Origin: a virus | IMG/VR virus record: IMGVR_UViG_3300017971_000185 | Coordinates: 186,001 to 250,000 of that record | Length of the DNA stretch: 64,000 nucleotides | Reading direction: 5' to 3' (one strand) | Shown here: piece by piece, positions 1 through 64,000 of the stretch | Numbering within the stretch: the stretch's first letter is position 1 | How the letters are laid out: every line of letters begins with the position of its first letter | Translations under genes and position numbers: made by a program | Notes under the pieces: model-generated | The model's input: only the letters and a program-made list of their open reading frames with translations | Told to the model about the DNA's origin: nothing | Database searches by the model: none

Positions 1-1
1 C

Positions 2-2098
2 GACAAGTCTGCCGTCAACACCCAGAAGCAGATCAAGAAGCTGCGCGAGAAGTATCCGATTTGGTCAAATCGCCCGGCGAACATGTGGTTCAACATCGGA
101 GCCACTGACCGGGATTTCCAAGACGGTGAGGCTCCCATTGCGCTTGGCCAACTCGGTCTCTACGTCAGCAACAACAAGGGCAGGCTCATTGCGCCGGGGA
201 AAGCATACGGTACTGCACAAGCTGCACCGAAAGATCTGGCTGAAGATTTCGAGCAGGAGATGGAGGGTGAGCCCCAGGTAAACACCCGAACACTGGCAGC
301 CGTGTATGGCGGCTACGAGTGGCTCAAGAACAACGAGGAGGAATTCAAGGGCGCGTTGGACATGGACGACGTGCTCATCTCCGCGAGTCGCTTGCTCATT
401 GAGGATCCTCGTGCGTTGGCCCAGCTACAAGACCGAATCAAGTGTCTTTTAATCGACGAAGCACAAGACCTGAACGCTGCGCAGCATCTCTTGTTCGGCC
501 TGATTGCTGGCTATGTCGATCCTGCTACGCAAGCGCCTCGCAAAGACGGGCAGATGACGGCGGATACGTTTGCCTTCATAGGCGACGACCGCCAGGCGAT
601 TTACGCCTTTCGCGGAGCGTTGCCCGATCTCTTCATCGAGAAGTCAGATCTGGTCGAAGGCGGCGAAGGGTTCAACACCAAGACGTTGGATCTGAATTAC
701 CGATCTGGTTCGGCCATTGTCGAGGCTGCCAACAACCTCATCAAGCACAACGAGAAGCAGATCCCGATGGTCTGCAAGGCCAACGTAGAGCGCAAAGGCA
801 CAGGTGCCATCCAGCAGGTGACTCTGAAGACGCTAGAGGATTGTGCTGTCTACGCGGCAGAGCAGATCAAGGCGGCTACACAAGAGCTAGAGGATGTGAA
901 GGACCCCGTCACCCAAGCGGCGAGCCCGTCAGACTTCGGTGTTGCGGTGCGCACGAACAAGGAAGCGTACCAGTACGGCATCGAGATGATCAAACGAGGG
1001 ATTCCGTTCAAGTCGAAGTACAACTTCTTCAAGGGTCCCGCAGTCAAGGCTCTGCTCAACCTGATGACGCTTGCCTCGACTGGCAAGAAGGATGTGCGGC
1101 GCATCAACCGGGCCGTGGTCGAGGGAGTCCGCGCACCTGATTGGGGACTTAGCGAAAAGACTCTCAAGACGCGTCTCACCGAGAAGGCAGGACGCGGGGC
1201 GGACTGGTTTGATTGGCTCAGCAAGGGCGGTTGGAAGGAGATCTATCGAGATCGCGAGATGCAGGAACGGCTGCACAAGTATGTGGGATTCTTGAAGGAG
1301 GTCTTTGATCTCAAGGAGACCGACAGCGACGGGGTTCTCAACTTCCTGACCAACTATCCCGGTCCCGAGGGCAACTTGATCGATGCGTTGGTCGAGAGAG
1401 TCAAGCAGTCGAAAGACGACATGGAGGACTTCGGGAAGCAGTACGAGGACACATCCGAGGAGAACCTACGCGAGTACGCCTCGGCTCCAATCCAGGTGCT
1501 TTTTGAGATCACCAAGACCTATCCCAAGCTGGACGATGCCGTTGCGTATCTCAACGAGCTTTACGAGATGAACGAGCGGCTTTCGAGCACGGACGATCCG
1601 ACTCGTAAGGACTACAAGGAAGATCTCGAAGCCGTGCAGATTGACACGGTGCATGGCTGGAAGGGTCTGGAGTGCAAGAATCTCTTTGTTCCGATGTGGG
1701 AGGGTCGCAGAGGCGGTTTCCCACACGGCAAAGCCGAGGACATGACTTCGGAGCGTCGCCTGGCCTACGTCGCCATCACGCGCGGTGAGGATAGCGTCAC
1801 TATCCTGCGTCCCGAGTTTGATGGCGCTGTCGATCGTGAGGGTCGGCCGATTCCCACTCGCCAGTCTCGTTTCGTGACCGAGGCGTGCATTCAGGACGTG
1901 CCGGCCTATGGGGAGTCGGTTGTCGTGGAAGATCCCGAGGAGCAGGGGCGGACGGCGCAGGAGAAGGAAGCGAAATTCCGTTTCACGGATGACGAGCTAG
2001 ACGCCTACCTCAACGACGATCTCGAATACCTAGAGGGCCTGAGATCCGATGAAGAACCCGAGCGCCGGCTTGAGGCCGAATGGAAGTTTCTGCCATGA
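2..2098 (+). CDS. UvrD/Rep-type superfamily 1 helicase, 5' end outside window
   Basis: The reading frame is open from base 2, so the start and the Walker A motif lie upstream of the window. What remains carries the later SF1A helicase motifs in order: LLIDEAQD (Walker B/motif II, near 450), GDDRQAIYAFRG (motif III, near 580-620), LNYRS (motif IV, near 700), DTVHGWKGLE (motif V, near 1645) and RRLAYVAITRG (motif VI, near 1760-1790). ATP-driven unwinding of duplex DNA is the family role; in a phage this would serve replication or recombination. The C-terminal 80 residues are acidic. It overlaps the next gene by ATGA, suggesting translational coupling. The family is certain; UvrD, Rep or PcrA subtype cannot be decided. 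Confidence 0.93.
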   Translation, partial: DKSAVNTQKQIKKLREKYPIWSNRPANMWFNIGATDRDFQDGEAPIALGQLGLYVSNNKGRLIAPGKAYGTAQAAPKDLAEDFEQEMEGEPQVNTRTLAAVYGGYEWLKNNEEEFKGALDMDDVLISASRLLIEDPRALAQLQDRIKCLLIDEAQDLNAAQHLLFGLIAGYVDPATQAPRKDGQMTADTFAFIGDDRQAIYAFRGALPDLFIEKSDLVEGGEGFNTKTLDLNYRSGSAIVEAANNLIKHNEKQIPMVCKANVERKGTGAIQQVTLKTLEDCAVYAAEQIKAATQELEDVKDPVTQAASPSDFGVAVRTNKEAYQYGIEMIKRGIPFKSKYNFFKGPAVKALLNLMTLASTGKKDVRRINRAVVEGVRAPDWGLSEKTLKTRLTEKAGRGADWFDWLSKGGWKEIYRDREMQERLHKYVGFLKEVFDLKETDSDGVLNFLTNYPGPEGNLIDALVERVKQSKDDMEDFGKQYEDTSEENLREYASAPIQVLFEITKTYPKLDDAVAYLNELYEMNERLSSTDDPTRKDYKEDLEAVQIDTVHGWKGLECKNLFVPMWEGRRGGFPHGKAEDMTSERRLAYVAITRGEDSVTILRPEFDGAVDREGRPIPTRQSRFVTEACIQDVPAYGESVVVEDPEEQGRTAQEKEAKFRFTDDELDAYLNDDLEYLEGLRSDEEPERRLEAEWKFLP

Positions 2099-2925
2099 CG
2101 ACACACGAGGCAGCAGGCGGCACCTACGTCGAGATCTCTCGTGAGGAGTTTGAGGATTGGCTCAACAAGACGGGCTACAAGTGGGAGCGTGATCGATCCA
2201 AGGCCGGAATCTATGTCGTCAAGTTGTCGCCCAACGTAGGTATCCACATCTCATCTTCCATCGGCTCCAGAGACACGGGGCTCGCGAGGGGACGAGCCTC
2301 GGTCAAGATGAAGCTGGTCAGCCTCATCACGGGCTACACGCTCAACAAGAAGGTTCAAGGCCGCGATCACTTCAAGCGTACCAAAGGATGGCGACAGACC
2401 TGGAAGAAGGGTCTGGACGACTTCAAGGGCGCCTACATGAAGGCGAAGGACTGGTACGACAAGCTGGCGACCATCGAGAGCCGGGACGAGTACAAGGACG
2501 AGTGGCTCGGGAAGATCGAGGAGATCGGCGGCTGGGAAACCGATCGGATGCTCAAGGACTTCCACGACAAGCTGGAGAAGGGGAGCGTTCTTTCAGACAA
2601 GCAAGAAGCGGCGATTGAGCGCACCAAAGGACGGGGTGCTGGGCCTGGGAGAGCACCCCAAGAAGCGCCAAATGAGGAGTTGCTTGCCAAGCTGCGGGAG
2701 CTTTGGAAGCGAGCCAAGGCAGCCGCCGATCGCGGGGATCGGGACGGTGAGTGGACGATGGGCTTCGCCCAGAACATGGGCGAGAAGTTGAAGAAGGGGT
2801 GGCGTCTCACGCCCAATGAGAAACGGAAAATCGATGAGAAGCTCAAGAGGTATCGCGTCGCCTCGATGCTCGCGGAAGGTGCGATCCAACGCGTAGCTTC
2901 TCAGTTTCTCGCTAGGAGCCTGTAG
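2095..2925 (+). CDS. Phage protein of unknown function with C-terminal RVA tag
   Basis: A 276-aa protein starting at the ATG that overlaps the helicase stop (ATGA); a further ATG at 2080 is in frame but lies inside the helicase gene. It is rich in Lys, Trp and Asp with no recognised domain. The middle (residues about 90-170) is predicted helical. It ends with the segment IQRVASQFLARSL, which resembles the N-termini of two small proteins near 38 kb. Its stop TAG overlaps the GTG start of the first giant fibre by one base, so it may be produced with the fibres. Function is not assigned. Confidence 0.8.
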   Translation: MTTHEAAGGTYVEISREEFEDWLNKTGYKWERDRSKAGIYVVKLSPNVGIHISSSIGSRDTGLARGRASVKMKLVSLITGYTLNKKVQGRDHFKRTKGWRQTWKKGLDDFKGAYMKAKDWYDKLATIESRDEYKDEWLGKIEEIGGWETDRMLKDFHDKLEKGSVLSDKQEAAIERTKGRGAGPGRAPQEAPNEELLAKLRELWKRAKAAADRGDRDGEWTMGFAQNMGEKLKKGWRLTPNEKRKIDEKLKRYRVASMLAEGAIQRVASQFLARSL

Positions 2926-5273
2926 TGGGAGTCACGACTAGCAGCAACTACCGAGCACTGCTTGAGATCATTGACCTGAGCATCGCCTTGGGCAATGGGA
3001 ACCTGACGGGCGGCAACCATGTCGTGTTCACGTCGGGCGACGAGATGCGCGGTGAGGATCTCATGGGTCCTGGCGCTGCCGGTGCTCTGTTCCTACGGGG
3101 AGGCGATTCGCTGGGAGCGGGAGGCGATGGCGGCGATGTTGCCGTGCGCTTTGGCTCTCCCGATACCACCGGAAACGTAGGCACGATCTACATTGGTGAC
3201 ACGGCTCTGTTGCCTCCGGGTATTCCGGCTGCCGAGATTCCGGGCTCGGTCCTCATTGGTGGGGATACGAGAGTAGCCGATCCGGGTGGCTTGATCTGGG
3301 TCATGGCCGCTGGAGGCAATCCGATGGGGTTGCCTATTGCAGCTCAGGCAGGATCGGTCTGGTGCGAAGCAGGAGGAAGTGTAGGTGCGCTTCCGGGTGG
3401 CCTTTTCTATGCCAGGGGAGGAACAACACCTGTTGGAGCCCCCGTTTCCGGTCTTGGGGGAGTTGAGAATGCTGCCTATCTCCTTGGTGGAGATGCTGAT
3501 AACGATGACGATGCGGGCCAAGTCAACGTACAAGGAGGAGAAAGCAAAGGAACGGCAGGTGATGGGGGTCAGGTCACTGTAGAGGGGGGTCCTATTTTTG
3601 TGGGCGGCAACGTAGGTGGTGTTGGGGGTCCTGTTTATGTACAAGGTGGGGTCAATCTTTCAGGAAGTGGCCAGCCAGGTGGTTTGGTTGATGTAGCAGG
3701 TGGGAATCCTGGCGGAAAGGTCACGATTCAAGGAGGTCCTTCTTCTGTAGCGGTGAGTGGTGGAGATGTGGTTCTTACGCCTGGCGGCGGTGTTGGTGCG
3801 GTTGGTGTAGTTCAGACGACTGATGCAACGTCTGGGCATCAGATGGAGGGCTACTGCACGGTTGGGTCTCTCGCGTCTCCAATAGGGGTGGAAAAGCTAC
3901 GGGTTGTTGGGGATGCGAGAGTCGAAGGTAAGCTCACAGTTACGGGGCTGATTGATCCGACAGGACTTGTTGTTTCGGAGCAGATCGCCAAGCCGTTTGA
4001 TCCGACGGGGACGATTTACGGTGTTTATTGGGTTCAACGGGGAACGCCATGCTTGCCCTACTTCACGGACGATCAAGGCAATGATCACAACTTGCTTGGC
4101 GGTGGTGGTGTAGGCACCTACGATTCTTACCTTGATCAAGGCGCTGGTGCGGATGCAGATCCGATCTTCACGGACATGCCGCCTATCCAGGCGAAGATCG
4201 CAGGGCTTCCCGTACTCTCTGTTGGCTACCCAGCCACCAATACGCTTCATTTTCTCCCTGGCACGAACCTGTCACTCGTTACTCCTTTCATCGGTGCATA
4301 CGCTCTGCCCAACACTGAGATTCGGGGGACTGCGCCCATCGGGCCACTTGGAACAGTGGCCAATGATGCTGCTGTGGTGACGGTTTCCAATGTCGGCTTT
4401 CCGGGAGCTACTTTTGAGGATGTTCGTACGTTTAAAGACGTATGTTTCAGTCATGCGTCCTTTGCGATTGCTCCGACTTTCTTCTTCACGAATTCTCCCT
4501 ACTGCGAGTTTGACAACGTATCGACGCTGATTCCGGCAAATGCAAGTCCCACGGTCGGGATCTGGTATCAGACATTTCCCGGCAAGTTTGAGAGGCTAAG
4601 GATCAACAAGACGATCCTCGGGGGACAGTCTTTCGAGATGGACGGGGGCACACTGGATGTCATCGTAGAAACCGGCAATCAGATCGCAAACAGTGCCTTT
4701 ATTGGAACCGGAAACCTTCGCTTCTTTTTGAAAGGAAGCGGGAATTACATCAGCACTTCGCAAGGTCCCACCCTCGATATCGAGATCGGAGACGGGACTG
4801 TGGGAGTCCCTCCCAAATTCAGCGGAGCCGAGACATTCACGTTTGGTGCGGGCACCCATTCGTGGAATTGGTCGGGAGGGCCCGTACCGCCTGGCACGAC
4901 CGGATACCAACTCTGTCCTGGAGGGGGCATGTTGGTTGGCGATCCGCCCCCTCCCGATCCCGGCGGCGGGGGAACACAGCTTCAAGCGGGCCGAACCGTG
5001 AGAGGTATCGTTCGCGGAATTCACGTTCAGATCGGAGCGAATGTCAGCAACGCGAATTTCAACGTGTGGATCCTCGAAGGCGGTGTCCTGAAGTATCAAG
5101 AGGGTCCGGCCCCGTTCCCCTTCTCTCTTCTTGGATGTGTGGGACTGGGGACATATCTCTCCACGACATTCGCCGAATTGACGGGCACGTTTCCCCTCGC
5201 CGTCTGGATCGTTCCAGCCGCGCTGAGTCAGGGGGACTGGGATCACATCAACGTCTCCTTCTTCGTCAGGTAG
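2925..5273 (+). CDS. Giant glycine-rich tail-fibre-like protein A (782 aa)
   Basis: GTG start overlapping the previous stop. The N-terminus (TSSNYRALLEIID) matches that of the 154-aa fibre-like protein at 6137. Residues about 30-300 are irregular Gly-rich repeats of the type GG.V.V.GG with alternating hydrophobic residues, as in beta-helical or collagen-like phage fibres. A linker KLTVTGLIDPTG (near 3930) recurs in the 1655-aa fibre. The C-terminal half is poor in Gly and looks beta-rich; the last 100 residues, after a Pro/Gly-rich hinge, may be a receptor-binding tip. A virion fibre role is inferred from composition, module sharing and position. No lipid or secretion signal is present. Confidence 0.8.
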   Translation: MGVTTSSNYRALLEIIDLSIALGNGNLTGGNHVVFTSGDEMRGEDLMGPGAAGALFLRGGDSLGAGGDGGDVAVRFGSPDTTGNVGTIYIGDTALLPPGIPAAEIPGSVLIGGDTRVADPGGLIWVMAAGGNPMGLPIAAQAGSVWCEAGGSVGALPGGLFYARGGTTPVGAPVSGLGGVENAAYLLGGDADNDDDAGQVNVQGGESKGTAGDGGQVTVEGGPIFVGGNVGGVGGPVYVQGGVNLSGSGQPGGLVDVAGGNPGGKVTIQGGPSSVAVSGGDVVLTPGGGVGAVGVVQTTDATSGHQMEGYCTVGSLASPIGVEKLRVVGDARVEGKLTVTGLIDPTGLVVSEQIAKPFDPTGTIYGVYWVQRGTPCLPYFTDDQGNDHNLLGGGGVGTYDSYLDQGAGADADPIFTDMPPIQAKIAGLPVLSVGYPATNTLHFLPGTNLSLVTPFIGAYALPNTEIRGTAPIGPLGTVANDAAVVTVSNVGFPGATFEDVRTFKDVCFSHASFAIAPTFFFTNSPYCEFDNVSTLIPANASPTVGIWYQTFPGKFERLRINKTILGGQSFEMDGGTLDVIVETGNQIANSAFIGTGNLRFFLKGSGNYISTSQGPTLDIEIGDGTVGVPPKFSGAETFTFGAGTHSWNWSGGPVPPGTTGYQLCPGGGMLVGDPPPPDPGGGGTQLQAGRTVRGIVRGIHVQIGANVSNANFNVWILEGGVLKYQEGPAPFPFSLLGCVGLGTYLSTTFAELTGTFPLAVWIVPAALSQGDWDHINVSFFVR

Positions 5274-5280
5274 GAAGATC

Positions 5281-6036
5281 ATGCGCGAAGCCAACACGAC
5301 AACGCCCAACTTCGTCGGTACTCCGGCAGGATGGCGGCGCGTGGGATTCACGGACCAAGACGGGATTGTACAAGTGGCGATGGTCAAGATGGAGGCGGAC
5401 TGGGATGTCGAGGTTCACATCGAGGAAGAAAATTGGACGTGGTACTGCGTCGGGGTGAGCCCCGATAAGCAGCAAGTCGTTGCCGAAAGGTGGCTCGTCA
5501 ACCATGCGCCTCGGAGACTTGAGTATGGCGATCTGGCGGAGCAGCAGGCTGCGATGGATGGACAAGATGCCACGACGCTTGATCATGCTGGTCTTGTGAC
5601 CGCTCTCAAGTCTGCGCTTACCAGTGGAGACAGCCCACCGCAGGTTCCACCGCGGACGTTCGATCTCACGCCGGTAAACGATACTCACACGATCGAGCAG
5701 GTCGGTCCGGGTCTGTTCCAGCGAGGGGATCTGTGCTTCTCGAATCGGAACGAGTACCGAGCGTGGTGGTTTGATCTCGGGGGGCGACGCGAGGCCATGC
5801 GCACGATGTCGGTAGTGGGCCACATCCGGCACGTCTACAAGAATGGCAATCGAGAGATCTTCTTCCTGTTTGAGATTGATGACGACTATCTGTTGGAGCA
5901 CGTCCGTCCGTGGGAAGGGACGCTCCAGAGGCGTCACGTCCGGGTTCCGAAGACAACGGTGACGGCGACAGAGCCGCCAGACATCATCGAGGAGTTGGAT
6001 CCTCAGCTTGTCTTTGACCCGGATGCCTTCGCCTGA
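5281..6036 (+). CDS. Hypothetical protein in the fibre locus (251 aa)
   Basis: Starts at ATG 5281, seven bases after the fibre stop, preceded by an AGGAAGA Shine-Dalgarno-like stretch. It is soluble with no Gly repeats. Residues about 10-80 are rich in Trp and acidic residues; residues about 130-240 (from RTFDLTPVNDTHTIEQ) look like a second beta-rich domain. I do not recognise the family. Location between fibre genes suggests a fibre accessory, assembly or baseplate-linked part, but nothing in the sequence proves it. Confidence 0.75.
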   Translation: MREANTTTPNFVGTPAGWRRVGFTDQDGIVQVAMVKMEADWDVEVHIEEENWTWYCVGVSPDKQQVVAERWLVNHAPRRLEYGDLAEQQAAMDGQDATTLDHAGLVTALKSALTSGDSPPQVPPRTFDLTPVNDTHTIEQVGPGLFQRGDLCFSNRNEYRAWWFDLGGRREAMRTMSVVGHIRHVYKNGNREIFFLFEIDDDYLLEHVRPWEGTLQRRHVRVPKTTVTATEPPDIIEELDPQLVFDPDAFA

Positions 6037-6073
6037 GTGACATTTGGGGCGCATAGCCCGCGCGGATAGGGCC

Positions 6074-6127
6074 GGAGGCTCGTTTTTCTGGCTGTAGGGC
6101 AGCCGTAAACGAGGGGCCTTCGCCTCC
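6074..6127 (+). other. Structured intergenic hairpin between fibre genes
   Basis: This 54-nt element can fold as a nested stem: GGAGGC (6074-6079) with GCCTCC (6122-6127), CTCGTTT (6079-6085) with AAACGAG (6107-6113), and GGCTG (6090-6094) with CAGCC (6100-6104). It fills most of the 100-nt gap before the GTG start at 6137. There is no 3' T-tract, so a simple intrinsic terminator is less likely than an mRNA-processing, stability or attenuation element. Confidence 0.5.
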
Positions 6128-6136
6128 CTTCCAAAC

Positions 6137-6601
6137 GTGCTTTCTACTTCCTCAAACTTCAGAGCCCTCCTCGATCTCATCGGGGCCGCGGCAACCGTCG
6201 TTCATGCGGGTGTCGGGTCTCCTGAGGGTTCGGAGATTGGGAACATTGGGGACATTTACGCGCGGTTGGACGGAGGCCCTGGAAACTCCCTTTACCTCAA
6301 GGTCGCAGGAAACGGTCTGAACACGGGGTGGGTCCCAGGCGGCCCGGCGTTGGAGGCAGATCTGACTGCTCAGACGACGCCGCCAACCAGCACGTTCACG
6401 TTGGGAGCCAAGGCTTTTCACAATCCTTCTATTCAAGTCGTAATGGAAGTTTACCTGAATGGTCAGCAGCAGGTTCGGGGAGCCGGTGCTGACTACACGG
6501 TGTCAGAGAGCGGGGGTCCAGGCACGGGGTACGACACCATTTCGTTCACGTTTACACCCCGAGCAGGAGACCGTCTGCTCGTTTTTTACCTGCCTCTGTA
6601 G
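6137..6601 (+). CDS. Short tail-fibre-like protein (154 aa)
   Basis: GTG start. The N-terminal SSNFRALLDLIG repeats the start of fibre A. It then carries the common tail-fibre module GNIGDIYARLDGG followed by SLYLK and NTGW (6237-6330), known from many phage fibres. The C-terminal 60 residues (VYLNGQQQVRGAGADYTVSE onward, with a final GDRLLVFYL) match the C-terminal tip of the 2543-aa protein (VNVYVNGALQRNG and SGDTIIMEIF). It therefore looks like a minimal fibre holding only the anchor, one module and the tip. It could attach to the same site as the giant fibres. Confidence 0.8.
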   Translation: MLSTSSNFRALLDLIGAAATVVHAGVGSPEGSEIGNIGDIYARLDGGPGNSLYLKVAGNGLNTGWVPGGPALEADLTAQTTPPTSTFTLGAKAFHNPSIQVVMEVYLNGQQQVRGAGADYTVSESGGPGTGYDTISFTFTPRAGDRLLVFYLPL

Positions 6602-6619
6602 GCAAGGAGCACACAGGCC

Positions 6620-9600
6620 ATGTCGCGCACACAACTCAATCCAGATGCCGTCGATACTCTACTCCAGACAGAGTTTGACGACACGAAGACGACCGGCTCC
6701 GGCATGGAGTCGACTCCCACGAACCTCATCGACAACATCAACAACGCGATCACGATGTTGCGTGAGTTTTCGGGGTCGTCGGAGTGGTATACGAAACCGG
6801 CGGACAATACCGAGACCTTCCAGACGACCAAGGCCAATGCGCGTCAGGTCTTCGCGTTCCGCACCTACGTCCTCACGGATGTGACGGTAACGGCGGCTCA
6901 GAATTATGAGGTTCTGAACGTCGCTGGGGGCGAAGCTCCGACTGTGACGGCATCTGTGGGTGCAGTCACAACTGAGGGCGCGGTCGTGGCCTACTATTCA
7001 GGTTTTCCAGGCCATAGTTTGGTTGAGGTTACGGGGCCGGATGCTCTGAATCCCGTAAACCTGTGCTTGCTCGTTGATGCCGCGACCGGCGATGCGATCC
7101 AGTCGAGTAACGGTTTTGAGATCAAGGCGCTCCTTCAATATGAGATCAATGTAGATGGTGACCCGTTCAATGATACGGATAAGCGTGTCCAGCTTTCGTT
7201 CGTGGAGAGAAATGCAGGCGGAACCGATCTCATCGCTACCCTTGCTGCGGACATCGCGACAAAGACCATCAATTACTCCTATCCGCGACGACTCCAATAT
7301 CAGAATCTCCCCGAGTCTGTGTTCCTGACTGGATTCTTCGCGGACAACGTCGCTGCGGTTGACGTGACTCTGACCAACGCGGCAACCAATCAGTCTGGCG
7401 ATGTCACTTACACGACCAAGGACATCAATTGGGTCATTCCGGCCAACGAGGATCACTTCCAGTTTGAGGATGGGACCAACGTCATCGCCAAATTCGAGCG
7501 CGACGGAGCAGGCAATGGCGATGTGACTCTCGGTAGCTCTGGTGCAAGCTCCGACATCACGATTGCTGGTTCACTCCTCGACATCGACGTATCCAGTACG
7601 GTTGACATCAAGAACGGTCTTGCGGTCGATACAGACGCAGCGGGCACGACGATCAACATCGGCGTCACTCCGAACCAGATCGATGTTGCCGGAAACCTGA
7701 CGCTTGACGCGAGTGCAGGAGCGATCACGACCAACGCGACAGATGCGGCCAACACGATCAAGACGACTTCCAGCGGCAGTGTGATCGTTGACGGCATCAG
7801 TGGCGTCGAGATCAACTCGACTTCTGGTTCAATCCAGATTGGCAACGACGCGGACGCTCAGAACATCCTCATCGGAACCGGAGGAGCCGCACGAACGATC
7901 TCGATCGGAAACGAGACTGGCGCAACGGCTCTGGATCTCGATGCTGGTACGGGTGGTGTGACGATCGATGCCGAGGGTGCTGGGGTCATCCAAATTGGTA
8001 ATCAGGCCGATACTGGAACAATCAGCATCGGAACGGGTGTCGCGGCTCGCACGATCACAATCGGAAACGCGACAGGTGCAACCGTTGTAGATCTTGACGC
8101 GGGAACCGGCGGGTTCACGCTTGATTCGACGGTGGATGGCACCACTGCGATGATGACGTGGACGACTACGGGCGGTGCAGATGGCGATTCGGTTGAGATC
8201 TTCGTGGGTGAGACAGATCCTTCGGCTGGTGGTGGTGTTGTTGCGCCCGTCGGTTCGATGTTGTGGCGTGACTCGGGCGGAACGGGGACGACAGGTGAAG
8301 CATGGCTCAAGACAGGAGCCGGGAACACAGATTGGGAACAGATCCAAACCGGTGGTGGTGACACGACTCTCCAGGTTGCCTACGAGAATGGCAACACGAT
8401 CACGACAAACGGTGGAGAAGGGAACATCACCTTCGACGGAACCGAGGATTTCATTGTTGGTGGCTCTGTAACTGTTGCTTTTGATACGACAGATGCGATC
8501 ACCTTTGATGCGGATGCCAATTCTAACTTCACTGTCGATGACGCGGATCTGACTCTTTCGACCACTACAGGTGGTGTGGTTGATGTCGATGGTGAGGATG
8601 GGATTACGATCGATTCTAATGCCGGAGCCATTGGAATTGGTACGGAGGACGACACGGGGGACATCAACATTGGAACCGGAGCGGCTGCGCGTTCGATCAC
8701 GGTGGGTAACACGACCGGCACAACAGGAATCGACTACATCGCCGGAACCGGTGGTCACGATTTCACCACGGGCATCGCGGTGGACTCGGGCGGCGGCGTC
8801 GCGGACACCATCTACATAGGTCTCGGCGGGACGGTGAACGGTGAGACCGGCGTGGCGAACACCATCCAGCCAGGGACGGGTGGTAATCTTGAGGTTCGGG
8901 GAGGTGCGGGAGCGAGCAATTCGGGCTACGTTTCGCTTGCTACACAGGACGGCGGAACGGATAGTGATGCGGGTACGGTTTACATCTCACCGGGGGACGG
9001 AGTGGGCACGGGAGATGGTGGCGATGTTTCGCTGAACTGTGGTGACGCGGATACTTCGGGGAACGGCGGAAGTTTCAGCGGGACGGCTGGAACAAGTGGG
9101 TCTTCTTCGGGGGCAGCCGGTACTGTTTCATTTACTGGTGGTACGGCTGGAGCCGCAACGGTAGCTGGTGGGGCTGTCACGTTCCAAGGCGGAACAGGCA
9201 ATACGACTGGAGTCGGCGGGGCAGCGACACTCCAGGGTGGTATTCCGGGCACTACAGGAGTTGGTGGTGCGGCGAACGTCTACGGTCGCGATGGCGGATC
9301 GTCAGGCGGTGCTGGCGGCGGGGTCAACGTCGCGTCGGGTAGCGGTCAGGCTGGAAATACGGCGGGCGGAGAGGTCGACATCACGACCGGAGCGGGTTTC
9401 GGGACCGGCAGCGGAGGCGTTCTCGACGTCAATACCGGGACTTCGGGTTCGGGTGCGACGGGAGACGGTGGAGACATCGACATCGACACTGCCTCGTCCT
9501 CGGCTACAAACGGAGACGCCGGGAACATTCTCATCAATACAGGTGACGGTACGGGGTCAGGAGACGGTGGCGATCTGGTCATCGGCCTGGGCGACGCAGT

Positions 9601-12600
9601 GGCGACCGGCAACGGCGGTTACTTGAGCGCGAGCGCGGGAGCCAGTGGTTCCGGCAGCGGGATTGCCGGTTACGTCACGTTCACGGGTGGCACAGCGGGC
9701 TACAGCGGATGTGCCGGAGGGGATGTAACGTATCAGGGCGGCACGGGGAACGGGAGCGGTGCGGGCGGACCCGCCACGCTGCGGGGTGGTACGGCAGGGA
9801 CGACGGGAGTTGGCGGAGCTGCGAACGTCACCGGTCGCGATGGCGGCAGCACGAGCGGCAACGGTGGCGGCGTGAACATCGCCTCGGGATCCGCCACGAG
9901 CGGCATGGGCGGAGAGATCGACATGACCGCGGGCTCCGGGACCGTCGTCGGTGGCGACATTGACCTGAACGCGGGAAGCGGAGCGGGGACGGGAGGAACG
10001 GACGGCGGCATCGTCTGGGCGACGGGTGGACCAGGCGGTCTGGGGGCCATCGGCGACCCTCCAACGGCGGCCGGAACGGCCGGTAGCCTGCGATTCGCGG
10101 GCGGGACCGGCGGTGCGGGGACGGCCAGCAGCACTGGAGGCAGCGATGCCTCCGATGCGGGTGCCGGTGGTCCGGTCTTCATCAACGGTGGTTTTGGTGG
10201 CGCAGGAGCCAGCGGCACCGACGACGATGCCGATGCGGGCCCCGGCGGCGACGTGAACATCATGGGTGGTGCGGGCGGTTTCGGTGCGGGGACGGGTCAG
10301 AACGCCGACGGCGGCGGGGTCATCCTCACGGGGGGTTCGGCCAGCACGGGCGGTGCGGGCTTCGGTGCCGCGGGATACGTCCAACTGCGGACTCCTACGG
10401 GTCCCGCCACCACGATCACGCAGGGCGCCGTCGTCGTGGAATTCAACAACCAAGGAACCGGGACCGGCGGCGGCCAGGCGATGTCCCTGTACACGGGCAC
10501 GGCCACGCCTACTCACAGCGCGGACACGGGATCTCTGTTCCTCCTCGATGACAACAGCACCGGAAAGGCGTTTCTCAACGACTCCTCCGGCGGCTCAGGG
10601 ACCGACTGGGTGGAGGTGTGTCTCTGCGACTCGGTCACGCTCGACCTGGCGGTCGATAACCAGGGTACCGACGCCGTCACGCAGACGCAGAATCTCACTT
10701 GGAACATTGCCGACGCTGGGTCTATCAGTTGGATAACTGCGGACACCTCGTACATCTACATCGGCGGCCCGACGAACGGCCAGACCACCCTGGCGAAATT
10801 CACGTCTGCGCCCGACAACGATTCGGTGATTCTCGGGAACGCGGCCACGGGCACGTCGGTGGCGCTCAGCGCCGGCTCTGGCAACATGGACGTCGCCGTC
10901 GCGTCGGGCAACCTGTCGATGGGCGCCACGTCGGGGAACGTCGCGCTCACCACCACGACAGCAGGAACGATCGATGTCGATGGTGCTGGGACTGTCTCCA
11001 TCAACTCCTCTGGCGGCAACCTGAACATCGGCGACGACGATGATACCGGTGACATCAACATCGGGACCAACGCGAGCGGGGCGCGGGACATCGACGTCGG
11101 CAGCTCCAACGCGGGCACGACCTTCACGGTCACGGCGGGGACGAGCACGTGCGCCTCTCAACAGAACGCGAACTCGTTCGGCCAGAGCACGACGCAGAGA
11201 GACGGCGCCAGCAACCCCGGCGTGTTCACCAGCGTCGCCTCGTACCAGTCGTTCGAGAACGCCACGGCCGGGAACCTCGCGATCAACTACAACACCGGCT
11301 ACACGACGAACTCCGGCACGAACACCTATCAGGTCTTCGTGGTCCAGGGGAACAACACGACCGACACCATCACGGACATCACCAACAACGGTGCGGCGTC
11401 GAACCCGACGATGACCACGACGGGCAGCGCCACCTACAGCGCGGGCAAAGTCCTCCTGGTCACGTCGGGAGCCCTTGAAGACAACCAGGGGCTCTACGAG
11501 GTCGTGTCGCACGTCGGGACCACGCTGACCCTCGCCGCCTCCCCCACGGCTGGCGCCGAGTGGGTGCATCAGCAGGTCACGTCCGAGAGCAGCATCACGG
11601 CCTCCGTCACCGACGTGACGGTCTCGGTCCTGCGCGCGAACTCCTCGGGCCAGATGCAGATCGCCGAGAGTGTCAGCGACACTAGCGCCATCACCTGGCA
11701 GGATCTTGGTTCCGCCGCGGCAGTCGCACTTGAGGCGGCGTGGGCTAACGCCACGGGCGCGGGCACCGTCCTGGCCAACAGCTTCACTGGTGAGATTTCC
11801 GACGGCGACACCTATCTGGTCCAGACCGAAACCGGGAACCACGCTCTGCTCTCTTTGGCGGCAGTAAACGGCGCAGATGTGGTTACCGTCGGCACGAGCA
11901 ACAGCGCCAACCAGACCAGCGTCAATGCCGGAACGGGCGGCCTGGACTGCGTCGCGTCTGGCACGAAGGCCGGAACGGTCTCAACCCAGCTTCGGGTGAC
12001 GAACACGGACACGGACAACGGGTCGGAGGCCGAGATCAACATTCTCGCGTACGAAAACGCGTCAACGGCCAACGCGGTGGAGGCGACCATCAACGTCGAG
12101 GCGACGAGCGACTCGGCTAACGGCGTGAACACGGTCAACATACAGAACACGGCCGATGGTACCGTGAACATCGCCGCGAGTGCCAACGACAACACTGTGA
12201 ACCTCAACACGGGGGCGGCGGCGAAGACCACCGCTGTCGGGTCCACGAACACCACGTCAGCGACGACGATCGAGGCCGGCAGCGGGGCCGGGAGTTTCAC
12301 GGTCGCGGGCGCCAACCTGACGCTCTCGACCACGACTGCTGGAGATGCCGAACTCATCGCGGCGGACACGGTGCAGATCACGGCCGGGGATGAGGCGGCG
12401 GCGGTGGGCAATCCGGTGAACATCAACGCGGGCGACGGCGGGGGCGACGGCAACGACGGCGGCAGCGTCGTCCTGGAGCCGGGGCAGCCAGGCGGTGGTG
12501 CTGGGGAAGTGGGTGTCGTCAAGGCGACAACCGACACGGCGAGCGAGGGGTTCCCGATCATCCAGATTGAGAACAACACCGGAGGGGCCGCCAACGTGGC

Positions 12601-14251
12601 CGAGATCTTCACGGGCGTGAACGACCCGGATGCTTCGAATTATGATGCTCCGGCCGGATCCATCTTTTTGCGTGATACGGGTGCGACCGGCGAAGTGTGG
12701 GTTAACACTTCTGTCGGTTCGGGAACGGACTGGTCGAAACTCGATACCTCCGGTGTTTCGTCAGCAACCCGGCAAGACGTATATGACAACCAGGGAGTGA
12801 CCGTAGTCTCGATTACTGCGAATGCTACCTTGGATCTTGTTGGTGCCGGTACTGAGTGGCTCATTCGAGACGAGGATGATGCGACGTTGTTCTCGATTCT
12901 CGAAAACTCGGACACGAGTGCGACGACAATCACGTTCGGAGCGCAGGTTGATGTCTTTGATTGCGATGCGGCTTTCGTCGACATGGACGGTACGACGTTT
13001 AATGCCAACTACTCCAGCACAGTTGACATCGACGCGGGGGCGGCCGTTTCAATCAACTCCACGGGAGGAGCACTCAACCTAGGCGACGCGGCGGACGCTC
13101 AGAACATCAACGTTGGTACTGGTGCGGCGCAGCGAATAATCACGATCGGAAACGAGACGGACGCCACGGCGATCGATATGGACGCTGGTATAGGTGGTGT
13201 GGCGATCGATGCTCAGGGTGCTGGTGGGATCGATATTGGTGTCCAGAACGACACTGGAACCATCAACATCGGCACCAATGCGGGTGCGAGAACCATCAAC
13301 ATTGGAAGCACGAGCAGCACCACGCTCGTAATGAACGCTTCGGGTGCTGTCACCATCGATTCGGCGGCAGCGGGTGTTTCGGTTGATGGGGCGGGAGCGT
13401 CCAACTTCTCTACTTCGGCGGGGGCCCTGACCTTCGATGCGGAGGCGGGAGCAGTGACAATCGATGCCGGCGGCGGCGCCCTGACGATTCAGGATACCAG
13501 CGTTGGAGACAACGTTGTTGTCACGACGGTCAACACGGCTACGGCCATACAGACCGGCGCCATCGCCCTGACCACCGGTAACAACACGAACGGAACCTCA
13601 GGAGACGTTGGCGATCTCATCTTCACGGGTGGCGACTCCACGTCTGGACAGGCAGGACGGATCGTGGTCGTTCCGGGCGACGGCGCGACGGATGGGTACT
13701 TCTGGATTGATTCGGATCTGCCGACCACGACGGCGCTCCAGGTTCTCGACAACAGCGATGAGGTTGGTGGCTTCGGTGAGTCGATCAGCTTCTTTGTGCG
13801 GGACCGAACGCCAGAAGGGGCCATCTCCGCGAACCAGGGCAGCGTTTGCTACGTTCGTGATTCTCAGGACAGCGACAACGGCAAGCTGTTCATCAAGGAG
13901 ACGGGAGCAGGCACCAACACCCTCTGGTCCCGAGTCCTCACGACTTCGGATAATCCCGTTACCTACAGCAAGACTGTGGGAGTCACAACCGGGGCTATTA
14001 GTGCCAACACGAACGTGTCGGGCACCACCACTCCGGTCAACCTGGACGCCACGCTGGGCGATTACTCCGGCGTGACGTTCACTACGAAGGTCAACGTGTA
14101 TGTCAACGGCGCTCTCCAGCGCAATGGGGTGGGTGCGGAGGTGGATTTCGACTGCTACCCCGGCACAGACCAGACCACAGGAGACCTCAAGTTTGAGAAC
14201 GGTCTCCGCAGTGGAGACACCATCATAATGGAGATCTTCGCAGCCCTGTAG
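6620..14251 (+). CDS. Giant modular tail-fibre-like protein B (2543 aa)
   Basis: Largest gene in the window, ATG after an AAGGAG site. Residues 1-300 form a non-repetitive anchor. Residues about 300-760 and 1990-2340 carry repeats of the form INIGTGAAARTITIGN and DLDAGTGGVTI, suggesting a beta-helix. Residues about 760-1310 are very Gly-rich (GGAATLQGG type) and contain a duplicated block (9060-9370 and 9610-9900). Residues about 1510-1700 are a non-Gly domain with a GKVLLVTSGALEDNQGLYEV stretch seen in phage fibres. Four short G(S/D).(L/F)..RD...W modules occur (8250, 10530, 12655 and 13840). The tip matches the 154-aa fibre. GC is clearly higher from about 8.7 to 12.6 kb, suggesting mosaic origin. 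An intrinsic terminator follows. Confidence 0.82.
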   Translation: MSRTQLNPDAVDTLLQTEFDDTKTTGSGMESTPTNLIDNINNAITMLREFSGSSEWYTKPADNTETFQTTKANARQVFAFRTYVLTDVTVTAAQNYEVLNVAGGEAPTVTASVGAVTTEGAVVAYYSGFPGHSLVEVTGPDALNPVNLCLLVDAATGDAIQSSNGFEIKALLQYEINVDGDPFNDTDKRVQLSFVERNAGGTDLIATLAADIATKTINYSYPRRLQYQNLPESVFLTGFFADNVAAVDVTLTNAATNQSGDVTYTTKDINWVIPANEDHFQFEDGTNVIAKFERDGAGNGDVTLGSSGASSDITIAGSLLDIDVSSTVDIKNGLAVDTDAAGTTINIGVTPNQIDVAGNLTLDASAGAITTNATDAANTIKTTSSGSVIVDGISGVEINSTSGSIQIGNDADAQNILIGTGGAARTISIGNETGATALDLDAGTGGVTIDAEGAGVIQIGNQADTGTISIGTGVAARTITIGNATGATVVDLDAGTGGFTLDSTVDGTTAMMTWTTTGGADGDSVEIFVGETDPSAGGGVVAPVGSMLWRDSGGTGTTGEAWLKTGAGNTDWEQIQTGGGDTTLQVAYENGNTITTNGGEGNITFDGTEDFIVGGSVTVAFDTTDAITFDADANSNFTVDDADLTLSTTTGGVVDVDGEDGITIDSNAGAIGIGTEDDTGDINIGTGAAARSITVGNTTGTTGIDYIAGTGGHDFTTGIAVDSGGGVADTIYIGLGGTVNGETGVANTIQPGTGGNLEVRGGAGASNSGYVSLATQDGGTDSDAGTVYISPGDGVGTGDGGDVSLNCGDADTSGNGGSFSGTAGTSGSSSGAAGTVSFTGGTAGAATVAGGAVTFQGGTGNTTGVGGAATLQGGIPGTTGVGGAANVYGRDGGSSGGAGGGVNVASGSGQAGNTAGGEVDITTGAGFGTGSGGVLDVNTGTSGSGATGDGGDIDIDTASSSATNGDAGNILINTGDGTGSGDGGDLVIGLGDAVATGNGGYLSASAGASGSGSGIAGYVTFTGGTAGYSGCAGGDVTYQGGTGNGSGAGGPATLRGGTAGTTGVGGAANVTGRDGGSTSGNGGGVNIASGSATSGMGGEIDMTAGSGTVVGGDIDLNAGSGAGTGGTDGGIVWATGGPGGLGAIGDPPTAAGTAGSLRFAGGTGGAGTASSTGGSDASDAGAGGPVFINGGFGGAGASGTDDDADAGPGGDVNIMGGAGGFGAGTGQNADGGGVILTGGSASTGGAGFGAAGYVQLRTPTGPATTITQGAVVVEFNNQGTGTGGGQAMSLYTGTATPTHSADTGSLFLLDDNSTGKAFLNDSSGGSGTDWVEVCLCDSVTLDLAVDNQGTDAVTQTQNLTWNIADAGSISWITADTSYIYIGGPTNGQTTLAKFTSAPDNDSVILGNAATGTSVALSAGSGNMDVAVASGNLSMGATSGNVALTTTTAGTIDVDGAGTVSINSSGGNLNIGDDDDTGDINIGTNASGARDIDVGSSNAGTTFTVTAGTSTCASQQNANSFGQSTTQRDGASNPGVFTSVASYQSFENATAGNLAINYNTGYTTNSGTNTYQVFVVQGNNTTDTITDITNNGAASNPTMTTTGSATYSAGKVLLVTSGALEDNQGLYEVVSHVGTTLTLAASPTAGAEWVHQQVTSESSITASVTDVTVSVLRANSSGQMQIAESVSDTSAITWQDLGSAAAVALEAAWANATGAGTVLANSFTGEISDGDTYLVQTETGNHALLSLAAVNGADVVTVGTSNSANQTSVNAGTGGLDCVASGTKAGTVSTQLRVTNTDTDNGSEAEINILAYENASTANAVEATINVEATSDSANGVNTVNIQNTADGTVNIAASANDNTVNLNTGAAAKTTAVGSTNTTSATTIEAGSGAGSFTVAGANLTLSTTTAGDAELIAADTVQITAGDEAAAVGNPVNINAGDGGGDGNDGGSVVLEPGQPGGGAGEVGVVKATTDTASEGFPIIQIENNTGGAANVAEIFTGVNDPDASNYDAPAGSIFLRDTGATGEVWVNTSVGSGTDWSKLDTSGVSSATRQDVYDNQGVTVVSITANATLDLVGAGTEWLIRDEDDATLFSILENSDTSATTITFGAQVDVFDCDAAFVDMDGTTFNANYSSTVDIDAGAAVSINSTGGALNLGDAADAQNINVGTGAAQRIITIGNETDATAIDMDAGIGGVAIDAQGAGGIDIGVQNDTGTINIGTNAGARTINIGSTSSTTLVMNASGAVTIDSAAAGVSVDGAGASNFSTSAGALTFDAEAGAVTIDAGGGALTIQDTSVGDNVVVTTVNTATAIQTGAIALTTGNNTNGTSGDVGDLIFTGGDSTSGQAGRIVVVPGDGATDGYFWIDSDLPTTTALQVLDNSDEVGGFGESISFFVRDRTPEGAISANQGSVCYVRDSQDSDNGKLFIKETGAGTNTLWSRVLTTSDNPVTYSKTVGVTTGAISANTNVSGTTTPVNLDATLGDYSGVTFTTKVNVYVNGALQRNGVGAEVDFDCYPGTDQTTGDLKFENGLRSGDTIIMEIFAAL

Positions 14252-14263
14252 GCCACTAACCGG

Positions 14264-14296
14264 AAAGGGCACGAGGTACGTGCCTCGTGCCCTTTT
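14264..14296 (+). terminator. Intrinsic terminator after fibre B
   Basis: A perfect 13-bp stem, AAAGGGCACGAGG (14264-14276) with CCTCGTGCCCTTT (14283-14295), a 6-nt loop TACGTG and a following T-rich stretch. It starts 13 bases after the stop of the 2543-aa gene. This is the clearest terminator in the window. It also argues against the GTG at 14287 as a start for the next gene. Confidence 0.9.
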
Positions 14297-14328
14297 CTAA
14301 ACCCAAACCCATATCAGATCAGACCCAA

Positions 14329-14895
14329 ATGCCAACAGAACAGCAAGCCATCGAAACGGTCGTTCCCATTGATACCCTCCGAGAGCAACTCCAACAGGCG
14401 CAACACGCCGTTGCGGCGATGGAGGAATGTCTAGCCCTTGTAGCGGATCGAAAGACCGACTACCAAAAGGACATTTCTAAGTTTGAGGGGATGGTCGATG
14501 CGTTCAACCTCACCGTCAAGAAGATCGATGAGCACATCGTCGGCGTCAAACAGCTAGAGACCGCGGGTCAGTTGACGACCGAGCAGTATCGCATCGCGAT
14601 CAACTGGATCTCCGAGGTTCACGGCATCCCGAATAGCTTGGTCGAATCTGCCAAGCGCAGTGTTCTTCAAGCCGAAGGAGCCGTGACCGGTTGCACGGGA
14701 GCGATCGAAGCACTCACTGAGCGCGTCAACGAAGAGAAGGCACGAGCCCGGCAGATCGAACGAGCGATTCGCGTTGCTGAGACTGTGCTTCGCCAGGCCG
14801 AGGAATCCAAGGAAGTCGAGGCAGAGGGTACGTCCACTCCGCCTCCAGAGGAACCCGAACAGGCAAAGGAGATCACTCTTTTGCCACAGGACTGA
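14329..14895 (+). CDS. Coiled-coil protein between fibre genes (188 aa)
   Basis: I chose ATG 14329 because an in-frame GTG at 14287 lies inside the terminator stem. No good Shine-Dalgarno is visible. The sequence is Gln/Glu/Ala-rich and strongly helical, with heptad-like stretches at residues about 10-75 and 105-165, and an acidic Pro-rich tail. A coiled-coil protein encoded next to a long fibre could be a fibre chaperone, a trimerisation partner or a connector. No family is recognised. Confidence 0.72.
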   Translation: MPTEQQAIETVVPIDTLREQLQQAQHAVAAMEECLALVADRKTDYQKDISKFEGMVDAFNLTVKKIDEHIVGVKQLETAGQLTTEQYRIAINWISEVHGIPNSLVESAKRSVLQAEGAVTGCTGAIEALTERVNEEKARARQIERAIRVAETVLRQAEESKEVEAEGTSTPPPEEPEQAKEITLLPQD

Positions 14896-14901
14896 GTAGC
14901 C

Positions 14902-17900
14902 ATGTCCACGACCGACAAGATCCGTCCCGGTGTAGATGCGAACATAGTCGAGGCCAACGTTGTTCGCGGGCACGATGCGATCCTGACTGGAAACGTACCC
15001 GAGGACATTCAGATAGCTGCGTCTCGTAACGACGGTGATGATGTTGTCGGGATCGTCACCATCTGGAATCGTACTGACTCCACCACGGAACAGGTGTTTG
15101 ATCTTCGGTCGGGGCTCACCTTTGGTACGGCCGAACGTGCCCAGATGTTCGTGGGAGCGATCGATCCCACGGGGACTCTGACGGCCACGGCAGGCAGCCT
15201 GTACCTCTCCACGACGCCCGCCAAGCTCTACCAGAACCAAGACGGGGCGACTGATTGGAAGGTCATCTCGGACGATCTAGGCGGCGAGACGCTGGAGGAG
15301 ACGCTCGTTCTGGGCAACACCACGGGCGACAACGCCATCATCGTCAGCGATCAGCCTTCCGCTGGCATCCAGGGTGAGGACAAGTCTGGCGGTACAGGCG
15401 GAGGCGATCTCAAGCTGCGGGGTGGTAGCGAATCTGGGCTCGCTGGCAACGGTGGCGATGTTCAAGTTTCGACGGGAACGACGGCGGCCGGTAACAGCGG
15501 ATCGATCATAGGGACGACGGCAGTCGTCACGACAGGCGGCGCGAGTGGTTTGATCGAGTGGGTAACCGGTGCTGTAACGGGCGGCGGCAACTCTGGAAGC
15601 AACACGCTCAAATCGGGCGATGTGGATACAGGAGCGTCGGGAGCGATCACGGTTGGTAGTGGCGATTCCTCTGGGTCGAATGGAGTAAGCGGCGATCTGA
15701 CGTTTGAAGCGGGTCGTACTCAGTCGGACGGGCAAGGTGGCGGGATCTACGTTTATGGCGGCTCTACGACTCCTCCGCCTGTGCCTCCGATTCCAACCTT
15801 CACGGCCGGAAGGGGTGGGCCGGTCATCATCGAGGCTGGTGAGTCCTCGGGGACGGTAGACGGACCACAAGTCAGCATTGTTGGAGGCGCGGGAGGATCG
15901 GGCGGAGGAGATGGCGGCAACGTGATTTTGTCCGGTGGTCCTGGCGGCGGCGGCGGTTCTGAGGGAGAGATCATTGGGCTGTCCAATCTCAGGGCCGACA
16001 ACATCAAGCGCGGCACCGCGGTTCCCAACGGCGTTGAGAACGGCAACGAAGGAGATATCTATCAGCGCACGGCCGGAGGCTTCGGTGAGCTTTACCTGAA
16101 CACGAATGGGACGAACAACGGATGGATCAAACTTGGAGCATCAGGGGACTTCTTTAACTCGCTGGTCAAGACTCAATGGGGATCGGTCCATGCCTCGATG
16201 GCAACCAATTTCATCAACGCGGACGGTTTCTTTGATGTCGCTACGTTTAGCTCGGCCGGAGCCGTAGTAGATCGAGAGACTGATGAAGGCGGCCCGAATC
16301 TGAGATGGGTCGTTGGCAATGGAGATGATGCGGGTATTCACATTATTGCTGGAGGGGGCGCGGGGGCTCTCCAGAGACAACAGAAATTCATCATCGGGTT
16401 CAAGTTTAGCGTCGATAGTCTCGATGCGGGATACATCAGTTTTCTGGGTGTTTCTAGTGCAGATTTGCCCACGATGCTCACGAACAGTCCTCTCGGGGAT
16501 TGGATTGGGCTTCAGAAGATCGACGGGGTGCCTTCGACTTTCCGCTTCGCTACGCGCGGAAACGTGGGGGAGTATATTGCTGATCCGCTCGTCACCTTCG
16601 CTCTGGATGAGGTTCACTACTTCATCATCGATACGACGGTTTCGGATGCGATCACATTCTTGCTGCTCGATAGCGCCTTGAATCTGGTCCGAACCGCAAC
16701 AATCAGTCCGGTAAGTGACAACACTTCGCCGTCTCTTACCGATGTCCTACGTCCAGTCTGCGGCATCAAAGGAACGAACGCGGTTCTCAAGACATTCGAT
16801 TTCTATCACTTCACGGCAGTCGTCCAGGGCGACCTGAATCTCGGTGGCGGCGGCGGTGGCGGAAGCATTCCGACGTTGGAGACAGTTCTCGGGTCAGGAG
16901 ATTTTACTGGCTCTAACTACATTCGTTTGACGGACTGGGATGCCACGTGGGGCGGCATCATTCAGGGCGAGGCAGATCCTCCGCTCAACGTGCCCGATGG
17001 TGGCCGAGTCACCATCGCAGGAGGAGCGACGACAGATCTGCTCGGGACCGGCGGTGATCTCTATCTCTTCTCCGGGAACCCGGCCATTGCCTCTGCGAAC
17101 AAGTCGGGGGCGGCCAGTCTGAATTCCGGCAGCGTTCTCGATGCAACGAACACGGGCGGAACAGGCGATGTCATCGTTAGCTCTGGAATCACGACTGGTT
17201 CAGGGATAAGCGGCGATCTGTGGTTACTGACAGGAACCACGGTCACAGGCGCTACGGGTGATATTAAAATTCTGAGTGGCTTGTCTGGGGGAGGGAATAC
17301 TGGAAATGTCGAAATCTTGACTGGAAACGCCGCATTAGCGGCAGGAAACATTACCCTCACGGGGGGAAATAGCACCGCTGGTGCGGGTGGAGGCATTGCA
17401 TTTCAAGGTGGCGATGGGGGCGGTGCTGCTGGGAGCGGTGGCGACATTATCATGGCCACGGGATTGCCCGATCCTGGCTTCAATCTGAATGGTGGCAACA
17501 TTGGGTTGCTCTGTACACAAGGCGCAGGCGCGGGCGACGGCGGATCGCTTGCCTTTGCGGCTGGGTTGGGTGGTCCTGGCGGTGGTGATGGCGGATCTAT
17601 AGGACTCACAGCCGGACCAGGAACAGCCGGAGTTTCTGCTGGCGGCAACATTGTGCTCACCCCTGGCTCGGGTTTCGGCGGTGGCGCTGATGGTGCGGTG
17701 ATCGTCAACGGCAAGCTGACAGTCACGGGGTTGATCGATCCGACCGGCATGGTCTTGGTCAACCAAGCCACGATTCCTGGCGGGACACCAGCGGCCGGAA
17801 GCAGCACGCTCTGGGTTCGCTTGTCAGACAATTCGCTGATGCTGACGGACTCCGGGGGGAGCGATCACCCCGTCAGTGGTTCTGCGATCGAGACCAAGGA

Positions 17901-19869
17901 TGAGGGCGGAACGCTCACGACTCTGACGCAATCTCTCGACTTCGTGGGTGCTGGCGTGACGGCATCGGCGGTTGGTAATGCTGTCACGGTCACGATCCCC
18001 GGAGGGGGAGGCGCGGCTGATCTCGGCACGGTTCTCGGGAACGGCAACACGACCAACGTTCACGACATTGAGTTTACGAACGGTGACCAGATCGTTGGAG
18101 AGGACAACCCAACCGGCAACGGAGGCGACCTTTCGCTCCTCACAGGCAACTCAACCAATGCAGGTTCCCGCAGCGGGAACATCGAGTTGAACATCAATGC
18201 TCCGGGTGCCGGAGGAGCAGCGGGCGACTTCATTCTCAAAGGCCAGCCTGGCGGTGACAACACCACTGGAAATGCGGGAGCGGGATCGGACTTTTCTGTC
18301 GAAACGGGACCAGGCGGTGTGGTCACGGTTTCTGGCGACGGCGGTCGTGGTGGCAACGCTGACTTCATTCTCGGAGATGGTGACGACGGAGCCGGTGGTG
18401 GAGATGGCGGTGAAGGTGGCAACACACGATTCCAATTGGGAATAGGCGGCGCTGGGGCTTCGGCCGGAGACGGCGGTGACTTTGAAGTCTCTGCTGGCGA
18501 TGGCGGAGTGGGCACGGTAGCCAGTGGGGCAGGTGGGGCGGTTCGTTTCATAAGCGGAACGGGTCCTGGTAGCTCGGCAATTGATGCGGGGAATGCTGGG
18601 CCGTTTGAGATCTTCACGGGCAGTGGCGGAACGACCACGAATGCGGGGTCAGATGGAGGAGACGGAGGACCCTGGAATGTTCAGCTTGGTGATGGCGGAG
18701 GAGCCGCGGGAGTCGGTGGTGGCGGGGATGGTGGTTACTTCGGCATTCAGACGGGCGCAGGAGGCTCTACGGACTCTGGGGTGGCCGGTTCTGGCGGGCT
18801 GTGCTCCATCAACCTCGGTGAAGGGGCCGACTCTACAACGGGCACAGGGGGCCTAGGAGGCTTGTTTGATCTTCGGGCGGGGGATGGTGGAAATGCGATC
18901 TCGGCGGGGCCTGGTGGCGCAGCGGGCGGCATGGCGGTCACCCTCGGGGATGGTGGTCAAGGTGTTGGCGGAGGCAGCGCAGGAGGAGCGGCAGGGGACT
19001 TCGTAGTCACGGCCGGCGATGGTGGGGTTGGGACTGGTGGAGCAGCAGGAACCGCAGGCGGAATCATCTCTCTCACGGCAGGGGATGGTGGTACAGGTGG
19101 TCCCGATGGGGCAGGAGGATCTGTTTTCGTTATTGGTGGTGCGGGCGGAGGTAGTGGCGCTCATGGAGATGTCACTGTAGCAACAGCACCACCAAACCCA
19201 CCCTTGTTCGGTGGGGTCGGTGGCGAAATTCAACTTCTCACGTCCAACTTCGCTGCTGGTGGTAACGGGTCTTATGCACGACTGCGAAGCGGGGGTGCTC
19301 TTAATGGAGGACCGATCGAAATCCATGGCGGAACCTCGTCGGTGGGAAACGGAGGGGATGCAACTCTAGAGGCAGGAGCTACAACGCTTGTAGGGGCTTC
19401 TGCTGGCGGCGATGCACATGTGATTGCAGGTGATGCCTCAGACCCAGCCGGTACTGGCGGCAACATCTTCTTGACCCCCGGCCCAGCCACAGGCGGCGGT
19501 ACGCCAGGGACGGTCGTGTTAGACGGTCTCGTAGAGAACGGCAGTGGACCGGGCACTACCCCGACCATTGGGCATCAGCGGAGCAACGCAGCTTCCGCGG
19601 GAGCCGTGCCTGGGTTCCCTGGCATGATCGATCCGACGACCCTTCCACCTGGAAGCTATCCTACATCCTTCATTGTGCCGTTCAACGTGCCTTTTGCCAC
19701 GGCACCGTCAAACATCCAGATCACGCTCACTTCGTTTGGTCTACCAGCGCCCCCTGCCGCGGGGACTGTGGCCATCGTTCACAGTGTCTTGCCCGGATCG
19801 TTTGAGATCGGGTTTGACGCTGCTAGCCCGCAGCCCGCGATGGGTTTCTACTGGGAGGCGTGGCTCTAG
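14902..19869 (+). CDS. Giant modular tail-fibre-like protein C (1655 aa)
   Basis: ATG six bases after the coiled-coil gene. The N-terminal 90 residues are non-repetitive and end in a fibre module (GSLYLST with ATDWKVI). Gly-rich repeats follow, then a second module (GDIYQRTAGG, near 16050), then a Gly-poor jelly-roll-like domain (16140-16830). The second half is almost continuous GG.GG repeats with the KLTVTGLIDPTGM linker shared with fibre A (near 17710). The last 75 residues (IVPFNVPFATAPSNIQITL then GFYWEAWL) resemble an H-type-lectin-like tip. A fibre role is inferred from modules. The 3' end overlaps the antisense lipoprotein gene by four bases. Confidence 0.8.
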   Translation: MSTTDKIRPGVDANIVEANVVRGHDAILTGNVPEDIQIAASRNDGDDVVGIVTIWNRTDSTTEQVFDLRSGLTFGTAERAQMFVGAIDPTGTLTATAGSLYLSTTPAKLYQNQDGATDWKVISDDLGGETLEETLVLGNTTGDNAIIVSDQPSAGIQGEDKSGGTGGGDLKLRGGSESGLAGNGGDVQVSTGTTAAGNSGSIIGTTAVVTTGGASGLIEWVTGAVTGGGNSGSNTLKSGDVDTGASGAITVGSGDSSGSNGVSGDLTFEAGRTQSDGQGGGIYVYGGSTTPPPVPPIPTFTAGRGGPVIIEAGESSGTVDGPQVSIVGGAGGSGGGDGGNVILSGGPGGGGGSEGEIIGLSNLRADNIKRGTAVPNGVENGNEGDIYQRTAGGFGELYLNTNGTNNGWIKLGASGDFFNSLVKTQWGSVHASMATNFINADGFFDVATFSSAGAVVDRETDEGGPNLRWVVGNGDDAGIHIIAGGGAGALQRQQKFIIGFKFSVDSLDAGYISFLGVSSADLPTMLTNSPLGDWIGLQKIDGVPSTFRFATRGNVGEYIADPLVTFALDEVHYFIIDTTVSDAITFLLLDSALNLVRTATISPVSDNTSPSLTDVLRPVCGIKGTNAVLKTFDFYHFTAVVQGDLNLGGGGGGGSIPTLETVLGSGDFTGSNYIRLTDWDATWGGIIQGEADPPLNVPDGGRVTIAGGATTDLLGTGGDLYLFSGNPAIASANKSGAASLNSGSVLDATNTGGTGDVIVSSGITTGSGISGDLWLLTGTTVTGATGDIKILSGLSGGGNTGNVEILTGNAALAAGNITLTGGNSTAGAGGGIAFQGGDGGGAAGSGGDIIMATGLPDPGFNLNGGNIGLLCTQGAGAGDGGSLAFAAGLGGPGGGDGGSIGLTAGPGTAGVSAGGNIVLTPGSGFGGGADGAVIVNGKLTVTGLIDPTGMVLVNQATIPGGTPAAGSSTLWVRLSDNSLMLTDSGGSDHPVSGSAIETKDEGGTLTTLTQSLDFVGAGVTASAVGNAVTVTIPGGGGAADLGTVLGNGNTTNVHDIEFTNGDQIVGEDNPTGNGGDLSLLTGNSTNAGSRSGNIELNINAPGAGGAAGDFILKGQPGGDNTTGNAGAGSDFSVETGPGGVVTVSGDGGRGGNADFILGDGDDGAGGGDGGEGGNTRFQLGIGGAGASAGDGGDFEVSAGDGGVGTVASGAGGAVRFISGTGPGSSAIDAGNAGPFEIFTGSGGTTTNAGSDGGDGGPWNVQLGDGGGAAGVGGGGDGGYFGIQTGAGGSTDSGVAGSGGLCSINLGEGADSTTGTGGLGGLFDLRAGDGGNAISAGPGGAAGGMAVTLGDGGQGVGGGSAGGAAGDFVVTAGDGGVGTGGAAGTAGGIISLTAGDGGTGGPDGAGGSVFVIGGAGGGSGAHGDVTVATAPPNPPLFGGVGGEIQLLTSNFAAGGNGSYARLRSGGALNGGPIEIHGGTSSVGNGGDATLEAGATTLVGASAGGDAHVIAGDASDPAGTGGNIFLTPGPATGGGTPGTVVLDGLVENGSGPGTTPTIGHQRSNAASAGAVPGFPGMIDPTTLPPGSYPTSFIVPFNVPFATAPSNIQITLTSFGLPAPPAAGTVAIVHSVLPGSFEIGFDAASPQPAMGFYWEAWL

Positions 19870-20645
19870 TCTCTGAAGCAGTATCCAACGAGCGGAATTG
19901 ATGAGTTTTGGATCTGCTCGGGGTACTGGTCCGGCTGGTTTGCAGACGGCATGCAGTGCATGTCTGGAGGACACAGGTCGTTTTGGACATCGCAATGCTC
20001 AGTGCAGCAGAGATTTGCGTTGCATACCCCGTCTGGAAAACCACCTGAGGCTAAACTAGCTCCCGTCTTGCAGCCCGAGTTTCCTTGCGTTGGATCGCCA
20101 AATTCGCCCCCAGGATCGTCGCCCGTGTAGATCTGGCACAGCCATTGGTAGCTGTCGTAGTCAGGATCCCAGCCCATGTAGGTGCAGGTTAGGGCATTGC
20201 CGCAAGGCGGCGTACCAGCATCTTCCCACAAGGGATGACAAGGCTGGTCAGGGCCAAGCGGGCCAGCACTTGTTGAGTCGGTCGTGTCTCCTGTAGTCGG
20301 GTCCTCTGTTCCTGTAGTCGGGTCCTCTGTCGGCGTATCGGAGCCGGTCTCGGTCGGCGCGTCCGTGTTGCTGTCGGACGTGTCGGTGGTCTCATCCTCG
20401 GTCGTGCCGCCTTCGGTTGTGGCCGGGTCCTCGGTGGTTTCCTCGCCGGAGCTATCTCCATCGTCAGCGCCATGTGTGGTGTCATCCCCGGTGGCGCTTG
20501 AGGAATCTTCATCTCCCGACGACGCCTCATCTTCGGTTCCGCTTTCGAGGCCGGAGTCTGTCATGTCATCGCTGGGATAGAATTCGCCGCGACAACCGAT
20601 GGTGGTTGCAAGGGCGAGAAGGGTGATGCGGAGGCCGCATTTCAT
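19866..20645 (-). CDS. Exported lipoprotein, myxobacterial type, antisense in fibre locus
   Basis: Start MKCGL is preferred because AAGGAG is then nine bases upstream; an in-frame ATG at 20651 is too close. The N-terminus is a lipoprotein signal with lipobox TTIGC (Cys18). A linker of about 110 residues rich in Thr, Ser, Asp, Glu and Gly follows, then a domain of about 125 residues with many Cys (CNANLCCTEHC). This layout is typical of surface lipoproteins of Nannocystis-like myxobacteria. It is the only minus-strand gene in the fibre locus and has its own copy of the phage motif at 20667-20694. A cargo gene acting at the host surface, for example in superinfection exclusion, is my inference. 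Confidence 0.85.
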   Translation of the reverse strand: MKCGLRITLLALATTIGCRGEFYPSDDMTDSGLESGTEDEASSGDEDSSSATGDDTTHGADDGDSSGEETTEDPATTEGGTTEDETTDTSDSNTDAPTETGSDTPTEDPTTGTEDPTTGDTTDSTSAGPLGPDQPCHPLWEDAGTPPCGNALTCTYMGWDPDYDSYQWLCQIYTGDDPGGEFGDPTQGNSGCKTGASLASGGFPDGVCNANLCCTEHCDVQNDLCPPDMHCMPSANQPDQYPEQIQNSSIPLVGYCFRD

Positions 20646-20666
20646 GGTCATTTTCTCCTTAGCCCT

Positions 20667-20694
20667 TCTACGCAGGATTCAGCCAATAGTTTAC
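20667..20694 (-). promoter_or_regulatory. Bipartite GTAAACT-N14-GCGTAGA motif, copy 1
   Basis: On the minus strand GTAAACT and GCGTAGA are separated by exactly 14 nt, followed by AAGGG and the Shine-Dalgarno of the lipoprotein gene, which starts about 20 nt further on. Seven other copies share the same spacing and orientation relative to a gene start. Promoter or leader element inferred. Confidence 0.7.
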
Positions 20695-20774
20695 ATTTCG
20701 CTCGAATTTACACGTTCCGAGACAGATTTGGAAGGTTTGTGGCGACGTTGGCGCGTGTAGGTCTGGCCGGGCCT

Positions 20775-20803
20775 AATTTTCCTATGGGCTAGCCCTCAGT
20801 GAG
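20775..20803 (+). promoter_or_regulatory. Candidate second promoter class, ATTTTCCTATGGG element
   Basis: This stretch upstream of fibre D reads AATTTTCCTATGGGC, then TAGCCCTCAGTGAG. A close match lies at 33377-33406. It includes the palindrome GGGCTAGCCC. The start codon is 25 nt downstream. A late promoter is a guess based on two strong copies only. Confidence 0.4.
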
Positions 20804-20827
20804 CCTTCGCGGGCTTTCGGAGAGCCT

Positions 20828-23800
20828 ATGGCCCAGACTCCATTTCGCCAGCCCGGCAAAGACCTTGAGGTAACGGATGGGAACGTCATCACTGGCGCCG
20901 ATGACTCCCAGGGTGGGGACCTTACTCTTGAAGGCGGGACATCCTCTAGCGGGAACAACGACGCGGGCGATGTCGTCATCCGGCCCGGCCTTCCAAATGG
21001 CTCGGGTGCTCGCGGCATCGTCAATGTCACGAACAATGGGGGTGCTGATACAGATCCAATTCTTCAACTGACTTCCGAGACGGGAGCAAATGTTGAGGAT
21101 AGTCGCTTTTTCGTAGGGACACGAGATCCCCACACAAACGTAACTGGCAACCCTGGTGATGTCTACATCACACACAACGGCACCAGTAGTACGGTCAGCG
21201 TAAACACCGGGGCCGGGGACGCTAACACGACTTGGACAGATCTGGCGGGTGGAGGGACTGGCGGAGCAGATCCGGGCATAGAGGGGGTTCTTTGGGAAGA
21301 CATCCAGTTTTACCTCGACGCTGGGGACCGTAACTCATATCCCGGTTCCGGCTCGACCATAACGGATCTGATCGCTAGCAAGAGTTGCACGCTGTATTTC
21401 GTGACTATCACGGATAGTCACATCAACTTCAACGGCGTAAGCTCCTACCTCGACACCGGCACCCTGTCCGCTGCGCTCGTGAACCTCTTCGAAACGGGCG
21501 GGACGGTCGCCGCGTGGGTTCGTGCGGAATCAGATGGGGGAGGGAACGCGGGGCGTGTGGTGTCAACGACCGGTTCCGCAGACACGAAGGGCTGGTACTT
21601 GGATGTTAACGATGAGTCGTCCGGGCTTGTTCGTTTCAGATTTGAGCAGAACAGAGGCACGACAGACACGGTCTACACGACGTTCAGGACGGTCCCGATC
21701 AACGAGTGGGCTCATGTCGTCATCACCTACGACGGCAGCGACCCCGCGACGAAATTTCCGATCGCCTACATCAACGGTGAGCTAGTTTCCTGGGATTCAG
21801 AGACGGCGGGCTCTGGTGCCATTACGAGTGACTCAGGCGAGATCCTCTTCATCGGAAATCGGTGGGGCGCCGCTAGGACGTGGGACGGCGACATCGATCT
21901 GTTCCAACTTTGGGACCGTGTTTTGTCCGCCGATGAAGTCCGTCAGCTTTATCGAGTAACCGGCGAGGACCGATTCCGGCCTAGTTTGCTCGGAGACGCT
22001 GCTTCGACTTCTACTGGCGACGCTCCTGATGTCGAAATCAAGGCAGGCCCAGGAGGAAGTACGAGCGGTGCTGGAGGAGGCATCGCGCTGACGGCAGGAA
22101 CCACGACCGCCGGCTCGGGGGGAGGCATCACGATCACGGCCCAAGACGGCACGAGCGGAGCCGGAGACGTGATCCTCAATTCGGGGACGACTTCCTCTAG
22201 CGGTGATGGAGGAATCATCTCGTTACGTCCGGGCGTTGGCGCGGGGACAAACGACGGTTATGTCGACATTGATCCCGACTGGACCGGGGATGCGGATCCT
22301 CTCCTCCAATTCACGGTCACGGGTTCTAACGTTGACAACAACACTCAGATATTCACCGGGAACCGAAACCCCGATGGCTTCGTCACGGGAGAGTGTGGTT
22401 CCCTATACCTTCGCGGCAACACCGGGTCGAGCACGCTTTACGTCAATACGAGTGGGGCAAGCCCTGGGAGCACGTGGACGGAAATCGGTGCAGGGGGCTC
22501 TGGAGCGAGCGCGGGCATCGAAGGCGTTATCTGGGGCAACAACCAATTCTACCTCGATGCCGGCGACCGCAACAGTTACGCCGGATCGGGTAACACGTGG
22601 ACGGACATCGTTGGTTCTCGCGCCGCAACGATGACCAACCAGACCATCACTGATGGTCACATCATCTGGAACGCCAGTACGACCACGGCAACGTTCACTT
22701 CCGACTCCTCCATAGAAGACATTTGGAATGGGGGCGGTACGCTCATTGCTTGGGTTCGGGCAGATAGTTTTGGTGAAAGTAGCGTCGGTCGCATCGCGAG
22801 CACGGCGAACGCAGGTAACACCATAGGATGGTACGCAGGTGTTACGTCCGCTAGCGGCAACACCTGGAAGCTCTACTTCCGTCAGAATTTCGACAACACG
22901 GATGGCGAATGGCGCACGACCTCGACGGTAAACCTCAATGAGTGGTTGTTCTTTGCCATCACCTACGACTCTAGCTCTGCCAGTAACGAACCTACGCTCT
23001 ACATCAACACGGTTCTGGACACGACCGACGAGATAACCAACCCGATTGGCGATTACGGTTCTGAATCGGGAGCGGACTTGGACATTGGTCGTGCTGGAGA
23101 CGGCTCAGGAACGTGGGGTGGCGCGATCGAAATTGTCATGCTCTATGACACGGAGTTGTCTGACGATGCGATCCGTCAGATCTACAGTGTCACGGGGCAA
23201 GATCGTTTGCGGCCGAGTTTGATGGGCGCTCCCACGACGGACGCTAGTCGACCACCACAACCCATTCAAATTATTGCGGCTGATGGTGGGGCTACAGCCA
23301 GTGACGGAGGCGCGGTCGAAATCTCGTCCGGGGCTAGCACGACTGGTGCGGGGGGTGCTGTTTCGGTCACGGGTGGCGCGTCGGAAGGCGGCACCACGGG
23401 AGGAGACATATCGATCACAGGTGGAGACGTTGCAAGCACTAACTACAGTGCAGGTGATGTCACCATTAAGGGCGGCGATCTGGACTATTCGTCCGCGATT
23501 TCCCCAAACACGGGCGGAGACGTCACCCTCGAAAGTGGTTCGTATAGCGGGACAGGTTCGGCGCAGCCAGGCGGAATCACCATCAAGACGGGGACGGGAG
23601 GAACCAACAGCGCAGCCGCTCCCGATCTTCTTCTTCAAGTTACATCCTATGCTGGAAGCAGTGCCCTTGGAGACATCATCCTTCAAGGAGGAGACAACAC
23701 CGGGACAGGCGCAGCAGGGGGAATTCAGATTCTTGCCGGAGACGCTAGTGGTGATCCGGGTGGGGGTGTCACAATCACGGCGGGCGATGGGACCGGGGTA

Positions 23801-25345
23801 GGCGCGGTTGGGGGAGCCCTTAATCTGACTTCAGGCGGCGCGAGTGCGAGTTATACGGGCACGATCAACATTGATGTTCCGGCACAGTCTGCATCAGGCA
23901 GAGGCACGGGTGACATCAACATAACCATTGGAGACACTGCCTCCAATTACGGCTCGAATCCTTCGGGCGACATCAGTCTCACGGCAGGCGATCATACGGG
24001 CACGACGGGAACCGCTCAGGCTTCCAGCATCTTTCTCACAGCCGGGGATCATGCGGGAAATGAGAACAATGCGCCACCGGGCGATATCACCCTGAGCGCA
24101 GGAGATCAAACCGGAAGTGGTCGGGGTGCTGCTGGCGGCATCTACATTTGGGCTGGAGACAAGACAGGCGGCAGCCACAGTACTACGGCGGGTGGTCAGG
24201 TAGACATCGATGCTGGCGAGGGCAGTGGGGTAGGCCCAGGAGGGGCCGTCAGCATCACTGGCGGTTTAGCTGGCTCAACTGGAACCGGCGGCGGAGTTGA
24301 CATTGATGCAGGAGGATCTGGTACGGGAGCGACAGGTACGGGGGGAACGGTTGCCATCGATGGTGGGACCTGTAATGCGACGAATGGCGCAGGAGGCCCC
24401 GTCACCATCACGTCCGGTGCCGGTGCGGGGACGGGGAATGCTGGAGCCCTTGCGCTTAGCGGCAATGACGGAGGAGCCACGTCGGGTACAGGTGGAGATG
24501 CATCTCTGGGCGGCGGTGAAGGCGGCGGCACGGGTAGGGGAGGCAACCTTTCTCTTTTCTCGGGAACGGGTGGTGCGAACGGTGCGGGCGGGACGGTGTC
24601 GATCAACGCCGGGAGTGGCGGAGCTTCCGCGGGAGCATCGGGGACGATCACGATTTCCGGTGGCGATGGAGGCTCGGCGACAGTTGCAGGGGGAGCCGTT
24701 ACCTTTGAAGGAGGGGCTGGTAACACGACCGGAGCAGGGGGTCTTGCAACGGTTCAAGGAGGCACAGCAGGAGCTTCGGGGAATGGCGGCAGCGTAGCGA
24801 TTACGGCGCAAGATGGTGCTACGAATGGGGACGGTGGCAGTGTCACTGCGACCGCTGGTGGGGGTGCTGGGACCGGTGCCGATGGGAATGTCTCTGCCTT
24901 CGCGGACGACGACGGGTCCTTCCAGCATCGCACGCAGACGACGGGGTTCGCTGGAACGCAGTGCGACCACAAGACACTCGCGCTTCAAGCCTCTACGTCT
25001 GGCACGACTGTGTTAGCCGTGCTCGGGGTTCTGAGCACGGACGGCTTGAACATGAAATTCGACGTAAAATGTACGGGTGTCCGCGACTCCAACGACTCCG
25101 ATATCATCTCGATTTTCGCTGTGCAGACGGCGTATCGGGTTGGCGGTACGGTGTTTCTCTTGACGGCTCATGTCGATCCGACTTCGGCTCCCGGCAAGCA
25201 GACGAATGGTACGATTCCCTGGACGAACATCCAACTGGCCATCAACGGAGACAACATTGAGCTTCAAGCCACGGCCACGGCTGCCACGGGCGACTGGAAT
25301 TTCTCGATAGAGTGGACGCGACAGCTTGGCGGCTACTCCTCGTAA
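20828..25345 (+). CDS. Giant fibre-like protein D with two LamG-like domains (1505 aa)
   Basis: ATG after GGAGAG. Two modules of the form GDVYITHNG or GSLYLRGNTG ending in TWT(D/E) are each followed by a concanavalin/LamG-like jelly-roll domain (21280-21990 and 22520-23220). The two copies share FYLDAGDRNSY, a GG(T/V).AWVRA strand, a NEW...ITYD strand and a closing RQ(L/I)Y.VTG.DR.RPSL. LamG folds often bind glycans or proteins, which suits receptor binding. The remaining 700 residues are Gly-rich GG.(V/I).I.(G/A)G repeats, one block of which matches fibre B. The last 140 residues are a non-repetitive tip. No signal peptide. Confidence 0.83.
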   Translation: MAQTPFRQPGKDLEVTDGNVITGADDSQGGDLTLEGGTSSSGNNDAGDVVIRPGLPNGSGARGIVNVTNNGGADTDPILQLTSETGANVEDSRFFVGTRDPHTNVTGNPGDVYITHNGTSSTVSVNTGAGDANTTWTDLAGGGTGGADPGIEGVLWEDIQFYLDAGDRNSYPGSGSTITDLIASKSCTLYFVTITDSHINFNGVSSYLDTGTLSAALVNLFETGGTVAAWVRAESDGGGNAGRVVSTTGSADTKGWYLDVNDESSGLVRFRFEQNRGTTDTVYTTFRTVPINEWAHVVITYDGSDPATKFPIAYINGELVSWDSETAGSGAITSDSGEILFIGNRWGAARTWDGDIDLFQLWDRVLSADEVRQLYRVTGEDRFRPSLLGDAASTSTGDAPDVEIKAGPGGSTSGAGGGIALTAGTTTAGSGGGITITAQDGTSGAGDVILNSGTTSSSGDGGIISLRPGVGAGTNDGYVDIDPDWTGDADPLLQFTVTGSNVDNNTQIFTGNRNPDGFVTGECGSLYLRGNTGSSTLYVNTSGASPGSTWTEIGAGGSGASAGIEGVIWGNNQFYLDAGDRNSYAGSGNTWTDIVGSRAATMTNQTITDGHIIWNASTTTATFTSDSSIEDIWNGGGTLIAWVRADSFGESSVGRIASTANAGNTIGWYAGVTSASGNTWKLYFRQNFDNTDGEWRTTSTVNLNEWLFFAITYDSSSASNEPTLYINTVLDTTDEITNPIGDYGSESGADLDIGRAGDGSGTWGGAIEIVMLYDTELSDDAIRQIYSVTGQDRLRPSLMGAPTTDASRPPQPIQIIAADGGATASDGGAVEISSGASTTGAGGAVSVTGGASEGGTTGGDISITGGDVASTNYSAGDVTIKGGDLDYSSAISPNTGGDVTLESGSYSGTGSAQPGGITIKTGTGGTNSAAAPDLLLQVTSYAGSSALGDIILQGGDNTGTGAAGGIQILAGDASGDPGGGVTITAGDGTGVGAVGGALNLTSGGASASYTGTINIDVPAQSASGRGTGDINITIGDTASNYGSNPSGDISLTAGDHTGTTGTAQASSIFLTAGDHAGNENNAPPGDITLSAGDQTGSGRGAAGGIYIWAGDKTGGSHSTTAGGQVDIDAGEGSGVGPGGAVSITGGLAGSTGTGGGVDIDAGGSGTGATGTGGTVAIDGGTCNATNGAGGPVTITSGAGAGTGNAGALALSGNDGGATSGTGGDASLGGGEGGGTGRGGNLSLFSGTGGANGAGGTVSINAGSGGASAGASGTITISGGDGGSATVAGGAVTFEGGAGNTTGAGGLATVQGGTAGASGNGGSVAITAQDGATNGDGGSVTATAGGGAGTGADGNVSAFADDDGSFQHRTQTTGFAGTQCDHKTLALQASTSGTTVLAVLGVLSTDGLNMKFDVKCTGVRDSNDSDIISIFAVQTAYRVGGTVFLLTAHVDPTSAPGKQTNGTIPWTNIQLAINGDNIELQATATAATGDWNFSIEWTRQLGGYSS

Positions 25346-25356
25346 GGGAAGCAGAC

Positions 25357-25623
25357 ATGGCACACACGCAGTTTGAAAAAGACATGCTCACCAGAATCCA
25401 CAATGAGATTCAGCAGAGAAAGCGGCGTGGGAAGGCAAGCGCTCAGGACGACACCGACCTGGAAACGATCATGACGGGAACCGAGGCCGAGCGGCAAACG
25501 TTGATCACGAGTTACATCAACAACACCGGCATTCCTCTATGCGATGCTGAGATCGCTGACTGCGATGCGGCAAAGACGGCGGCACAGAGTCTCAAGGCTG
25601 ATATGCAGAGCTACGTGTCCTAG
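25357..25623 (+). CDS. Small helical protein, paralogue 1 (88 aa)
   Basis: Start ATG 25357 follows AAGGGAAGC; upstream in-frame codons belong to the fibre gene end. Sequence pattern MAHTQFEKDMLTRI, then Lys/Arg-rich, then EAERQTLI.SYI...G and LKADMQSYVS. The same pattern is found in the next gene, so the two arose by tandem duplication. Predicted all-helical, soluble. Position directly after fibre D suggests a fibre assembly partner, but no family is recognised. Confidence 0.75.
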   Translation: MAHTQFEKDMLTRIHNEIQQRKRRGKASAQDDTDLETIMTGTEAERQTLITSYINNTGIPLCDAEIADCDAAKTAAQSLKADMQSYVS

Positions 25624-25634
25624 GAGATCAAACA

Positions 25635-25904
25635 ATGGCGTTCACAAACTTCGAGAAACAGATGATCGACATCATTGATCAGCGTTGTCGTCGCGGATCG
25701 ACGGACGCCGCGAAGCGTACCGTGTACCAAGGCTACGAGGCGACTTTGCTCAAGGGCGATGAGGCCGAAGTGCAGGCGCTCATTGCTACTTTTATTGCCG
25801 ATGAGGGCATGGTACAAGAGACCACGAACCAGATCACCGTTCTCAATACCAAGGTCACTGAGTTGAATACGCTCAAGACCGACATGGCTGCCTACATCGC
25901 GTGA
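25635..25904 (+). CDS. Small helical protein, paralogue 2 (89 aa)
   Basis: Shares with the preceding gene the start (MAFTNFEKQMIDII), the middle (EAEVQALIATFIADEG) and the end (LKTDMAAYIA), while the regions between have diverged. Well-placed Shine-Dalgarno (TAGGAG). The stop overlaps the GTG start of the HAD gene by GTGA. Helical and soluble; unknown function. Confidence 0.75.
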   Translation: MAFTNFEKQMIDIIDQRCRRGSTDAAKRTVYQGYEATLLKGDEAEVQALIATFIADEGMVQETTNQITVLNTKVTELNTLKTDMAAYIA

Positions 25905-26431
25905 TTACTCGTCTCGCCATTTTCGACTTCGACGGCACGCTGTTCAATGCCCCCGAAATGCCGGGCGCTTCCGACAGTTGGTACGACAGTGTAGAGTCGT
26001 TGTCACCTCCCTGCGTGCCGCAGCGGCCGACTCCCGATTGGTATATCGGGTCGACCAAGAGTGCGTTCCAGAAGGTCAAGGGCGATCCCAAGACGCATGT
26101 TGCAGTCGTGACGGGTCGCGTCGAGCCTTTGCGAGCACGGGTCGCTGAGCTTCTGCGCATGGGTGGTTTAGTCCCCGATGACCTGTTTCTGCGAAGCGGA
26201 GGCGTCACGTTGCGCTACAAAATGGCGACTCTCCGATACTTGACGAACGCACTCCGCACACTCCAGACCATCGAAATCTGGGAAGACCACAAGCACAACC
26301 TAGAGCACATGGTGCGTTACGGAAACAAGATGGGGTACTCTTGCATACCTCACTTGGTTCGAGTGAAGCGGCGCGTTTGTCCGTCTCCTGTGAAAGTCGC
26401 TGAGCGAGCATTGCGCGCAAAGTTGCTATAG
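25901..26431 (+). CDS. HAD-superfamily hydrolase, Swiss-army-knife RNA repair-like
   Basis: GTG start in a GTGA overlap. Motif I DFDGTLF (residues 8-14) holds the nucleophile and acid/base Asp; VVTGR is the motif II Thr; IWEDH is the likely motif IV. The 176-aa length and the segment after motif I (DSWYDSVESL) fit the HAD_SAK type, which occurs in RNA-repair contexts and in phages. Likely activity is phosphatase on nucleic-acid or nucleotide ends; substrate unknown. A terminator follows at 26434. Confidence 0.8.
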   Translation: MITRLAIFDFDGTLFNAPEMPGASDSWYDSVESLSPPCVPQRPTPDWYIGSTKSAFQKVKGDPKTHVAVVTGRVEPLRARVAELLRMGGLVPDDLFLRSGGVTLRYKMATLRYLTNALRTLQTIEIWEDHKHNLEHMVRYGNKMGYSCIPHLVRVKRRVCPSPVKVAERALRAKLL

Positions 26432-26433
26432 GT

Positions 26434-26449
26434 GGGGCAGATCTGCCCC
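26434..26449 (+). terminator. Palindromic hairpin terminator after HAD gene
   Basis: GGGGCAGATCTGCCCC is a perfect 16-bp palindrome, followed by CTTTAG, three bases after the HAD stop codon. The T-tract is short, so termination may be partial. Confidence 0.65.
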
Positions 26450-26512
26450 CTTTAGTCGGTAAATTTGCGCTGTGCATGCTCAGAACAGCACCCTACGGTG
26501 TAGAGCAGGGAG

Positions 26513-26558
26513 CACGGTTTCCGGTTTATAGGTTCCACCTACCTGTACACATACCGTG
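26513..26558 (+). other. Leader hairpin upstream of membrane peptide
   Basis: CACGGT (26513-26518) pairs with ACCGTG (26553-26558), and inside it AGGT (26530-26533) pairs with ACCT (26537-26540). The element ends ten bases before the ATG of a 27-codon ORF. The 120-nt region 26450-26567 contains no other gene. Possible regulatory leader. Confidence 0.4.
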
Positions 26559-26567
26559 TGAAGTCCG

Positions 26568-26651
26568 ATGCGAGACAGCATTGCCATCAAGATCATTCTT
26601 GCAGGATTAGGGTTGCTGTTCGTGATTCAGCTTACGCACTGCTTAGCTTAG
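26568..26651 (+). CDS. 27-residue single-pass membrane peptide
   Basis: ATG 26568 opens 27 codons: MRDSIAIKI followed by a hydrophobic stretch (ILAGLGLLFVIQL) and a short tail THCLA. One transmembrane helix is expected. The Shine-Dalgarno is weak. It lies just upstream of an exported cell-wall-type protein, so it could be a small holin- or antiholin-like peptide, or not expressed. Too short for homology judgement. Confidence 0.4.
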   Translation: MRDSIAIKIILAGLGLLFVIQLTHCLA

Positions 26652-26672
26652 TGTCTCAAACCAGGAGTCTGT

Positions 26673-28040
26673 ATGAGAGGCGCCCCGACCAAGAAAACGT
26701 ACTACCTGAGGCATCTGCCTGTGTTCCTGTGTCTCCTTCTGCTTTCAGGATGGAATCCCACAGGATTGGCGGAGATCACAGGCGACGATGGGTTGGCGGA
26801 TACTCAAGAGACAGTTTCTCAAGAAGAGACTGAAGCAAACGAATCCCCGACCGCAAACGAAACCTCAAAAGAGAAGATCGATCCTTATGCGGAGTGGGCA
26901 ACATGGTCCGAAGACCCGATCAAGAAAGAGTGCAGGTCCGATGACGAGTGCGTGCCTGATAGGACAGGACGCGAAACATACTGTCGCAAGCGAAAAGGTG
27001 CGTTAGAGGGAGATCCCGGTTACTGCCGGCCGTATTGGCTGAATCGGAAACGCCAGGCCATCCAGATGCGAAACCAACGCATCATCGTGGATGCTGTCTG
27101 CAAGCCTCCTTCGTGGTGGACCCCTGATGTGCAGTGCTGGAAATTCAAATGGCGCACTGCCAAGACATGCAACCGCAAGCACTACTGCGACCCAGACAAG
27201 CTCTCTCGATTCCTTCGTATTCCTGCGAAGCGCGAATCGACATGGGATCACCAGACGGACCACCGGCTCGATCCCGATCGTATCGCCAACCGCAACTCGT
27301 ACAAGCGGATGTATCGGAGAGGGGTATACAAGGGAAATCCGCACTTCTATGAAGGACTGACGCTCGGGAAGAGCGGCAAACCGCTCTTTCGGCTCAAGGA
27401 TCTGGAATTCCACTGCGATCCCGACAACCCGTATGACCAAAACTGCGATGGTGTCCCGGATCGTTGGAGCGTGGGCTACGGATGGTATGGGATGAACGCG
27501 GCGTTGTTTACATGGCGTTGGGATCCCATGGCTCCCCCAGAAGTCTTGGCAAAGCGTGTCCCCGCGACGCTGACAATCCTACGTGCCATGCGAAAAGCAT
27601 GGCGCAAGTTTGAGGGTGGTGTGGACTGTCGTGACGCGGACGGGAACCTCTATACCGTCGAGGGGATGTTTTCCGGCGAGCAAAAGCGGGATTACAAGAA
27701 AGACACGTGGCCTGAGCAGACTTGGTGGTCGCTTCATCGGGCTGTGTTTGGTGGGGATGTCTGCCCCATCAAGATCAAAGGCCATAAGCGGTATCGTAAG
27801 GGATTCGTCGCCAGGGCCAAGAACAAGAAAATTGATCTCGATCCAGATGAGAAAGTTACTCTGTCGATGCTCGGGAAACCGGTGCCGCGGGATCAACAGT
27901 GGGAATTTGTGCTTGCAGTCGAGGCGAAATTCGAGCCCGTGTGGCCGGAAGAAGCCGAAGGACCGGAAGAAGAAATCGAGAGAAACGATGCTATTGCCAT
28001 GAGCGATGGTGAAGAAACGGCGGTTTGGATGGCACCATGA
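26673..28040 (+). CDS. Exported lysozyme/transglycosylase-like protein with Cys-rich region
   Basis: ATG after CCAGGAG. Residues 10-33 form a signal peptide (YYLRHLPVFLCLLLLSGWNP). A Glu/Thr-rich linker leads to a Cys cluster (C87, C93, C104, C118) of the kind found in secreted myxobacterial proteins. From about residue 175 the segment AKRESTWDHQTDH (E188) and YGWYGMNAAL resemble the catalytic Glu region and following helix of goose-lysozyme/SLT folds. Peptidoglycan cleavage outside the cytoplasm is therefore likely but not proven. The last 40 residues are acidic. It is followed within 50 bases by another gene on the same strand. Confidence 0.6.
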   Translation: MRGAPTKKTYYLRHLPVFLCLLLLSGWNPTGLAEITGDDGLADTQETVSQEETEANESPTANETSKEKIDPYAEWATWSEDPIKKECRSDDECVPDRTGRETYCRKRKGALEGDPGYCRPYWLNRKRQAIQMRNQRIIVDAVCKPPSWWTPDVQCWKFKWRTAKTCNRKHYCDPDKLSRFLRIPAKRESTWDHQTDHRLDPDRIANRNSYKRMYRRGVYKGNPHFYEGLTLGKSGKPLFRLKDLEFHCDPDNPYDQNCDGVPDRWSVGYGWYGMNAALFTWRWDPMAPPEVLAKRVPATLTILRAMRKAWRKFEGGVDCRDADGNLYTVEGMFSGEQKRDYKKDTWPEQTWWSLHRAVFGGDVCPIKIKGHKRYRKGFVARAKNKKIDLDPDEKVTLSMLGKPVPRDQQWEFVLAVEAKFEPVWPEEAEGPEEEIERNDAIAMSDGEETAVWMAP

Positions 28041-28087
28041 GTTGTCTTCTGGAGTATACAGGAGTGTGGCCGATCTGAGGAAGAGTC

Positions 28088-28792
28088 ATGCGGCTTGACG
28101 GCAAGTACGTTTGCTTGCCACGTGTCCCCCGGCTTCCGGCGCACGAAGCTGCCGGTCTCAATCTCGACGTTTGCTTCATCTCTATCCGTCCGTGCAGCGC
28201 CAAGGCACGCGAGAAGATGCTGTCTTTCTTGTTCGATCACTATCGATCGTGGACAGATCTCACGGGCGAGCCGAGTTTCTCGGACATTCCCATCCGCGGA
28301 ATCTGGCGACACACGAAGGGCGAGGTTCCGGTCATCGAGATCGACTACGACCTGGACATCGGAGAGTGGGAACAGCAGTACGTGACGAGTCTTGCTCGAT
28401 GGATAGCTCTACGAGTCGGAGCGATAGGGCACGCGACTGTTGGGAAGATGAGCAAGCGTGCTCTCGCAAACTGCGGCGACACCTACAAGGATGATGTCTA
28501 CACGTACAGCGTCCCGTCGCTCTACTTCAACGGCCATGAGCGTTGGCTCGTTGTGCAGCAGGGACAGTGGAAGAATCGTCGCTCACCCGAGACGGTCGGG
28601 CTGGGAACGCTCTGCGATGAGCACGGCTTCGCGAGTCGAGAGGAAGCGCGAGGTCGTCAGACGCTCTACCACGTCCAGTCTGTTAATAGGTTTGGGCTCG
28701 GTGACGTGCGACAAGTGCGCAATTTGGGACGGGAAACTGAGGATCTGATCCGTGACGAATTGCGGCGTTTGAGCGCTCTCTGGCCTGGCTAG
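28088..28792 (+). CDS. Hypothetical protein (234 aa)
   Basis: ATG after GAGGAAGAG, a good Shine-Dalgarno. No recognised domain. Residues about 60-125 (PIRGIWRHTKGEVPVIEIDY onward) contain paired acidic and aromatic residues, and the second half (YFNGHERWLVVQQGQWKNRR) is Trp/Arg-rich. No signal peptide or membrane segment. Ends just before motif copy 2, so it closes this transcription unit. Confidence 0.7.
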   Translation: MRLDGKYVCLPRVPRLPAHEAAGLNLDVCFISIRPCSAKAREKMLSFLFDHYRSWTDLTGEPSFSDIPIRGIWRHTKGEVPVIEIDYDLDIGEWEQQYVTSLARWIALRVGAIGHATVGKMSKRALANCGDTYKDDVYTYSVPSLYFNGHERWLVVQQGQWKNRRSPETVGLGTLCDEHGFASREEARGRQTLYHVQSVNRFGLGDVRQVRNLGRETEDLIRDELRRLSALWPG

Positions 28793-28822
28793 CTCACCTT
28801 CTGCGCGCTTTTCGCGGGAAAA

Positions 28823-28850
28823 GTCAACTTTTCGCGGAATCTCGCGTAGA
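28823..28850 (+). promoter_or_regulatory. Bipartite motif, copy 2
   Basis: GTCAACT (28823-28829), 14 nt, GCGTAGA (28844-28850), then AAGGG and ATG at 28860. It immediately precedes an HD-hydrolase N-terminal fragment and the unit that follows. Confidence 0.68.
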
Positions 28851-28859
28851 AGGGATGAG

Positions 28860-28982
28860 ATGACGAGTGCCCGAGATTTCGCGATCAAGGCCCACGGGGA
28901 CCAGAAGTACAACTCTGAGCCCTACAGCGTTCATCTCGATCAGGTTGCGCGGCTCGTTTCGCGAGGCAGCGTACCTGCCTGA
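28860..28982 (+). pseudogene. N-terminal fragment of a ppGpp-hydrolase-like HD protein
   Basis: ATG 28860 follows AAGGG and motif copy 2. The 40-residue product starts ARDFAIKAHGDQKY, continues PYSVHLDQVARLV and then stops. This is the start of RelA/SpoT- or Mesh1-like HD hydrolases (A..FA..AHGDQ.Y..PY..HL..V). The HD metal-binding part is missing. Beyond base 28955 coding continues in a frame shifted by one base. It is either a decayed remnant of a (p)ppGpp hydrolase, a frameshifted gene, or a small peptide kept for another reason. N-terminal identity is fairly sure; its present function is not. Confidence 0.6.
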
Positions 28983-29805
28983 TCTATGCGATGCACTACA
29001 TAAGGCTCTGGATGAAGCTCTGGACACTCGGTACATGACGGGGACGTTTACCAAGAATCTAACCTTCCGCAAAGGAAGAGAGCGGTCTGCGGAACGTGCC
29101 CTTGTATGCTTCAAGGAGCTTCTGGACACCTACCATGCCGTGTCGTGGTTGCCGTCGTTTGATCACTTACTGGAGGCCGGGTGCTCATTCAGCCAGATCG
29201 ATGATGAGACAGGGAAGTTGATCACGGAAAGTCCTCCGTCGTGCGAATTGATTCCCAGGTTGCCCAAGCCAGTCGGCGTGAGCGACCCAGAGGGGACAAT
29301 TGTGGTGGCTCAAGTGCCAATGTCTTTGGGCGTGATGCTATACCGTGTGTTGCTGGACTCGTTGCCGCGGCTAACTTTGGGCGAAGAGCACACGGTGTTT
29401 GAGGCGTGGGTTCAGCCGGTTCCGACTCCTGGCCAGGAAAAGAAGCGGATGCGGTGGTGGAACGTGTGCCCGATTGTGAAGATCTTTGGGGTGAACGAGA
29501 AGGGACATTTGCTGACAGACGAAGGCATTGAAACGGTGTGTACGGCTGTGGAGAATGCCCTGACTGGAATTGAACAGGATCCTGAGGGGTATATGAAGGC
29601 TCAGACTGTGATGTCGGTGCTATCGACTGACCTGACTGTGGCGTTCGATCAGATTGCGTACCTGATACAGCAGGGATGCATGGAAGGTGAGCTGGTAAAA
29701 ATACCCGACCCAATGGTTGGAGGGCACAAGGTGGTTGACCAACTCAATGAGGAACAGATCATGGGCTACTGGATATCTCAGTCGAGAGCTAAGCCTGAAG
29801 CCTGA
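28945..29805 (+). CDS. Hypothetical protein overlapping the HD fragment (start unsure)
   Basis: The frame is open from 28867, but the first 26 codons there are the HD fragment read out of frame. TTG 28945 and ATG 29035 are candidate starts; a one-base shift near 28955 could also fuse it to the HD fragment. The protein (about 250-286 aa) is soluble; a central part (PEGTIVVAQVPMSLGVMLYR) is hydrophobic and the C-terminal third is helical. I recognise no family. Confidence 0.6.
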   Translation: MRGSFREAAYLPDLCDALHKALDEALDTRYMTGTFTKNLTFRKGRERSAERALVCFKELLDTYHAVSWLPSFDHLLEAGCSFSQIDDETGKLITESPPSCELIPRLPKPVGVSDPEGTIVVAQVPMSLGVMLYRVLLDSLPRLTLGEEHTVFEAWVQPVPTPGQEKKRMRWWNVCPIVKIFGVNEKGHLLTDEGIETVCTAVENALTGIEQDPEGYMKAQTVMSVLSTDLTVAFDQIAYLIQQGCMEGELVKIPDPMVGGHKVVDQLNEEQIMGYWISQSRAKPEA

Positions 29806-29823
29806 GTCCGAGAGTAATGGATC

Positions 29824-30294
29824 ATGGACCACGAAACACGACAAGCCATCATGTTACAGCGAAACTATGACAACGATCCTCGTGTCCGTGCGGGTGAACG
29901 TGGCGACTGGTACGAGACTTTCGATGAGAAGCGCATGATCGCCACTATCCTCACCTACGATGAGGATGACGAGGAGACGACTGTAGAGGTTCCTGTCCAG
30001 TACGTGGTCTGTCCGACCTGTGACGGGAAGGGTTCGCACGTCAATCCGAGCATCGACGCGGGTGGCATCTCTTCTGAGGAGTTCTACGACGATCCCGACT
30101 TTGCTGAGGACTACATGAGCGGCACGTATGATGTGTCTTGCTACGAATGCGGCGGAAAGCGCGTCGTACCGGAGATCGCATACGACCGTCTCAATGCCGA
30201 GCAGAAAGCGGCGGTCGAGGCATTGGAGGAGCGGCAGCGTTGGGATGAGGAAGATGCGGCCGTTCGGCGCGCGGAAAGAGCCATGGGTGCCTGA
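29824..30294 (+). CDS. Phage protein with DnaJ-like CxxCxGxG zinc motifs
   Basis: A 156-aa protein with VCPTCDGKGSHVNPSIDAGG and, 50 residues later, SCYECGGKRVV: two CxxCxG motifs that together can bind one zinc, as in the DnaJ central domain. Between them lie EEFYDDPDF and EDYMSGTYDV, a pattern common to a widespread phage protein. The N-terminus (RGDWYETFDEKRMIATI) and the helical charged tail also fit that family. Molecular role unknown; protein or nucleic-acid binding is likely. Confidence 0.82.
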   Translation: MDHETRQAIMLQRNYDNDPRVRAGERGDWYETFDEKRMIATILTYDEDDEETTVEVPVQYVVCPTCDGKGSHVNPSIDAGGISSEEFYDDPDFAEDYMSGTYDVSCYECGGKRVVPEIAYDRLNAEQKAAVEALEERQRWDEEDAAVRRAERAMGA

Positions 30295-30635
30295 TGTTGA
30301 CGCTTGAGAAAATGCTCGATGGTGTTTCTGAGAAGGTGCGGGAGCAGATCGAGAAGGAAATCGCGGAAGCGGTTGCTCGTGCCAAGTCCGACTTGGCGTT
30401 TCTCGTTGCAGAGGAGTTTGGACGAGTCGGCTTGCGAAACGCGGACCTTGGTCCCTTGAAAGGACTCATCGAGGACGCCGCCTTATCAGCCGCAAAGATC
30501 GTCGTTGGGTTGCTTGGAGTCGAGTATGCTCATCGCGCTAGTGAAGCCTCGGACAACATGATCCGAGGAACGCTTGCGGGAGTTGCCCTTGGCGCTCAGG
30601 AAGAGGAAGAGGAAGAGGAGCGCGCTTCAAGGTGA
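30294..30635 (+). CDS. Hypothetical protein with acidic tail (113 aa)
   Basis: Starts in a TGATG overlap. Helical, with an Ala-rich amphipathic first half (EKVREQIEKEIAEAVARAK) and a run of Glu near the end. Its TGA stop is followed in the same frame by 55 codons that encode a zinc ribbon with no start codon of their own (30636-30803). Function unknown. Confidence 0.7.
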   Translation: MLTLEKMLDGVSEKVREQIEKEIAEAVARAKSDLAFLVAEEFGRVGLRNADLGPLKGLIEDAALSAAKIVVGLLGVEYAHRASEASDNMIRGTLAGVALGAQEEEEEEERASR

Positions 30636-30803
30636 AAGGATGGCTACCCAATCTACTGCCCAAGGTGCGGTTCTAAGAAGGTTGTTTACGAGCAAGGACG
30701 TTGGTGGTGCAACTCGTGCAACTACGATTGGCACGACCCAGACGACGGCCCAGACGACGACCCGGAACCACCCGATTTCCCCGACCCGAGTGGGCCGTAC
30801 TGA
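30636..30803 (+). CDS. Zinc-ribbon reading frame directly after an in-frame TGA
   Basis: After the TGA at 30633-30635 the same frame stays open for 55 codons: YCPRCGSKK, then WWCNSCNYDWHDPDD, then a Pro/Asp tail. The CxxC...CxxC pair and Trp are typical of short phage zinc ribbons. There is no ATG, GTG or TTG before the first Cys. Either TGA is read through to give a C-terminal extension of the 113-aa protein, or a start was lost by mutation. Confidence 0.5.
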   Translation, partial: KDGYPIYCPRCGSKKVVYEQGRWWCNSCNYDWHDPDDGPDDDPEPPDFPDPSGPY

Positions 30804-30815
30804 AAGGGGATAGCG

Positions 30816-31568
30816 ATGCGCGACGATTACCGAGTTGACATTCCCGAAGGTGAATCCGGCGATTGGTCCGTCAAACGCTTCACGGTCAGCAAACAAGAAG
30901 CGGAATTAGAGCGACTCAGAGCGGTGTTCTCGTTCGGCGGAGGGGGCCGTGGTGTTCCAGAAGGAACGTACACAGGTCTGTATCACGGGAAGTCGGTGAT
31001 CATGAGCGACACGCCGCACGAGATCCGAGACCATCTGGGGTTCATTCTGCGAGCCGAAGGACGGGTTCTGATTCATGGGCTTGGGCTCGGGATGTGTGCG
31101 GCGGCGGTTCTCAAGAAGGAGGAAGTCACTCACGTCACGGTGATCGAAAAGAGCCCGGATGTGATCAAGCTGGTTGGTGAGTCTATGGTGACTCTCGCGA
31201 AGGAGAAGATCGAGAGTGGCGCGTCTCAGGTTGGCACGATGCCTTCTATCATACGTGCCGAGAATGAAGCTGGCGAGATCACCAGCATCCACGTCTATGC
31301 CAGCGATGGTGAGAATGCCATTGCAAAACAGGCGACCCTGGTCATCAAGTTGGACGATTGCTTCACCTGGAAGCCTCCCAAGGGCGAGCGGTGGAACGTC
31401 GTGTGGCACGATGTATGGGATACCATCTGTACGGACAACCTGCCGGAGATGTCGAAGATGCACAGACGGTTCGGCCGACGATGTGACTGGCAGGGATCTT
31501 GGTGTAGAGAACGTCTGTTGTTCGAGCGTCGCAGAGAACAGCGAGATCCTTGGCAGAGCGGTTGGTGA
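30816..31568 (+). CDS. SAM-binding (spermidine-synthase/methyltransferase fold) phage protein
   Basis: ATG after GAAAGGGG. Residues about 80-120 carry a Rossmann motif I (LIHGLGLGMCAAAVL) and the acidic end of strand 2 (HVTVIEKSPDVIKL), as in class I methyltransferases and spermidine synthases. The C-terminal part (VWHDVWDTICTDNLPEM, then RRFGRRCDWQGSWCR) is a pattern I associate with a phage-specific family. A small-molecule or macromolecule methyltransferase is possible; the substrate cannot be told. Confidence 0.75.
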   Translation: MRDDYRVDIPEGESGDWSVKRFTVSKQEAELERLRAVFSFGGGGRGVPEGTYTGLYHGKSVIMSDTPHEIRDHLGFILRAEGRVLIHGLGLGMCAAAVLKKEEVTHVTVIEKSPDVIKLVGESMVTLAKEKIESGASQVGTMPSIIRAENEAGEITSIHVYASDGENAIAKQATLVIKLDDCFTWKPPKGERWNVVWHDVWDTICTDNLPEMSKMHRRFGRRCDWQGSWCRERLLFERRREQRDPWQSGW

Positions 31569-31957
31569 TGATTCACTGTCTGGACGATAGCGGTCATCCG
31601 ATCACGGTGCTCGATCTGTGTGACTTGCCTCTGGAGGAGGCGCAAGATCATCTCATCGCGCTCCATGCTGAGATGAAGGCGAATCCGAATTCATGGGGCT
31701 ATAGAGAAGACTGCTGCATGGAGGATGGCGTGCGCGTGATCGTTTCCGCAACAGGTGAGAAGCGCTCTCCTCTCGCAGACCAGAGGGCGTCGTATTACGG
31801 GTTGCATCCGAGTTTTGGCTTACAGACGTGTTGGTTTTGCTGGGTCTGTGACGTGATTGACGGGTTGTCTGGTATCCCGCGGATGATGTACGTTGTACGT
31901 CCAGACCCGAAGGCCAGACCCCGTAAGGTGAAACTAGATGGAAGAACGAAGCGATGA
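31568..31957 (+). CDS. Hypothetical Cys/Trp-rich protein (129 aa)
   Basis: ATG 31568 overlaps the previous stop (TGATG); an in-frame TTG upstream is less likely. Contains REDCCMEDG and CWFCWVCDVIDG, which may bind a metal. Basic C-terminus. No family recognised. Confidence 0.7.
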   Translation: MIHCLDDSGHPITVLDLCDLPLEEAQDHLIALHAEMKANPNSWGYREDCCMEDGVRVIVSATGEKRSPLADQRASYYGLHPSFGLQTCWFCWVCDVIDGLSGIPRMMYVVRPDPKARPRKVKLDGRTKR

Positions 31958-32352
31958 GATCAAGAATCGCACTGGCAGTTCTTGTCGCAGCTTGTTCTGC
32001 TGAAGTCGGTCCCGATCCCGAGTTGTCGGATGAAGCGCAGGCGGTCCTGCAAAAGCATGGCGGTTCGTTGGCATGGCATCCTGACGTGGGTCAGTGGGAA
32101 TACAGGCCCACTTCGGATTGCGGATGGGGCCTCGATCAGTACGACAAGTCAGCATCGATCGCGGTGATTCTCGCGGGGACACAAGCTGACAACAAATGCA
32201 GGATTTGTGGTCCCGTGCGTCGAGGTCGATGGGTCCATCCTGGTCCGCCTCCCAAGCTAGCCGGCTGCACCGAAGAACAGTGGGAGGAGATCGAGCGCCT
32301 CTATCACGAGACGGAGTGTAGGCTTGAACGTCATCAGGGAGGCTGTTTGTGA
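31954..32352 (+). CDS. Small exported lipoprotein (132 aa)
   Basis: Starts in an ATGA overlap. MRSRIALAVLVAAC is a short lipoprotein signal with lipobox LVAAC (Cys14). The mature part is small with four to five Cys and a charged helical end (EEQWEEIERLYHETECR). It could be an outer spanin-type lysis lipoprotein or a host-surface modifier; no inner spanin partner is evident next to it, and the endolysin is 2 kb away. Confidence 0.7.
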   Translation: MRSRIALAVLVAACSAEVGPDPELSDEAQAVLQKHGGSLAWHPDVGQWEYRPTSDCGWGLDQYDKSASIAVILAGTQADNKCRICGPVRRGRWVHPGPPPKLAGCTEEQWEEIERLYHETECRLERHQGGCL

Positions 32353-32942
32353 CCGAGCCTCGTCCCATAGGCACAGTGCTTGAGCACCCCTGTCCAGACT
32401 GCGGCGGGGAGATGGTGCTTCGTACCAGCCGCTACGGCCTGTTCTACGGGTGCAAGGCATTCCCCAAGTGTCAGGCGACGCACGGGGCTCACAAGGACGG
32501 ACGCCCCCTCGGCATTCCCGCGGACTCGGACACCAAGCGGGCTCGCATAACCGCCCACAACGTGTTCGATCGCATCTGGAAAGACAAGTACATGCGACGC
32601 GGCGATGCCTATGCCTGGATGGCTGAGCAGATGGGGATGGAGAAAGATGAGGCGCACATCGGTCGCTTCGACATGGAGCAGTGCGAGAAGCTGATCGCGA
32701 TCGTGGACGCCTACTTTGAGAGCAAGCCCAAGAAGGTGAACCCGTACAAGGGTGCTCCACTCCGCAAGATCGTTGACGTGAAGCTGGATGACAACTACCA
32801 CCGCAGCGGGTGGTACACGGCTGTCTTGGAGTGTGGCCACGAAGTCCAGCGACTAGGTTACTACCGTAAGGCTGACAAAGGGCCGCGTGGAGTCAAGACG
32901 AAACGCTGCTACTGCCTCCAGTGCCGAGAGCCTTCGGTGTGA
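32349..32942 (+). CDS. Topoisomerase-type C4 zinc finger + DUF3268-like protein
   Basis: GTG start in a GTGA overlap. Residues 13-45 form a topoisomerase I-type C4 finger (CPDCGGEMVL, YGCKAFPKC; C15, C18, C35, C41). Residues about 60-115 (KRARITAHNVFDRIWK, then YAWMAEQMGM and HIGRFDMEQCE) match the helical domain often fused to it in phages (DUF3268-like). The C-terminal third adds a further Cys pair. Likely nucleic-acid binding; no nuclease motif seen. Confidence 0.83.
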   Translation: MTEPRPIGTVLEHPCPDCGGEMVLRTSRYGLFYGCKAFPKCQATHGAHKDGRPLGIPADSDTKRARITAHNVFDRIWKDKYMRRGDAYAWMAEQMGMEKDEAHIGRFDMEQCEKLIAIVDAYFESKPKKVNPYKGAPLRKIVDVKLDDNYHRSGWYTAVLECGHEVQRLGYYRKADKGPRGVKTKRCYCLQCREPSV

Positions 32943-33352
32943 GTGACGACGCTGACATGGTTCTCGTCTCTCGTCTGCGGAAGCATGCCGATCCGTTCTA
33001 TGTTTTGGGATGGCCCGGAAATCCACCCACGTTGGTCGAGATCAAGCGACAAAAGCCATCGAGGTTTCGTGCCATAGCTCGACGTTCGTTTGCGACGCGA
33101 ACGCGGTACGACTACGGGCGAATTGCGTACTTTGTGCAACAACTGGAACAGGGCTGTGAGATCGAACCGATCATGGTGGATTGCTTCTGTGACGGGGGCC
33201 GCATCTATCCAGAAGCGGTAATCCTAGATGGCTGCCATCGCTTCTGCGCCCACGTTCTGCTGCGAAAACGGCGTATTCCGATCTTTTTCGGAGGCCGCGT
33301 GGATCTGCTCGAATGGCTGCGTGGTGAGCGTCGGGAGTGCCCCATGGAGTAA
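32939..33352 (+). CDS. ParB-like small protein
   Basis: GTG 32939 overlaps the previous stop by GTGA. The segment AVILDGCHRFCAHVLLRKRR (near 33215-33275) resembles the ILDG.HR motif of ParB/sulfiredoxin-like folds, here with Cys where many have Asn. The preceding strand-helix part (VEIKRQKPSRFRAIARRSF) is basic. Possibly a nucleotide-binding or nuclease-like regulator. Ends a unit; the following gap has a palindrome and motif class 2. Confidence 0.6.
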   Translation: MSDDADMVLVSRLRKHADPFYVLGWPGNPPTLVEIKRQKPSRFRAIARRSFATRTRYDYGRIAYFVQQLEQGCEIEPIMVDCFCDGGRIYPEAVILDGCHRFCAHVLLRKRRIPIFFGGRVDLLEWLRGERRECPME

Positions 33353-33354
33353 AG

Positions 33355-33369
33355 TATAGATCATCTATA
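33355..33369. promoter_or_regulatory. 15-bp palindrome in intergenic region
   Basis: TATAGAT-C-ATCTATA is a perfect inverted repeat with a one-base centre, two bases after the stop of the ParB-like gene and upstream of motif class 2. Could be an operator or an AT-rich promoter part. Confidence 0.45.
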
Positions 33370-33376
33370 GTCCGCT

Positions 33377-33406
33377 GATTTTCTTATGGGTAGTCTCTTA
33401 GTAGAG
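33377..33406 (+). promoter_or_regulatory. Candidate second promoter class, ATTTTCTTATGGG element
   Basis: GATTTTCTTATGGG is followed by TAGTCTCTTAGTAGAG, close to the element before fibre D at 20775-20803. It ends directly before ATG 33408, so a leader would be short. Includes a small hairpin CTCT-TAGT-AGAG. Confidence 0.4.
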
Positions 33407-33407
33407 A

Positions 33408-33710
33408 ATGCCTGAATTCAACCCCATGGAGCAGCTACTCGGCTACGAGGATGCCATGCAGCCCGTTGTGGTGACGATCTCCAGCGGCGATGACGATAAG
33501 AAGCCCTTGCACGTTGGGGTTCGTATTCGGCAATGGGGATCGTATTTCCATCTGGAGCCGAAGGTGTGTTGGGTAGAGGGGACGGATGAAATGGTTGCGT
33601 GTGACGAGATGGACTACGACTTCCATGCGGTACGGCTGACAGCAGCGGTTGCCGTCGCTGACATGCTGGTGGACAACATGACCAAGAACAGGATGTTCTA
33701 CCCAAACTGA
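33408..33710 (+). CDS. Hypothetical protein (100 aa)
   Basis: First gene of the unit leading to the endolysin. Contains Met/Glu-rich N-terminus and a beta-rich centre (LHVGVRIRQWGSYFHLEPKV). Soluble, no recognised family. ATG follows the candidate regulatory element closely. Confidence 0.65.
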   Translation: MPEFNPMEQLLGYEDAMQPVVVTISSGDDDKKPLHVGVRIRQWGSYFHLEPKVCWVEGTDEMVACDEMDYDFHAVRLTAAVAVADMLVDNMTKNRMFYPN

Positions 33711-33713
33711 GAC

Positions 33714-34136
33714 ATGCGAGACGCAGGAGACGTTTACGGGCTACGCAACAACCTCCAACGAGTGTTCGTGACTCTGTTGGATGGTCGTTGGCACACAGCC
33801 GAGGAGTTGCGGCGAGTTGGTGGTTCTGGTGGCCCAGCACGTGCGAGGGAGCTACGTGAAGCACGATGTGGAGGCCAGACCGTCTACTGCCGGCGCAAGG
33901 GCCCGTCCGGGTCTCGTGCGAGCAGCTATCGTCTCGATCTCGTTTCGTTGACGGACGAATGGAAAGAACGAATCCTCGCGAATGACCTGTCTTCCCGGCG
34001 AAAGCGGCAGGAGAAAACGTGTCCTGCCTGCAAAGGTCGAGGCAAGGTGTCGTTGACATTCCAGTACGAGCCAGCCAGCGACAAGCCGATCGATCCGACC
34101 CGCTGGAATGCCGTCTTTGACGAGTTTGTGGGATAG
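33714..34136 (+). CDS. Winged-helix-like protein with CxxCxGxG motif (140 aa)
   Basis: The first 75 residues (LQRVFVTLLDGRWHTAEELRRVGG, ARARELREA, then SSYRLDLVS) look like a small winged helix. A single CPACKGRG motif follows near residue 100. DNA binding is plausible. ATG start three bases after the previous stop. Confidence 0.65.
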   Translation: MRDAGDVYGLRNNLQRVFVTLLDGRWHTAEELRRVGGSGGPARARELREARCGGQTVYCRRKGPSGSRASSYRLDLVSLTDEWKERILANDLSSRRKRQEKTCPACKGRGKVSLTFQYEPASDKPIDPTRWNAVFDEFVG

Positions 34137-34156
34137 GCGATAAGGAGCCTATGGGT

Positions 34157-34173
34157 GCCTCCTGTTAGGAGGC
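34157..34173 (+). promoter_or_regulatory. Hairpin that contains the endolysin Shine-Dalgarno
   Basis: GCCTCCT (34157-34163), loop GTT, AGGAGGC (34167-34173). The 3' arm holds AGGAGG, the Shine-Dalgarno of the GTG at 34178. When folded, the ribosome site would be paired. A 7-bp GC-rich stem fits control of translation of the lysis gene. Confidence 0.65.
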
Positions 34174-34177
34174 GACC

Positions 34178-35341
34178 GTGAAGTGGTTAATTGAGCTTCT
34201 GAGATCTCTCTTCGGTGGCAAGAAGCCTGGGGACCCGGCTCCAGCCCCGGTAGATGATGACCGCACGCCTATTCAGCCGATGGTGGCGGAAGGGGCTGAG
34301 GAATACTTGGAAGATCTGGCCAAGGAGCCAGAGCAGAAAACGCCAGCAGAGCACGGTCTCGGCCACGTCGAGCCCGTGTTCAACCACGGGGACTCGGGAC
34401 CGAAGGTCAAGGAGTTTCAACGGTTGCTGGAGCGTCTGGGGTACGAGCTGACTCGGTACGGGGCTGACGGTTTTCTGGGCGACGAGACGCTTCAGGAAGT
34501 GTGTGACTTCCAAGATGACGATCGCGAGAAAGGCGGCATTCTCAAGACCAAGGAGCACGCGCTCAAGATTCGTGGTGTGGGTCCAGATACCTACACGGCA
34601 ATCAAGCTGGAGGCAGAGAAACTGCCGAGGTTTCCGGTTCCAGAGCCCATCATCGAGCCCAAGGCTGGCGAAGAAGATGCGGAAGGGCACACGCCACCTC
34701 ACTTCTACAAGCTGTGTGGGGACGACGGGAAAGGCGTCAAGGCCAAGTACAAGCGCAAGAACGGGTGGAAGGACATCAAGGGGATCACACTGCACCAGAC
34801 GGCTTGCTTGCTTGGTGTCAAGGCCAGTCGCTACAAGAAGGTCAGCGCCCACATCGGGATTCCTCGCGACGGCAAGATCGTCCAGATGAACGGGCTCGAT
34901 TGGGTTGTCTATCACGGCCATGCCTTCAACAAGAAGGATGTAGGGATCGAGATCGATGGCCACTTTTCAGGATTAGAGTCCTATGATGAGGCAACCAAAA
35001 CCTGGACTCCAAATCTCAAGACCTACTGGAAGCCTCAGAGCCAGCCCGATCGGAAGCCGCTATCTGTCACGGATTCTCAAGTCAGAGCGACGCTGAGAGC
35101 CATTGAGTGGATCATCGAGGAAGTCAAGAAGCATGGCGGCGAAGTGGTCTATCTCCACGCACACAGGCAGTCGAGCAAGAGCCGAACGTCCGATCCTGGC
35201 GAGAAGGTGTGGCGGCTCATCGCGCTTGAGGCGAAGGAACGGTGGGGTCTCAAGGATGGCGGCGGCAGTTTCGAGATCGGTGGTTACCCCATCCCTCACG
35301 ATTGGGCGCAGGACGTGACGTACACAGCCAAGTATCGCTGA
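34178..35341 (+). CDS. Endolysin: peptidoglycan-binding domain + N-acetylmuramoyl-L-alanine amidase
   Basis: GTG start behind a perfect AGGAGG inside a hairpin. Residues about 65-130 form a PG_binding_1 domain (GDSGPKVKEFQRLLERLGY, ADGFLGDETLQEV). From residue about 195 an amidase_2 domain follows: GITLHQT (first zinc His), HIGIPRDGKIVQM, GIEIDGH, then LHAHRQSS with H327 and H329, and SDPG as the third ligand region. It would cut the amide bond between MurNAc and L-Ala and free progeny. The N-terminal KWLIELLRSLFGG is hydrophobic but short, so export by a holin is more likely than a signal-arrest helix. Confidence 0.9.
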   Translation: MKWLIELLRSLFGGKKPGDPAPAPVDDDRTPIQPMVAEGAEEYLEDLAKEPEQKTPAEHGLGHVEPVFNHGDSGPKVKEFQRLLERLGYELTRYGADGFLGDETLQEVCDFQDDDREKGGILKTKEHALKIRGVGPDTYTAIKLEAEKLPRFPVPEPIIEPKAGEEDAEGHTPPHFYKLCGDDGKGVKAKYKRKNGWKDIKGITLHQTACLLGVKASRYKKVSAHIGIPRDGKIVQMNGLDWVVYHGHAFNKKDVGIEIDGHFSGLESYDEATKTWTPNLKTYWKPQSQPDRKPLSVTDSQVRATLRAIEWIIEEVKKHGGEVVYLHAHRQSSKSRTSDPGEKVWRLIALEAKERWGLKDGGGSFEIGGYPIPHDWAQDVTYTAKYR

Positions 35342-35369
35342 GTCGAGGAGCGAGTATAGTAGACGAGCA

Positions 35370-35663
35370 ATGCCACTCTTCAAGGTAGCTCCCGAGACAT
35401 TCGGGCTCACTCCAGAGCAAGGTGAGGCTCTCTACGAGCAGTACGTCTTGGAGGAGAAAACCGTTGCCGTGGCGACGCATTTGGCGGGCAAGAAACTCGG
35501 CTGCCAGATCGCTGGAACACGAGCGGCCAAATTCATCCGTGCGAACGGTTGGACTCGGCCACGGTCGTACTACGCCAGGCGCAATCCGTTCAAGGATCTG
35601 ACTCGTGCCAACATCGAGGGCGGCAAGGCTGCGATCAAACGTCGTGGCCAGTGGGTTGACTGA
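35370..35663 (+). CDS. Hypothetical basic protein (97 aa)
   Basis: ATG preceded by GAGTATAGTAGACGAGC, which includes a TATAGT box. Basic, with FIRANGWTRPRSYYARRNPF; the first half (TPEQGEALYEQYVLEEKTVA) is helical, like a helix-turn-helix resolvase-type segment. No family recognised. Confidence 0.65.
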   Translation: MPLFKVAPETFGLTPEQGEALYEQYVLEEKTVAVATHLAGKKLGCQIAGTRAAKFIRANGWTRPRSYYARRNPFKDLTRANIEGGKAAIKRRGQWVD

Positions 35664-35893
35664 GCCGCGCAGCTAGCGCAGCCGGTCTCGTTGGGGCGTT
35701 TAGGGTACCCAACGTGTAACGGCCCCGGACTAAGGGCATGAGCACCCGAGTATGCACTCTTGAGCGCTGCTGCCACCATCCACGCGTTTGCCCTGCCTGC
35801 CGTTTGATCCGTGCCGTTTTTGGCGAAAGGCGCGGTTCCGTTGGTGGTTCCAAAGATCCGCGGAAGGGGCGAAAGGGGGTAGAAGATGGAGAC
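35664..35893 (+). other. 230-base gap with a stem-loop
   Basis: No convincing gene. At 35682-35728 a hairpin can form: CGTTGGG (35689-35695) with CCCAACG (35708-35714), closed by CCGG/CCGG at the ends. An ATG at 35738 is in frame with the next gene and would add 52 residues including a CCHHPRVCPAC stretch, but it has no Shine-Dalgarno. Not a tRNA: no T-arm sequence. Confidence 0.4.
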
Positions 35894-36256
35894 GTGTCCG
35901 CCGACCGCTTCATCTACTTCAAGAAGGGCACGACGCCGCCCACGAAGGACGAGATCGAGTCCCTTCTGCGTAACTACTTCGGCGCCGCCGCGACGGAGAT
36001 CGAGTGGAGGAGCGACCGCTTCTACGTCACTCTCCACGGACACCCATCTTTCCCCTTCGCAGAGATCGCACCCGATGTCCCAAACCCGTACAAGGGAGAG
36101 GATGAGCGGGAGCGGTGGATCGAGGTCTGGCTCGACCGGAAGGACGGCACGGTCGACGTGATGACGCGGCACATGGACCACTACACGGGCGCGCTGGCCA
36201 CCGATCTCGCGCGGACCATCGCCCGCTACTGGCGCGGCCGTCTGGAGGACGACTAG
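35894..36256 (+). CDS. Hypothetical protein (120 aa)
   Basis: GTG 35894 chosen because GATGGAGAC precedes it; ATG 35738 is the longer alternative. GC-rich compared with neighbours. Acidic and aromatic residues alternate (SDRFYVTLHGHPSFPF, then RWIEVWLDRKDG), which suggests a small alpha/beta domain. Family not recognised. Confidence 0.6.
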   Translation: MSADRFIYFKKGTTPPTKDEIESLLRNYFGAAATEIEWRSDRFYVTLHGHPSFPFAEIAPDVPNPYKGEDERERWIEVWLDRKDGTVDVMTRHMDHYTGALATDLARTIARYWRGRLEDD

Positions 36257-36270
36257 AGCGGAAGTGAAAC

Positions 36271-36468
36271 ATGCCACGCCCAAAAAAGAAGCCGTCGAAG
36301 GGAAAGAAAGCTGAGGAGGCCATTGCCGAAGCCGCAGATCTCCTTGAGGAGGCGTGGCTCCACGTGCAACCGAGCGACATGATCGATAACGACAAAGAAG
36401 TCGAGAGCCTACGAGAGCGCATGGAGGCGTTCGTGCGTCGCCACAAAGGGAAGAAAGCTCGGATCTGA
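36271..36468 (+). CDS. Small charged protein (65 aa)
   Basis: Lys-rich N-terminus (MPRPKKKPSKGKK), then an acidic helix and a Lys/Arg end. Possible nucleic-acid binding. ATG after GGAAGTGAAAC. Confidence 0.6.
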   Translation: MPRPKKKPSKGKKAEEAIAEAADLLEEAWLHVQPSDMIDNDKEVESLRERMEAFVRRHKGKKARI

Positions 36469-36531
36469 AAGGGAAGCGTGGCCATGGAACGCACATCTCA
36501 CGATCGCTCCCGGCGTTGGGTAGCGTAGGGC

Positions 36532-36984
36532 ATGCGGCGAGTCGTCGTTGAGAGCCCCTTCCGCACCACGGACATCAAGGTAGCTGGGCACACAATCACG
36601 ATCAAAGAGGATGACAACGTAGCGTATGCTCGGGCTTGCTTGCATGACTGCCTTCAGCGAGGCGAGTCGCCGTACGCGAGCCATCTGTTGTACACGCAGC
36701 CTGGCGTTCTTGACGATTCCGTGCCAGAGGAACGAGCGAAGGGAATCGAGGCTGGCCTGGAGTGGAAGCGGTCAGCCGATGCCTCGATTGTCTACTGCGA
36801 TCGAGGGGTCACGGCCGGGATGATTCTGGGAATCCAGCTTTCCGAGAAGATTGGCCAGCCCGTCGAGTATCGTCAATTGGGCGGCCAGTGGGCGGTCATG
36901 GAGATCGCAGCCATGAGCCTGGACGAGCTACTGGACGAGTTGAAGGTACTCGCGCATACCACGCATGGCTCTGAGAGCGCCTGA
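36532..36984 (+). CDS. DUF7768/DUF4406-like protein
   Basis: A 150-aa protein with the pattern VESPF, NVAYARACLHDCLQRGESPY, SHLLYTQPGVLDD, VP.ERAKGIEAGLEW, then VYCDRGVTAGM and QPVEYRQLG. This matches the family found in phages and bacteria that is related to the nucleoside 2-deoxyribosyltransferase fold. A nucleotide-metabolism role is suspected for the family; activity is unproven. Confidence 0.8.
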   Translation: MRRVVVESPFRTTDIKVAGHTITIKEDDNVAYARACLHDCLQRGESPYASHLLYTQPGVLDDSVPEERAKGIEAGLEWKRSADASIVYCDRGVTAGMILGIQLSEKIGQPVEYRQLGGQWAVMEIAAMSLDELLDELKVLAHTTHGSESA

Positions 36985-36995
36985 GAGCCGTCACA

Positions 36996-37012
36996 AGGCC
37001 GCTATTCGGCCT
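36996..37012 (+). other. Hairpin after the DUF7768-like gene
   Basis: AGGCCG-CTATT-CGGCCT forms a 6-bp stem twelve bases after the stop codon. Followed by ATCTGTTCCCC, not a T-tract. Possible weak terminator or processing site. Confidence 0.4.
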
Positions 37013-37033
37013 ATCTGTTCCCCAGGGTGAGCC

Positions 37034-37759
37034 ATGGAACGCGTAGGCATAGGCCCTTACAGGCCCAAGAAGCGCAAGCGGCAGCGTAGGCAGCGGGGAC
37101 AGGCCAAGCAGAAGGCCAAGATGAGCTACCGCAAGCGCAAGGGTGTCCTCAAACAGAAGGCCAAGATTCGCTATCGCCAGGTACGCAAGTCGCCTGCGTT
37201 CAAGCGAAAGAAGCGCATCTACCGGAAATTCCGCACGCGCCACAGGCGGCTCGGGACGACGGAAGAGATTATGATGCATCCGGCCGTCGAGTTTATGATG
37301 ACCCTAGACGGCGAGCGTGTCGTCGCGGGACATATCACGGGAGTCGTTGCTGACACGTGGCAAGTCGAGTACGCACTTGAGGATGGCACGATCGGTTCCA
37401 TGGACATCGATGACTTCCTCGATCAAGCAGCGTTCTTCGATGACGGCGACATCGAGTTGTTGTTTCTGATTCTCGATGAGGCTTCTTCGGTGGAAGACGA
37501 CGGCGATGAGGATGTGACCGTCTTCGAGTTTGAACCTCCCGCTGAGCCATCGGCTGAGAGAGTCGTCTTGGCCTACCAAGAGCGTCACGCCTTCAACAAG
37601 GAGTCTCCGCCCGACTTGCTCGCGCAGCTTGTGAAGGTTCTCGACAAGGCGAGCACTCAGGCTGAAGGCGATGGGCGTAAAGGACTACGAGATGCCGTGG
37701 GTCGAGTCAAGGGCATCGCCAAGATCGTGGACTCCGCCTGGACGCATCGGAGGGAGTAG
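37034..37759 (+). CDS. Protein with very basic N-terminus and acidic C-terminus (241 aa)
   Basis: The first 80 residues hold over 40 Lys/Arg (blocks such as KKRKRQRRQRGQ), a histone- or ribosomal-like tail likely to bind nucleic acid. Residues about 90-130 form a small beta domain (VVAGHITGVVADTWQVEYAL), then an acidic stretch and a helical end. No family recognised. Possible DNA condensation or structural protein; this is inference only. Confidence 0.7.
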   Translation: MERVGIGPYRPKKRKRQRRQRGQAKQKAKMSYRKRKGVLKQKAKIRYRQVRKSPAFKRKKRIYRKFRTRHRRLGTTEEIMMHPAVEFMMTLDGERVVAGHITGVVADTWQVEYALEDGTIGSMDIDDFLDQAAFFDDGDIELLFLILDEASSVEDDGDEDVTVFEFEPPAEPSAERVVLAYQERHAFNKESPPDLLAQLVKVLDKASTQAEGDGRKGLRDAVGRVKGIAKIVDSAWTHRRE

Positions 37760-37762
37760 GTT

Positions 37763-38002
37763 GTGGCGCTGCCTGCTGACGTTCGGCGGCTCTTAGCTGA
37801 GGTCGAGCGTCGGCGTCAGGCGAGACTGGAGCGTATTCGCTTCCAGAACAACAACCGTCAGTATGGTCGCTCGATCTACGGAGACTTCACCTACTATCCG
37901 AGTCAGATCGAGCCAGAGCACCATCTCAACCGGGGCATCTTGGGGCTAGACAAGATTCTCAGCGGGGTTACTCCGTGGCCTCGTTTCCCGACAATCCCAT
38001 GA
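37763..38002 (+). CDS. Hypothetical protein (79 aa)
   Basis: GTG start. Arg-rich first helix (VRRLLAEVERRRQARLERIR), then a Tyr/Asn-rich end. Stop overlaps the next start by ATGA. Confidence 0.6.
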   Translation: MALPADVRRLLAEVERRRQARLERIRFQNNNRQYGRSIYGDFTYYPSQIEPEHHLNRGILGLDKILSGVTPWPRFPTIP

Positions 38003-38136
38003 GCGCGAGCGCACAACGAGTTGCTTCCCGATACCTGCAAGATGCTCGTGTGGATCACTACGAGGTCGAGAAGTGGCTTGAGGAGGCTGGGGTGAAACCG
38101 GAAATCGCTGCTCCGTCCAAGACGGACGGCCAATGA
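37999..38136 (+). CDS. 45-residue protein with N-terminal RVA tag
   Basis: ATG in an ATGA overlap; ends by overlapping the next ATG. Starts MSASAQRVASRYLQDA, then an acidic helix YEVEKWLEEAG. The N-terminal segment matches the start of the gene at 38381 and the end of the protein at 2095. Confidence 0.6.
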   Translation: MSASAQRVASRYLQDARVDHYEVEKWLEEAGVKPEIAAPSKTDGQ

Positions 38137-38384
38137 CGCTGATGGAGCAGGGAAAGAGGGCATCCATGAAGCGAACAGCAATCGTTAAGAAGCATCCCGA
38201 ACGCGGGGTTTGGTGCCTATTCGATTCTGAGGGTAAGAAGGCGCTCAACTGTTTCAAGAATCGGTACAAGGACAAGAAGCCGCCTCAAGAGGCTATCGAG
38301 CGGGCAGAGCGCATCGTGCAATTCTACAAACACCAGGCTAAGGACATGGCGGTTCGGGTCGCAGCGAGATGGCGGGGCGAATGA
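38133..38384 (+). CDS. Hypothetical protein (83 aa)
   Basis: ATG overlaps the previous stop; an internal ATG at 38166 is possible. Pattern KRTAIVKKHPERGVWCLFDSEGKK, then NRYKDKKPPQEAIERAERIV resembles small phage proteins of unknown role. The end (AKDMAVRVAARWRGE) again carries an RVA segment. Confidence 0.65.
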   Translation: MTLMEQGKRASMKRTAIVKKHPERGVWCLFDSEGKKALNCFKNRYKDKKPPQEAIERAERIVQFYKHQAKDMAVRVAARWRGE

Positions 38385-38810
38385 CGGCGTCAGCACAGCG
38401 CGTGGCACATGCTCATCTTCTCCGCACGGGAGCCAAGGCTCTCAGCGGTAACGCGATTCGGTTGGAAGCAAGACATCAAGAAGGAGGCTGACCAGATCAC
38501 GAGAGAGATTCGCGATGGGTTTGTCAGGAAGAACACGATGAAGCTGAGTGCCATCGTGACCGGGAAAGGCAACCTGAAGAACATCGAAGTCCTGAGTTGG
38601 GCACGTAGCAACTTTGAAGGCGATATGCTGTTCACGTTCAAGGACGGATCGAGTTTCGAGGTACGCAACAAGACCGTGACCAAGATGTCGGTCAAGGGCC
38701 GGTGGTTCTCGCAGTACCCGACGACGTTCCACAAGGTAGTCATGCCGGACGGCAAGAAGATGCCTTCTCCGTCTGAGAAGCGCATGGTCCAGGTATTCGC
38801 GGCAGTGTGA
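38381..38810 (+). CDS. RVA-tagged protein, apparently frameshifted
   Basis: ATG 38381 (ATGA overlap) opens MTASAQRVAHAHLLRTGAKA and continues to a TGA at 38489-38491. The main body, from about 38480 (DIKKEADQITREIRDG) to 38810, lies in another frame, whose first ATG is 38409. The N-terminal tag resembles the gene at 37999, so the true protein probably spans both frames, with a shift near 38460-38490. The body is about 115 aa, beta-rich (FTFKDGSSFEVRNKT), with no known family. Confidence 0.6.
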
Positions 38811-41593
38811 TGGGTCGGCCGAAGTACATCGGGATCTTTCTCACGCCTCAGAGTAGGCGGGCGCTCCTGCGCACCTATCCGCCCGTCCATCCCACTGTCT
38901 ACGCCGATCACGTCACGGTGATCTACGATCCCACCGATGCCGACTTGGAGAAGGTCGAATTGGGAGAGATCGTCACGGTCAAGCCGGTAGCTCATCTGGA
39001 GGACGAAAAGGCCCAGGTGTTGAGGGTGAGCATTCCGTCCTACCTGGCTCGGCTCACCAACCGGGTGCCGCACATCACAATCTCTACGGCTCGCGGTGTT
39101 GCTCCCGTGTATGCGGGCGAGCTAGCCAAGTCGCACCACACCATGATCGCCCCGAAGCCAGGCAACTACACGGGCATCGTGGACGTGGACAAGCGTAGCC
39201 ATCCGGTGCGAACGAGGATGTTCCCGCTGGCCGCTGCTCCCAAGCACTACAAGATCGATCAGGGCGACGTTCGCAAGAAGACGCGCCGTGACAAGAAGCA
39301 GGAGCTAGAGGAGGCGAAAGACCTTGGTTTCTATTCGTACACGGTGATGAAGGTCGTTCCCATCAAGCAGGTCAAGACTCCGCCGGTCTGGAACCAAGGG
39401 CGTATCGACAGGATCAAGAAGGGGCTCGCGTCTGGGAAAGCCTTTCCGCCCATCTCTCTTGCGGGGAAGCGTCCTCCCTATGAGATCAGTGACGGCATCC
39501 ATCGGACCAACGCGAGTATCGACGCTGGCTACACGCACATCCCAGCGTACTTCACGGTGCTCGTAGAGCGCCCCGATCTCTACGAAGAGCCCGAGAAGGA
39601 GAAGCCCAAGCTACGGCCAGGTACTTGGGTCAAGATGCGCGCGTCTCGGGACGGTTTCGATTGGGCGGTTGTGATCGAGTACGTGGGTCCTCGCGTGTGG
39701 AAGGGAGTCAAGCGTCACTTGTACGGTCTCGTAGCGGGCGATACGAACAAGTCCGACTTCATCGGAGACTGGATGGACTCCGAGTTTGATCCCGTGCGGG
39801 AAGGACAAGTACCGAGGAAGGTGCGTGAGACGATTCTGGCAGACCCGTTTGCTGATCATCTTCCGCAGCGACGTGTTGCTGCTCGCCATCTCATCGCTCG
39901 TGACTATTTCGAGATAGGCGACATCATCTTGTACGGGAAGTACAAGAACAAAAAAGCACGGATTGTGGCGTGGGGCAAGGACCACAAGGGAAACCCCACT
40001 GTCGAGATTGAGCCCATCCCCAAGGGCCGCAAGAAGAACAAGACCCTCGGCCTGTTCCGCATCTGGCACGCGCTCCCGCCAGAGGAGCGGAAGAAGGAAG
40101 CGCAGGTTCGGACGGCGGAATTTTCTCCCAATTGGGATTGGCCCAACGTCCTGAAGAATGTGGCCATCTTCAACCAAATCCACAAGACGGTGAAGGGATG
40201 GACGCGCCTGAGCGACAAGGACCGAGTACCGGCGCTCCAGAAAGAAAAGCCGTTCATCGGACAACTGAAGAAGGATGTCGCGGGCGGAACCTTCCCTGGT
40301 CAATGGGAAGCAGGTTTGGCTGAGTGGCTCTATCAGTGGTGGGGATTCGAGTGCCCCAAGAAAGGCACTTCTGATCTGCTTCATCATGAGCTTTCGGTTC
40401 TGTATCGTCATGTTGCCATCGAGCCCAACAACTATTTACTCAAGAAGGATGTCGAAAATACAGCACGAGTGTTAGACACGTACTCCAAGGAGGTCAACGA
40501 CTGTCTCAAGCAAGCCGGGCCAGCGCGTCTGACCTACTCGGGGTTCAAGGTCTGGAATCCGCAGCGCATGCCCGACAAGATGATGCGCAAGCTGTTGAGC
40601 GGCGTCGATCACATCATGGCGATCTTCCGCAAACGAGGGATGGAGAAGGCGCTCACGAAAGGCGTCAAGGACATCCTCGTTCGCAAGTGGACTAGCAACG
40701 ATGGAAAGTATGTTGCCTGGTACTTCTCCCGTGAGCGCCGCATCGTCCTGACCGATGCTGTTCTCAAACCCGGCGGTGGTCGGCTCATGGATCGCTGGAT
40801 CTCCGAAGTGTTCCTCCATGAGTTTGGGCATCATGTCCACATGACGTACCTCCATCCCAACGCTAAGAAGGAATGGGATGCCGGGTGGAGTCCTGTTGAG
40901 TCGGCACGGGAGAAGGTCGAGCAAGAATTCAAGATCACCGGGAAGGACCGAAGGCGGTTCTTCGATCTCATCGAACGGAATGATTGGAGTCCGTCGAAAG
41001 CGGCACGAAAGCTCAAGGGCTTGGACAAGCTACGGTTCATGGCGTGGCTGCGCAACCCTGGTTTGGGAGAGCCCTTGATTACACCTAAGATTGTTCGGTT
41101 GACGCGTCGAGGGAAGGACGTGTTTGATTTCTTGCGGGACCCAGAGGGGCATTGGCGTCAACAACACCCTGGAGACCTGCTCAGTCATCTCCAATATGAG
41201 TCGAAGGAGCAGCAGAGAGCGGAAGAGGATGCTTATGTGGCAAAGCAAGTAGCTCAGAAGCTCCGCCGCCTTCGCAACGATGTTTTGTCTCTCGATTGGG
41301 AAGGCGCAGACAAGATTCCCCGAGCGTTGCAAGACGAGATTCGCAAAGAGGACAAGAGCGTAGACGCTGCGATAGATGCTTTGGAAGTCCCCACGGATTA
41401 TGCGAGAACGAATGAGATGGAGGACTTTGCCGAGTCTTTTGTTGCCTTCGTGGCGAACCCGGCAAAGCTCTCGGACCAGGCCAAGTTCCGCATGCAGCGT
41501 GCTCTCAGCCTCTCCGGGCTCTACGGCAAGCCGATTATGAGGCTGGCTGAGCGGGTCGCTCAGACCTGGCGTCGAAGGCAGGCCGCAGCCTAG
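38810..41593 (+). CDS. 2H phosphoesterase + ParB-like + zinc-metalloprotease motif protein (927 aa)
   Basis: ATG 38810 in a TGATG overlap; the GTG one codon earlier is an alternative. Residues 1-115 have two H.(T/S) motifs, HVTV (34-37) and HITI (88-91), spaced as in 2H/LigT-type phosphoesterases acting on RNA ends or cyclic nucleotides. Residues about 165-255 hold a ParB-like domain (YEISDGIHRTNASIDAGY). Residue 670 begins HEFGHHVH, the zincin motif, after an active-site-like helix. An internal QRRVAARHLIA and a C-terminal AERVAQTWRR carry the RVA tag. Middle parts are unassigned. Perhaps a polyprotein or an injected virion enzyme. Confidence 0.8.
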   Translation: MGRPKYIGIFLTPQSRRALLRTYPPVHPTVYADHVTVIYDPTDADLEKVELGEIVTVKPVAHLEDEKAQVLRVSIPSYLARLTNRVPHITISTARGVAPVYAGELAKSHHTMIAPKPGNYTGIVDVDKRSHPVRTRMFPLAAAPKHYKIDQGDVRKKTRRDKKQELEEAKDLGFYSYTVMKVVPIKQVKTPPVWNQGRIDRIKKGLASGKAFPPISLAGKRPPYEISDGIHRTNASIDAGYTHIPAYFTVLVERPDLYEEPEKEKPKLRPGTWVKMRASRDGFDWAVVIEYVGPRVWKGVKRHLYGLVAGDTNKSDFIGDWMDSEFDPVREGQVPRKVRETILADPFADHLPQRRVAARHLIARDYFEIGDIILYGKYKNKKARIVAWGKDHKGNPTVEIEPIPKGRKKNKTLGLFRIWHALPPEERKKEAQVRTAEFSPNWDWPNVLKNVAIFNQIHKTVKGWTRLSDKDRVPALQKEKPFIGQLKKDVAGGTFPGQWEAGLAEWLYQWWGFECPKKGTSDLLHHELSVLYRHVAIEPNNYLLKKDVENTARVLDTYSKEVNDCLKQAGPARLTYSGFKVWNPQRMPDKMMRKLLSGVDHIMAIFRKRGMEKALTKGVKDILVRKWTSNDGKYVAWYFSRERRIVLTDAVLKPGGGRLMDRWISEVFLHEFGHHVHMTYLHPNAKKEWDAGWSPVESAREKVEQEFKITGKDRRRFFDLIERNDWSPSKAARKLKGLDKLRFMAWLRNPGLGEPLITPKIVRLTRRGKDVFDFLRDPEGHWRQQHPGDLLSHLQYESKEQQRAEEDAYVAKQVAQKLRRLRNDVLSLDWEGADKIPRALQDEIRKEDKSVDAAIDALEVPTDYARTNEMEDFAESFVAFVANPAKLSDQAKFRMQRALSLSGLYGKPIMRLAERVAQTWRRRQAAA

Positions 41594-41736
41594 CTCTGAG
41601 GCTCTGAGGAGCGTCTCCAGAGGCTTCTGGGCCGCCAGGATGCGGCTGTAGTCTCGGGGCTCTGGAGGCTCAGGGAGGCTCCCAGGGCGTCCTACGGGTT
41701 GCGGGCAACGCGCACCGCGCCGGGCGCGCATTTCGT
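41594..41736 (+). other. Intergenic region, repetitive and GC-rich
   Basis: No gene. Contains several GAGGCTCTG/CTCTGGAGG-like repeats and the inverted repeat GGGAG-G-CTCCC (41673-41683). Could include a weak terminator. Motif copy 3 follows at its end. Confidence 0.4.
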
Positions 41737-41764
41737 ATGCACTTTTGGTAGATTCTGGCGTAGA
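41737..41764 (+). promoter_or_regulatory. Bipartite motif, copy 3
   Basis: ATGCACT (41737-41743), 14 nt, GCGTAGA (41758-41764), then a second GCGTAGA seven bases later, and ATG 41775. Precedes the FHA gene. Confidence 0.65.
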
Positions 41765-41774
41765 GGGCGTAGAG

Positions 41775-42914
41775 ATGAAGGTTCTCAAGCTACAGATCTT
41801 CCATGGCAACGAGATGAAGGAATGGCGCACGATCGAGGACGACGTGACCAAGATCGGGACGCTCCAGTCCTCGCACATCCAGCTTGAAGGGCTAGCGCGC
41901 ATGCACGCGGTGATCGAGCGCAGCACGGACACGTTCCGGCTCATCGATCTCGGCGGCGTGCCTCCGACTTTCGTCAATGGCGAGCAGATCAGGCAGGCCG
42001 AGATTCAGAATGGCGACATGATCCACTTCGGTCGAGAGGGTCCGTGGAGTATGCGCGCGACCATCGAGACAGCCGTCGAGGTTGACGTGGACCGCAAGCC
42101 GGAGGCCCCTGACTCTTTGTCACGGGATGAGCTTTTCGAGACTTTCGCCAACGCAGCCCAACGACGCAAGGAGCGAGAGGACAAGGAGGATATTCCAGAC
42201 GATGAGCTTTTTGATCATTACTATCGCAAGTACCAACGTCGTAAGGCTCAGGAGCAAGAGCGCGAGAAGGACTCGGGGCAAGAGAAGTTGTTTGAGAGCC
42301 TGTGCGAACAGATGGAGGAGCTTGTAGAGGAGCGCTCAGAAGACCAGAAGAATGACATTACACGGATGCTTACCCAGGTGAAGTCTCTGTGGAAGAGCAA
42401 GGATCCTGAAAGAAAGCAAGATCAGATCCGACGCCTTGAGGATATTATTCAGGCTCTCAAGCAAGACAGGCAAGAGAAGGAGCAGATGGCGCACGCTTTG
42501 ATCGATGCCACGAGCCAAATCATTGCGGAAGGCACGATGGAAGAGGCGTTCAAGATCTCCGAAGAAGAGGCGCTTGAGAAAGCCGCCGATCTCGTCATGG
42601 AGGTCAGTCAGTACAAGGATGCCCTCGGTCTCCTTCAGGTGTTTTCTGGGCCAAAAGAAGGCGGAGCAGGGGACAAGAAAGTCTTTCTCAAGGGGAAACA
42701 TCTCTTGGAGAAACAATTGTCGGGGGAGGTCGCTAGAAAGAGTCTGTTCTTGAGTCTCTACATCGCGCGGGCAGGCGGCTGGACGTGGGAGCAACAACAA
42801 AAGGAAATGCTGAAAGCGCGGCGTAACCTGACTGAGGAGGAGCTTCAAGTGCTTGAAAACCATCCCGCAGTCAAGAAGGTTTTTGAAGCCATGGAGAGGC
42901 AGAGCGGTAGCTAG
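41775..42914 (+). CDS. FHA-domain protein with coiled-coil (379 aa)
   Basis: ATG 41775 chosen from its place after motif copy 3; the in-frame ATG 41745 lies inside the motif. Residues 20-95 form an FHA domain: IGTLQSSHIQLEGLARMHAV, then FVNGEQI and NGDMIHFG. FHA domains bind phosphothreonine. The usual SR.H is here AR.H. Residues about 110-260 are charged and coiled-coil, and a helical C-terminal domain follows. As myxobacteria have many Ser/Thr kinases, binding a host phosphoprotein is plausible. Confidence 0.82.
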   Translation: MKVLKLQIFHGNEMKEWRTIEDDVTKIGTLQSSHIQLEGLARMHAVIERSTDTFRLIDLGGVPPTFVNGEQIRQAEIQNGDMIHFGREGPWSMRATIETAVEVDVDRKPEAPDSLSRDELFETFANAAQRRKEREDKEDIPDDELFDHYYRKYQRRKAQEQEREKDSGQEKLFESLCEQMEELVEERSEDQKNDITRMLTQVKSLWKSKDPERKQDQIRRLEDIIQALKQDRQEKEQMAHALIDATSQIIAEGTMEEAFKISEEEALEKAADLVMEVSQYKDALGLLQVFSGPKEGGAGDKKVFLKGKHLLEKQLSGEVARKSLFLSLYIARAGGWTWEQQQKEMLKARRNLTEEELQVLENHPAVKKVFEAMERQSGS

Positions 42915-42938
42915 TCGATAAACCACGGTTTACAGGAG

Positions 42939-43613
42939 ATGCTGAAGCCGCAGGACATCGTGCATGTAGGAGGGACGCTGACCGCCGCTAGCGTGTTGGC
43001 TGCCTACCACCAAGGAGTGTTTCCTTGGTTCTCGCACGATGGCAGCGACGTGCTTTGGTGGTCGCCAGATCCTCGATTCGTGCTCGACGTGAACGAGGTA
43101 CACAGAGGGCGCACCGTTCGGAAAGCGCTCAAGAAGCTCGACTTCACGATCGACGCTGAGTTTGACCAAGTGATACAGGAGTGTGCCGACAAGCGCTATG
43201 CAGCCAGGTCTGCGATGGGAACCGATCGGACCGACACTTGGATCACTCCCCGGATGTTGAAGGTGTACCGGAAGCTCTATCGAGAAGGCTACGCGCACAG
43301 CGTCGAGGCGTGGAAGGATGGCGATCTAGTAGGTGGTCTTTACGGTCTGTGCCTGGGCAACGTGTTCTTTGGCGAGTCCATGTTTGCGCACATGCCCAAT
43401 GCGTCCAAGGCGGCTCTTGTGTTCCTTTGCGATAAGCTGAAGGAAGCGGGTGTCGGAAGGATCGATTGTCAGATGGAGACTCCGCTGATGCGCTACATGG
43501 GAGCCAAATTTGTCAGTCGGGCGCAGTTTCGAGATGGTCTCTTGTTGGGCTTGCTCACCAAGCCCACGCTCCGAGGAAAGTGGTCTGTAGATGGGTTGCC
43601 AGACGCAGAGTGA
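42939..43613 (+). CDS. aat: Leucyl/phenylalanyl-tRNA-protein transferase
   Basis: ATG after CAGGAG. The 224-aa protein is full length and shows the family pattern: GGTLTAASVLAAYHQGVFPW (start of the N domain), LWWSPDPRFVL, DTWITPRM, HSVEAW, GLYGLCLG, GESMFAHM, ASKAAL and DCQMETPLMRYMGAKFVSR. The enzyme moves Leu or Phe from tRNA to N-terminal Lys/Arg of proteins, making an N-degron read by ClpS/ClpAP. In a phage it could direct decay of host or phage proteins. It lies in the FHA unit. Confidence 0.93.
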   Translation: MLKPQDIVHVGGTLTAASVLAAYHQGVFPWFSHDGSDVLWWSPDPRFVLDVNEVHRGRTVRKALKKLDFTIDAEFDQVIQECADKRYAARSAMGTDRTDTWITPRMLKVYRKLYREGYAHSVEAWKDGDLVGGLYGLCLGNVFFGESMFAHMPNASKAALVFLCDKLKEAGVGRIDCQMETPLMRYMGAKFVSRAQFRDGLLLGLLTKPTLRGKWSVDGLPDAE

Positions 43614-43956
43614 CGTAGTTTCCCTGCCCAACCCGCCGCCAGACGGCTCGACCGTGGAGGAGATCTTGACTTACCTGGACACGATCAGGGTCATCGATCC
43701 GGTGCCGCACGCCGTGGTCACGTTGAACGGCTACACCTTCAGGCTCGACTGGCCTCGCATTCCGATGCTGCCGCCTACGATGTGGTACATCACGTCAACG
43801 AGCCCAGCCACAGCGAGGGATACACAGATAGCTCGTCCCCGTCTCGGATGGCAGTGGTGTTGGGAATATGCAATCGACACGATCAAAGCCGAGATTGAGC
43901 GGGTATTAACCGCTATACCAACCCCAGACCCAGGCCCATGGCCACCACCCCTATGA
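43591..43956 (+). CDS. Hypothetical protein (121 aa)
   Basis: ATG overlaps the aat end by 23 bases. Pro-rich, with a beta-like centre (VVTLNGYTFRLDWPRIP) and a helix near the end. Unknown. Start is not certain. Confidence 0.55.
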   Translation: MGCQTQSDVVSLPNPPPDGSTVEEILTYLDTIRVIDPVPHAVVTLNGYTFRLDWPRIPMLPPTMWYITSTSPATARDTQIARPRLGWQWCWEYAIDTIKAEIERVLTAIPTPDPGPWPPPL

Positions 43957-44387
43957 TCAACCTGACCCCAAAGGCTCTCTGCAAGCGAATTTTCCAAGGT
44001 AGTGAAGGCATCCAAGCCGCTGCTATAGCACGGTGCAGCGAAAGCGGTTGGGATGGGAGGCTCTGGCTGGCTGACGGGAAATCCGAGCATACCCCGCCTC
44101 CCTTTTCTACTCCTTGGGAAGATACCTTTTCGAAGCTCTTGCTCTTGCTGGGGACGCTTTCCGTCGACAAGTTTCATGTCAACACAGAGGCCCGTCGCAT
44201 AGCCGATCCCGCGCATAGTCTTGTAGTCGAGAAGCAAGACGAGTGGGTCGTGCTTGTGGCCGTGGCTTTGGGACACCCAATCCGTAAGAGCTTGCGCCGA
44301 ATGATTGCCAAGACGTTCCGCGATCTTCGGAAGGATGGACCGCCGCAGAAGGTGATTCCCTTCACGCCAGTCGCCGTTGAGGAGTAG
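43938..44387 (+). CDS. Hypothetical protein (149 aa)
   Basis: ATG inside the previous gene end. The middle (SVDKFHVNTEARRIADPAHS) and VEKQDEWVVLVAVALGHPIR, with conserved-looking GHPIRKSLRRM, suggest an alpha/beta fold. No family named. Confidence 0.65.
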   Translation: MATTPMINLTPKALCKRIFQGSEGIQAAAIARCSESGWDGRLWLADGKSEHTPPPFSTPWEDTFSKLLLLLGTLSVDKFHVNTEARRIADPAHSLVVEKQDEWVVLVAVALGHPIRKSLRRMIAKTFRDLRKDGPPQKVIPFTPVAVEE

Positions 44388-44389
44388 CG

Positions 44390-44635
44390 ATGCCTGATAC
44401 TGAGGAAGAGGTTGTCTACATCGAGGACGATGACTTTGAGCGGCTAGTGGACGACTACTTCGCCGGCATCTATACCGACTTGGGAGAGATGGGCGTGCCG
44501 GAGGACCGGATGCCCACGTCTCTGCAAGTGCTCTCGCACGTCATGGACTGTATAGATGAGTCTCGGCTCAAGGCATGGATGGAAGCCTATGCCGCGGCCG
44601 AGGGCAAGGCTGAGCCGCCACAACAGGAGTTGTGA
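44390..44635 (+). CDS. Small acidic protein (81 aa)
   Basis: Two bases after the previous stop. Acidic, with EEVVYIEDDDFERLVDDYF; helical. Function unknown. Confidence 0.65.
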   Translation: MPDTEEEVVYIEDDDFERLVDDYFAGIYTDLGEMGVPEDRMPTSLQVLSHVMDCIDESRLKAWMEAYAAAEGKAEPPQQEL

Positions 44636-44669
44636 TCGGTAGAGTCCGATCACCTGGCAAACCAGGAGG
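44634..44669 (+). promoter_or_regulatory. Two hairpins over the Shine-Dalgarno of the YegP-like gene
   Basis: GATCGG (44634-44639) pairs with CCGATC (44646-44651); CCTGG (44653-44657) pairs with CCAGG (44662-44666). The Shine-Dalgarno AGGAGG (44664-44669) overlaps the second stem by three bases. Possible translational control. Confidence 0.45.
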
Positions 44670-44674
44670 ATCAG

Positions 44675-44959
44675 ATGCCGATCAAGAAGAAAACAAAGAC
44701 GACCAAAGCTAGACCGACCAAGGCCGCATCGACAAACGTCGAGGAAGCCATCTCTGTGAAGAACGGAATCAAGGCCACAGTCTACAAGGACAAGGCTGGC
44801 GAGTTTCGTTGGCGAGTTGTCAAGAAGGGTCGGGTTATCGGAGCGAGCAGCGAGGGCTACAAGCGTCGAGGGAGTGCTGTGTCCAACTTCACGAATCTCT
44901 GCGAAGCCATGCGACTCGTCAGGCCGAAACCGAAGAAAGCCGCGGCGAAGAGAGCATGA
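44675..44959 (+). CDS. YegP/DUF1508-like protein
   Basis: 94 aa. Lys/Thr/Ala-rich ends surround one DUF1508 unit: KDKAGEFRWRVVKKGRVIGA then SSEGYKRRGSAVSNF. The bacterial family forms small beta-sheet dimers of unclear role. Strong AGGAGG precedes the ATG. Confidence 0.8.
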   Translation: MPIKKKTKTTKARPTKAASTNVEEAISVKNGIKATVYKDKAGEFRWRVVKKGRVIGASSEGYKRRGSAVSNFTNLCEAMRLVRPKPKKAAAKRA

Positions 44960-45069
44960 TCACCAAGCCTGTCAAGGACCCTGAGCGTCGAAAGGCTCGA
45001 AAGCGCAAGAAGGCGCCGAAGGATCCTCGACAGGGGCTTCGCTTGTACGCTATCCTGCGAAGCCAGTGA
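44956..45069 (+). CDS. 37-residue basic peptide
   Basis: ATG in an ATGA overlap; MITKPVKDPERRKARKRKKA and more Lys/Arg. Its stop overlaps the next GTG (GTGA). Overlaps on both sides suggest it is translated. Possible nucleic-acid binding. Confidence 0.5.
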   Translation: MITKPVKDPERRKARKRKKAPKDPRQGLRLYAILRSQ

Positions 45070-45320
45070 CGTTTGGGTACAGGAAGTCACGTGACGAGTG
45101 GTCATGCTACGACTGCGGCATGGTGCGGCCGGAGTACCACATGCTCTGGGATGGTGTGTGGGAGAAAGCGTGGGACGGAAAGCAGCCACCGCACGAGGAT
45201 CCTCGCGATCCTCGTCAGCCGTTGCAGTTGTGCTTCGCGTGCTTAGAGAAGCGACTCGGGCGTCCGTTGGCCAACGCAGACTTCACCACCGCGCCGGTCA
45301 ACAATTTCTGGCTTCGTTGA
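45066..45320 (+). CDS. Small zinc-finger-like protein (84 aa)
   Basis: GTG start in a GTGA overlap. CYDCG and, 40 residues later, CFACLEKRLGR: two CxxC pairs likely to bind zinc; the LC..C.EKRLGR pattern is common in small phage and bacterial proteins. Last + strand gene before the convergent minus cassette. Confidence 0.7.
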   Translation: MTFGYRKSRDEWSCYDCGMVRPEYHMLWDGVWEKAWDGKQPPHEDPRDPRQPLQLCFACLEKRLGRPLANADFTTAPVNNFWLR

Positions 45321-45344
45321 GCGCGTTGTCTGTTTCCTATGCGT

Positions 45345-45519
45345 CTATGCGTCAAACGCCTCGACGCGGATCAGCGGCGCCGCGCCTCCACCGATCATCA
45401 TGATACGGCCGGGGCTCAGCGAGCAGAGGTTCTCGATCTCCTGCTCATCGAGTCCGTCCCGATTGTCCGTCGAGTGGATAGCGCTGGCTGTTGGTGATCG
45501 TCTCTCTCGTCCGTGCCAT
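45345..45519 (-). CDS. Small protein, last gene of minus cassette, possibly frameshifted
   Basis: ATG 45519 with GGAGACTGAGACG upstream, like the start of the gene at 46066; both begin MART. In this frame only 24 codons follow (stop at 45445). A second frame continues with DEQEIENLCSLSPGRIMMIG to 45345. The coding look of the second part suggests one gene of about 57 residues broken by a shift near 45450-45460. Confidence 0.45.
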
Positions 45520-45538
45520 CGTCTCAGTCTCCTGTGGG

Positions 45539-45805
45539 TTACGAATTCTTCGGAAAGTGCTCCTGTAGGTACGCCGCGACTGCGCGGCCGAGGGGGGTGA
45601 TGTCCCACGTACGCTCACAATCGCCGTAGGACACAGAGAGCACGCCAAGATCAACAAGCGGATTCAGGTTGACCGCGGTTTGGCGATTACCACGCCGCGG
45701 CTCGGTCCAGGGGCCACACTTTGCAAAGTCGGTGAGATAGAGGCGCTGGTGAACCTCCAGCCCCTCCGCTACCTCTGCCGGTGTCCGCTCTGGTGTGGGG
45801 GTCAT
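45539..45805 (-). CDS. Small protein with TPLGRAVAAYL C-terminus (88 aa)
   Basis: ATG 45805. Central WTEPRRGNRQTAVNLNPL and C-terminal WDITPLGRAVAAYLQEHF. The ending recurs in the gene at 46279 and, weaker, at 49258; it looks like the last helix of a small winged-helix domain. Function unknown. Confidence 0.6.
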   Translation of the reverse strand: MTPTPERTPAEVAEGLEVHQRLYLTDFAKCGPWTEPRRGNRQTAVNLNPLVDLGVLSVSYGDCERTWDITPLGRAVAAYLQEHFPKNS

Positions 45806-45808
45806 GGC

Positions 45809-46066
45809 CTAGATGACCTCCTCTGCGACGACGGGAAGGCCCGTCTCTCGGCTCAGTTCCTCGGCCGCCGCAAGCGCATCGTCTCGGTCTAGGTGGGTGT
45901 CCAGCGTCTCTGTGGTGATCGCGCCGCCAGACGCGTCGAGTCGGTCCCGGCTCACGATCCATAGAGGATCGGCGCCCGGGTCGCTGTCCGAGTCGAGCCA
46001 GACGCTCAGGACGGTGCGCGTCTCGTCGGCGCTGCGCAGGGCCGGGGTGATCTTTGTCCGTGCCAT
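45809..46066 (-). CDS. Hypothetical protein (85 aa)
   Basis: ATG 46066 preferred: GGAGG lies seven bases upstream; the in-frame ATG 46084 would place it inside the gene. Starts MARTKITPALRSADETRTVL. Asp/Ala-rich helix near the end (DRDDALAAAEELSRETGLPV). Unknown. Confidence 0.6.
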   Translation of the reverse strand: MARTKITPALRSADETRTVLSVWLDSDSDPGADPLWIVSRDRLDASGGAITTETLDTHLDRDDALAAAEELSRETGLPVVAEEVI

Positions 46067-46093
46067 TGTCTCTGCCTCCGTCATCGGTGGGGG

Positions 46094-46279
46094 TCATGGG
46101 ATCCTCCCCTCGACACGATTGTGATAGTCTGCCCGTGCCTTCAAGTAGTCCGCGACTGCGCGGCCGAGCGGCGTGCGCCGTCCACCCCGCTGCACGAGAC
46201 CGGCAGCGACAAGGGCATCAAGATCGACGCCATACAGGACAGCGCGCGCGTCGTCGGTGACTTGGATGATGATGCTCAT
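46094..46279 (-). CDS. Small winged-helix-like protein (61 aa)
   Basis: ATG 46279 overlaps the stop of the membrane peptide (TAATG). Contains YGVDLDALVAAGLVQRGGRR then TPLGRAVADYLKARA, a helix-wing-helix-like pattern. Possible small regulator. Confidence 0.6.
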   Translation of the reverse strand: MSIIIQVTDDARAVLYGVDLDALVAAGLVQRGGRRTPLGRAVADYLKARADYHNRVEGRIP

Positions 46280-46389
46280 TACTTCGTCCCACTCACGAAG
46301 ATCAGCACCTTGCCGAGCAGCCAAAGGCCGAGTCCGGCCGGGATGCAAATGACCGCGGTAAGTACGAGCAGACTGAGGATCGCTTCCAT
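46279..46389 (-). CDS. 36-residue membrane peptide, first gene of minus cassette
   Basis: ATG 46389 behind GAGAGGGTGAA and motif copy 4. MEAILSLLVLTAVICIPAGL continues into GLWLLGKVLIFVSGTK: one or two transmembrane segments. Stop overlaps the next start (TAATG), supporting expression. Role unknown. Confidence 0.6.
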   Translation of the reverse strand: MEAILSLLVLTAVICIPAGLGLWLLGKVLIFVSGTK

Positions 46390-46398
46390 TTCACCCTC

Positions 46399-46426
46399 TC
46401 TACGCGGGATTCCGGCGAAAGTATAT
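46399..46426 (-). promoter_or_regulatory. Bipartite motif, copy 4
   Basis: Minus strand: ATATACT, 14 nt, GCGTAGA, then GAGGG and ATG 46389. Faces copy 5, about 60 bases away on the + strand, giving divergent units. Confidence 0.68.
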
Positions 46427-46489
46427 TGCGGGAGGCGCGCGCTCTACAAGGCTGTGGAACGCTGTCTAAAAGCGAAATTCGGAGCCTCT

Positions 46490-46517
46490 ATGCACTTTTC
46501 CTTCGATTCCGCGTAGA
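46490..46517 (+). promoter_or_regulatory. Bipartite motif, copy 5
   Basis: ATGCACT (46490-46496), 14 nt, GCGTAGA (46511-46517), then GAAAGAGGG and GTG 46534. Same left half as copy 3. Confidence 0.65.
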
Positions 46518-46533
46518 CACGAAAGAGGGATTG

Positions 46534-46977
46534 GTGCGCAAACCGCACAAAGGCACCTTACGAGCACTCGCCAAACGATTCCGGGCTTGGCTCGTCACGC
46601 TTCCTCAGATCGCCTCTTTCGATGAGGATCTCTGTGGGGCGTGTGCGATTGCTTCGGATGGTCTGGCTCGCTTTCTTCGTAAAGAAGGTTTCGACGCTTG
46701 GTTTGTCGAGGGCCAGTACGTTCCTTGCGCCAACAGCACTCGGTCAGAGGACTTTTACGGTGCCGAGACCAACCATTGTTGGGTCGAGGTTGGTCGGAAG
46801 TGGATCGTGGACATCACTGCTAGGCAGTACAGTGGGCGATTCCCCGAGGTCTACATTGTGCCCACAGAGCATGAGGACTATCATAGATTCCGGCGAGGGC
46901 CGTATGCTCTTCGATGCGTGCGGCGGGAGTGGCCGAAAGACCACCATCCACTCGGTCGAAAGCTACGCATCAGGTAG
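46534..46977 (+). CDS. Transglutaminase/papain-like Cys-His-Asp protein
   Basis: GTG 46534 (or TTG 46531) chosen from its place after motif copy 5 and GAGGG; the frame is open further upstream. Motifs LCGACAIAS (C34, C37), TNHCWVEV (H81) and IVDITARQY (D93) form a catalytic triad of the transglutaminase-like superfamily in the usual order. The protein (147 aa) is one compact domain. Could be a protease, peptidase or amidase; substrate unknown. It leads the unit with the polynucleotide kinase. Confidence 0.7.
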   Translation: MRKPHKGTLRALAKRFRAWLVTLPQIASFDEDLCGACAIASDGLARFLRKEGFDAWFVEGQYVPCANSTRSEDFYGAETNHCWVEVGRKWIVDITARQYSGRFPEVYIVPTEHEDYHRFRRGPYALRCVRREWPKDHHPLGRKLRIR

Positions 46978-46981
46978 GAGT

Positions 46982-47923
46982 ATGACTGAGATTTACATGA
47001 TGGCTGGCGTGCCGGGTTCGGGCAAGAGCACGGAAGTCAAGAAGTTGCCGCCGCACGTTTACCTGAGCCGGGACAAGGAAGGCGGCAAGGTTTTGAGCTT
47101 GCTTCCGAAAATGCATAAGGCGATTGCGGACGGGGCCGAGATCATCGTGCTCGACTGTACTTTCCTTTTGCCTGAGCACCGTGAGCCCTTTCTTCAAGCC
47201 GCGGAAAAGGCTCAGGTGCCGGTTCATCTCAAGTTTCTCGATGTCAGTAAGGAACAGGCTCAATTCAACTTGTGCTGGCGCATGTGCGAGCGCTACGGGC
47301 ACGTGCTGCGGTCCGAAGAGATGGACGAGTACAAGCACGATCCAAACATGTTCCCGCCGACTGTTCTGTTCGGATGGTTCAAGAAAATGGTGCGGCCTCA
47401 GTATGCTGAGGGTTTCGATTCGGTCGAGGTCATCAAGATCGGGCGCTGGCCTTTGCCTTCTGAATTCAAGAACAAGGCGTTCATCGTGGATTACGACGGG
47501 ACGGTACGGGAGACCAAGAGCGGAGAGATCTACCCGACTGATCCCTCCGACGTGCGAGCACTCCCACAGGCGGCTGAGAAACTCCAGAAGATAGCCAAGG
47601 AAGGAAGGCTGTTGCTTGGAGCGAGCAATCAGTCTGGTGTCGCCAAGGGTCTTCTGACCATGGAGACGGCCAGGGCATGTTTCGAGGAGGCCAATCGCCA
47701 GCTTGGCGTAGACATCGAGTATGCCTTCGACTACAGTCGGTCTGGGCCGATCACTTCCTGGCACCGAAAGCCCATGCCGGGAATCGGGGTAGACTTCATC
47801 TGGAAGCATCGGCTGGACCCGAGCCAGTGTGTTTTTGTGGGCGACATGACTTCGGACGAGACCTTCGCCCAGCGATGCGGTTTCCAGTTTGAGTGGGCAA
47901 AGGATTTCTTCGGACATGAATGA
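46982..47923 (+). CDS. Polynucleotide 5'-kinase / 3'-phosphatase
   Basis: ATG after TAGGAG. The N-terminal kinase half has a P-loop GVPGSGKST (residues 9-17), YLSRD (28-31) and the R..RYGHVL lid region; the C-terminal half is a HAD phosphatase with IVDYDGTVRET (D170, D172), LLLGASNQSG, HRKPMPGIG and VFVGDMTSDE. This domain order and the 313-aa length fit animal-type and phage PNKP-like enzymes that mend DNA or RNA ends. In a phage it could repair tRNA or nicked DNA. No RNA ligase gene is seen in the window. Confidence 0.88.
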   Translation: MTEIYMMAGVPGSGKSTEVKKLPPHVYLSRDKEGGKVLSLLPKMHKAIADGAEIIVLDCTFLLPEHREPFLQAAEKAQVPVHLKFLDVSKEQAQFNLCWRMCERYGHVLRSEEMDEYKHDPNMFPPTVLFGWFKKMVRPQYAEGFDSVEVIKIGRWPLPSEFKNKAFIVDYDGTVRETKSGEIYPTDPSDVRALPQAAEKLQKIAKEGRLLLGASNQSGVAKGLLTMETARACFEEANRQLGVDIEYAFDYSRSGPITSWHRKPMPGIGVDFIWKHRLDPSQCVFVGDMTSDETFAQRCGFQFEWAKDFFGHE

Positions 47924-48209
47924 ACCTGCGAAACGAAAATCTGCGTGGCCACCGCTCAACTTGACAGGTGGTGACTCTCTAGACGGAGATCTGCTCAAGC
48001 GGCTGGAGATGAAGCGAGAAGCTCAGATCGAAATGTGGCGGCGGAATACGACATACGGATCGTTCGCTGTGTGGCCGTGGTGGGCTGTGGGCTGGTGCGT
48101 GGGGTTCGTGGTGACGATGGTTCGTGGGTTGTGGTGGAACCTTGCGAACGGCTACAAGCGTTGGACAACACACTGGACAGACGAATGGCAGCATCCCGAT
48201 GATCACTGA
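47916..48209 (+). CDS. Small membrane protein (97 aa)
   Basis: ATG 47916, eight bases inside the previous gene. A hydrophobic Trp-rich stretch (WPWWAVGWCVGFVVTMV) near residue 55 makes one transmembrane helix, with charged ends. Unknown role. Confidence 0.65.
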   Translation: MNEPAKRKSAWPPLNLTGGDSLDGDLLKRLEMKREAQIEMWRRNTTYGSFAVWPWWAVGWCVGFVVTMVRGLWWNLANGYKRWTTHWTDEWQHPDDH

Positions 48210-48375
48210 ATCTGAGATTAGGAAGAACGCAGAGAGGGCGTGTCCTTACGCGCGAGGATACGTTGGGTATGGGCCTTGGATCGGTGGCTACACCCACGCA
48301 GCGGAAGAGTATGAGAAGAAGCTCGAAAAGTTGCGTGAAGTGATAAGGATCTTTGAAAGGCGCGGTTTCCGATGA
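48199..48375 (+). CDS. Small protein (58 aa)
   Basis: ATG 48199. Contains CPYARGYVGYGPWIGGY, then a charged helix. Overlaps neighbours at both ends. Unknown. Confidence 0.6.
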   Translation: MITESEIRKNAERACPYARGYVGYGPWIGGYTHAAEEYEKKLEKLREVIRIFERRGFR

Positions 48376-48848
48376 CACAGGATGACATGATGGAGATTCG
48401 CGCTGAGGTTCCGGCGGACGACTACGTGTTGATCACCAAGTCGGAGCTAGGCAAGCTCGTAGAGATGCTGCGCAAGTATGACGAGACCGTGCCTGGCTTG
48501 TGGGATGCCTTTCAGGCGCTCGACATCCGAGCCCGCAGCGTCAAGTACCGCAACCCCAAGATTCACGATCTTGTGTCTCAACTCACTGACCCGCAGAAGC
48601 GTGCGCTGCTGTTCATGGCCGAGGGCGATCCTGACGTTCTCTACGATGAGAACAGTCGCCTTCTCGGCATGCCGGGGCTTAGTCGGCGCACGTTGAATGT
48701 CTTGGCGAAGCACGGGTTAGTGGTGTCAACGAAGGTCGAGCGTGAGGTGATGAAGGGGCCGTTCAAGTACAAAGACGGATACCACACGTCGTTCACCATC
48801 ACCGATCTTGGTCGGGAAGTCGCGGACATCGTGGTTCCTCATGAGTAA
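48372..48848 (+). CDS. Winged-helix-like protein (158 aa)
   Basis: ATGA overlap. The second half (SRRTLNVLAKHGLVVSTKVE, then YHTSFTITDLGREVADIV) is a winged helix of MarR-like form ending in the ITDLGREVA helix. The N-terminal part is acidic. A DNA-binding regulator is plausible. Confidence 0.65.
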   Translation: MTQDDMMEIRAEVPADDYVLITKSELGKLVEMLRKYDETVPGLWDAFQALDIRARSVKYRNPKIHDLVSQLTDPQKRALLFMAEGDPDVLYDENSRLLGMPGLSRRTLNVLAKHGLVVSTKVEREVMKGPFKYKDGYHTSFTITDLGREVADIVVPHE

Positions 48849-49254
48849 CAAACTCCGAATCAGAAATCCGAAAGGCGAGGATCTCATCGTCATCGACTTG
48901 CACACCGGGAAAGTCCATAGCGACATGCCCGATCGCTTAATCTATCCGAAGGTGGCTGAGACTTGGTGGGAAGCCGTGAGGACGGCTTACACAGCGGCCA
49001 ACAAGGAGTCGGGCAAGAGCTTCAAAGACCTGATTTTGCAAGGAGTCGGTGTGGGTGGAGAGGATGACGGGGATATCATCTTTCAGCCAGGACAAGGAAA
49101 CAAGGGAGGAAAGGGGGGCGATGTCATGGTTTCAAACAAGACGGGTATCGAGGGAGACGAACCTTGCCCTGAGTGTCATGGCGATCCTCGCGGTGTCTTG
49201 ATGCTGGACAAGTACCACCCGTGCAAGACTTGCGGTGGCTCTCGGAAAGAGTAG
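48841..49254 (+). CDS. Protein with Gly-rich linker and CxxC zinc pairs (137 aa)
   Basis: ATG 48841 overlaps the previous stop by eight bases. A folded N-terminal part (WWEAVRTAYTAANKESGKSF) leads to a Gly-rich linker (GQGNKGGKGGDVMV) reminiscent of the fibre repeats, then CPECHGDPRG and CKTCGGS zinc pairs. Unknown function. Confidence 0.65.
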   Translation: MSNKLRIRNPKGEDLIVIDLHTGKVHSDMPDRLIYPKVAETWWEAVRTAYTAANKESGKSFKDLILQGVGVGGEDDGDIIFQPGQGNKGGKGGDVMVSNKTGIEGDEPCPECHGDPRGVLMLDKYHPCKTCGGSRKE

Positions 49255-49257
49255 GTC

Positions 49258-49470
49258 ATGCAGATCGCTATATTAGTCGAGAGGCTCGCGCAGAGCCTCT
49301 ATCCCTCTCAGAAACGTGAGCTACTAGCCGAAGCGACCAAGACAGAATGGCGGAGACCGGGGCCGGAGTTGCGCGACTTGGAGATTCATGGCCTGACTGT
49401 TCGACGCGGGGCCTACTGGCGTCTCACTCCTTTTGGTTTCGCTTTCGCTGCCTATCTCCAGAGAGAGTAG
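49258..49470 (+). CDS. Small winged-helix-like protein (70 aa)
   Basis: ATG three bases after the previous stop. ELRDLEIHGLTVRRG, then YWRLTPFGFAFAAYLQRE; the ending resembles those of the minus cassette proteins at 45539 and 46094. Possible regulator. Confidence 0.6.
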   Translation: MQIAILVERLAQSLYPSQKRELLAEATKTEWRRPGPELRDLEIHGLTVRRGAYWRLTPFGFAFAAYLQRE

Positions 49471-49474
49471 ACTC

Positions 49475-49750
49475 ATGCCTCTCATAGCTCTTGACCGTGA
49501 CCCGCAGCATGCGCCATGCTGTTACCTCATCTGTCGAGTCACGAATCCCGATGCGGGTGAGGGAAACTACGATTGGTCCACGCGAGATCCAGACAACACT
49601 GTGCTCGTGCAGACGGATCTCGACTACCCTGGGGTCGCCAGATCGTTCGGATGGGACGGCGACGATGACGACATCAATGGAGCAACGGACTACCTGGAGC
49701 GCTGTGTAGCGCACGGTACGGTAGTTGAAGATCCGGGGTACTTCGGATGA
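49475..49750 (+). CDS. Hypothetical acidic protein (91 aa)
   Basis: ATG 49475 chosen over an in-frame start inside the previous gene. Asp-rich, with RDPDNTVLVQTDLDYPGVA and GWDGDDDDINGATDYLE. Similar to small phage proteins of unknown role. Confidence 0.65.
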   Translation: MPLIALDRDPQHAPCCYLICRVTNPDAGEGNYDWSTRDPDNTVLVQTDLDYPGVARSFGWDGDDDDINGATDYLERCVAHGTVVEDPGYFG

Positions 49751-50058
49751 TCGTTGTGAAGCTGGAGTTGTGGCCTGGTGGTGACCGCAGCCGGGCCACG
49801 GAGATCGGGCGGACGTACGTCTGGAGAGAACATCTCCATAGCCCCGGCAAGGCTGACTACGAAGTCCGGGTTTGCCGGCGAGGCCATTACGAGGTCGCGT
49901 CGAGAGCGTTTCTCGATAGCAAAGGATTCACGCGCACGGGGCGAGTCGAGAATTGGCCGCGGTTGAGCTACAACGTGTGGCGTCTGATTTGCCGCTGTCT
50001 CAAAGCTGCGTTTCCCGAGGAGAACAAGAAAAGCAATGGCTGTTCTACTTCCCGGTAA
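49747..50058 (+). CDS. Conserved phage-type protein (103 aa)
   Basis: ATGA overlap. MIVVKLELWPGGDRSRATEI, GRVENWPRLSYNVWRLICRC and LKAAFPEE form a pattern common to phage and prophage proteins. Basic, compact; function unknown. The 3' end overlaps the next gene by 23 bases. Confidence 0.75.
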   Translation: MIVVKLELWPGGDRSRATEIGRTYVWREHLHSPGKADYEVRVCRRGHYEVASRAFLDSKGFTRTGRVENWPRLSYNVWRLICRCLKAAFPEENKKSNGCSTSR

Positions 50059-50788
50059 GTTGCTCTACCTAGCTGTCCCTCGCACGGCGTCCGTATCTAC
50101 CGAGACTGCGTTGCTCGCTTTCGAGGGCGCCATCCGTTTGGAAAAGCACATCACCTATGGGCAGGTGAAGGCTGATCCGTCGATCCCGTTCCAAGGCACG
50201 GAAGTGGTCTTCACGACCATTCGCAATCCCTATGACATACTGACGACAGACTTCTACTACGAGGAGGATCGCTACCCGCACTTCCTTACGTTCGTTCGCG
50301 AGTACGAACACTGGCCGTTCGTGGTCCAGGGTAAACTGTTCTGGTTGCTCGATGAGGTCGATGAAGCGTGGAATGCGATCGGGGTAGACTTCGAGGACTT
50401 CTATCAAGGAGAAGGACCTTTCTTCGTGGTTCTACAGTATGAGAACCTGTCGGAAGAATTAGACGCGCTGTTGAGAACCGTAGGGTTACCCACGGTCAAC
50501 CTGCCACGAAAGAACATCTCCAAAGACAAGAAGCCGTGGCGAACCTACTACACGCCGGAGGCAATCGAGGCTGTCAATGAACGTTTCGGGGAGGAGATCA
50601 AGAAGTGGGGGTACGATCTACTCGACCCGGTGCGTAAATCCCGCGGCGACCTGAAACGCTACGTCGTGCCCGTCACACTGGAGATTGATGCGGAATCTCC
50701 CGAGCACGCTCAGGAAGTCTTGGAGGCTCTCCAGCATGTTGGGGTAAGCATTACTGACTGGAGTGAGCCCGAAGAGACGAGACGATGA
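50036..50788 (+). CDS. Sulfotransferase-like protein (250 aa)
   Basis: ATG inside the previous gene end. The first strand and loop (LYLAVPRTASVSTE, residues 8-21) resemble the PAPS 5'-phosphosulfate loop P(K/R)T.S.S, and TIRNPYDIL (residues 62-70) the 3'-phosphate site R.PYD. The remainder is helical. A final segment after VVPVTLEIDAESPEHAQEVL looks like a short added domain. Likely transfers a sulfo group to a surface or small substrate; unproven. A truncated copy lies at 55431. Confidence 0.7.
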   Translation: MAVLLPGKLLYLAVPRTASVSTETALLAFEGAIRLEKHITYGQVKADPSIPFQGTEVVFTTIRNPYDILTTDFYYEEDRYPHFLTFVREYEHWPFVVQGKLFWLLDEVDEAWNAIGVDFEDFYQGEGPFFVVLQYENLSEELDALLRTVGLPTVNLPRKNISKDKKPWRTYYTPEAIEAVNERFGEEIKKWGYDLLDPVRKSRGDLKRYVVPVTLEIDAESPEHAQEVLEALQHVGVSITDWSEPEETRR

Positions 50789-51084
50789 GCGAGCTACGGA
50801 CGATTCTGGAGCGCATTGGCGGGATGGTGAGGAAGTCCGATCTCAGAGGATGGGAAGACCCGGCGACGGATGCGATCCATCTCTCATGGTACGTCGAGCG
50901 TCTCGTGTCGCAGGTTCATGTCTTGAATCAGATGCGTCCCGAGCCCAAGGATTTGTGCCCTGCGTGTGCGGGGGAGACGTGGGGGCGACCTTCTGGGCCG
51001 GACGGGTCTGCGCTGGACTGGACAAGGCGTAAGTGTCGCGAGTGCGGTGAGCTTAGACCCGAGCCAAAGGATCAGAAGGCGTGA
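50785..51084 (+). CDS. Small zinc-binding protein (99 aa)
   Basis: ATGA overlap. Helical N-terminus, then CPACAGETWG and CRECGELRPEP, two CxxC pairs for one zinc. Unknown. Confidence 0.7.
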   Translation: MSELRTILERIGGMVRKSDLRGWEDPATDAIHLSWYVERLVSQVHVLNQMRPEPKDLCPACAGETWGRPSGPDGSALDWTRRKCRECGELRPEPKDQKA

Positions 51085-51575
51085 CGGTAACCAAGGAAGA
51101 AGTCGAGGGGATCGTAGCCCACCACATGGCGACGGCTGTGGCCCAGATCGGCAAAGATCTTGAGGCCAAGTACGCGACCAAAGACGAAGTCGTCCAGAGA
51201 ATCAAGGAGTTTGCTCAGGGCATCGGAGAGATGGCGACTGGCTGGGGCAAGAAATTCTGCGAAGATTTGAAGGAGGGGAAGGATCTTCCAGATGACCATC
51301 CGCTCCGTTTGGTGGTGCAGATTGTGGATGACATTTTGACGCTTCAGCTTCAGGTGATGGAGTTGGGGTTGCTCATGATCCTGAGCAACGAGAAGGGGAT
51401 GGTCGGCCGGGACATCAACAAGACCATGCGTCTGGTCCAGATGACGCAAAAGCTCATGGAGCGTCAGCGTGAGCGGGTTTTCGGTGAGATGGAAAAGCAC
51501 ATGGCACGGAATCCCGAGTCGCCGTTCGTACCCATTCTGCAAGAGATTCGTGAGCTAACCGAGCCGGGAGGCTGA
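51081..51575 (+). CDS. Coiled-coil protein (164 aa)
   Basis: GTG in a GTGA overlap. Long helices, rich in Met, Glu and Leu (LQLQVMELGLLMILSNEKG; KLMERQRERVFGEMEKHM). Possibly structural or a scaffold. No family recognised. Confidence 0.65.
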   Translation: MTVTKEEVEGIVAHHMATAVAQIGKDLEAKYATKDEVVQRIKEFAQGIGEMATGWGKKFCEDLKEGKDLPDDHPLRLVVQIVDDILTLQLQVMELGLLMILSNEKGMVGRDINKTMRLVQMTQKLMERQRERVFGEMEKHMARNPESPFVPILQEIRELTEPGG

Positions 51576-51577
51576 AG

Positions 51578-51901
51578 ATGACGCTGAGGGGATACTTCAA
51601 AACTGAGGAAGAAGCGCAAGAGGCTGCTCGGAAGTACCCAGAGAAGGACTACGACGTGGAGATCGTAGAGCGTGTCGTGCTTTCGTACCAAGGCTGTCGC
51701 AAGACGCGCTGGATGCTCTACGCGACTAGAATCCTGCACTGCTCATGTGGCAGGGACGTAGCTCTTTACGGCGCTACCAACATGTGCCGGTGCGGTGCTG
51801 ACTACAACTGGACAGGCCAGCGTCTCGTGCCTCGTTCGCTCTGGGGCGAGGAGACAGGCGAGCATTGGGCCGACACCATGTTGCCACCCGAAGACTGGTA
51901 G
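51578..51901 (+). CDS. Phage zinc-binding protein of CSCG/CGADYN type
   Basis: 107 aa. GYFKTEEEAQEAARKY at the start, then CSCGRDVALYGATNMCRCGA and YNWTGQRL, and WGEETGE near the end. This Cys pattern is common in small phage and prophage proteins. The start repeats in the next gene. Function unknown. Confidence 0.78.
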   Translation: MTLRGYFKTEEEAQEAARKYPEKDYDVEIVERVVLSYQGCRKTRWMLYATRILHCSCGRDVALYGATNMCRCGADYNWTGQRLVPRSLWGEETGEHWADTMLPPEDW

Positions 51902-51911
51902 GAGAAGATCG

Positions 51912-52502
51912 ATGACTTCACACGTTCGTGTCTACAGTGATGGTCGCTTGTGCGTCCCAGCCCCGGTGCTCAAGGAAGCAGCGCAGGCGGCCGGGAAGAA
52001 AAAGCTGCCCCGCAGCATTTGGGTCGGAGCCTTGGACGGAGAGATCTTTCTAACCTGGGATCGCTCGCACTTGGGCTCGTACTTCAAAACCGAGGAAGAA
52101 GCGGAAGAGGCTGCTCGGAAATACTTGCTGAAGGAGTATGATCTCAGTGTTCGGCAGCGGGTTCTGTTCGGTTCGTATCCCAAAGGCAGGACGTTTCCAG
52201 TCCAGGTCACGAGTAGTGGAAACATAGTGATCCGGGGGGCGAACACACGCGATGCCGTTCTTCGCGACCGTAGTCCGTCTACGGAAGGAAGCACGAAGGG
52301 GATGGCGCTAACGCTGAGAGCGATGAAAGCCAAAGATCGCAAGTCCAAGAAGAAGAGTCTGAAGCAGACGTGGACGGACATGGATCACAAGGTACGGCTC
52401 CAGGTGGCCGCGATGTTGCGCAAGGAATACCCCGAGGCCACGGTGGCCGAGATCGCTAGGAGTTTACCTGACTTGACAGTGGCGGAGTTGGTGGGGCAGT
52501 AA
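51912..52502 (+). CDS. Hypothetical protein (196 aa)
   Basis: ATG 51912; the frame is open upstream but no Shine-Dalgarno is there. GSYFKTEEEAEEAARKY (near residue 58) duplicates the start of the previous gene. Basic middle, acidic-helical end (YPEATVAEIARSLPDLTVAE). Unknown. Confidence 0.65.
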   Translation: MTSHVRVYSDGRLCVPAPVLKEAAQAAGKKKLPRSIWVGALDGEIFLTWDRSHLGSYFKTEEEAEEAARKYLLKEYDLSVRQRVLFGSYPKGRTFPVQVTSSGNIVIRGANTRDAVLRDRSPSTEGSTKGMALTLRAMKAKDRKSKKKSLKQTWTDMDHKVRLQVAAMLRKEYPEATVAEIARSLPDLTVAELVGQ

Positions 52503-52521
52503 CGAAGAGAAGGAGCAAGAA

Positions 52522-52785
52522 ATGAGCAAGAAAGTGTTTTGTGGTGGCCTTCCGTGGGCAACCGATGATTCTGGTCTGGCAACGGCGATGTCCGAGTTTG
52601 GGGTCGTCGTAGAAGCGAAGGTGATCACGGACCGGGAGACAGGAAGATCACGAGGTTTCGGCTTCGTGACCTTTGCCAGCGAGGAAGAGGCAGAGGAGGC
52701 TCTCCAGGTTGGCACCCTTCAGATAGATGGCCGGGCGATCCGCATTGACGAGCCCAACGAACGGCCACGCGGAAAGCGTAAATAG
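52522..52785 (+). CDS. RRM-type RNA-binding protein
   Basis: 87 aa, almost entirely one RNA recognition motif: RNP2 KVFCGGLPW (residues 4-12) and RNP1 RGFGFVTF (44-51), with the usual spacing. Ends in a basic tail. Such small RRM proteins occur in cyanobacteria and some other bacteria and bind single-stranded RNA. Shine-Dalgarno AAGGAG precedes the ATG. Possible control of phage or host mRNA. Confidence 0.9.
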   Translation: MSKKVFCGGLPWATDDSGLATAMSEFGVVVEAKVITDRETGRSRGFGFVTFASEEEAEEALQVGTLQIDGRAIRIDEPNERPRGKRK

Positions 52786-52798
52786 TCTGGCCTAGGTG

Positions 52799-53170
52799 AT
52801 GGGCGAGTACACGGACAAGCTACAAAAGCGCAAGAAGGGCCCAAAGCCCTTCGGCCAGGGCACGGCCGCGATGAAAGTCGCGGTGCTGGACTCCAACATG
52901 GAAACGACCGTGGATCAGTTTGTCACGGCATATGCAGGGGCCGATGCGTTGCACGACATGTGCGATTGGCTGAAGGAAGCTCCGCCCAATGAGAAGTGGT
53001 TGTGCGAGGCCCCAAACCAAGTCCACAACCTGATTGTCTACCTCGATCCCAACGATCTGATTGTCTTGGCTCGCGAGACTCCAAAGGGTAAGTGGCTTCC
53101 GCTTTCTCATCCTTGCGCATCGTTCTATCCCGATGCTTCCTTGAAGGTACTGGAAGACATGATTCCCTAG
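52799..53170 (+). CDS. Hypothetical protein (123 aa)
   Basis: ATG 52799 or the GTG just before it. Basic start (KLQKRKKGPKPFGQG), mixed alpha/beta body (NLIVYLDPNDLIVLARETPK). Unknown. Confidence 0.65.
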   Translation: MGEYTDKLQKRKKGPKPFGQGTAAMKVAVLDSNMETTVDQFVTAYAGADALHDMCDWLKEAPPNEKWLCEAPNQVHNLIVYLDPNDLIVLARETPKGKWLPLSHPCASFYPDASLKVLEDMIP

Positions 53171-53180
53171 GTGTGTTCGG

Positions 53181-53399
53181 ATGTCCAAAGAAGACCAGAT
53201 CGAGTTTGATGGGAAGATCACGGAGGTTCTCCCTGCGGGGTTGTTCCGGGTGAAAGTCAGCGATGACCATGAGGTACTTGCCCATCTGAGCGGCAAGATG
53301 CGGAAGTTTCGGATTCGTGTAGTGTTGGGCGACGCTGTGACGGTCGCCGTTTCTCCCTACGATCCGAAGCGAGGGCGTATCACGTTTCGAGCACGATGA
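53181..53399 (+). CDS. infA: Translation initiation factor IF-1 homologue
   Basis: 72 aa, the exact length of bacterial IF-1, with the whole S1-like OB fold: MSKEDQIEFDGKITEVLPAG, LFRVKVSDDHEVLAHLSGKM, RIRVVLGDAVTVAVSPYDP and RGRITFRAR. All family positions I can recall are kept. IF-1 occupies the ribosomal A site and helps IF-2 and IF-3 at initiation. A phage copy could favour initiation on phage mRNAs. Stop overlaps the next start. Confidence 0.95.
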   Translation: MSKEDQIEFDGKITEVLPAGLFRVKVSDDHEVLAHLSGKMRKFRIRVVLGDAVTVAVSPYDPKRGRITFRAR

Positions 53400-53761
53400 T
53401 GACGACAGCCAAACAGAATCGTCTCCAGCTTCACTTCCCCAAGGGAACGTCGAGCGAGAACGCGAAGAAGATGCTGAAAGCCATCGACGCGCTCGCGGAA
53501 GCCACGGGGCAGCCTCCAGCCGAGATTCTGGATCTGCGTATGCACTTCGACAAGCCAGGTCCAGATGGGGTGATGATCAGCGATGAGGGCTACGCGCTCC
53601 ATTTCGTCAAGAACATCCCGACAAACGATGAAGATGGTTGGTACGTGTACAAGGACGGGGAGTGCATTCACGAAGGTCCTATTGACAATCCACACATAGC
53701 TGAGCGTCGTGCGGCAGAGCACTTTCTCGGTTGGGAAGCTGACAAGAAAGACATCTCATGA
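53396..53761 (+). CDS. Hypothetical protein (121 aa)
   Basis: ATGATG start overlapping the IF-1 stop. Helical start (SENAKKMLKAIDALAEATG), then a beta part (DEGYALHFVKNIPTNDEDGW). Stop overlaps the next ATG. Unknown. Confidence 0.65.
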   Translation: MMTTAKQNRLQLHFPKGTSSENAKKMLKAIDALAEATGQPPAEILDLRMHFDKPGPDGVMISDEGYALHFVKNIPTNDEDGWYVYKDGECIHEGPIDNPHIAERRAAEHFLGWEADKKDIS

Positions 53762-54135
53762 GAAGACCGAGCACAGCCGTACTAGAGGACTGGGCGCAGC
53801 AAGGCGGCCGTCTTCCGCAGATCTGCAACGAATGTCTCCGGTTGCGCAAGATCCTTCGCGATCTTCACGAGGAAGCATCCACCACAGAAGATGCTGGAGA
53901 CTTCATTTTGGGGATTCTCGAAACCTTCCCTGGAGAGATTGAGTCCTGGGGTGAGGAGGCTTTCGAGTCCGAACATGCACGAGTGACCCGTGAGGAAGCT
54001 GAGCTAAAGGCGGAGGAGCGCGCCGAGTTGGCCCGACTCATCAGCAAGTACCTGCCTGCGGAAGTGGTGAGGTTGCTCAAGAAGTATGTGTCGTTGGATG
54101 AGGAAGCTGAAGATAATGGCGACGAGAATCAGTGA
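53758..54135 (+). CDS. Hypothetical helical protein (125 aa)
   Basis: ATGA overlap. CNECLRLRKILRDLHEEAS, then acidic helices rich in Glu. Unknown. Confidence 0.65.
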   Translation: MRRPSTAVLEDWAQQGGRLPQICNECLRLRKILRDLHEEASTTEDAGDFILGILETFPGEIESWGEEAFESEHARVTREEAELKAEERAELARLISKYLPAEVVRLLKKYVSLDEEAEDNGDENQ

Positions 54136-55258
54136 AGACACCGAAGTGAACATGGAGCGAGAGGGTTCTACTCGTCTCGCGTTCGCCAACATCGAGGAGC
54201 GCGAGGTTGCGTGGCGTATCATCGAGACGTGGTACGGCATGGTCAAGACTCTGCGCGAGATGGGCGAACACTTGGTGGAGAACGGTGAGGCGCTCAAAGA
54301 GTACGGAGGCTTCGATTGGCTGGAAGGCCGAGCCCGCATCCATGCAGGCATGGAGATCACGAGCCTTGCGGAGATCGTCGTGATGGAAGCTCAGTCGGAC
54401 GAGCGCGGGATGGCTGCGGACACCGCTAGCCGGCTACTGGAGAAATTCAAGAAGATTGACAAAGCCATCGAGACCGAAGATCCCGAGCTATTCAAGGAGT
54501 GGCGGGAGGAGTTTCCGCCCCGAGATCCAGTGAAGGTGAGGTCTGAGGCTGAGGCTCGTCTCGTCAAATTGCGGGAGAACCTAGACTACCTAGAGCGGCA
54601 GCCGTGTGTGAAGAAGAACGTCGAGGAGTGGTACGACCTAGTCCGCAACATTCGCCAGTGCGAGCGCACGATCTCTGTCCAGGTCAGTGCCGAAGAATAC
54701 GAGAAACACGCCGAGAAGCCGGACCCCGTTGCCGAGGAGGAGATCAATCTCAAGGTCCGGGTTTTGGCGCATGAAGGCAACCTCGTGATGGTTCCCCTTG
54801 CGCCAGAGGAAGGCATCGATGACGATTGGTGGCCGACTGGAGGAGACAAGATGGGCTGTGTCGTGGGGGACACGCGGCGGCGACTTGGTGTCTCGAAAGA
54901 GGCTATCGGTCTCATGCGTGGCATCAAGCGCAACCGTGATGCCATTGGTGACATTGGTTGGTGGCGATGCCACGACGGCACATACGCGTTTAGCTGGTGG
55001 GGGCCTATTTTCCGCATCATTCATCCGAACGATGCGGAAGGCAGTCGAGACTTCGCGACACATCCAGATCAGTACGTCGAGATCCCGAATGACGTACCGC
55101 CCGAGGTCATCGAAGGCTGTAGGAAGGCAGCCGCAGGCGAGATGCTGCTTAGTGGAAAAGCGGCGGAAACTATGTGGAAAATGCCATTCAAGATCGAGCC
55201 CAATCCCTATGAGGATGAGAGCAGCAAAGAAAGCTCTGATGTGTACCCGGAAGGGTAG
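54116..55258 (+). CDS. Hypothetical protein (380 aa)
   Basis: ATG 54116 (MATRISEDTE) preferred to an in-frame start at 54086. Long helices to about residue 210, including a coiled-coil-like stretch (KLRENLDYLERQP), then a mixed C-terminal domain with GIKRNRDAIGDIGWWRCHDG and SWWGPIFRIIHP. No domain recognised. Overlaps the previous gene by 20 bases. Confidence 0.7.
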   Translation: MATRISEDTEVNMEREGSTRLAFANIEEREVAWRIIETWYGMVKTLREMGEHLVENGEALKEYGGFDWLEGRARIHAGMEITSLAEIVVMEAQSDERGMAADTASRLLEKFKKIDKAIETEDPELFKEWREEFPPRDPVKVRSEAEARLVKLRENLDYLERQPCVKKNVEEWYDLVRNIRQCERTISVQVSAEEYEKHAEKPDPVAEEEINLKVRVLAHEGNLVMVPLAPEEGIDDDWWPTGGDKMGCVVGDTRRRLGVSKEAIGLMRGIKRNRDAIGDIGWWRCHDGTYAFSWWGPIFRIIHPNDAEGSRDFATHPDQYVEIPNDVPPEVIEGCRKAAAGEMLLSGKAAETMWKMPFKIEPNPYEDESSKESSDVYPEG

Positions 55259-55260
55259 CC

Positions 55261-55431
55261 ATGGAAGACCACAAAGGCGATGTGTACGATCTTGGGCGCA
55301 AACGCGAACGTGCGGACGTATTGGCGTGGCTACGGAGCGAAAGCGTATTTTCTGACGCGGCCGAGTTTCTCGCGGACAGGATCGCGGAAGGCTGTCATGA
55401 GGGGGCGGCTGCTCGTTTTGAAAAGGACTGA
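55261..55431 (+). CDS. Small protein (56 aa)
   Basis: ATG two bases after the previous stop; its TGA overlaps the next ATG. Charged and helical (YDLGRKRERADVLAWLRSE). Unknown. Confidence 0.55.
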   Translation: MEDHKGDVYDLGRKRERADVLAWLRSESVFSDAAEFLADRIAEGCHEGAAARFEKD

Positions 55432-55751
55432 TGGCGGTCATCCTTCCAGGCAAGTTTCTCTATCTGGCGAACCCGCGGACGGCATCCACGTCCACGCGCA
55501 TCGCTCTTGGCAAGCTGCCAGAAGCCAAGATGCTCTGGCCACAGCATCAACTGCTGCATGAGTGCCATCTGTACGATGGTGAGCAGCCGGTCACTGCTGT
55601 TCGCAATCCCTACGATGTCCTTGCAACGTGGTTCCAGCTTCAAGTGAAGTATGAGGATTTCGTGGAGTTTCTCGCCAAGTTTCAGCACAAGCAGTTTCTC
55701 CTTGGCGATCCACCTGACTTGTTCTGGCAGTGTGGTGAGGGGTTTGGGTAG
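55431..55751 (+). pseudogene. Truncated copy of the sulfotransferase-like gene (106 aa)
   Basis: MAVILPGKFLYLANPRTAST and TAVRNPYDVLATWFQLQ match the protein at 50036 (MAVLLPGKLLYLAVPRTASV and TTIRNPYDILTTDF), but the sequence ends soon after DLFWQCG, so about 60% of the domain is lost. It keeps both cofactor-loop motifs. It lies 190 bases from tnpB, so insertion or deletion may have shortened it. Confidence 0.65.
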
Positions 55752-55775
55752 CCGCAGTGGAGGCACTGGTAGACT

Positions 55776-55919
55776 GTGGGCTGGTGCTGTCACCAGTGCG
55801 GTGAAGAGAAGCATCCTCAAGTCGATTGTCCTCAGTGCGGGGAGCTAGACCGCTCCTGCCTCCACTGTGGCCATCTCTACATCAAGTGGGTCAACTACGA
55901 AGAGTGGCGAGCCAAGTAA
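55776..55919 (+). CDS. Small zinc-ribbon protein (47 aa)
   Basis: GTG 55776 is the first start after an in-frame TAG. CCHQCGEEK, CPQCGELD and CLHCGHLY give three CxxC pairs, then Trp-rich end. Convergent with tnpB. Translation start is unsure. Confidence 0.5.
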   Translation: MGWCCHQCGEEKHPQVDCPQCGELDRSCLHCGHLYIKWVNYEEWRAK

Positions 55920-56110
55920 CGCTCAGCTACCGTACTCCGAAATCTACTCAAAGGTAAGCATCGGATTCGAGGCTGTGCCGGTCTCGCCTTGGCGGCGATG
56001 CTCCGGTAGTGAGCCTCCGGCCTGACGGTTCAGGCGCCTTGGTATGAGTCCTGCGGAACTGTCCCGACGACGCCGGTATCGCCCTCGCAGCAACTCCCCC
56101 ACGTCTCGGT
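55920..56110 (-). ncRNA. Putative omega/reRNA at the 3' end of tnpB
   Basis: In IS605/IS1341 elements a guide RNA overlaps the tnpB 3' end and runs to the right end. Here the last 170 bases of the gene and 24 bases beyond hold short inverted repeats (for example CCTGAA/TTCAGG-type and GGCGG/CCGCC pairs). No guide boundary can be fixed from one sequence. Confidence 0.3.
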
Positions 56111-57362
56111 GATGATCGTCGAGACCGACCTGTTCGTCCTGAGAACGTCTCAGCAGGTTGATCCCTCCCACCACGTCGGCATGAGAACGTCTACCGCAAC
56201 TGCGGCAGACGAAATCGATTCCTGATCGGTTCCGTCGAGAAACGTAACCACAGGAGGGGCAAGTCTGGGACGTGTACGCCGGGTTCACCTTGATCACCGC
56301 TGCCTTCGTCTCCAAAGAGTGGGCCAAGGCCCGGTAGGCGAACCTCTTCTGTCCCCGACATCCTTGAAGGTCGAGATCTTCGATCACGAACACGGTGCCC
56401 TTCGGCGCATCACGGACCAGCTTGTTCGCCGTCTCTCCCGTGATGGTTTTCACCATCCCGGTGAGCTTCGACTCCAAGCGGTCGAGCCGAGGGCTGTTCT
56501 CCTTGAAACCTTGGCGCTGTCGGTTCGCACGAAGGTTCCTGACGCGTTCGTAGAGCCTGTCGAATTTGGGTTTGAGGTCGGCACCGAACGTTCGGCCGTC
56601 AGACGTGGCCGCCACCACGTTCAGGCCGACATCGACACCGATTTTAGGAGCATCTGGCTGAGGCTCGGGGACGACCCACTCCTTCTTCTCGACAACCTCG
56701 AACCGCCATCGGCCCCGCTTGTCCTTGCGAGCGTGGACTCCCTTCGACACGTCCGAAGAGGACCCGACGTAAGGATTTCCGTTCAGCGGAAGCCAGATGA
56801 CTTTCCGGCTGACCAACGTGGAGATCTTGATCCACATCGGAGCCATCGCAGCTTCGTTGGCGTCGGCCAGCGTGCAGGTGTTCTCCGACATCCGCATGGG
56901 GATACGGTCAGACACTCTCGGCGGGTTCCCGGAGACCTCGGGGTCGAGGAGAAGTTTCCAGTAGGCGTCGATGGCTTCCTGGGTGACATGCTTCCAAGGA
57001 ACGGAGATCAGGTGCTTGCCCACGGTGCAGAGGGCATGTCGCTCATCTTGGGAGATCTGGCCGAACCTATGGAGACGGGTGAGGTGCTTCTTGATGGCAC
57101 GCTCGTAGGTTGCCTTGGCCCAGGTACTTACGATCTGGATGGCGTGGTCTCGTGCGTTCTTCTGGATCTGGGACGTGAGCTTTTCAGCCTTTGGGAAGAA
57201 GGCTTGTTTCTTGGACCGCTTGAGGTTGAGCCTCCGGCCATCGAACATCGCCTGCACGCAAATACGGACGTACTTGACGTACTCCACATGCAGGGCCTCC
57301 AGGGCAGCGACCTTGCCTTGGTTGGTCTCCGGGTGGAGATAGAGGTGGCGTGACTTCTTCAC
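55944..57362 (-). mobile_element. tnpB: TnpB, IS200/IS605-family RNA-guided nuclease
   Basis: GTG 57362, 472 aa. RuvC-type catalytic residues are all present: GVDVGLN (D244), FVIEDLDLQG (E328) and HADVVGGINL (D396), with the zinc ribbon CPSCG...CRSCG (C368, C371, C386, C389) between the last two. The N-terminal part is the usual TnpB helical and beta-barrel region. TnpB is a programmable DNA nuclease that helps the element persist. No tnpA is nearby, so it is a lone TnpB (IS1341-like). It lies between a zinc-ribbon gene and a minus-strand operon. Confidence 0.92.
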
Positions 57363-57493
57363 GAAAAACGGTAGTTTAGCATGGAAACGGGCGGTAGGTT
57401 CTCTCAGGAATGCTTAGGTTTACTGGGATTTGGCGTCAACAGTTCGCAACCCCGATACTCCTTCAGCACGGTGACCTTGGGAGTTGCGCTTTT

Positions 57494-58558
57494 CTATTGG
57501 AGAAGAGGCAGGATCTTGTCCCGAGCCTCGGGATGCTCGTAAGCAAGTCGGATGAGAGCCTTCCGCAGACTCCCTTCCTTCTTGAGCTTGCTCTTGTGCT
57601 TCTCCTTGTATTTTTTCTGCTTGTCCTCGGCAAGCGGTTCGCCTTGGAAGTCGGCTTGATAGACACCGGGTTGGGACGCTGCTTCATGGAGCAGATCGTC
57701 CATGTCCATGTCAATCACTACGACTTCCATGGTGCGCTTGGGATCGATTGTGAGCACGGCTGCCCAACGGTGGTGTCCGTCGAGGATGTAGCCGTCGCGT
57801 GAGATCATCACCTTGGGTTCTTCGGTCAGCGCGTTGAATTTGCCTTTGAGATGGGCGTCTGCGATGCCGAAGGTCTTGGCCGCCTTGATCTCTTTCTGCG
57901 TGGCCTTTAGCTCTCCAACACGAACGCGGGATTGCTTCGATCCGGCTCCCGCTTCCTCGAAACGGTCGAGCATCTGACGCATGATGGGGCGGTCGTCATC
58001 GGGATCGGCTCCCGCCTGGACCATCGCCTGACCTTTCTTGCGCTCTAGCTCGTCATCGGAATCGAGCATCTCGCGGACTGACTTGCCGCCTTCGATCTGG
58101 GGCATCTTGTCTCGCGTGAGCCCTTTGTTCTCGACACAGACGGGAGGGCTCATCTTGCAGACATCGGCGCCAGCTTCAATGCCTTCCCTGACTTTCTGGG
58201 CGATCTCGGCAGCCTGGATCGCGTCGTCTCCGACAATCTCCAGGTTGTACTCTTTGATGGCTTCGCGATGCTCTTTCGGCAAGTCCTTGGGTTCCGCAGG
58301 AGGCTTGCCTTTGCGCTTTTCGAGCATCTTCTCGCCTCCTTTGGGGCTCTCCACGGGGATCTTCTCCGTGTCTGCTGGGCCTTTCTTCTCCTCTTTCGGC
58401 TTGCCCTTGGTCTTTTTCTCCGCGACTGTGTGAGCCTTGGGATCGGCGTCGGGGTGCTCCTCAAGATACTTCTTGAGTGCCTTCTCGGTGGGAAACTCCC
58501 CGGCCTCTCGCTCCATTCGAAGAGCGAGCACACGAGCCTGCTGGCGAAGATCGTGCAT
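57494..58558 (-). CDS. ParB/sulfiredoxin-like protein with charged linker (354 aa)
   Basis: ATG 58558 directly after the previous stop. Residues 40-100 are a Lys/Glu/Pro-rich linker. Residues about 205-290 form a ParB-like domain: RVRVGELKATQKEI, then ISRDGYILDGHHRWAAVL (DGHHR 260-264) and MEVVVIDMDMDDLL. The last 25 residues (LRKALIRLAYEHPEARDKIL) repeat the start of the upstream gene. Such phage proteins are common, often near virion genes; nucleotide binding or nuclease activity is possible. Confidence 0.75.
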   Translation of the reverse strand: MHDLRQQARVLALRMEREAGEFPTEKALKKYLEEHPDADPKAHTVAEKKTKGKPKEEKKGPADTEKIPVESPKGGEKMLEKRKGKPPAEPKDLPKEHREAIKEYNLEIVGDDAIQAAEIAQKVREGIEAGADVCKMSPPVCVENKGLTRDKMPQIEGGKSVREMLDSDDELERKKGQAMVQAGADPDDDRPIMRQMLDRFEEAGAGSKQSRVRVGELKATQKEIKAAKTFGIADAHLKGKFNALTEEPKVMISRDGYILDGHHRWAAVLTIDPKRTMEVVVIDMDMDDLLHEAASQPGVYQADFQGEPLAEDKQKKYKEKHKSKLKKEGSLRKALIRLAYEHPEARDKILPLLQ

Positions 58559-58915
58559 CTAGCTCAGCTTGCCAATGACGTTTCGGATGCGCTCACGCAA
58601 TTGTCGAAGCTGCCTGAATCCGAAATTCATGTTGGCTGGTGCGCCGTGGGTCATGTCTGTCTCGATTGCGTCCATCAATCGTCCACAAACATCAGCGAGG
58701 ATCATCATCCGCATTCTCGGTTGCTTCGGCATGGCTTGCCGTAGCAGTGGGATGATCTCTTGGATCTGATCCTTGATTTTGTCGCCCGCCGTCTCCTCGG
58801 GTAGCTCCTCTGAGTACCCTTCCTTGATTAGCGGAAGAACCGCGTCCCGAACCTCACCGGGGTTCTCGTGAGCCAGTCGGATCAGGGCTTTGCGTAGTTC
58901 TTGCGAGTCAGCCAT
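58559..58915 (-). CDS. Small helical protein with LRKALIRLA motif (118 aa)
   Basis: First gene of the minus operon. N-terminal LRKALIRLAHENPGEVRDAV recurs at the end of the next protein. The rest is helical and Met/Arg-rich. It could pair with the ParB-like protein or both could carry a sorting tag. No bipartite motif is seen upstream. Confidence 0.7.
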   Translation of the reverse strand: MADSQELRKALIRLAHENPGEVRDAVLPLIKEGYSEELPEETAGDKIKDQIQEIIPLLRQAMPKQPRMRMMILADVCGRLMDAIETDMTHGAPANMNFGFRQLRQLRERIRNVIGKLS

Positions 58916-59012
58916 CTCACCGGAGTCAGATCCATAGCCAAATCAATGGCGGCGTATGCGCAGGCGCTCCAAGGCAGCTAGCGGGGCGGTAGAAGAGATA
59001 ATCGGCCGTAAG

Positions 59013-59040
59013 GTAAACTTCTTGCTGAATTTCGCGTAGA
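59013..59040 (+). promoter_or_regulatory. Bipartite motif, copy 6
   Basis: GTAAACT (59013-59019), 14 nt, GCGTAGA (59034-59040), then ATG 59054. Divergent from the minus operon. Confidence 0.68.
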
Positions 59041-59053
59041 GAAATCGCAAGCC

Positions 59054-59479
59054 ATGGGTACGTCAAAGATCACGGCGAAGGATTGTCGCAAGTGTGGCTT
59101 GTGTTGCGTCTCTCTACACGATCAAGATGCTTTGGCCGACGTGACTCAAAAAGACATGGACCGACTCAATCCTCGTTGGGCTTCCGCTAACGTCCTAGCC
59201 ATGTCTTCGTTCGATTTTGTGGTGGCTGCCGTGAATGGGCGTCGTCTGCCGCCGGGTGCTATCCGAACCAAGTGGAAGCTCCAACGATGTGGCCCGCTTC
59301 GGGGCGTAGCGGCGTGTGCTTGCGTGGCTCTCCGAGGGTCTGTACTACACCGCACGTCGTGTTCGATCTACAAGAGACGCCCGGATAGTTGTCGGACAGC
59401 CGTGAAACCAGGAGACCAGGCTTGTTTGGAGATCCGGCGACACTGGTCAGAACATGTACAAGAGGTATGCGATGACTGA
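59054..59479 (+). CDS. YkgJ-type cysteine-cluster protein (141 aa)
   Basis: CRKCGLCC (C11, C14, C17, C18) at the N-terminus, then CGPLRGVAACACVAL, SCSIYKRRPDSCR and a last Cys: the Cys pattern of the zinc/iron-chelating YkgJ family. Metal-cluster binding likely; function of the family is little known. First gene after motif copy 6. Confidence 0.82.
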   Translation: MGTSKITAKDCRKCGLCCVSLHDQDALADVTQKDMDRLNPRWASANVLAMSSFDFVVAAVNGRRLPPGAIRTKWKLQRCGPLRGVAACACVALRGSVLHRTSCSIYKRRPDSCRTAVKPGDQACLEIRRHWSEHVQEVCDD

Positions 59480-60224
59480 CGTGTGGTACGACACTCGTGA
59501 AGGTTTGCAGGCGCGGCTGGAGAGCGGTCTTCCGGGTTTGCGAGAGATCGCCAAGGCTCGCCATGAAGCACACTACGACCGTGGTGAAACCATGAAGTCG
59601 TGGTGCCTCCTGGGCATCTTCTTTGCGGACAGCCTGGGAAACCTCTCGTTGATTACTGAGGGCGCTCCGGCCGATGCCTTCCTCGACTACCGAGAGCCGC
59701 CCGTGCCTGTTGTGATGCTGCGGGAAGAGATGGGAAGGTACACACAGCGTTGGGTGGCTACCCACGGATCATGCATTCCGCCAGGAGACGACCGGTGTGA
59801 TCGGTGTGGCCGTGGCTGGACTGTGAACAACGTGCGTGACTTCATCGATCGAGAGCCTAAGTCTCCACGACACTTGGCTTGTCATCGACTGGCGATCATC
59901 GAAGGTGAACGGCGGGACATGGTGGAGATCGTGAAGCGTTCGGAGATTCCGTACACGGACCTTTACATGATCCCGAACGAGTACGTACCAAACTCCGATC
60001 ACTACGGACCTTGGGTCATGGTGGTGACGGCGGTCGGCCGCATCAAGATTGGATGGCGCTTGCGAGTCATCCAGATCGATTGGAGCGAAACGGCTCTTGC
60101 AGCGACGGGCGATGTCGTGGTTGAGAAGCCAAACGTGACTCACGGACCCAAATACGTTCACGCATGGAGCAAGGACAAAGCCGTCGAGGCTCTCCGCAAA
60201 CTGTGGAACGGAGGGACTAGCTGA
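59472..60224 (+). CDS. Hypothetical protein with CxxC pair (250 aa)
   Basis: ATG 59472 overlaps the previous stop. CDRCGRGWTVNNVRDF near residue 120, then IPNEYVPNSDHYGPWVMVVT and GRIKIGWRLRVIQIDWSE, a pattern I associate with phage and bacterial proteins of unknown role. Ends before motif copy 7. Confidence 0.7.
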   Translation: MTDVWYDTREGLQARLESGLPGLREIAKARHEAHYDRGETMKSWCLLGIFFADSLGNLSLITEGAPADAFLDYREPPVPVVMLREEMGRYTQRWVATHGSCIPPGDDRCDRCGRGWTVNNVRDFIDREPKSPRHLACHRLAIIEGERRDMVEIVKRSEIPYTDLYMIPNEYVPNSDHYGPWVMVVTAVGRIKIGWRLRVIQIDWSETALAATGDVVVEKPNVTHGPKYVHAWSKDKAVEALRKLWNGGTS

Positions 60225-60228
60225 GCCT

Positions 60229-60256
60229 GTATACTTTTTGGGGATTTTTGCGTAGA
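60229..60256 (+). promoter_or_regulatory. Bipartite motif, copy 7
   Basis: GTATACT (60229-60235), 14 nt, GCGTAGA (60250-60256), then GGAGACAAC and ATG 60266. The start codon is only nine bases after the motif. Confidence 0.68.
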
Positions 60257-60265
60257 GGAGACAAC

Positions 60266-60994
60266 ATGGGAAAGCTGTTCAAATTCTTGGGGGGCGACTG
60301 CGATTGGGCCACTTACGGAGGAAAGTGGTATCGCCAGACTGGTGACAACACCTACCACGTCATTGAGTTGTTCAACTGGGAAGAAGCATGCGGAAGAGAC
60401 GCACCAGACGACACCTATCATGTGGGTCTGAGCGAAGTGGACATTTCTGATTTGGAGCGCGTCCAAGAAGCCTTGTCCTCATGCGGATGGAAACTAAGTC
60501 TTGTTTCGACGGGCGGCGCCGTGTTGTCTGGCCTGCGTGTGGTAGTCGTTGACGACTACAGCGGAGACTGCGTCGCAACGCACAAAAGCACGGTTCGTTT
60601 GTGTCTTGTGGAGGCGCTTCACAGCTATGGTGCGAAAGCGCCACTCGGTCAGTGGAATGGAAACAACCACGCAGTGCTACGGCGGCAAGCTCGGGAGTTG
60701 TCCTTAGAGCTTGACGATCCTACGAAGTACGAGGCAGCCATGGAGAAGCCGGTGAACCAAATCGGCTCGTCTGCACGAGAGTATCAACGAGGAGACATCC
60801 AAGCCGCAGTGAGGCGCGGCGTCAAGGCCGGGAGTGTGGAGGCAGAAATCATCCACAAGATGCAGTTGGCAACCGAAGGACACACTCTAGGTGGCAAAAC
60901 CATTCCAGGCTATGGTTGCGCTCCTTGTCCGGCTTGCGGACAGACTACGTGCGACCCAAATTCATGTCCAGAGTGGGTTGGGGCAACAAAATGA
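60266..60994 (+). CDS. Hypothetical protein with C-terminal Cys motif (242 aa)
   Basis: ATG 60266 fixed by GAGGAG and motif copy 7. N-terminal GDCDWATYGGKWYRQ and VIELFNWEEA; C-terminal CAPCPACGQTTCDPNSC may bind zinc. Function unknown. Confidence 0.68.
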   Translation: MGKLFKFLGGDCDWATYGGKWYRQTGDNTYHVIELFNWEEACGRDAPDDTYHVGLSEVDISDLERVQEALSSCGWKLSLVSTGGAVLSGLRVVVVDDYSGDCVATHKSTVRLCLVEALHSYGAKAPLGQWNGNNHAVLRRQARELSLELDDPTKYEAAMEKPVNQIGSSAREYQRGDIQAAVRRGVKAGSVEAEIIHKMQLATEGHTLGGKTIPGYGCAPCPACGQTTCDPNSCPEWVGATK

Positions 60995-61317
60995 GCGCGT
61001 TCATGATTCCCGAGTACGACCACGGCGTGTTCTGGAGCGTCGAGAGCGAGAAGGGATGGTCCACGCTCGTGCCTGGACATCTTGTTGGCTCCGATCCTGC
61101 TCTACAGGACTTCACGGACTACACCGAATGCGGCGAGCCCCTGTCTTTCGAGAAGGCGGAAGGCTGGTTTGCTCGCTTGTCTGCGCCGGGCTACCTGGAC
61201 TCGACCGACTGGAGTGGCCCTTTCGAGACGGAGAAGGAAGCCCGCGAACACGTCAGGGACTTCTACGAAGTAGACGATGACACGGGAGAATGCCTCGATG
61301 AGCATAACCAAGATTGA
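60991..61317 (+). CDS. Hypothetical protein (108 aa)
   Basis: ATGA overlap. LSAPGYLDSTDWSGPFETEK and REHVRDFYEVDDDTGE; small alpha/beta protein of a type seen in phages. Overlaps the next gene by 20 bases. Confidence 0.68.
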   Translation: MSAFMIPEYDHGVFWSVESEKGWSTLVPGHLVGSDPALQDFTDYTECGEPLSFEKAEGWFARLSAPGYLDSTDWSGPFETEKEAREHVRDFYEVDDDTGECLDEHNQD

Positions 61318-61783
61318 CCTTCGCCCCATCTGCCGAAATGCAGACAAGGTTGATTGCCTCGTTACGATGCGTGAGGGAGGCCGCGAACAAGAGTGGCTGC
61401 ATCTTGGCGCTGTCAGCTTGACGGAGCGTGGCATCCTGAATGCACGCATGGACAAGGGAGCCACCGATTTCGAGCACGATTCGGCTTACGCTTGTTGTCT
61501 TCCGCTGATCGGCGTGAAGATGGAATACATCGACAGCCACGTGACCATCCTGACTGCGTGGATCAATCCGCAGCATGAGCCGTTTTCACCCGAATTCAAC
61601 GTGCCGCCCTCGGACTACAACCCGATGGAGCATCCAGACACGGTCATGTGTGATCAGTGCGAGGAGCCACATCCCATCGTGCCAGAGGGATTCTACACGC
61701 CGCCTTTCGATGAGGAGCTTTTCGAGGCTGTTCGTGGCAAGAAGGTAACCATCTACATTGGGCCCGTGTGGCCGGAGGAGTGA
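61298..61783 (+). CDS. Hypothetical protein (161 aa)
   Basis: ATG 61298. A beta-rich centre (YACCLPLIGVKMEYIDSHVT) and CDQCEEPHPIVPEGFY near the end. Stop overlaps the next ATG (TGATG). Unknown. Confidence 0.65.
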   Translation: MSITKIDLRPICRNADKVDCLVTMREGGREQEWLHLGAVSLTERGILNARMDKGATDFEHDSAYACCLPLIGVKMEYIDSHVTILTAWINPQHEPFSPEFNVPPSDYNPMEHPDTVMCDQCEEPHPIVPEGFYTPPFDEELFEAVRGKKVTIYIGPVWPEE

Positions 61784-62076
61784 TGTCTATTCAGGTTGAA
61801 GACAAGACAGAGATCGAGTGGGGCCATTGCGTCGATTGGGGACGTGTCAACGAGGCTGGCGTCTGCTGGTGTCATCGGAACGACGGGCTCACTAGGCGCG
61901 TTGCACTGGTAGTCCGGCAGAAGCCCGGCAAGTACCGTCTGAGTTGCTATCCCGACTGGCGTCTGGTAGGTGCCCAAGATGGGCTCTCCTTGCGTAGCGC
62001 GGTGAGGAAGGCATATCGTTTCATACGGTTCAACAACGACGTGTATTTGTGGGGCGGACAGGAGTTGCAGTCGTGA
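61783..62076 (+). CDS. Hypothetical protein (97 aa)
   Basis: TGATG overlap. Trp/Cys-containing (CVDWGRVNEAGVCWCHRNDG), then KYRLSCYPDWRLVGAQDGLS. Unknown; resembles small single-domain phage proteins. Confidence 0.65.
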   Translation: MSIQVEDKTEIEWGHCVDWGRVNEAGVCWCHRNDGLTRRVALVVRQKPGKYRLSCYPDWRLVGAQDGLSLRSAVRKAYRFIRFNNDVYLWGGQELQS

Positions 62077-62117
62077 AGCCGAAGATCGAACAACTAGAAG
62101 GTCGTGGAGGTAAATGA
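62073..62117 (+). CDS. Possible 14-codon leader ORF
   Basis: GTG in a GTGA overlap; product MKPKIEQLEGRGGK. It ends in TGATG with the next gene and spans that gene's Shine-Dalgarno (GGAGG), so its translation could couple the two. No direct evidence of expression. Confidence 0.25.
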   Translation: MKPKIEQLEGRGGK

Positions 62118-62428
62118 TGTCGAATCCCCACTGTAGTCCGAGGTACATCGAGACGGCGCAAAACAAGATCGAGGGGGCCAAGGGTGTTCTTGACCGTGCG
62201 AGTCGGGAAGTGTCGGAGCGGTACCAGAAGGCGAAGGAAGAGGCTCAGGCTCGGTTTGAGGAGACGGTTCGCCCGTACAGAGAAGAGTGCAAGCGACGAG
62301 AGGCCGAGGCAGCCAAGGTGCTTCTCGCTGAGCTAGACGAGATCGGAGAGGCATGGCAACGGGAGGCGAAGGAAGTGGATGAAGCCTTCATGCGCACGGT
62401 AAGAGAAGCCAAAGGAGAAGAAGCATGA
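62117..62428 (+). CDS. Coiled-coil protein (103 aa)
   Basis: Start at ATG 62117 (TGATG) or the ATG three bases earlier. Long charged helix (SREVSERYQKAKEEAQARFE, continuing to REAKGEEA). Unknown; perhaps a scaffold or antirepressor-like protein. Confidence 0.6.
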   Translation: MSNPHCSPRYIETAQNKIEGAKGVLDRASREVSERYQKAKEEAQARFEETVRPYREECKRREAEAAKVLLAELDEIGEAWQREAKEVDEAFMRTVREAKGEEA

Positions 62429-62685
62429 CGCGCACCGAGCACTATCGGCCGGACGAGATCTTCATTGTGAAGGTCCAGCTTTCGGTGATGACCATGTATG
62501 AGGAACCCATCTTTCTGGTCTACGATGAGCACAGGATCATCATGGACCAATTCCCGCAGTCGGAGCTTCCCGAGCTAGCCGAGGCGATGGGAAAGGACTT
62601 GAAGCGGTTTTTCTACGCCGACATCTCAGAGAAAGGGCTGCTCAACATCAATACCCTGGATCCTGTTCCCTGGCAGGACTGGTGA
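62425..62685 (+). CDS. Hypothetical protein (86 aa)
   Basis: ATGA overlap. VYDEHRIIMDQFPQSELPEL and KRFFYADISEKG; small alpha/beta protein. Last gene before motif copy 8. Confidence 0.65.
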   Translation: MTRTEHYRPDEIFIVKVQLSVMTMYEEPIFLVYDEHRIIMDQFPQSELPELAEAMGKDLKRFFYADISEKGLLNINTLDPVPWQDW

Positions 62686-62708
62686 CGCGCATCTGGCGCG
62701 CCTCCTCT

Positions 62709-62736
62709 GTAAACTCTCGGCGGAATCCCGCGTAGA
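62709..62736 (+). promoter_or_regulatory. Bipartite motif, copy 8
   Basis: GTAAACT (62709-62715), 14 nt, GCGTAGA (62730-62736), then TGGGATGGAGAG and ATG 62753. Confidence 0.68.
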
Positions 62737-62752
62737 TGGGATGGAGAGCGCC

Positions 62753-63187
62753 ATGACAGCAACACCAGCCCAAATCGAGGAAATGAATGCCGAGGAGTTT
62801 CTGGCCGAGGTAGATGGTGTCGAGCTTGACGACCCGGACGATCTTCTCGACGCAGCGATCGAGTGCGAGGGTGTCAGGGCCGATCACGGTTGTATGGAGA
62901 GCCGGTGGGTGTTCACCGCTGACCCGTGCGACGGCGAGATCGAGATACGCTGGAAGCAGCAAGAGGCTCCAGACCTGGACTACTTGGCGTTTCGCGAAGT
63001 GTACAAGAGGCTCACTTGCGAGTCGCGGGATCACTACACGGGGGAAATATCCTACATCATCATCATCGAAGCGTCTCTCCTTTCGCTCACCGTGACGCGG
63101 CATGAGGCCCATCGGTGGCGGCGACACGAAGTGTATTGGGAGTGCGAGGCGAAGTATGCCTGGAGGTACGACGACTCGCATCTGTAA
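62753..63187 (+). CDS. Hypothetical protein (144 aa)
   Basis: ATG 62753 preferred because GGAGAG is six bases upstream; ATG 62741 is the alternative. Acidic N-terminus (EEFLAEVDGVELDDPDDLLD) and a Trp/Arg-rich end (HEAHRWRRHEVYWECEA). No family recognised. Confidence 0.62.
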   Translation: MTATPAQIEEMNAEEFLAEVDGVELDDPDDLLDAAIECEGVRADHGCMESRWVFTADPCDGEIEIRWKQQEAPDLDYLAFREVYKRLTCESRDHYTGEISYIIIIEASLLSLTVTRHEAHRWRRHEVYWECEAKYAWRYDDSHL

Positions 63188-63201
63188 GGAAGACTACTAA
63201 G

Positions 63202-63678
63202 ATGGACGCCAAGATCATCGCGGAAACCAACGCTGCCACGCAGGCACACATCGACAAGGTGCGTGAGTACCTGGAGCGGGCGATCACTGAGCTAAAGAAG
63301 CGCGGTGAGGAGCACGACGCCTCCAAGATGGAGGAGCCCGAGCTTAGCTACTTCTGCACCTACACGCCCAAGCTCAAGAACCTGAAGTACGGCAGTGCCG
63401 ACTACCAAGACTGTCTGTTGCGGCTAGCTCCCGCTCTTGATCACCACTATGAGCACAACCGTCACCATCCCGAGCACTTCGACAACGGGATCGATGGCAT
63501 GACGTTGGTGGATCTGCTGGAGATGCTCTGCGACTGGAAGGCTGCCACGCTGCGGACTGCGGATGGCAGCATGGAAAAGAGCCTGGAGCACAACCGCAAG
63601 AGGTTCAAGATCTCGGATCAGTTGTTCAACATCCTGCGGAACACGGCAGAGGAGTTGTTCGCGGGGACGGACGAATGA
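63202..63678 (+). CDS. DUF5662-like phage protein
   Basis: ATG 63202. Pattern HIDKVREYLERAI, EEHDASKMEEPE, KYGSADYQDCL, HHYEHNRHHPEHFDNG and MLCDWKAATLRTADG, with a final helix FNILRNTAEELF. Matches DUF5662 proteins common in phages; conserved His/Asp suggest a metal site similar to HD proteins. Stop overlaps the next ATG. Confidence 0.82.
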   Translation: MDAKIIAETNAATQAHIDKVREYLERAITELKKRGEEHDASKMEEPELSYFCTYTPKLKNLKYGSADYQDCLLRLAPALDHHYEHNRHHPEHFDNGIDGMTLVDLLEMLCDWKAATLRTADGSMEKSLEHNRKRFKISDQLFNILRNTAEELFAGTDE

Positions 63679-64000
63679 GAATTCCGCCACTCCACTTCGA
63701 CTGGTATCGCAAGCACGACTCGTACCAGATCTACGAGATGGGCGAACAAGCGTTGGAGTCGCTGTCGGTTGAGAAATTCCTTGCTGGGTACTCGACGCAA
63801 ACCTACGATGACACGTTCCAGAAGTTTGGGCCGACCGCACACAGCACCATGATCTCGATGGTGATGTGGGCGCGTTGCGGACAACATGCTTACGTCGTTG
63901 GGCCAAAGGTCGCGGATGCCCTGTGCCGTACAAACCTGACAGGCATCAAGCCCAGCATGCTCACGCCTACCCATTCGGTGTTCTACATCGCTCTCCCTGA
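63675..64000 (+). CDS. Hypothetical protein, 3' end outside window
   Basis: ATGA overlap at 63675, open to the window end (108 codons seen). HFDWYRKHDSYQIYEMGEQA, then CRTNLTGIKPSMLTPTHSVF near the end. Unknown; soluble. Confidence 0.62.
   Translation, partial: MRIPPLHFDWYRKHDSYQIYEMGEQALESLSVEKFLAGYSTQTYDDTFQKFGPTAHSTMISMVMWARCGQHAYVVGPKVADALCRTNLTGIKPSMLTPTHSVFYIALP

Follow-up and report, generated by a model that had tools for sequence, protein, structure and literature searches.

Very large phages without an RNA polymerase of their own must redirect that of the host, and how the uncultured ones do so is poorly known. The locus described here raises the question through a bipartite sequence that stands in front of genes on either strand: what is this sequence, and what reads it? 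The window, i.e. the whole analysed stretch of 64,000 nucleotides (G+C 56-64%), corresponds to bases 186001-250000 of the 497,194-bp virus record of a giant phage (G000). A search of the window with the pattern RTNNACT-N14-GCGTAGA returned eight matches against 0.00 expected (100 shuffles), precisely at the places and on the strands reported by the initial annotation (Table 1), and GCGTAGA by itself occurred 15 times compared with 5.4 expected.

Table 1. Copies of the bipartite element in the window, with putative transcription start sites and the genes that follow.
Copy (strand)	Left box, -35-like	Right box, -10-like	Putative start site	Gene served	Remark
20667..20694 (-)	GTAAACT 20688-20694	GCGTAGA 20667-20673	~20660	lipoprotein, 19866-20651(-)	
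28823..28850 (+)	GTCAACT 28823-28829	GCGTAGA 28844-28850	~28857	312-aa ORF starting at 28867 (GTG)	
41737..41764 (+)	ATGCACT 41737-41743	GCGTAGA 41758-41764	~41771	FHA-domain protein, 41775-42914	second GCGTAGA at 41767-41773
46399..46426 (-)	ATATACT 46420-46426	GCGTAGA 46399-46405	~46392	36-aa hydrophobic ORF, 46279-46389(-)	divergent partner of 46490(+)
46490..46517 (+)	ATGCACT 46490-46496	GCGTAGA 46511-46517	~46524	148-aa ORF, 46531-46977 (TTG)	divergent partner of 46399(-)
59013..59040 (+)	GTAAACT 59013-59019	GCGTAGA 59034-59040	~59047	CxxCxxCC-family protein, 59054-59479	
60229..60256 (+)	GTATACT 60229-60235	GCGTAGA 60250-60256	~60263	ATG 60266	putative start 3 nt before ATG, would be near-leaderless
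62709..62736 (+)	GTAAACT 62709-62715	GCGTAGA 62730-62736	~62743	ATG 62753 (GGAG just upstream) or ATG 62741	

The full 497,194-bp record contains 30 exact copies (22 forward and 8 reverse), and the reversed pattern used as a control has none. Relaxed matching added about ten more, among them those at record positions 11018(-), 264113, 296700, 307426(-), 314514, 387061, 389661 and 496670(-), bringing the total to approximately 40. When a weight matrix built from the 30 copies was run over ~240 kb of the record, the scores were cleanly bimodal: 37 sites reached at least 16.2 bits, the next score was 7.7, the best score on the reversed sequence was 9.0 bits, and the sites within the window were the eight only. 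The exact 14-base spacing noted in the initial annotation holds well beyond the window, since the boxes are separated by N14 in 30 copies, by N13 in two, and by N21 and N23 in one each, the last two both being by-products of adjacent copies; no other spacing between 9 and 23 was found. The shorter core AAC-N16-CGTA occurs 51 times, compared with 11-25 times at other spacings.

The placement of the copies relative to gene starts is not random across the genome: an ATG-initiated ORF of at least 50 aa begins 5-24 bases downstream of 24 of the 30 copies, compared with 9.4% of random positions. The start codon had been placed 9-20 bases downstream of each copy; in the window it lies 9-16 bases away, except that for the copy at 62709 the distance is 4 or 16 depending on the start chosen, and genome-wide the distance from GCGTAGA varies from 6 to 23 bases. 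Both in G000 and in a distant relative, G002, copies of the element (record position ~336929, L020 ~2930; L051) seem to follow immediately on a tRNA-like sequence, at its 3' end.

The genes downstream of the copies encode an NAD-dependent DNA ligase, PARP-catalytic, FHA, DnaJ, PcfJ-like, DUF932-like and CxxCxxCC proteins, a divergent AAA_5/VWA pair, the lipoprotein, and many small ORFs of unknown function, and no recognisable structural gene was found among them. The matrix gave no hits in three sampled motif-poor stretches (95-115, 400-420 and 425-440 kb), and beyond 390 kb of the record there is a single copy with at most two mismatches. From the set of genes served and the hit-free stretches it follows that the element marks one expression class, that of non-structural genes, and the statement that the genome owes its unit structure to this element was too broad for ~40 sites. 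The PARP-catalytic protein (record 142025-143722; L013:4026-5723) has 565 aa and, by eye, a WGR-like N-terminus, and is conserved in G002, G005, G006 and LR756511. In the lipoproteins (that of the window and L086), the lipobox is followed by long acidic, Ser/Thr- or Gly-Asp-rich segments, a build that is reminiscent of Myxococcota and that may hint at the host.

Alignment of the 30 copies gave the consensus (W)GTAAACT-TYY-N4-GRATYYC-GCGTAGA-GRGG-N-Y/R, so that conservation goes further than was seen at first: the spacer opens with TYY and closes with GRATYYC, and the right box is followed by GRGG and then by a Y/R step. The strict AAC of the left box is present in 21 of the 30 copies, the remainder having TAC or CAC, and the third base of this box is variable; the A and the C were fixed by the search pattern, yet they were also kept in the relaxed search. 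GCGTAGA was likewise part of the pattern, and its CGTA is retained in nearly all copies found by the relaxed search. GRGG separates GCGTAGA from the Y/R step, whose two bases lie 6 and 7 positions beyond that box; a pyrimidine is found there in 24/30 copies and then a purine in 27/30, although in many copies these purines also belong to Shine-Dalgarno sequences. Judged by its letters, the core AAC-N16-CGTA has the geometry of promoters of ECF (group 4) sigma factors, with AAC in the -35 position and a -10 of the CGT type.

In view of these features, the elements are very probably ECF-geometry promoters. The initial annotation had proposed that the whole might be a phage-specific promoter, and the consensus, the fixed spacing and the Y/R step all support that proposal. 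Each copy would be a complete promoter of a phage-specific class, in which GTAAAC serves as the -35 and CGTAGA, spanning roughly -12 to -7, as the -10, with TYY and GRATYYC forming a conserved spacer and GRGG the discriminator. The Y/R step, seven bases beyond GCGTAGA, would be the start of transcription. Together with GRGG, the step fits a +1 that puts CGTAGA at -12 to -7, and on this numbering GTAAAC falls near -34 and CGTA at -12 to -9. We infer that the leaders are very short or absent, with messages beginning 0-17 nt before the start codon, so that the Shine-Dalgarno sequence would lie at the 5' end or the message would be essentially leaderless. At record positions 146318 and 260854 the start codon coincides with the putative +1, and several other copies, including that at 60229 of the window, leave 3-4 nt. 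A Shine-Dalgarno sequence is present in 17 of the 18 predicted leaders of at least 9 nt and in one of the 14 of at most 7 nt, which is largely a consequence of length.

As for the protein that reads the element, the initial annotation had envisaged a phage sigma factor or RNA polymerase. A candidate for the former, an ORF of 375 aa, was found outside the window, at record positions 293800-294927. Within the protein, GYDPEDVLQEIYRGLLTRNKGKCPWDGRKSTFGFYVTMVCRCVLTNYHRKQSRR forms a region-2-like block, and a helix-turn-helix lies at the C terminus. In single-sequence scans it scored 14.9 bits against Pfam and 26.3 bits against TIGR02937, below the curated cut-offs of Pfam and NCBIfam, respectively. 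A profile of four homologous sequences matched the sigma-H structure 3mzy in the PDB over regions 2 to 4 (E=1.7e-6), and TIGR02937 (sigma70-ECF) was matched by 4/4 homologues. The core modelled from the four sequences consists of three helices, a linker and four helices (pLDDT 68). The top eight matches to it in the PDB were sigma factors without exception, most of them ECF, with marginal E-values; the full-length AlphaFold model of the 375-aa protein was poor (pLDDT 51). Together, the profile and fold searches support the prediction that this ORF codes for an ECF-like sigma factor with regions 2 and 4, although a very divergent one. No relatives of it were found in the bacterial genomes searched. 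Residues 22-86 of the sigma-like protein (L032:10001-10261) form an N-terminal beta-rich domain (YRSARRLLKAITG...FGAYFR) that is common to the G002 and G003 homologues and is not recognised by Pfam. A 77-base repeat, 98.7% identical, lies near the sigma gene at record positions ~295268 and ~298969 (L018:7269-7345 and 10970-11046).

The connection between this sigma and the element is circumstantial. The sigma gene itself has no copy of the element and is preceded by an intrinsic-terminator-like hairpin; lacking the element, it could be expressed first, and its product could then switch on the scattered non-structural genes. The most likely reader would be the host RNA polymerase core carrying the 375-aa ECF-like sigma of the phage, and for the reading as a whole, i.e. 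promoters of ECF geometry read by this protein, we estimate a probability of roughly 0.7. The record encodes several proteins with sigma-like parts, and those with region-4-like domains could also take part. One protein of 204 aa (record 432225-432839; L024:1363-1977) has the sigma region 4 domain twice and lacks region 2.

An RNA polymerase of the phage itself was not recovered: no match to the beta subunit (PF00562), the sole subunit family searched, was found in the record, which may be incomplete, and the control genomes were all positive. Promoters of the phiKZ/AR9 type, used by jumbo phage RNA polymerases, were considered and set aside, since a phage multisubunit enzyme was not indicated by PF00562. 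No second dominant promoter motif was found in G000. Separately, an intergenic palindrome, GGGCAGATCTGCCC, was observed at 26435-26449 of the window and at L015:916, L018:5362 and L069:272; it often stands 10-30 bases after CTATAG, and both sequences recur in the record.

Further insight came from related phages. In a motif scan of viral contigs, matches were limited to near-identical assemblies of the same phage (G001, G004 and others), which have the same copies and add little. A second phage species is represented by G005, a 72.5-kb contig whose PARP protein is 70% identical to that of G000. Three copies lie in it within 5 kb of sequence. Their boxes are spaced by N14 exactly as in G000, the right ones reading GCGTAGA or ACGTAGA and the left ones GTTCACT/GTGCATT, and a start codon follows after 6-9 bases. 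Two copies scored 18.5 and 17.3 bits, where the control reached at most 10.1, whereas the third was weak (5.5). No sigma gene was seen in this 72.5-kb fragment, and no recognisable element lies right upstream of the orthologous PARP gene in G005 or in G006. In the distant relative G002 (618,736 bp), whose sigma is 38% identical, the element in its G000 form is absent, and a counterpart, GTAAAWNNTTC-N8-CATG, which was found solely via its GTAAA half, occurs 12 times compared with once in the control. The left half is kept, the right half is different, and the spacing is approximately 3 bp shorter. The constancy of spacing among relatives, which the initial annotation had regarded as decisive, thus holds in the nearer G005 and fails in the distant G002.

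The counterpart precedes orthologues of element-served genes in 4 of 12 cases, compared with 4 of 258 background ORFs (p=1.5e-4); for two of the four, AAA and PARP, the start codon used in the comparison lies 53 and 75 bases away. The four orthologues are the AAA (40%) and VWA (37%) proteins of the same divergent pair, the PARP protein (55%), and an SNF2-like protein (30%). A fifth counterpart precedes a lipoprotein of similar build to that in the window, and the earlier proposal that the lipoprotein and the minus-strand cassette belong to the same control system is supported. A reasonable reading of these comparisons is that sigma and promoter have co-diverged between G000 and G002; it is not proof, since G003 (a 58-kb fragment) and LR745208 encode sigma homologues and the element was not detectable in either. 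Orthologues of the element-served genes were not found in LR745208, and de novo enumeration of bipartite motifs in stretches of LR745208 and G002 revealed no dominant motif. In LR745208.1 (loci L046, L057 and L058), TGTAA stands ~12-13 bases before several start codons and is possibly the -10 element of leaderless transcripts.

The same promoters could alternatively be read by a host ECF sigma exploited by the phage, which we regard as unlikely. The core of the element does match bacterial ECF promoters (PMC7083833), the phage sigma is too divergent for its specificity to be predicted, and its homologues are present in relatives without the element. However, the stringent element had no matches in one genome each of ~85,000 bacterial and archaeal species, a set from which the host may be absent and a search in which a host regulon may not share the spacer, and divergence between G000 and G002 has affected the element as well as the phage sigma, while the genes served are orthologous.

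Much less probable is that the left box is a -10 (TATACT/TAAACT) read by the host sigma-70, with GCGTAGA as a conserved element of the 5' leader, acting for example in translation, a possibility raised in the initial annotation alongside the remark that this is not a normal sigma-70 promoter. TATACT is indeed contained in GTATACT, and a Shine-Dalgarno-like sequence follows GCGTAGA in many copies. Nevertheless, positions -45 to -5 relative to GTAAACT hold almost no information apart from a few A/T-rich positions, and the alignment gave no signal for a sigma-70 -35 upstream of the left box (a TTGACA-like box 16-18 bp before a TATAAT-like box), which argues that GTAAACT is not a -10 with a preceding -35 and bears out that remark. 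Position 5 of the hexamer in the left box is an invariant C. The right box is tied to the left box, 14 bases away and 21 bp from start to start (two helical turns), and not to the start codon; with one distance fixed and the other variable, the simplest view is that a single complex recognises both boxes as DNA. Moreover, the Y/R step and the G-rich discriminator sit where the start would be expected if GCGTAGA were the -10. About as improbable is that a phage regulator binds to the element and acts on an overlapping ordinary promoter: the strongly conserved GRATYYC half-site of the spacer exceeds the needs of a minimal ECF promoter and the phage encodes further small proteins with region-4-like helix-turn-helix domains, but the copies are accompanied by no other conserved promoter signal, and the element is nearly always aimed at a gene a few bases from its start codon, leaving no space for a downstream promoter.

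A broader hypothesis may tentatively be put forward, to which we assign somewhat less than even odds: that very large phages possess an undescribed family of ECF-like sigma factors, fused to an N-terminal domain that family libraries do not recognise, which controls a scattered non-structural regulon through a promoter whose spacer is itself read. The messages would begin at the start codon or a few bases from it, and the specificities of sigma and promoter would have co-diverged between phage lineages, with regulon membership partly conserved. The analysis provides a promoter matrix, a named candidate sigma, and partly conserved targets (the AAA/VWA pair, the PARP protein and the SNF2-like protein). 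With these, metagenomic genomes can be searched for expression classes, and pairs of relatives can serve to study how sigma and promoter co-diverge. With their putative starts so close to the start codon or on it, the messages would form a natural near-leaderless set.

Among known systems, the promoter of B. subtilis SigW has the form TGAAAC-N16-CGTA. EcfG promoters have the form GGAAC-N16-CGTT with a near-invariant AAC (PMC7083833). The phage element shares with these bacterial ECF promoters the AAC-N16-CGT(A) core and the -35/-10 arrangement; it differs in its occurrence in a phage genome, in a GTAAACT with variable third and fourth bases, in the additional GRATYYC and GRGG, and in predicted leaders of 0-17 nt. 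In a survey of 224 jumbo phages, the sigma factors of the group 2 phages, which lack an RNA polymerase, were minimal helix-turn-helix or RpoD-like proteins (PMC7824862). Our phage resembles this group in being large, having no RNA polymerase of its own that we could recognise, and encoding sigma-like proteins, whereas its candidate sigma appears to be ECF-like, is extended by a long N-terminal part, and on its own stays below every curated family cut-off. Promoters dedicated to a phage-encoded sigma, which is a candidate here, are also known from phage phiEco32, but those of its gp36 consist of a single element, tAATGTAtA, without a -35, and gp36 has no region 4 (PMC8948821).

The closest described promoters are the late promoters of Salmonella phage 7-11, GTAAtg-(16)-aCTA, which are read by the phage's own sigma SaPh711_gp47 and have start sites 6-9 bp from the element (PMC8948821). 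Both promoters are bipartite, have a GTAA left box and 16 bases between a six-base left and a four-base right box, and lie upstream of phage genes, and both phages encode a sigma having region 4, that of 7-11 working with the bacterial core polymerase. Here, in contrast, the right box is CGTAGA instead of aCTA, the spacer is conserved, ~40 sites are present compared with 8 in 7-11, and non-structural genes are served; homology between the phage sigma and SaPh711_gp47 was not detectable by profile comparison (hhalign probability 0.6%). By analogy, the system of the giant phage may work like that of 7-11, from which it would differ in that its sigma is divergent and ECF-like, its sites are far more numerous, its spacer is conserved, and its leaders are very short.

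What the first reader, a model, noticed from the sequence alone, without database searches (positions are those of the whole stretch)
38810..41593. One protein with 2H phosphoesterase, ParB-like and zinc-protease motifs
The combination of an RNA-end or cyclic-nucleotide enzyme (HVTV/HITI), a ParB-like DGIHR domain and HEFGHH in 927 residues is new to me. The 2H domain could remove cyclic-nucleotide immune signals, and the protease could mature the polyprotein or attack a host target.
Basis: partly seen in the sequence, partly recalled or inferred. Interest (0 to 1): 0.72.

Follow-up and report, generated by a model that had tools for sequence, protein, structure and literature searches.

The report
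Modular huge-phage polyvalent protein
A 497-kb bacterial virus carries one large protein built from several enzyme-like parts (an RNA-end 2H domain, a ParB-like domain and a zinc protease) that related viruses make partly as separate proteins, so it is an unusual version of a known class of multi-tool phage proteins thought to be injected into the host with the viral DNA.

Summary
38810-41593 is one intact 927-codon gene of a 497-kb phage record, with HVTV/HITI, DGIHR and HEFGHH where stated. Relatives show a mosaic. Residues 5-107 are a 2H domain whose standalone relatives in crAss-like and Lak phages match the fungal tRNA-ligase phosphodiesterase family. 136-345 is a ParB/sulfiredoxin-fold domain, separately encoded in 416- and 529-kb phages. 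354-430 is an SH3/KOW-like module that opens multi-enzyme proteins in other huge phages. 545-918 is a zincin, a separate 452-497-aa gene elsewhere (38-46% identity); its predicted structure puts HEXXH and a distal Glu on two helices. The combination is not alien: 2H, ParB and zincin are catalogued in phage "polyvalent proteins" (PMC5512222), and this phage has a second one (2H, zincin, CCA transferase) directly behind terminase and portal. I read it as a virion-packaged, processed polyvalent protein whose 2H domain heals RNA ends; the phage also encodes KptA/Tpt1 and polynucleotide kinase-phosphatase. Packaging, cleavage and catalysis are untested; the 2H fold was not modelled confidently. Most novel side finding: a short RVA(A/S/T)R(Y/F/W/H) peptide, strongly enriched at N-termini and module junctions; a possible packaging or cleavage tag.

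The parts
38810..41593 (+). 927-aa polyvalent protein (2H - ParB/Srx - SH3/KOW-like - helical - zincin)
38822..39130 (+). 2H phosphoesterase-like domain, residues 5-107, HVTV (34-37) and HITI (88-91)
   Evidence: tblastn/blastp to crAss 135-aa protein E 3e-7; all 5 family members match PF08302 tRNA_lig_CPD, P0001 itself only E 0.014; AF2 inconclusive
39215..39565 (+). ParB/sulfiredoxin-fold domain, residues ~136-252, DGIHR 228-232
   Evidence: 43-51% identity to standalone L066/L067; AF2 pLDDT 85-92 over ~180-250; Foldseek Noc/ParB/sulfiredoxin prob 1.00, E 7.5e-5
39602..39844 (+). segment 265-345 conserved with the ParB domain in standalone relatives
   Evidence: L066 219-aa protein covers 136-339; L102 35%
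39872..39889 (+). RVAARH peptide, residues 355-360, at the junction before the SH3/KOW-like module
   Evidence: family-wide enrichment
39869..40090 (+). SH3/KOW-like beta module, residues 354-427
   Evidence: 55-68% identity in 10 IMG/VR contigs; AF2 strands, Foldseek Tudor/chromo SH3-like prob 0.97, not significant by E-value
40442..41563 (+). zincin metallopeptidase domain with helical lead-in, residues 545-918; HEFGHH 670-675, EDFAE 871-875
   Evidence: 37-46% identity to separate 452-497-aa genes; zinc-ligand motifs conserved in 13 zincins; AF2 HExxH and EDFAE on two helices; BFVD matches to jumbo-phage peptidases
38409..38810 (+). upstream 133-aa ORF, stop overlaps the start of the 927-aa gene (TGATG)
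38133..38384 (+). 83-aa ORF with C-terminal RVAARW
37999..38136 (+). 45-aa ORF beginning MSASAQRVASRYL
37034..37759 (+). 241-aa Arg/Lys/Tyr-rich protein, paralogue of a 694-aa protein at 30.7 kb of the same genome that starts MADPKRVAARYL
   Evidence: E 2e-8
46622..47923 (+). polynucleotide kinase plus 3'-phosphatase (context for RNA repair; listed ORF start, true start probably further downstream)
   Evidence: PF13671 E 3.8e-9, PF08645 E 8.5e-8

Best explanation
The gene encodes a phage polyvalent protein: a mosaic of modules that kin phages encode partly as separate genes. It is most likely made late, packaged in the head, and enters the host with the DNA. The C-terminal zincin most likely processes the chain (its own or sister polyvalent proteins) at the linkers between modules, releasing the 2H domain, the ParB-like domain and the SH3/KOW-like module as working parts. 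The 2H domain most likely opens 2',3'-cyclic phosphates left on tRNA by host ribonucleases, leaving a 2'-phosphate that the phage's own KptA/Tpt1 can remove and working beside its polynucleotide kinase-phosphatase. The ParB-like part is probably a nucleotide-binding or nuclease domain, not a partition protein. Shown by computation: the open frame, the relatives of each module, the ParB fold, the zincin active-site layout, a sister polyvalent protein behind the portal gene, KptA and PNKP in the genome. Inferred: packaging, injection, cleavage, all catalytic activities and the repair pathway.
For: All three enzyme-like domains are named components of polyvalent proteins, with zincins the commonest (PMC5512222). 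The ParB subfamily recurs in proteins that also carry zincin and bona fide polyvalent markers: L085, 2354 aa, RadC plus LPD1 'large polyvalent protein-associated domain' plus HExxH plus ParB; L079, 1423 aa, HExxH sites plus ParB. Other huge phages fuse 2H with zincin (L036, 599 aa) and 2H, CCA transferase, two zincins, the SH3/KOW-like module and topoisomerase IB (L042, at least 2261 aa). The same genome has a 1510-aa 2H/zincin/CCA-transferase protein and a 1015-aa double-HExxH protein directly after terminase-like and portal-like genes. Zincin site: HEFGH and EDFAE conserved and placed on two helices after a three-stranded sheet. ParB fold: Foldseek prob 1.00. 2H nearest PF08302. KptA E 2e-49; PNKP.
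Against: The 927-aa gene itself lies about 220 kb from the portal cluster, next to an endolysin and small unknown genes, not beside structural genes. No record holds the full four-module order, so the fusion rests on one metagenomic contig. No RNA ligase was found: Rnl1, RtcB, PF09414 and PHROG 2659 gave none beyond a NAD-dependent DNA ligase (the Rnl1 and PHROG searches have weak or no positive controls). No Macro domain. The published authors argued that polyvalent 2H domains are not repair partners of RNA ligases. The 2H fold was not modelled with confidence (pLDDT below 50).
Confidence: 0.55

Rival explanations
1. Polyvalent protein whose 2H domain destroys nucleotide immune signals (cyclic oligonucleotides, 2'-5' oligoadenylate) on entry, as the first reader and the 2017 authors suggest for polyvalent 2H domains; the zincin matures it or cuts a host target.
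For: The authors of PMC5512222 prefer a signal-degrading or RNase role because these 2H domains never accompany RNA ligases; no RNA ligase was found here either. Some polyvalent 2H domains of kin phages (L036) match the Acb1 model, E 3.5e-5.
Against: P0001's 2H gave no Acb1 or LigT match; its family matches the tRNA-ligase CPD model. KptA and PNKP point to RNA-end chemistry.
Confidence: 0.2
2. The zincin is an effector aimed at a host protein rather than a processing enzyme, and the modules stay joined.
For: Some polyvalent zincins are carried uncleaved (N4 virion RNA polymerase, TraC1, ArdC). In kin phages the homologous zincin is a separate gene, so it need not act in cis.
Against: Several zincin paralogues per phage sit next to and inside polyvalent proteins with recurrent linkers, which fits a processing role.
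Confidence: 0.25
3. The ORF is a one-off or artefactual fusion of neighbouring genes (assembly or recent accident) without a joint function.
For: No full-length relative in IMG/VR, INPHARED or 26 related records; kin phages encode ParB, SH3/KOW and zincin in separate genes, sometimes in one genome far apart (G009, G018).
Against: One uninterrupted frame with even codon-position composition through all junctions; several similar but not identical fusions in other huge phages.
Confidence: 0.1
4. A plasmid- or phage-partition ParB with accessory domains.
For: ParB-N fold match to Noc and ParB; PHROG label 'ParB-like partition nuclease' E 0.012.
Against: Only the ParB-N/sulfiredoxin core is present; no credible helix-turn-helix (PF13592 below cut-off) and comparable similarity to sulfiredoxin and serine kinase folds.
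Confidence: 0.03

Closest known systems
Polyvalent proteins (Iyer et al. 2017, PMC5512222)
   Same: Several unrelated enzyme domains in one chain; 2H, ParB-like and zincin are all listed components; a zincin at one end; kin proteins carry LPD1, RadC, topoisomerase IB and CCA-transferase parts.
   Different: This four-module order was not found elsewhere; an SH3/KOW-like module and an RVAxR(Y/F/W/H) peptide mark the modules; the 2H is of the tRNA-ligase CPD kind, whereas the paper describes other 2H fusions (MuF, portal).
Phage P1 DdrB
   Same: ParB-like domain followed by a C-terminal zincin in a head-packaged, processed protein (PMC5512222, PMC9024508).
   Different: Adds 2H and SH3/KOW-like modules; no sequence-level membership test against DdrB was run.
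Fungal tRNA ligase (Trl1) cyclic phosphodiesterase domain, PF08302
   Same: Closest family of the 2H domain and of its standalone crAss/Lak phage relatives.
   Different: Not fused to kinase or ligase; P0001 alone scores 15.3 bits against a cut-off of 23.
Capsid targeting sequences of T4 internal proteins and P1 DarB
   Same: Short N-terminal signal shared by otherwise unrelated internal head proteins (PMC9024508) is what the RVAxR peptide resembles in position and distribution.
   Different: Different sequence; no packaging experiment; also occurs internally and at C-termini.
M34-like / minigluzincin metallopeptidases
   Same: HEXXH plus Glu on a later helix; BFVD matches include phage PaBG 'putative peptidase' and an Erwinia phage 'family M34' protein.
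   Different: Similarity is to the catalytic core only (PDB profile E 0.003 at best; PDB fold matches not significant); nothing suggests a toxin role.

Membership tests
Polyvalent protein | two or more biochemically disparate domains in one polypeptide of a mobile element | tested here: met
Polyvalent protein | domains drawn from the described repertoire, found in variable combinations | tested here: met
   catalogue; variable combinations
Polyvalent protein | late or virion-gene context | tested here: inconclusive
   sister protein directly behind terminase-like and portal-like genes; the 927-aa gene itself is about 220 kb away, next to motif-bearing small ORFs and a basic protein
Polyvalent protein | packaged in the virion and injected | not testable with these tools
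   needs virion proteomics
Zincin metallopeptidase | three-stranded sheet, helix with HEXXH, later helix with zinc-binding Glu | tested here: met
   AF2 strands 268-272, 283-286, 291-295, helix 304-327 with HEFGHH, helix 516-529 with EDFAE, block pLDDT 81-93 except 61 at 301-310 (model residue = protein residue minus 353); conservation
ParB/sulfiredoxin superfamily | alpha+beta fold with conserved Arg in the active-site pocket | tested here: met
   fold by Foldseek prob 1.00; Arg of DG.HR conserved in most relatives (Lys in L085, Ser in L025)
DdrB-like ParB | extra helix with conserved Tyr and Asp/Asn at the end of strand 2 | not tested
   no DdrB sequence was compared
2H phosphoesterase superfamily | two HxT/S motifs | tested here: met
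   HVTV 34, HITI 88, both conserved in crAss, Lak, DAC19 and L065 relatives
2H phosphoesterase superfamily | 2H fold | tested here: inconclusive
   AF2 pLDDT below 50 in most of residues 1-156
PF08302 tRNA_lig_CPD | score above the curated cut-off | tested here: not met
   P0001 15.3 bits against 23; crAss relative 23.4 passes; all 5 members match at E <= 0.05
Anti-CBASS Acb1 | match to the Acb1 profile PF23474 | tested here: not met
   one search lists no match at E <= 10
Partition ParB | ParB-N followed by helix-turn-helix | tested here: not met
   only ParB-N/Srx core; PF13592 15.2 bits, cut-off 25

The most novel reading that the evidence does not exclude
Huge phages use a portable peptide, RVA(A/S/T)R(Y/F/W/H) often followed by L, at N-termini and inter-module junctions as a common head-packaging and/or cleavage tag for a large set of internal proteins (2H, ParB-like, zincin, SH3/KOW-like, topoisomerase IB, CCA transferase, basic DNA-binding-like proteins), so that any module can be delivered alone or fused, with the zincins cutting the fused forms.
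Probability: 0.35. Interest if true: 0.75.

Novelty: new variant of a known kind. Interest (0 to 1): 0.5.

Why it matters
It ties an odd-looking multi-motif protein to a known class and shows how it is put together from modules that sister phages encode separately, which gives clean single-domain constructs for assays. If the shared RVAxR peptide is a packaging or cleavage signal, it would mark the injected protein set of many huge phages straight from sequence and offer a way to list their early host-takeover and counter-defence proteins. The 2H/KptA/PNKP set makes an NAD-dependent tRNA-end healing pathway in a huge phage testable.

Tried and rejected
Full-length and domain-wise single-sequence scans of IMG/VR found nothing for the whole protein, the zincin alone or the 2H alone; the SH3/KOW-like module was the way in. 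Pfam, PHROGs, NCBIfam and PDB sequence search with P0001 alone gave only weak hits or none. A 2H profile against PDB gave chance matches. A genome-contig scan with the 2H family found no relative. Several alignments misplaced the short 2H relative against the ParB part, so the 2H half of the second model was in effect single-sequence and failed. The PF09414 hit at 160 kb is a NAD-dependent DNA ligase. Partition ParB was rejected for lack of a DNA-binding domain. Most polyprotein papers found were about animal RNA viruses and not relevant.

Full report
OBSERVATION. The window is 186001-250000 of a 497,194-base virus record. The ORF at 38810-41593 is open for 927 codons, starts in a TGATG overlap with the ORF before it, and has the same codon-position composition in every segment. 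The three together never arose in 5000 shuffles, though HExxH alone did in 5%, so the motifs by themselves were a weak argument; the relatives below are the strong one.

RELATIVES SHOW A MOSAIC. No record searched holds a full-length relative. Single modules do have relatives. (a) Residues 354-430: a small beta module at 55-68% identity, at the head of 1700-3100-aa multi-enzyme proteins of huge phages and in front of zincins in L048 and L032. (b) Residues 545-918: a zincin at 37-46% identity, a separate 452-497-aa gene in L034, L035, L037 and G018; in L034 and L035 it follows directly a second zincin gene. (c) Residues 136-339: ParB-like domain plus about 80 residues, a separate 219-aa gene in a 416-kb phage (43% over 136-339, 51% over the core) and a 272-aa gene in a 529-kb phage (35%). 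(d) Residues 5-107: a 2H domain, standalone in crAss-like phages (E 3e-7 pairwise), Bacteroides phage DAC19, Lak megaphages and L065. In one genome (G018) the zincin and the SH3/KOW-zincin genes are about 76 kb apart; in G009 the ParB gene and an SH3/KOW gene are about 162 kb apart.

DOMAIN TESTS. Zincin: AlphaFold2 on residues 354-927 with 18 sequences, mean pLDDT 72.6, puts HEFGHH in one helix and EDFAE in another after a three-stranded sheet, the published definition of these peptidases. The motif residues are conserved across the 13 zincins aligned. Fold matches in PDB were not significant (best peptidase jannalysin, prob 0.63); in BFVD they were to jumbo-phage peptidases. ParB: pLDDT 85-92 over residues 180-250, Foldseek to Noc, ParB and sulfiredoxin with prob 1.00, E down to 7.5e-5. 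2H: fold not modelled (pLDDT below 50), so it rests on the two conserved HxT motifs and on family matches to PF08302: all five members match, best E 1.3e-7, P0001 itself E 0.014 and below cut-off. SH3/KOW-like: strands as expected, best fold matches Tudor/chromo/SH3 with prob 0.97 but E 0.4.

THE SETTING. In the same genome, at 444-460 kb, come a terminase-like gene, a portal-like gene interrupted by an intein-like insert, a 1510-aa protein (LigT-type 2H, zincin, CCA-type nucleotidyltransferase), a 1015-aa protein with two HExxH sites and a topoisomerase-IB-like protein (CCA transferase E 2.5e-19 and LigT E 0.006; terminase, portal, intein and topoisomerase by reading the sequence, not by family match). 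Comparable mixtures occur in other huge phages: L042 (2H, CCA transferase, zincin, SH3/KOW-like module, zincin, topoisomerase IB, the last three kinds by reading and by the searches that fetched them) and L036 (2H plus zincin). The ParB subfamily also sits in L085 with RadC and LPD1, a Pfam domain named after large polyvalent proteins.

A SHARED PEPTIDE. RVA(A/S/T)R(Y/F/W/H) stands at residue 355, before the SH3/KOW-like module, which is where the corresponding kin proteins begin. In 297 non-redundant ORFs from the 33 loci fetched with a zincin profile that does not contain it, [RK][VI]AxR[YFWH] occurs 33 times (0.8 expected from shuffled proteins, maximum 4), in the first 45 residues of 16 proteins (0.09 expected), mostly starting at residues 5-14. 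It begins separate zincin, ParB, SH3/KOW, topoisomerase and basic proteins and recurs at module junctions and C-termini. In the window it is confined to the 37999-41593 gene group, apart from chance antisense frames, beside a basic protein whose 694-aa paralogue begins MADPKRVAARYL. Shuffling removes ancestry, so related proteins count more than once; but the carriers are unrelated folds. A packaging or cleavage role is inference, by analogy with the capsid targeting sequences of T4 and P1 DarB (PMC9024508).

HOW IT MOST LIKELY WORKS. Polyvalent proteins are predicted to be packaged and injected, with zincins doing the processing (PMC5512222). I adopt this for the 927-aa protein. For the 2H domain I prefer RNA-end healing: it is nearest to the tRNA-ligase cyclic phosphodiesterase family, and the phage encodes KptA/Tpt1 (E 2e-49) and a polynucleotide kinase-phosphatase in the window. 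The 2H-then-KptA route has been described for jumbo phages (PMC7824862, PMC9503650). Against this, no RNA ligase or Macro domain was found, and the 2017 authors favoured RNase or signal-degrading roles. Steps shown: gene, modules, folds of two domains, genomic partners. Steps inferred: packaging, cleavage, chemistry, pathway.

NOVELTY. Known kind, new variant: the exact architecture and the CPD-type 2H in a polyvalent protein were not found elsewhere in the data searched. The RVAxR peptide is the part I could not match to anything described in the papers read; the library was not searched for the peptide itself.

Noticed in passing
L093 (G000:444000-460000), 3476-6940: Portal-like gene carries an intein-like insert (starts CLLPGCLVWVRRKG, ends HTGGGLLLHN before C); L007/L022 show a similar insert inside a CCA-transferase protein.
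   Followed up: no
L095 6037-6642 (G000:369 kb): KptA/Tpt1 RNA 2'-phosphotransferase in the phage, PF01885 E 2e-49, among many short ORFs.
   Followed up: partly
window 42939-43613: Leucyl/phenylalanyl-tRNA-protein transferase (Aat, PF03588 E 1e-62) in a phage, which could relabel proteins for N-end-rule degradation; next to an FHA-domain protein (41745-42914).
   Followed up: no
L094 6699-8780 (G000:30.7 kb) and window 37034-37759: Paralogous Arg/Lys/Tyr-rich proteins, protamine-like in look; the larger has N-terminal RVAARYL and a possible SWIM-type zinc finger.
   Followed up: partly
L028 and L029 (Lak phages), about 4.2-7.7 kb: The CPD-type 2H gene of Lak megaphages is followed, one gene further on, by an ORF that looks like an ADP-ribosyltransferase (YHGS...), by eye only.
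   Followed up: no
window 6620-25345: Three giant ORFs (2543, 1655, 1505 aa); no PHROG match for two, a match to phrog_31148 (unknown function) for the third.
   Followed up: no
window 55944-57362 (-): Transposase-like ORF (phrog_12300 E 6.5e-28) inside the huge phage.
   Followed up: no
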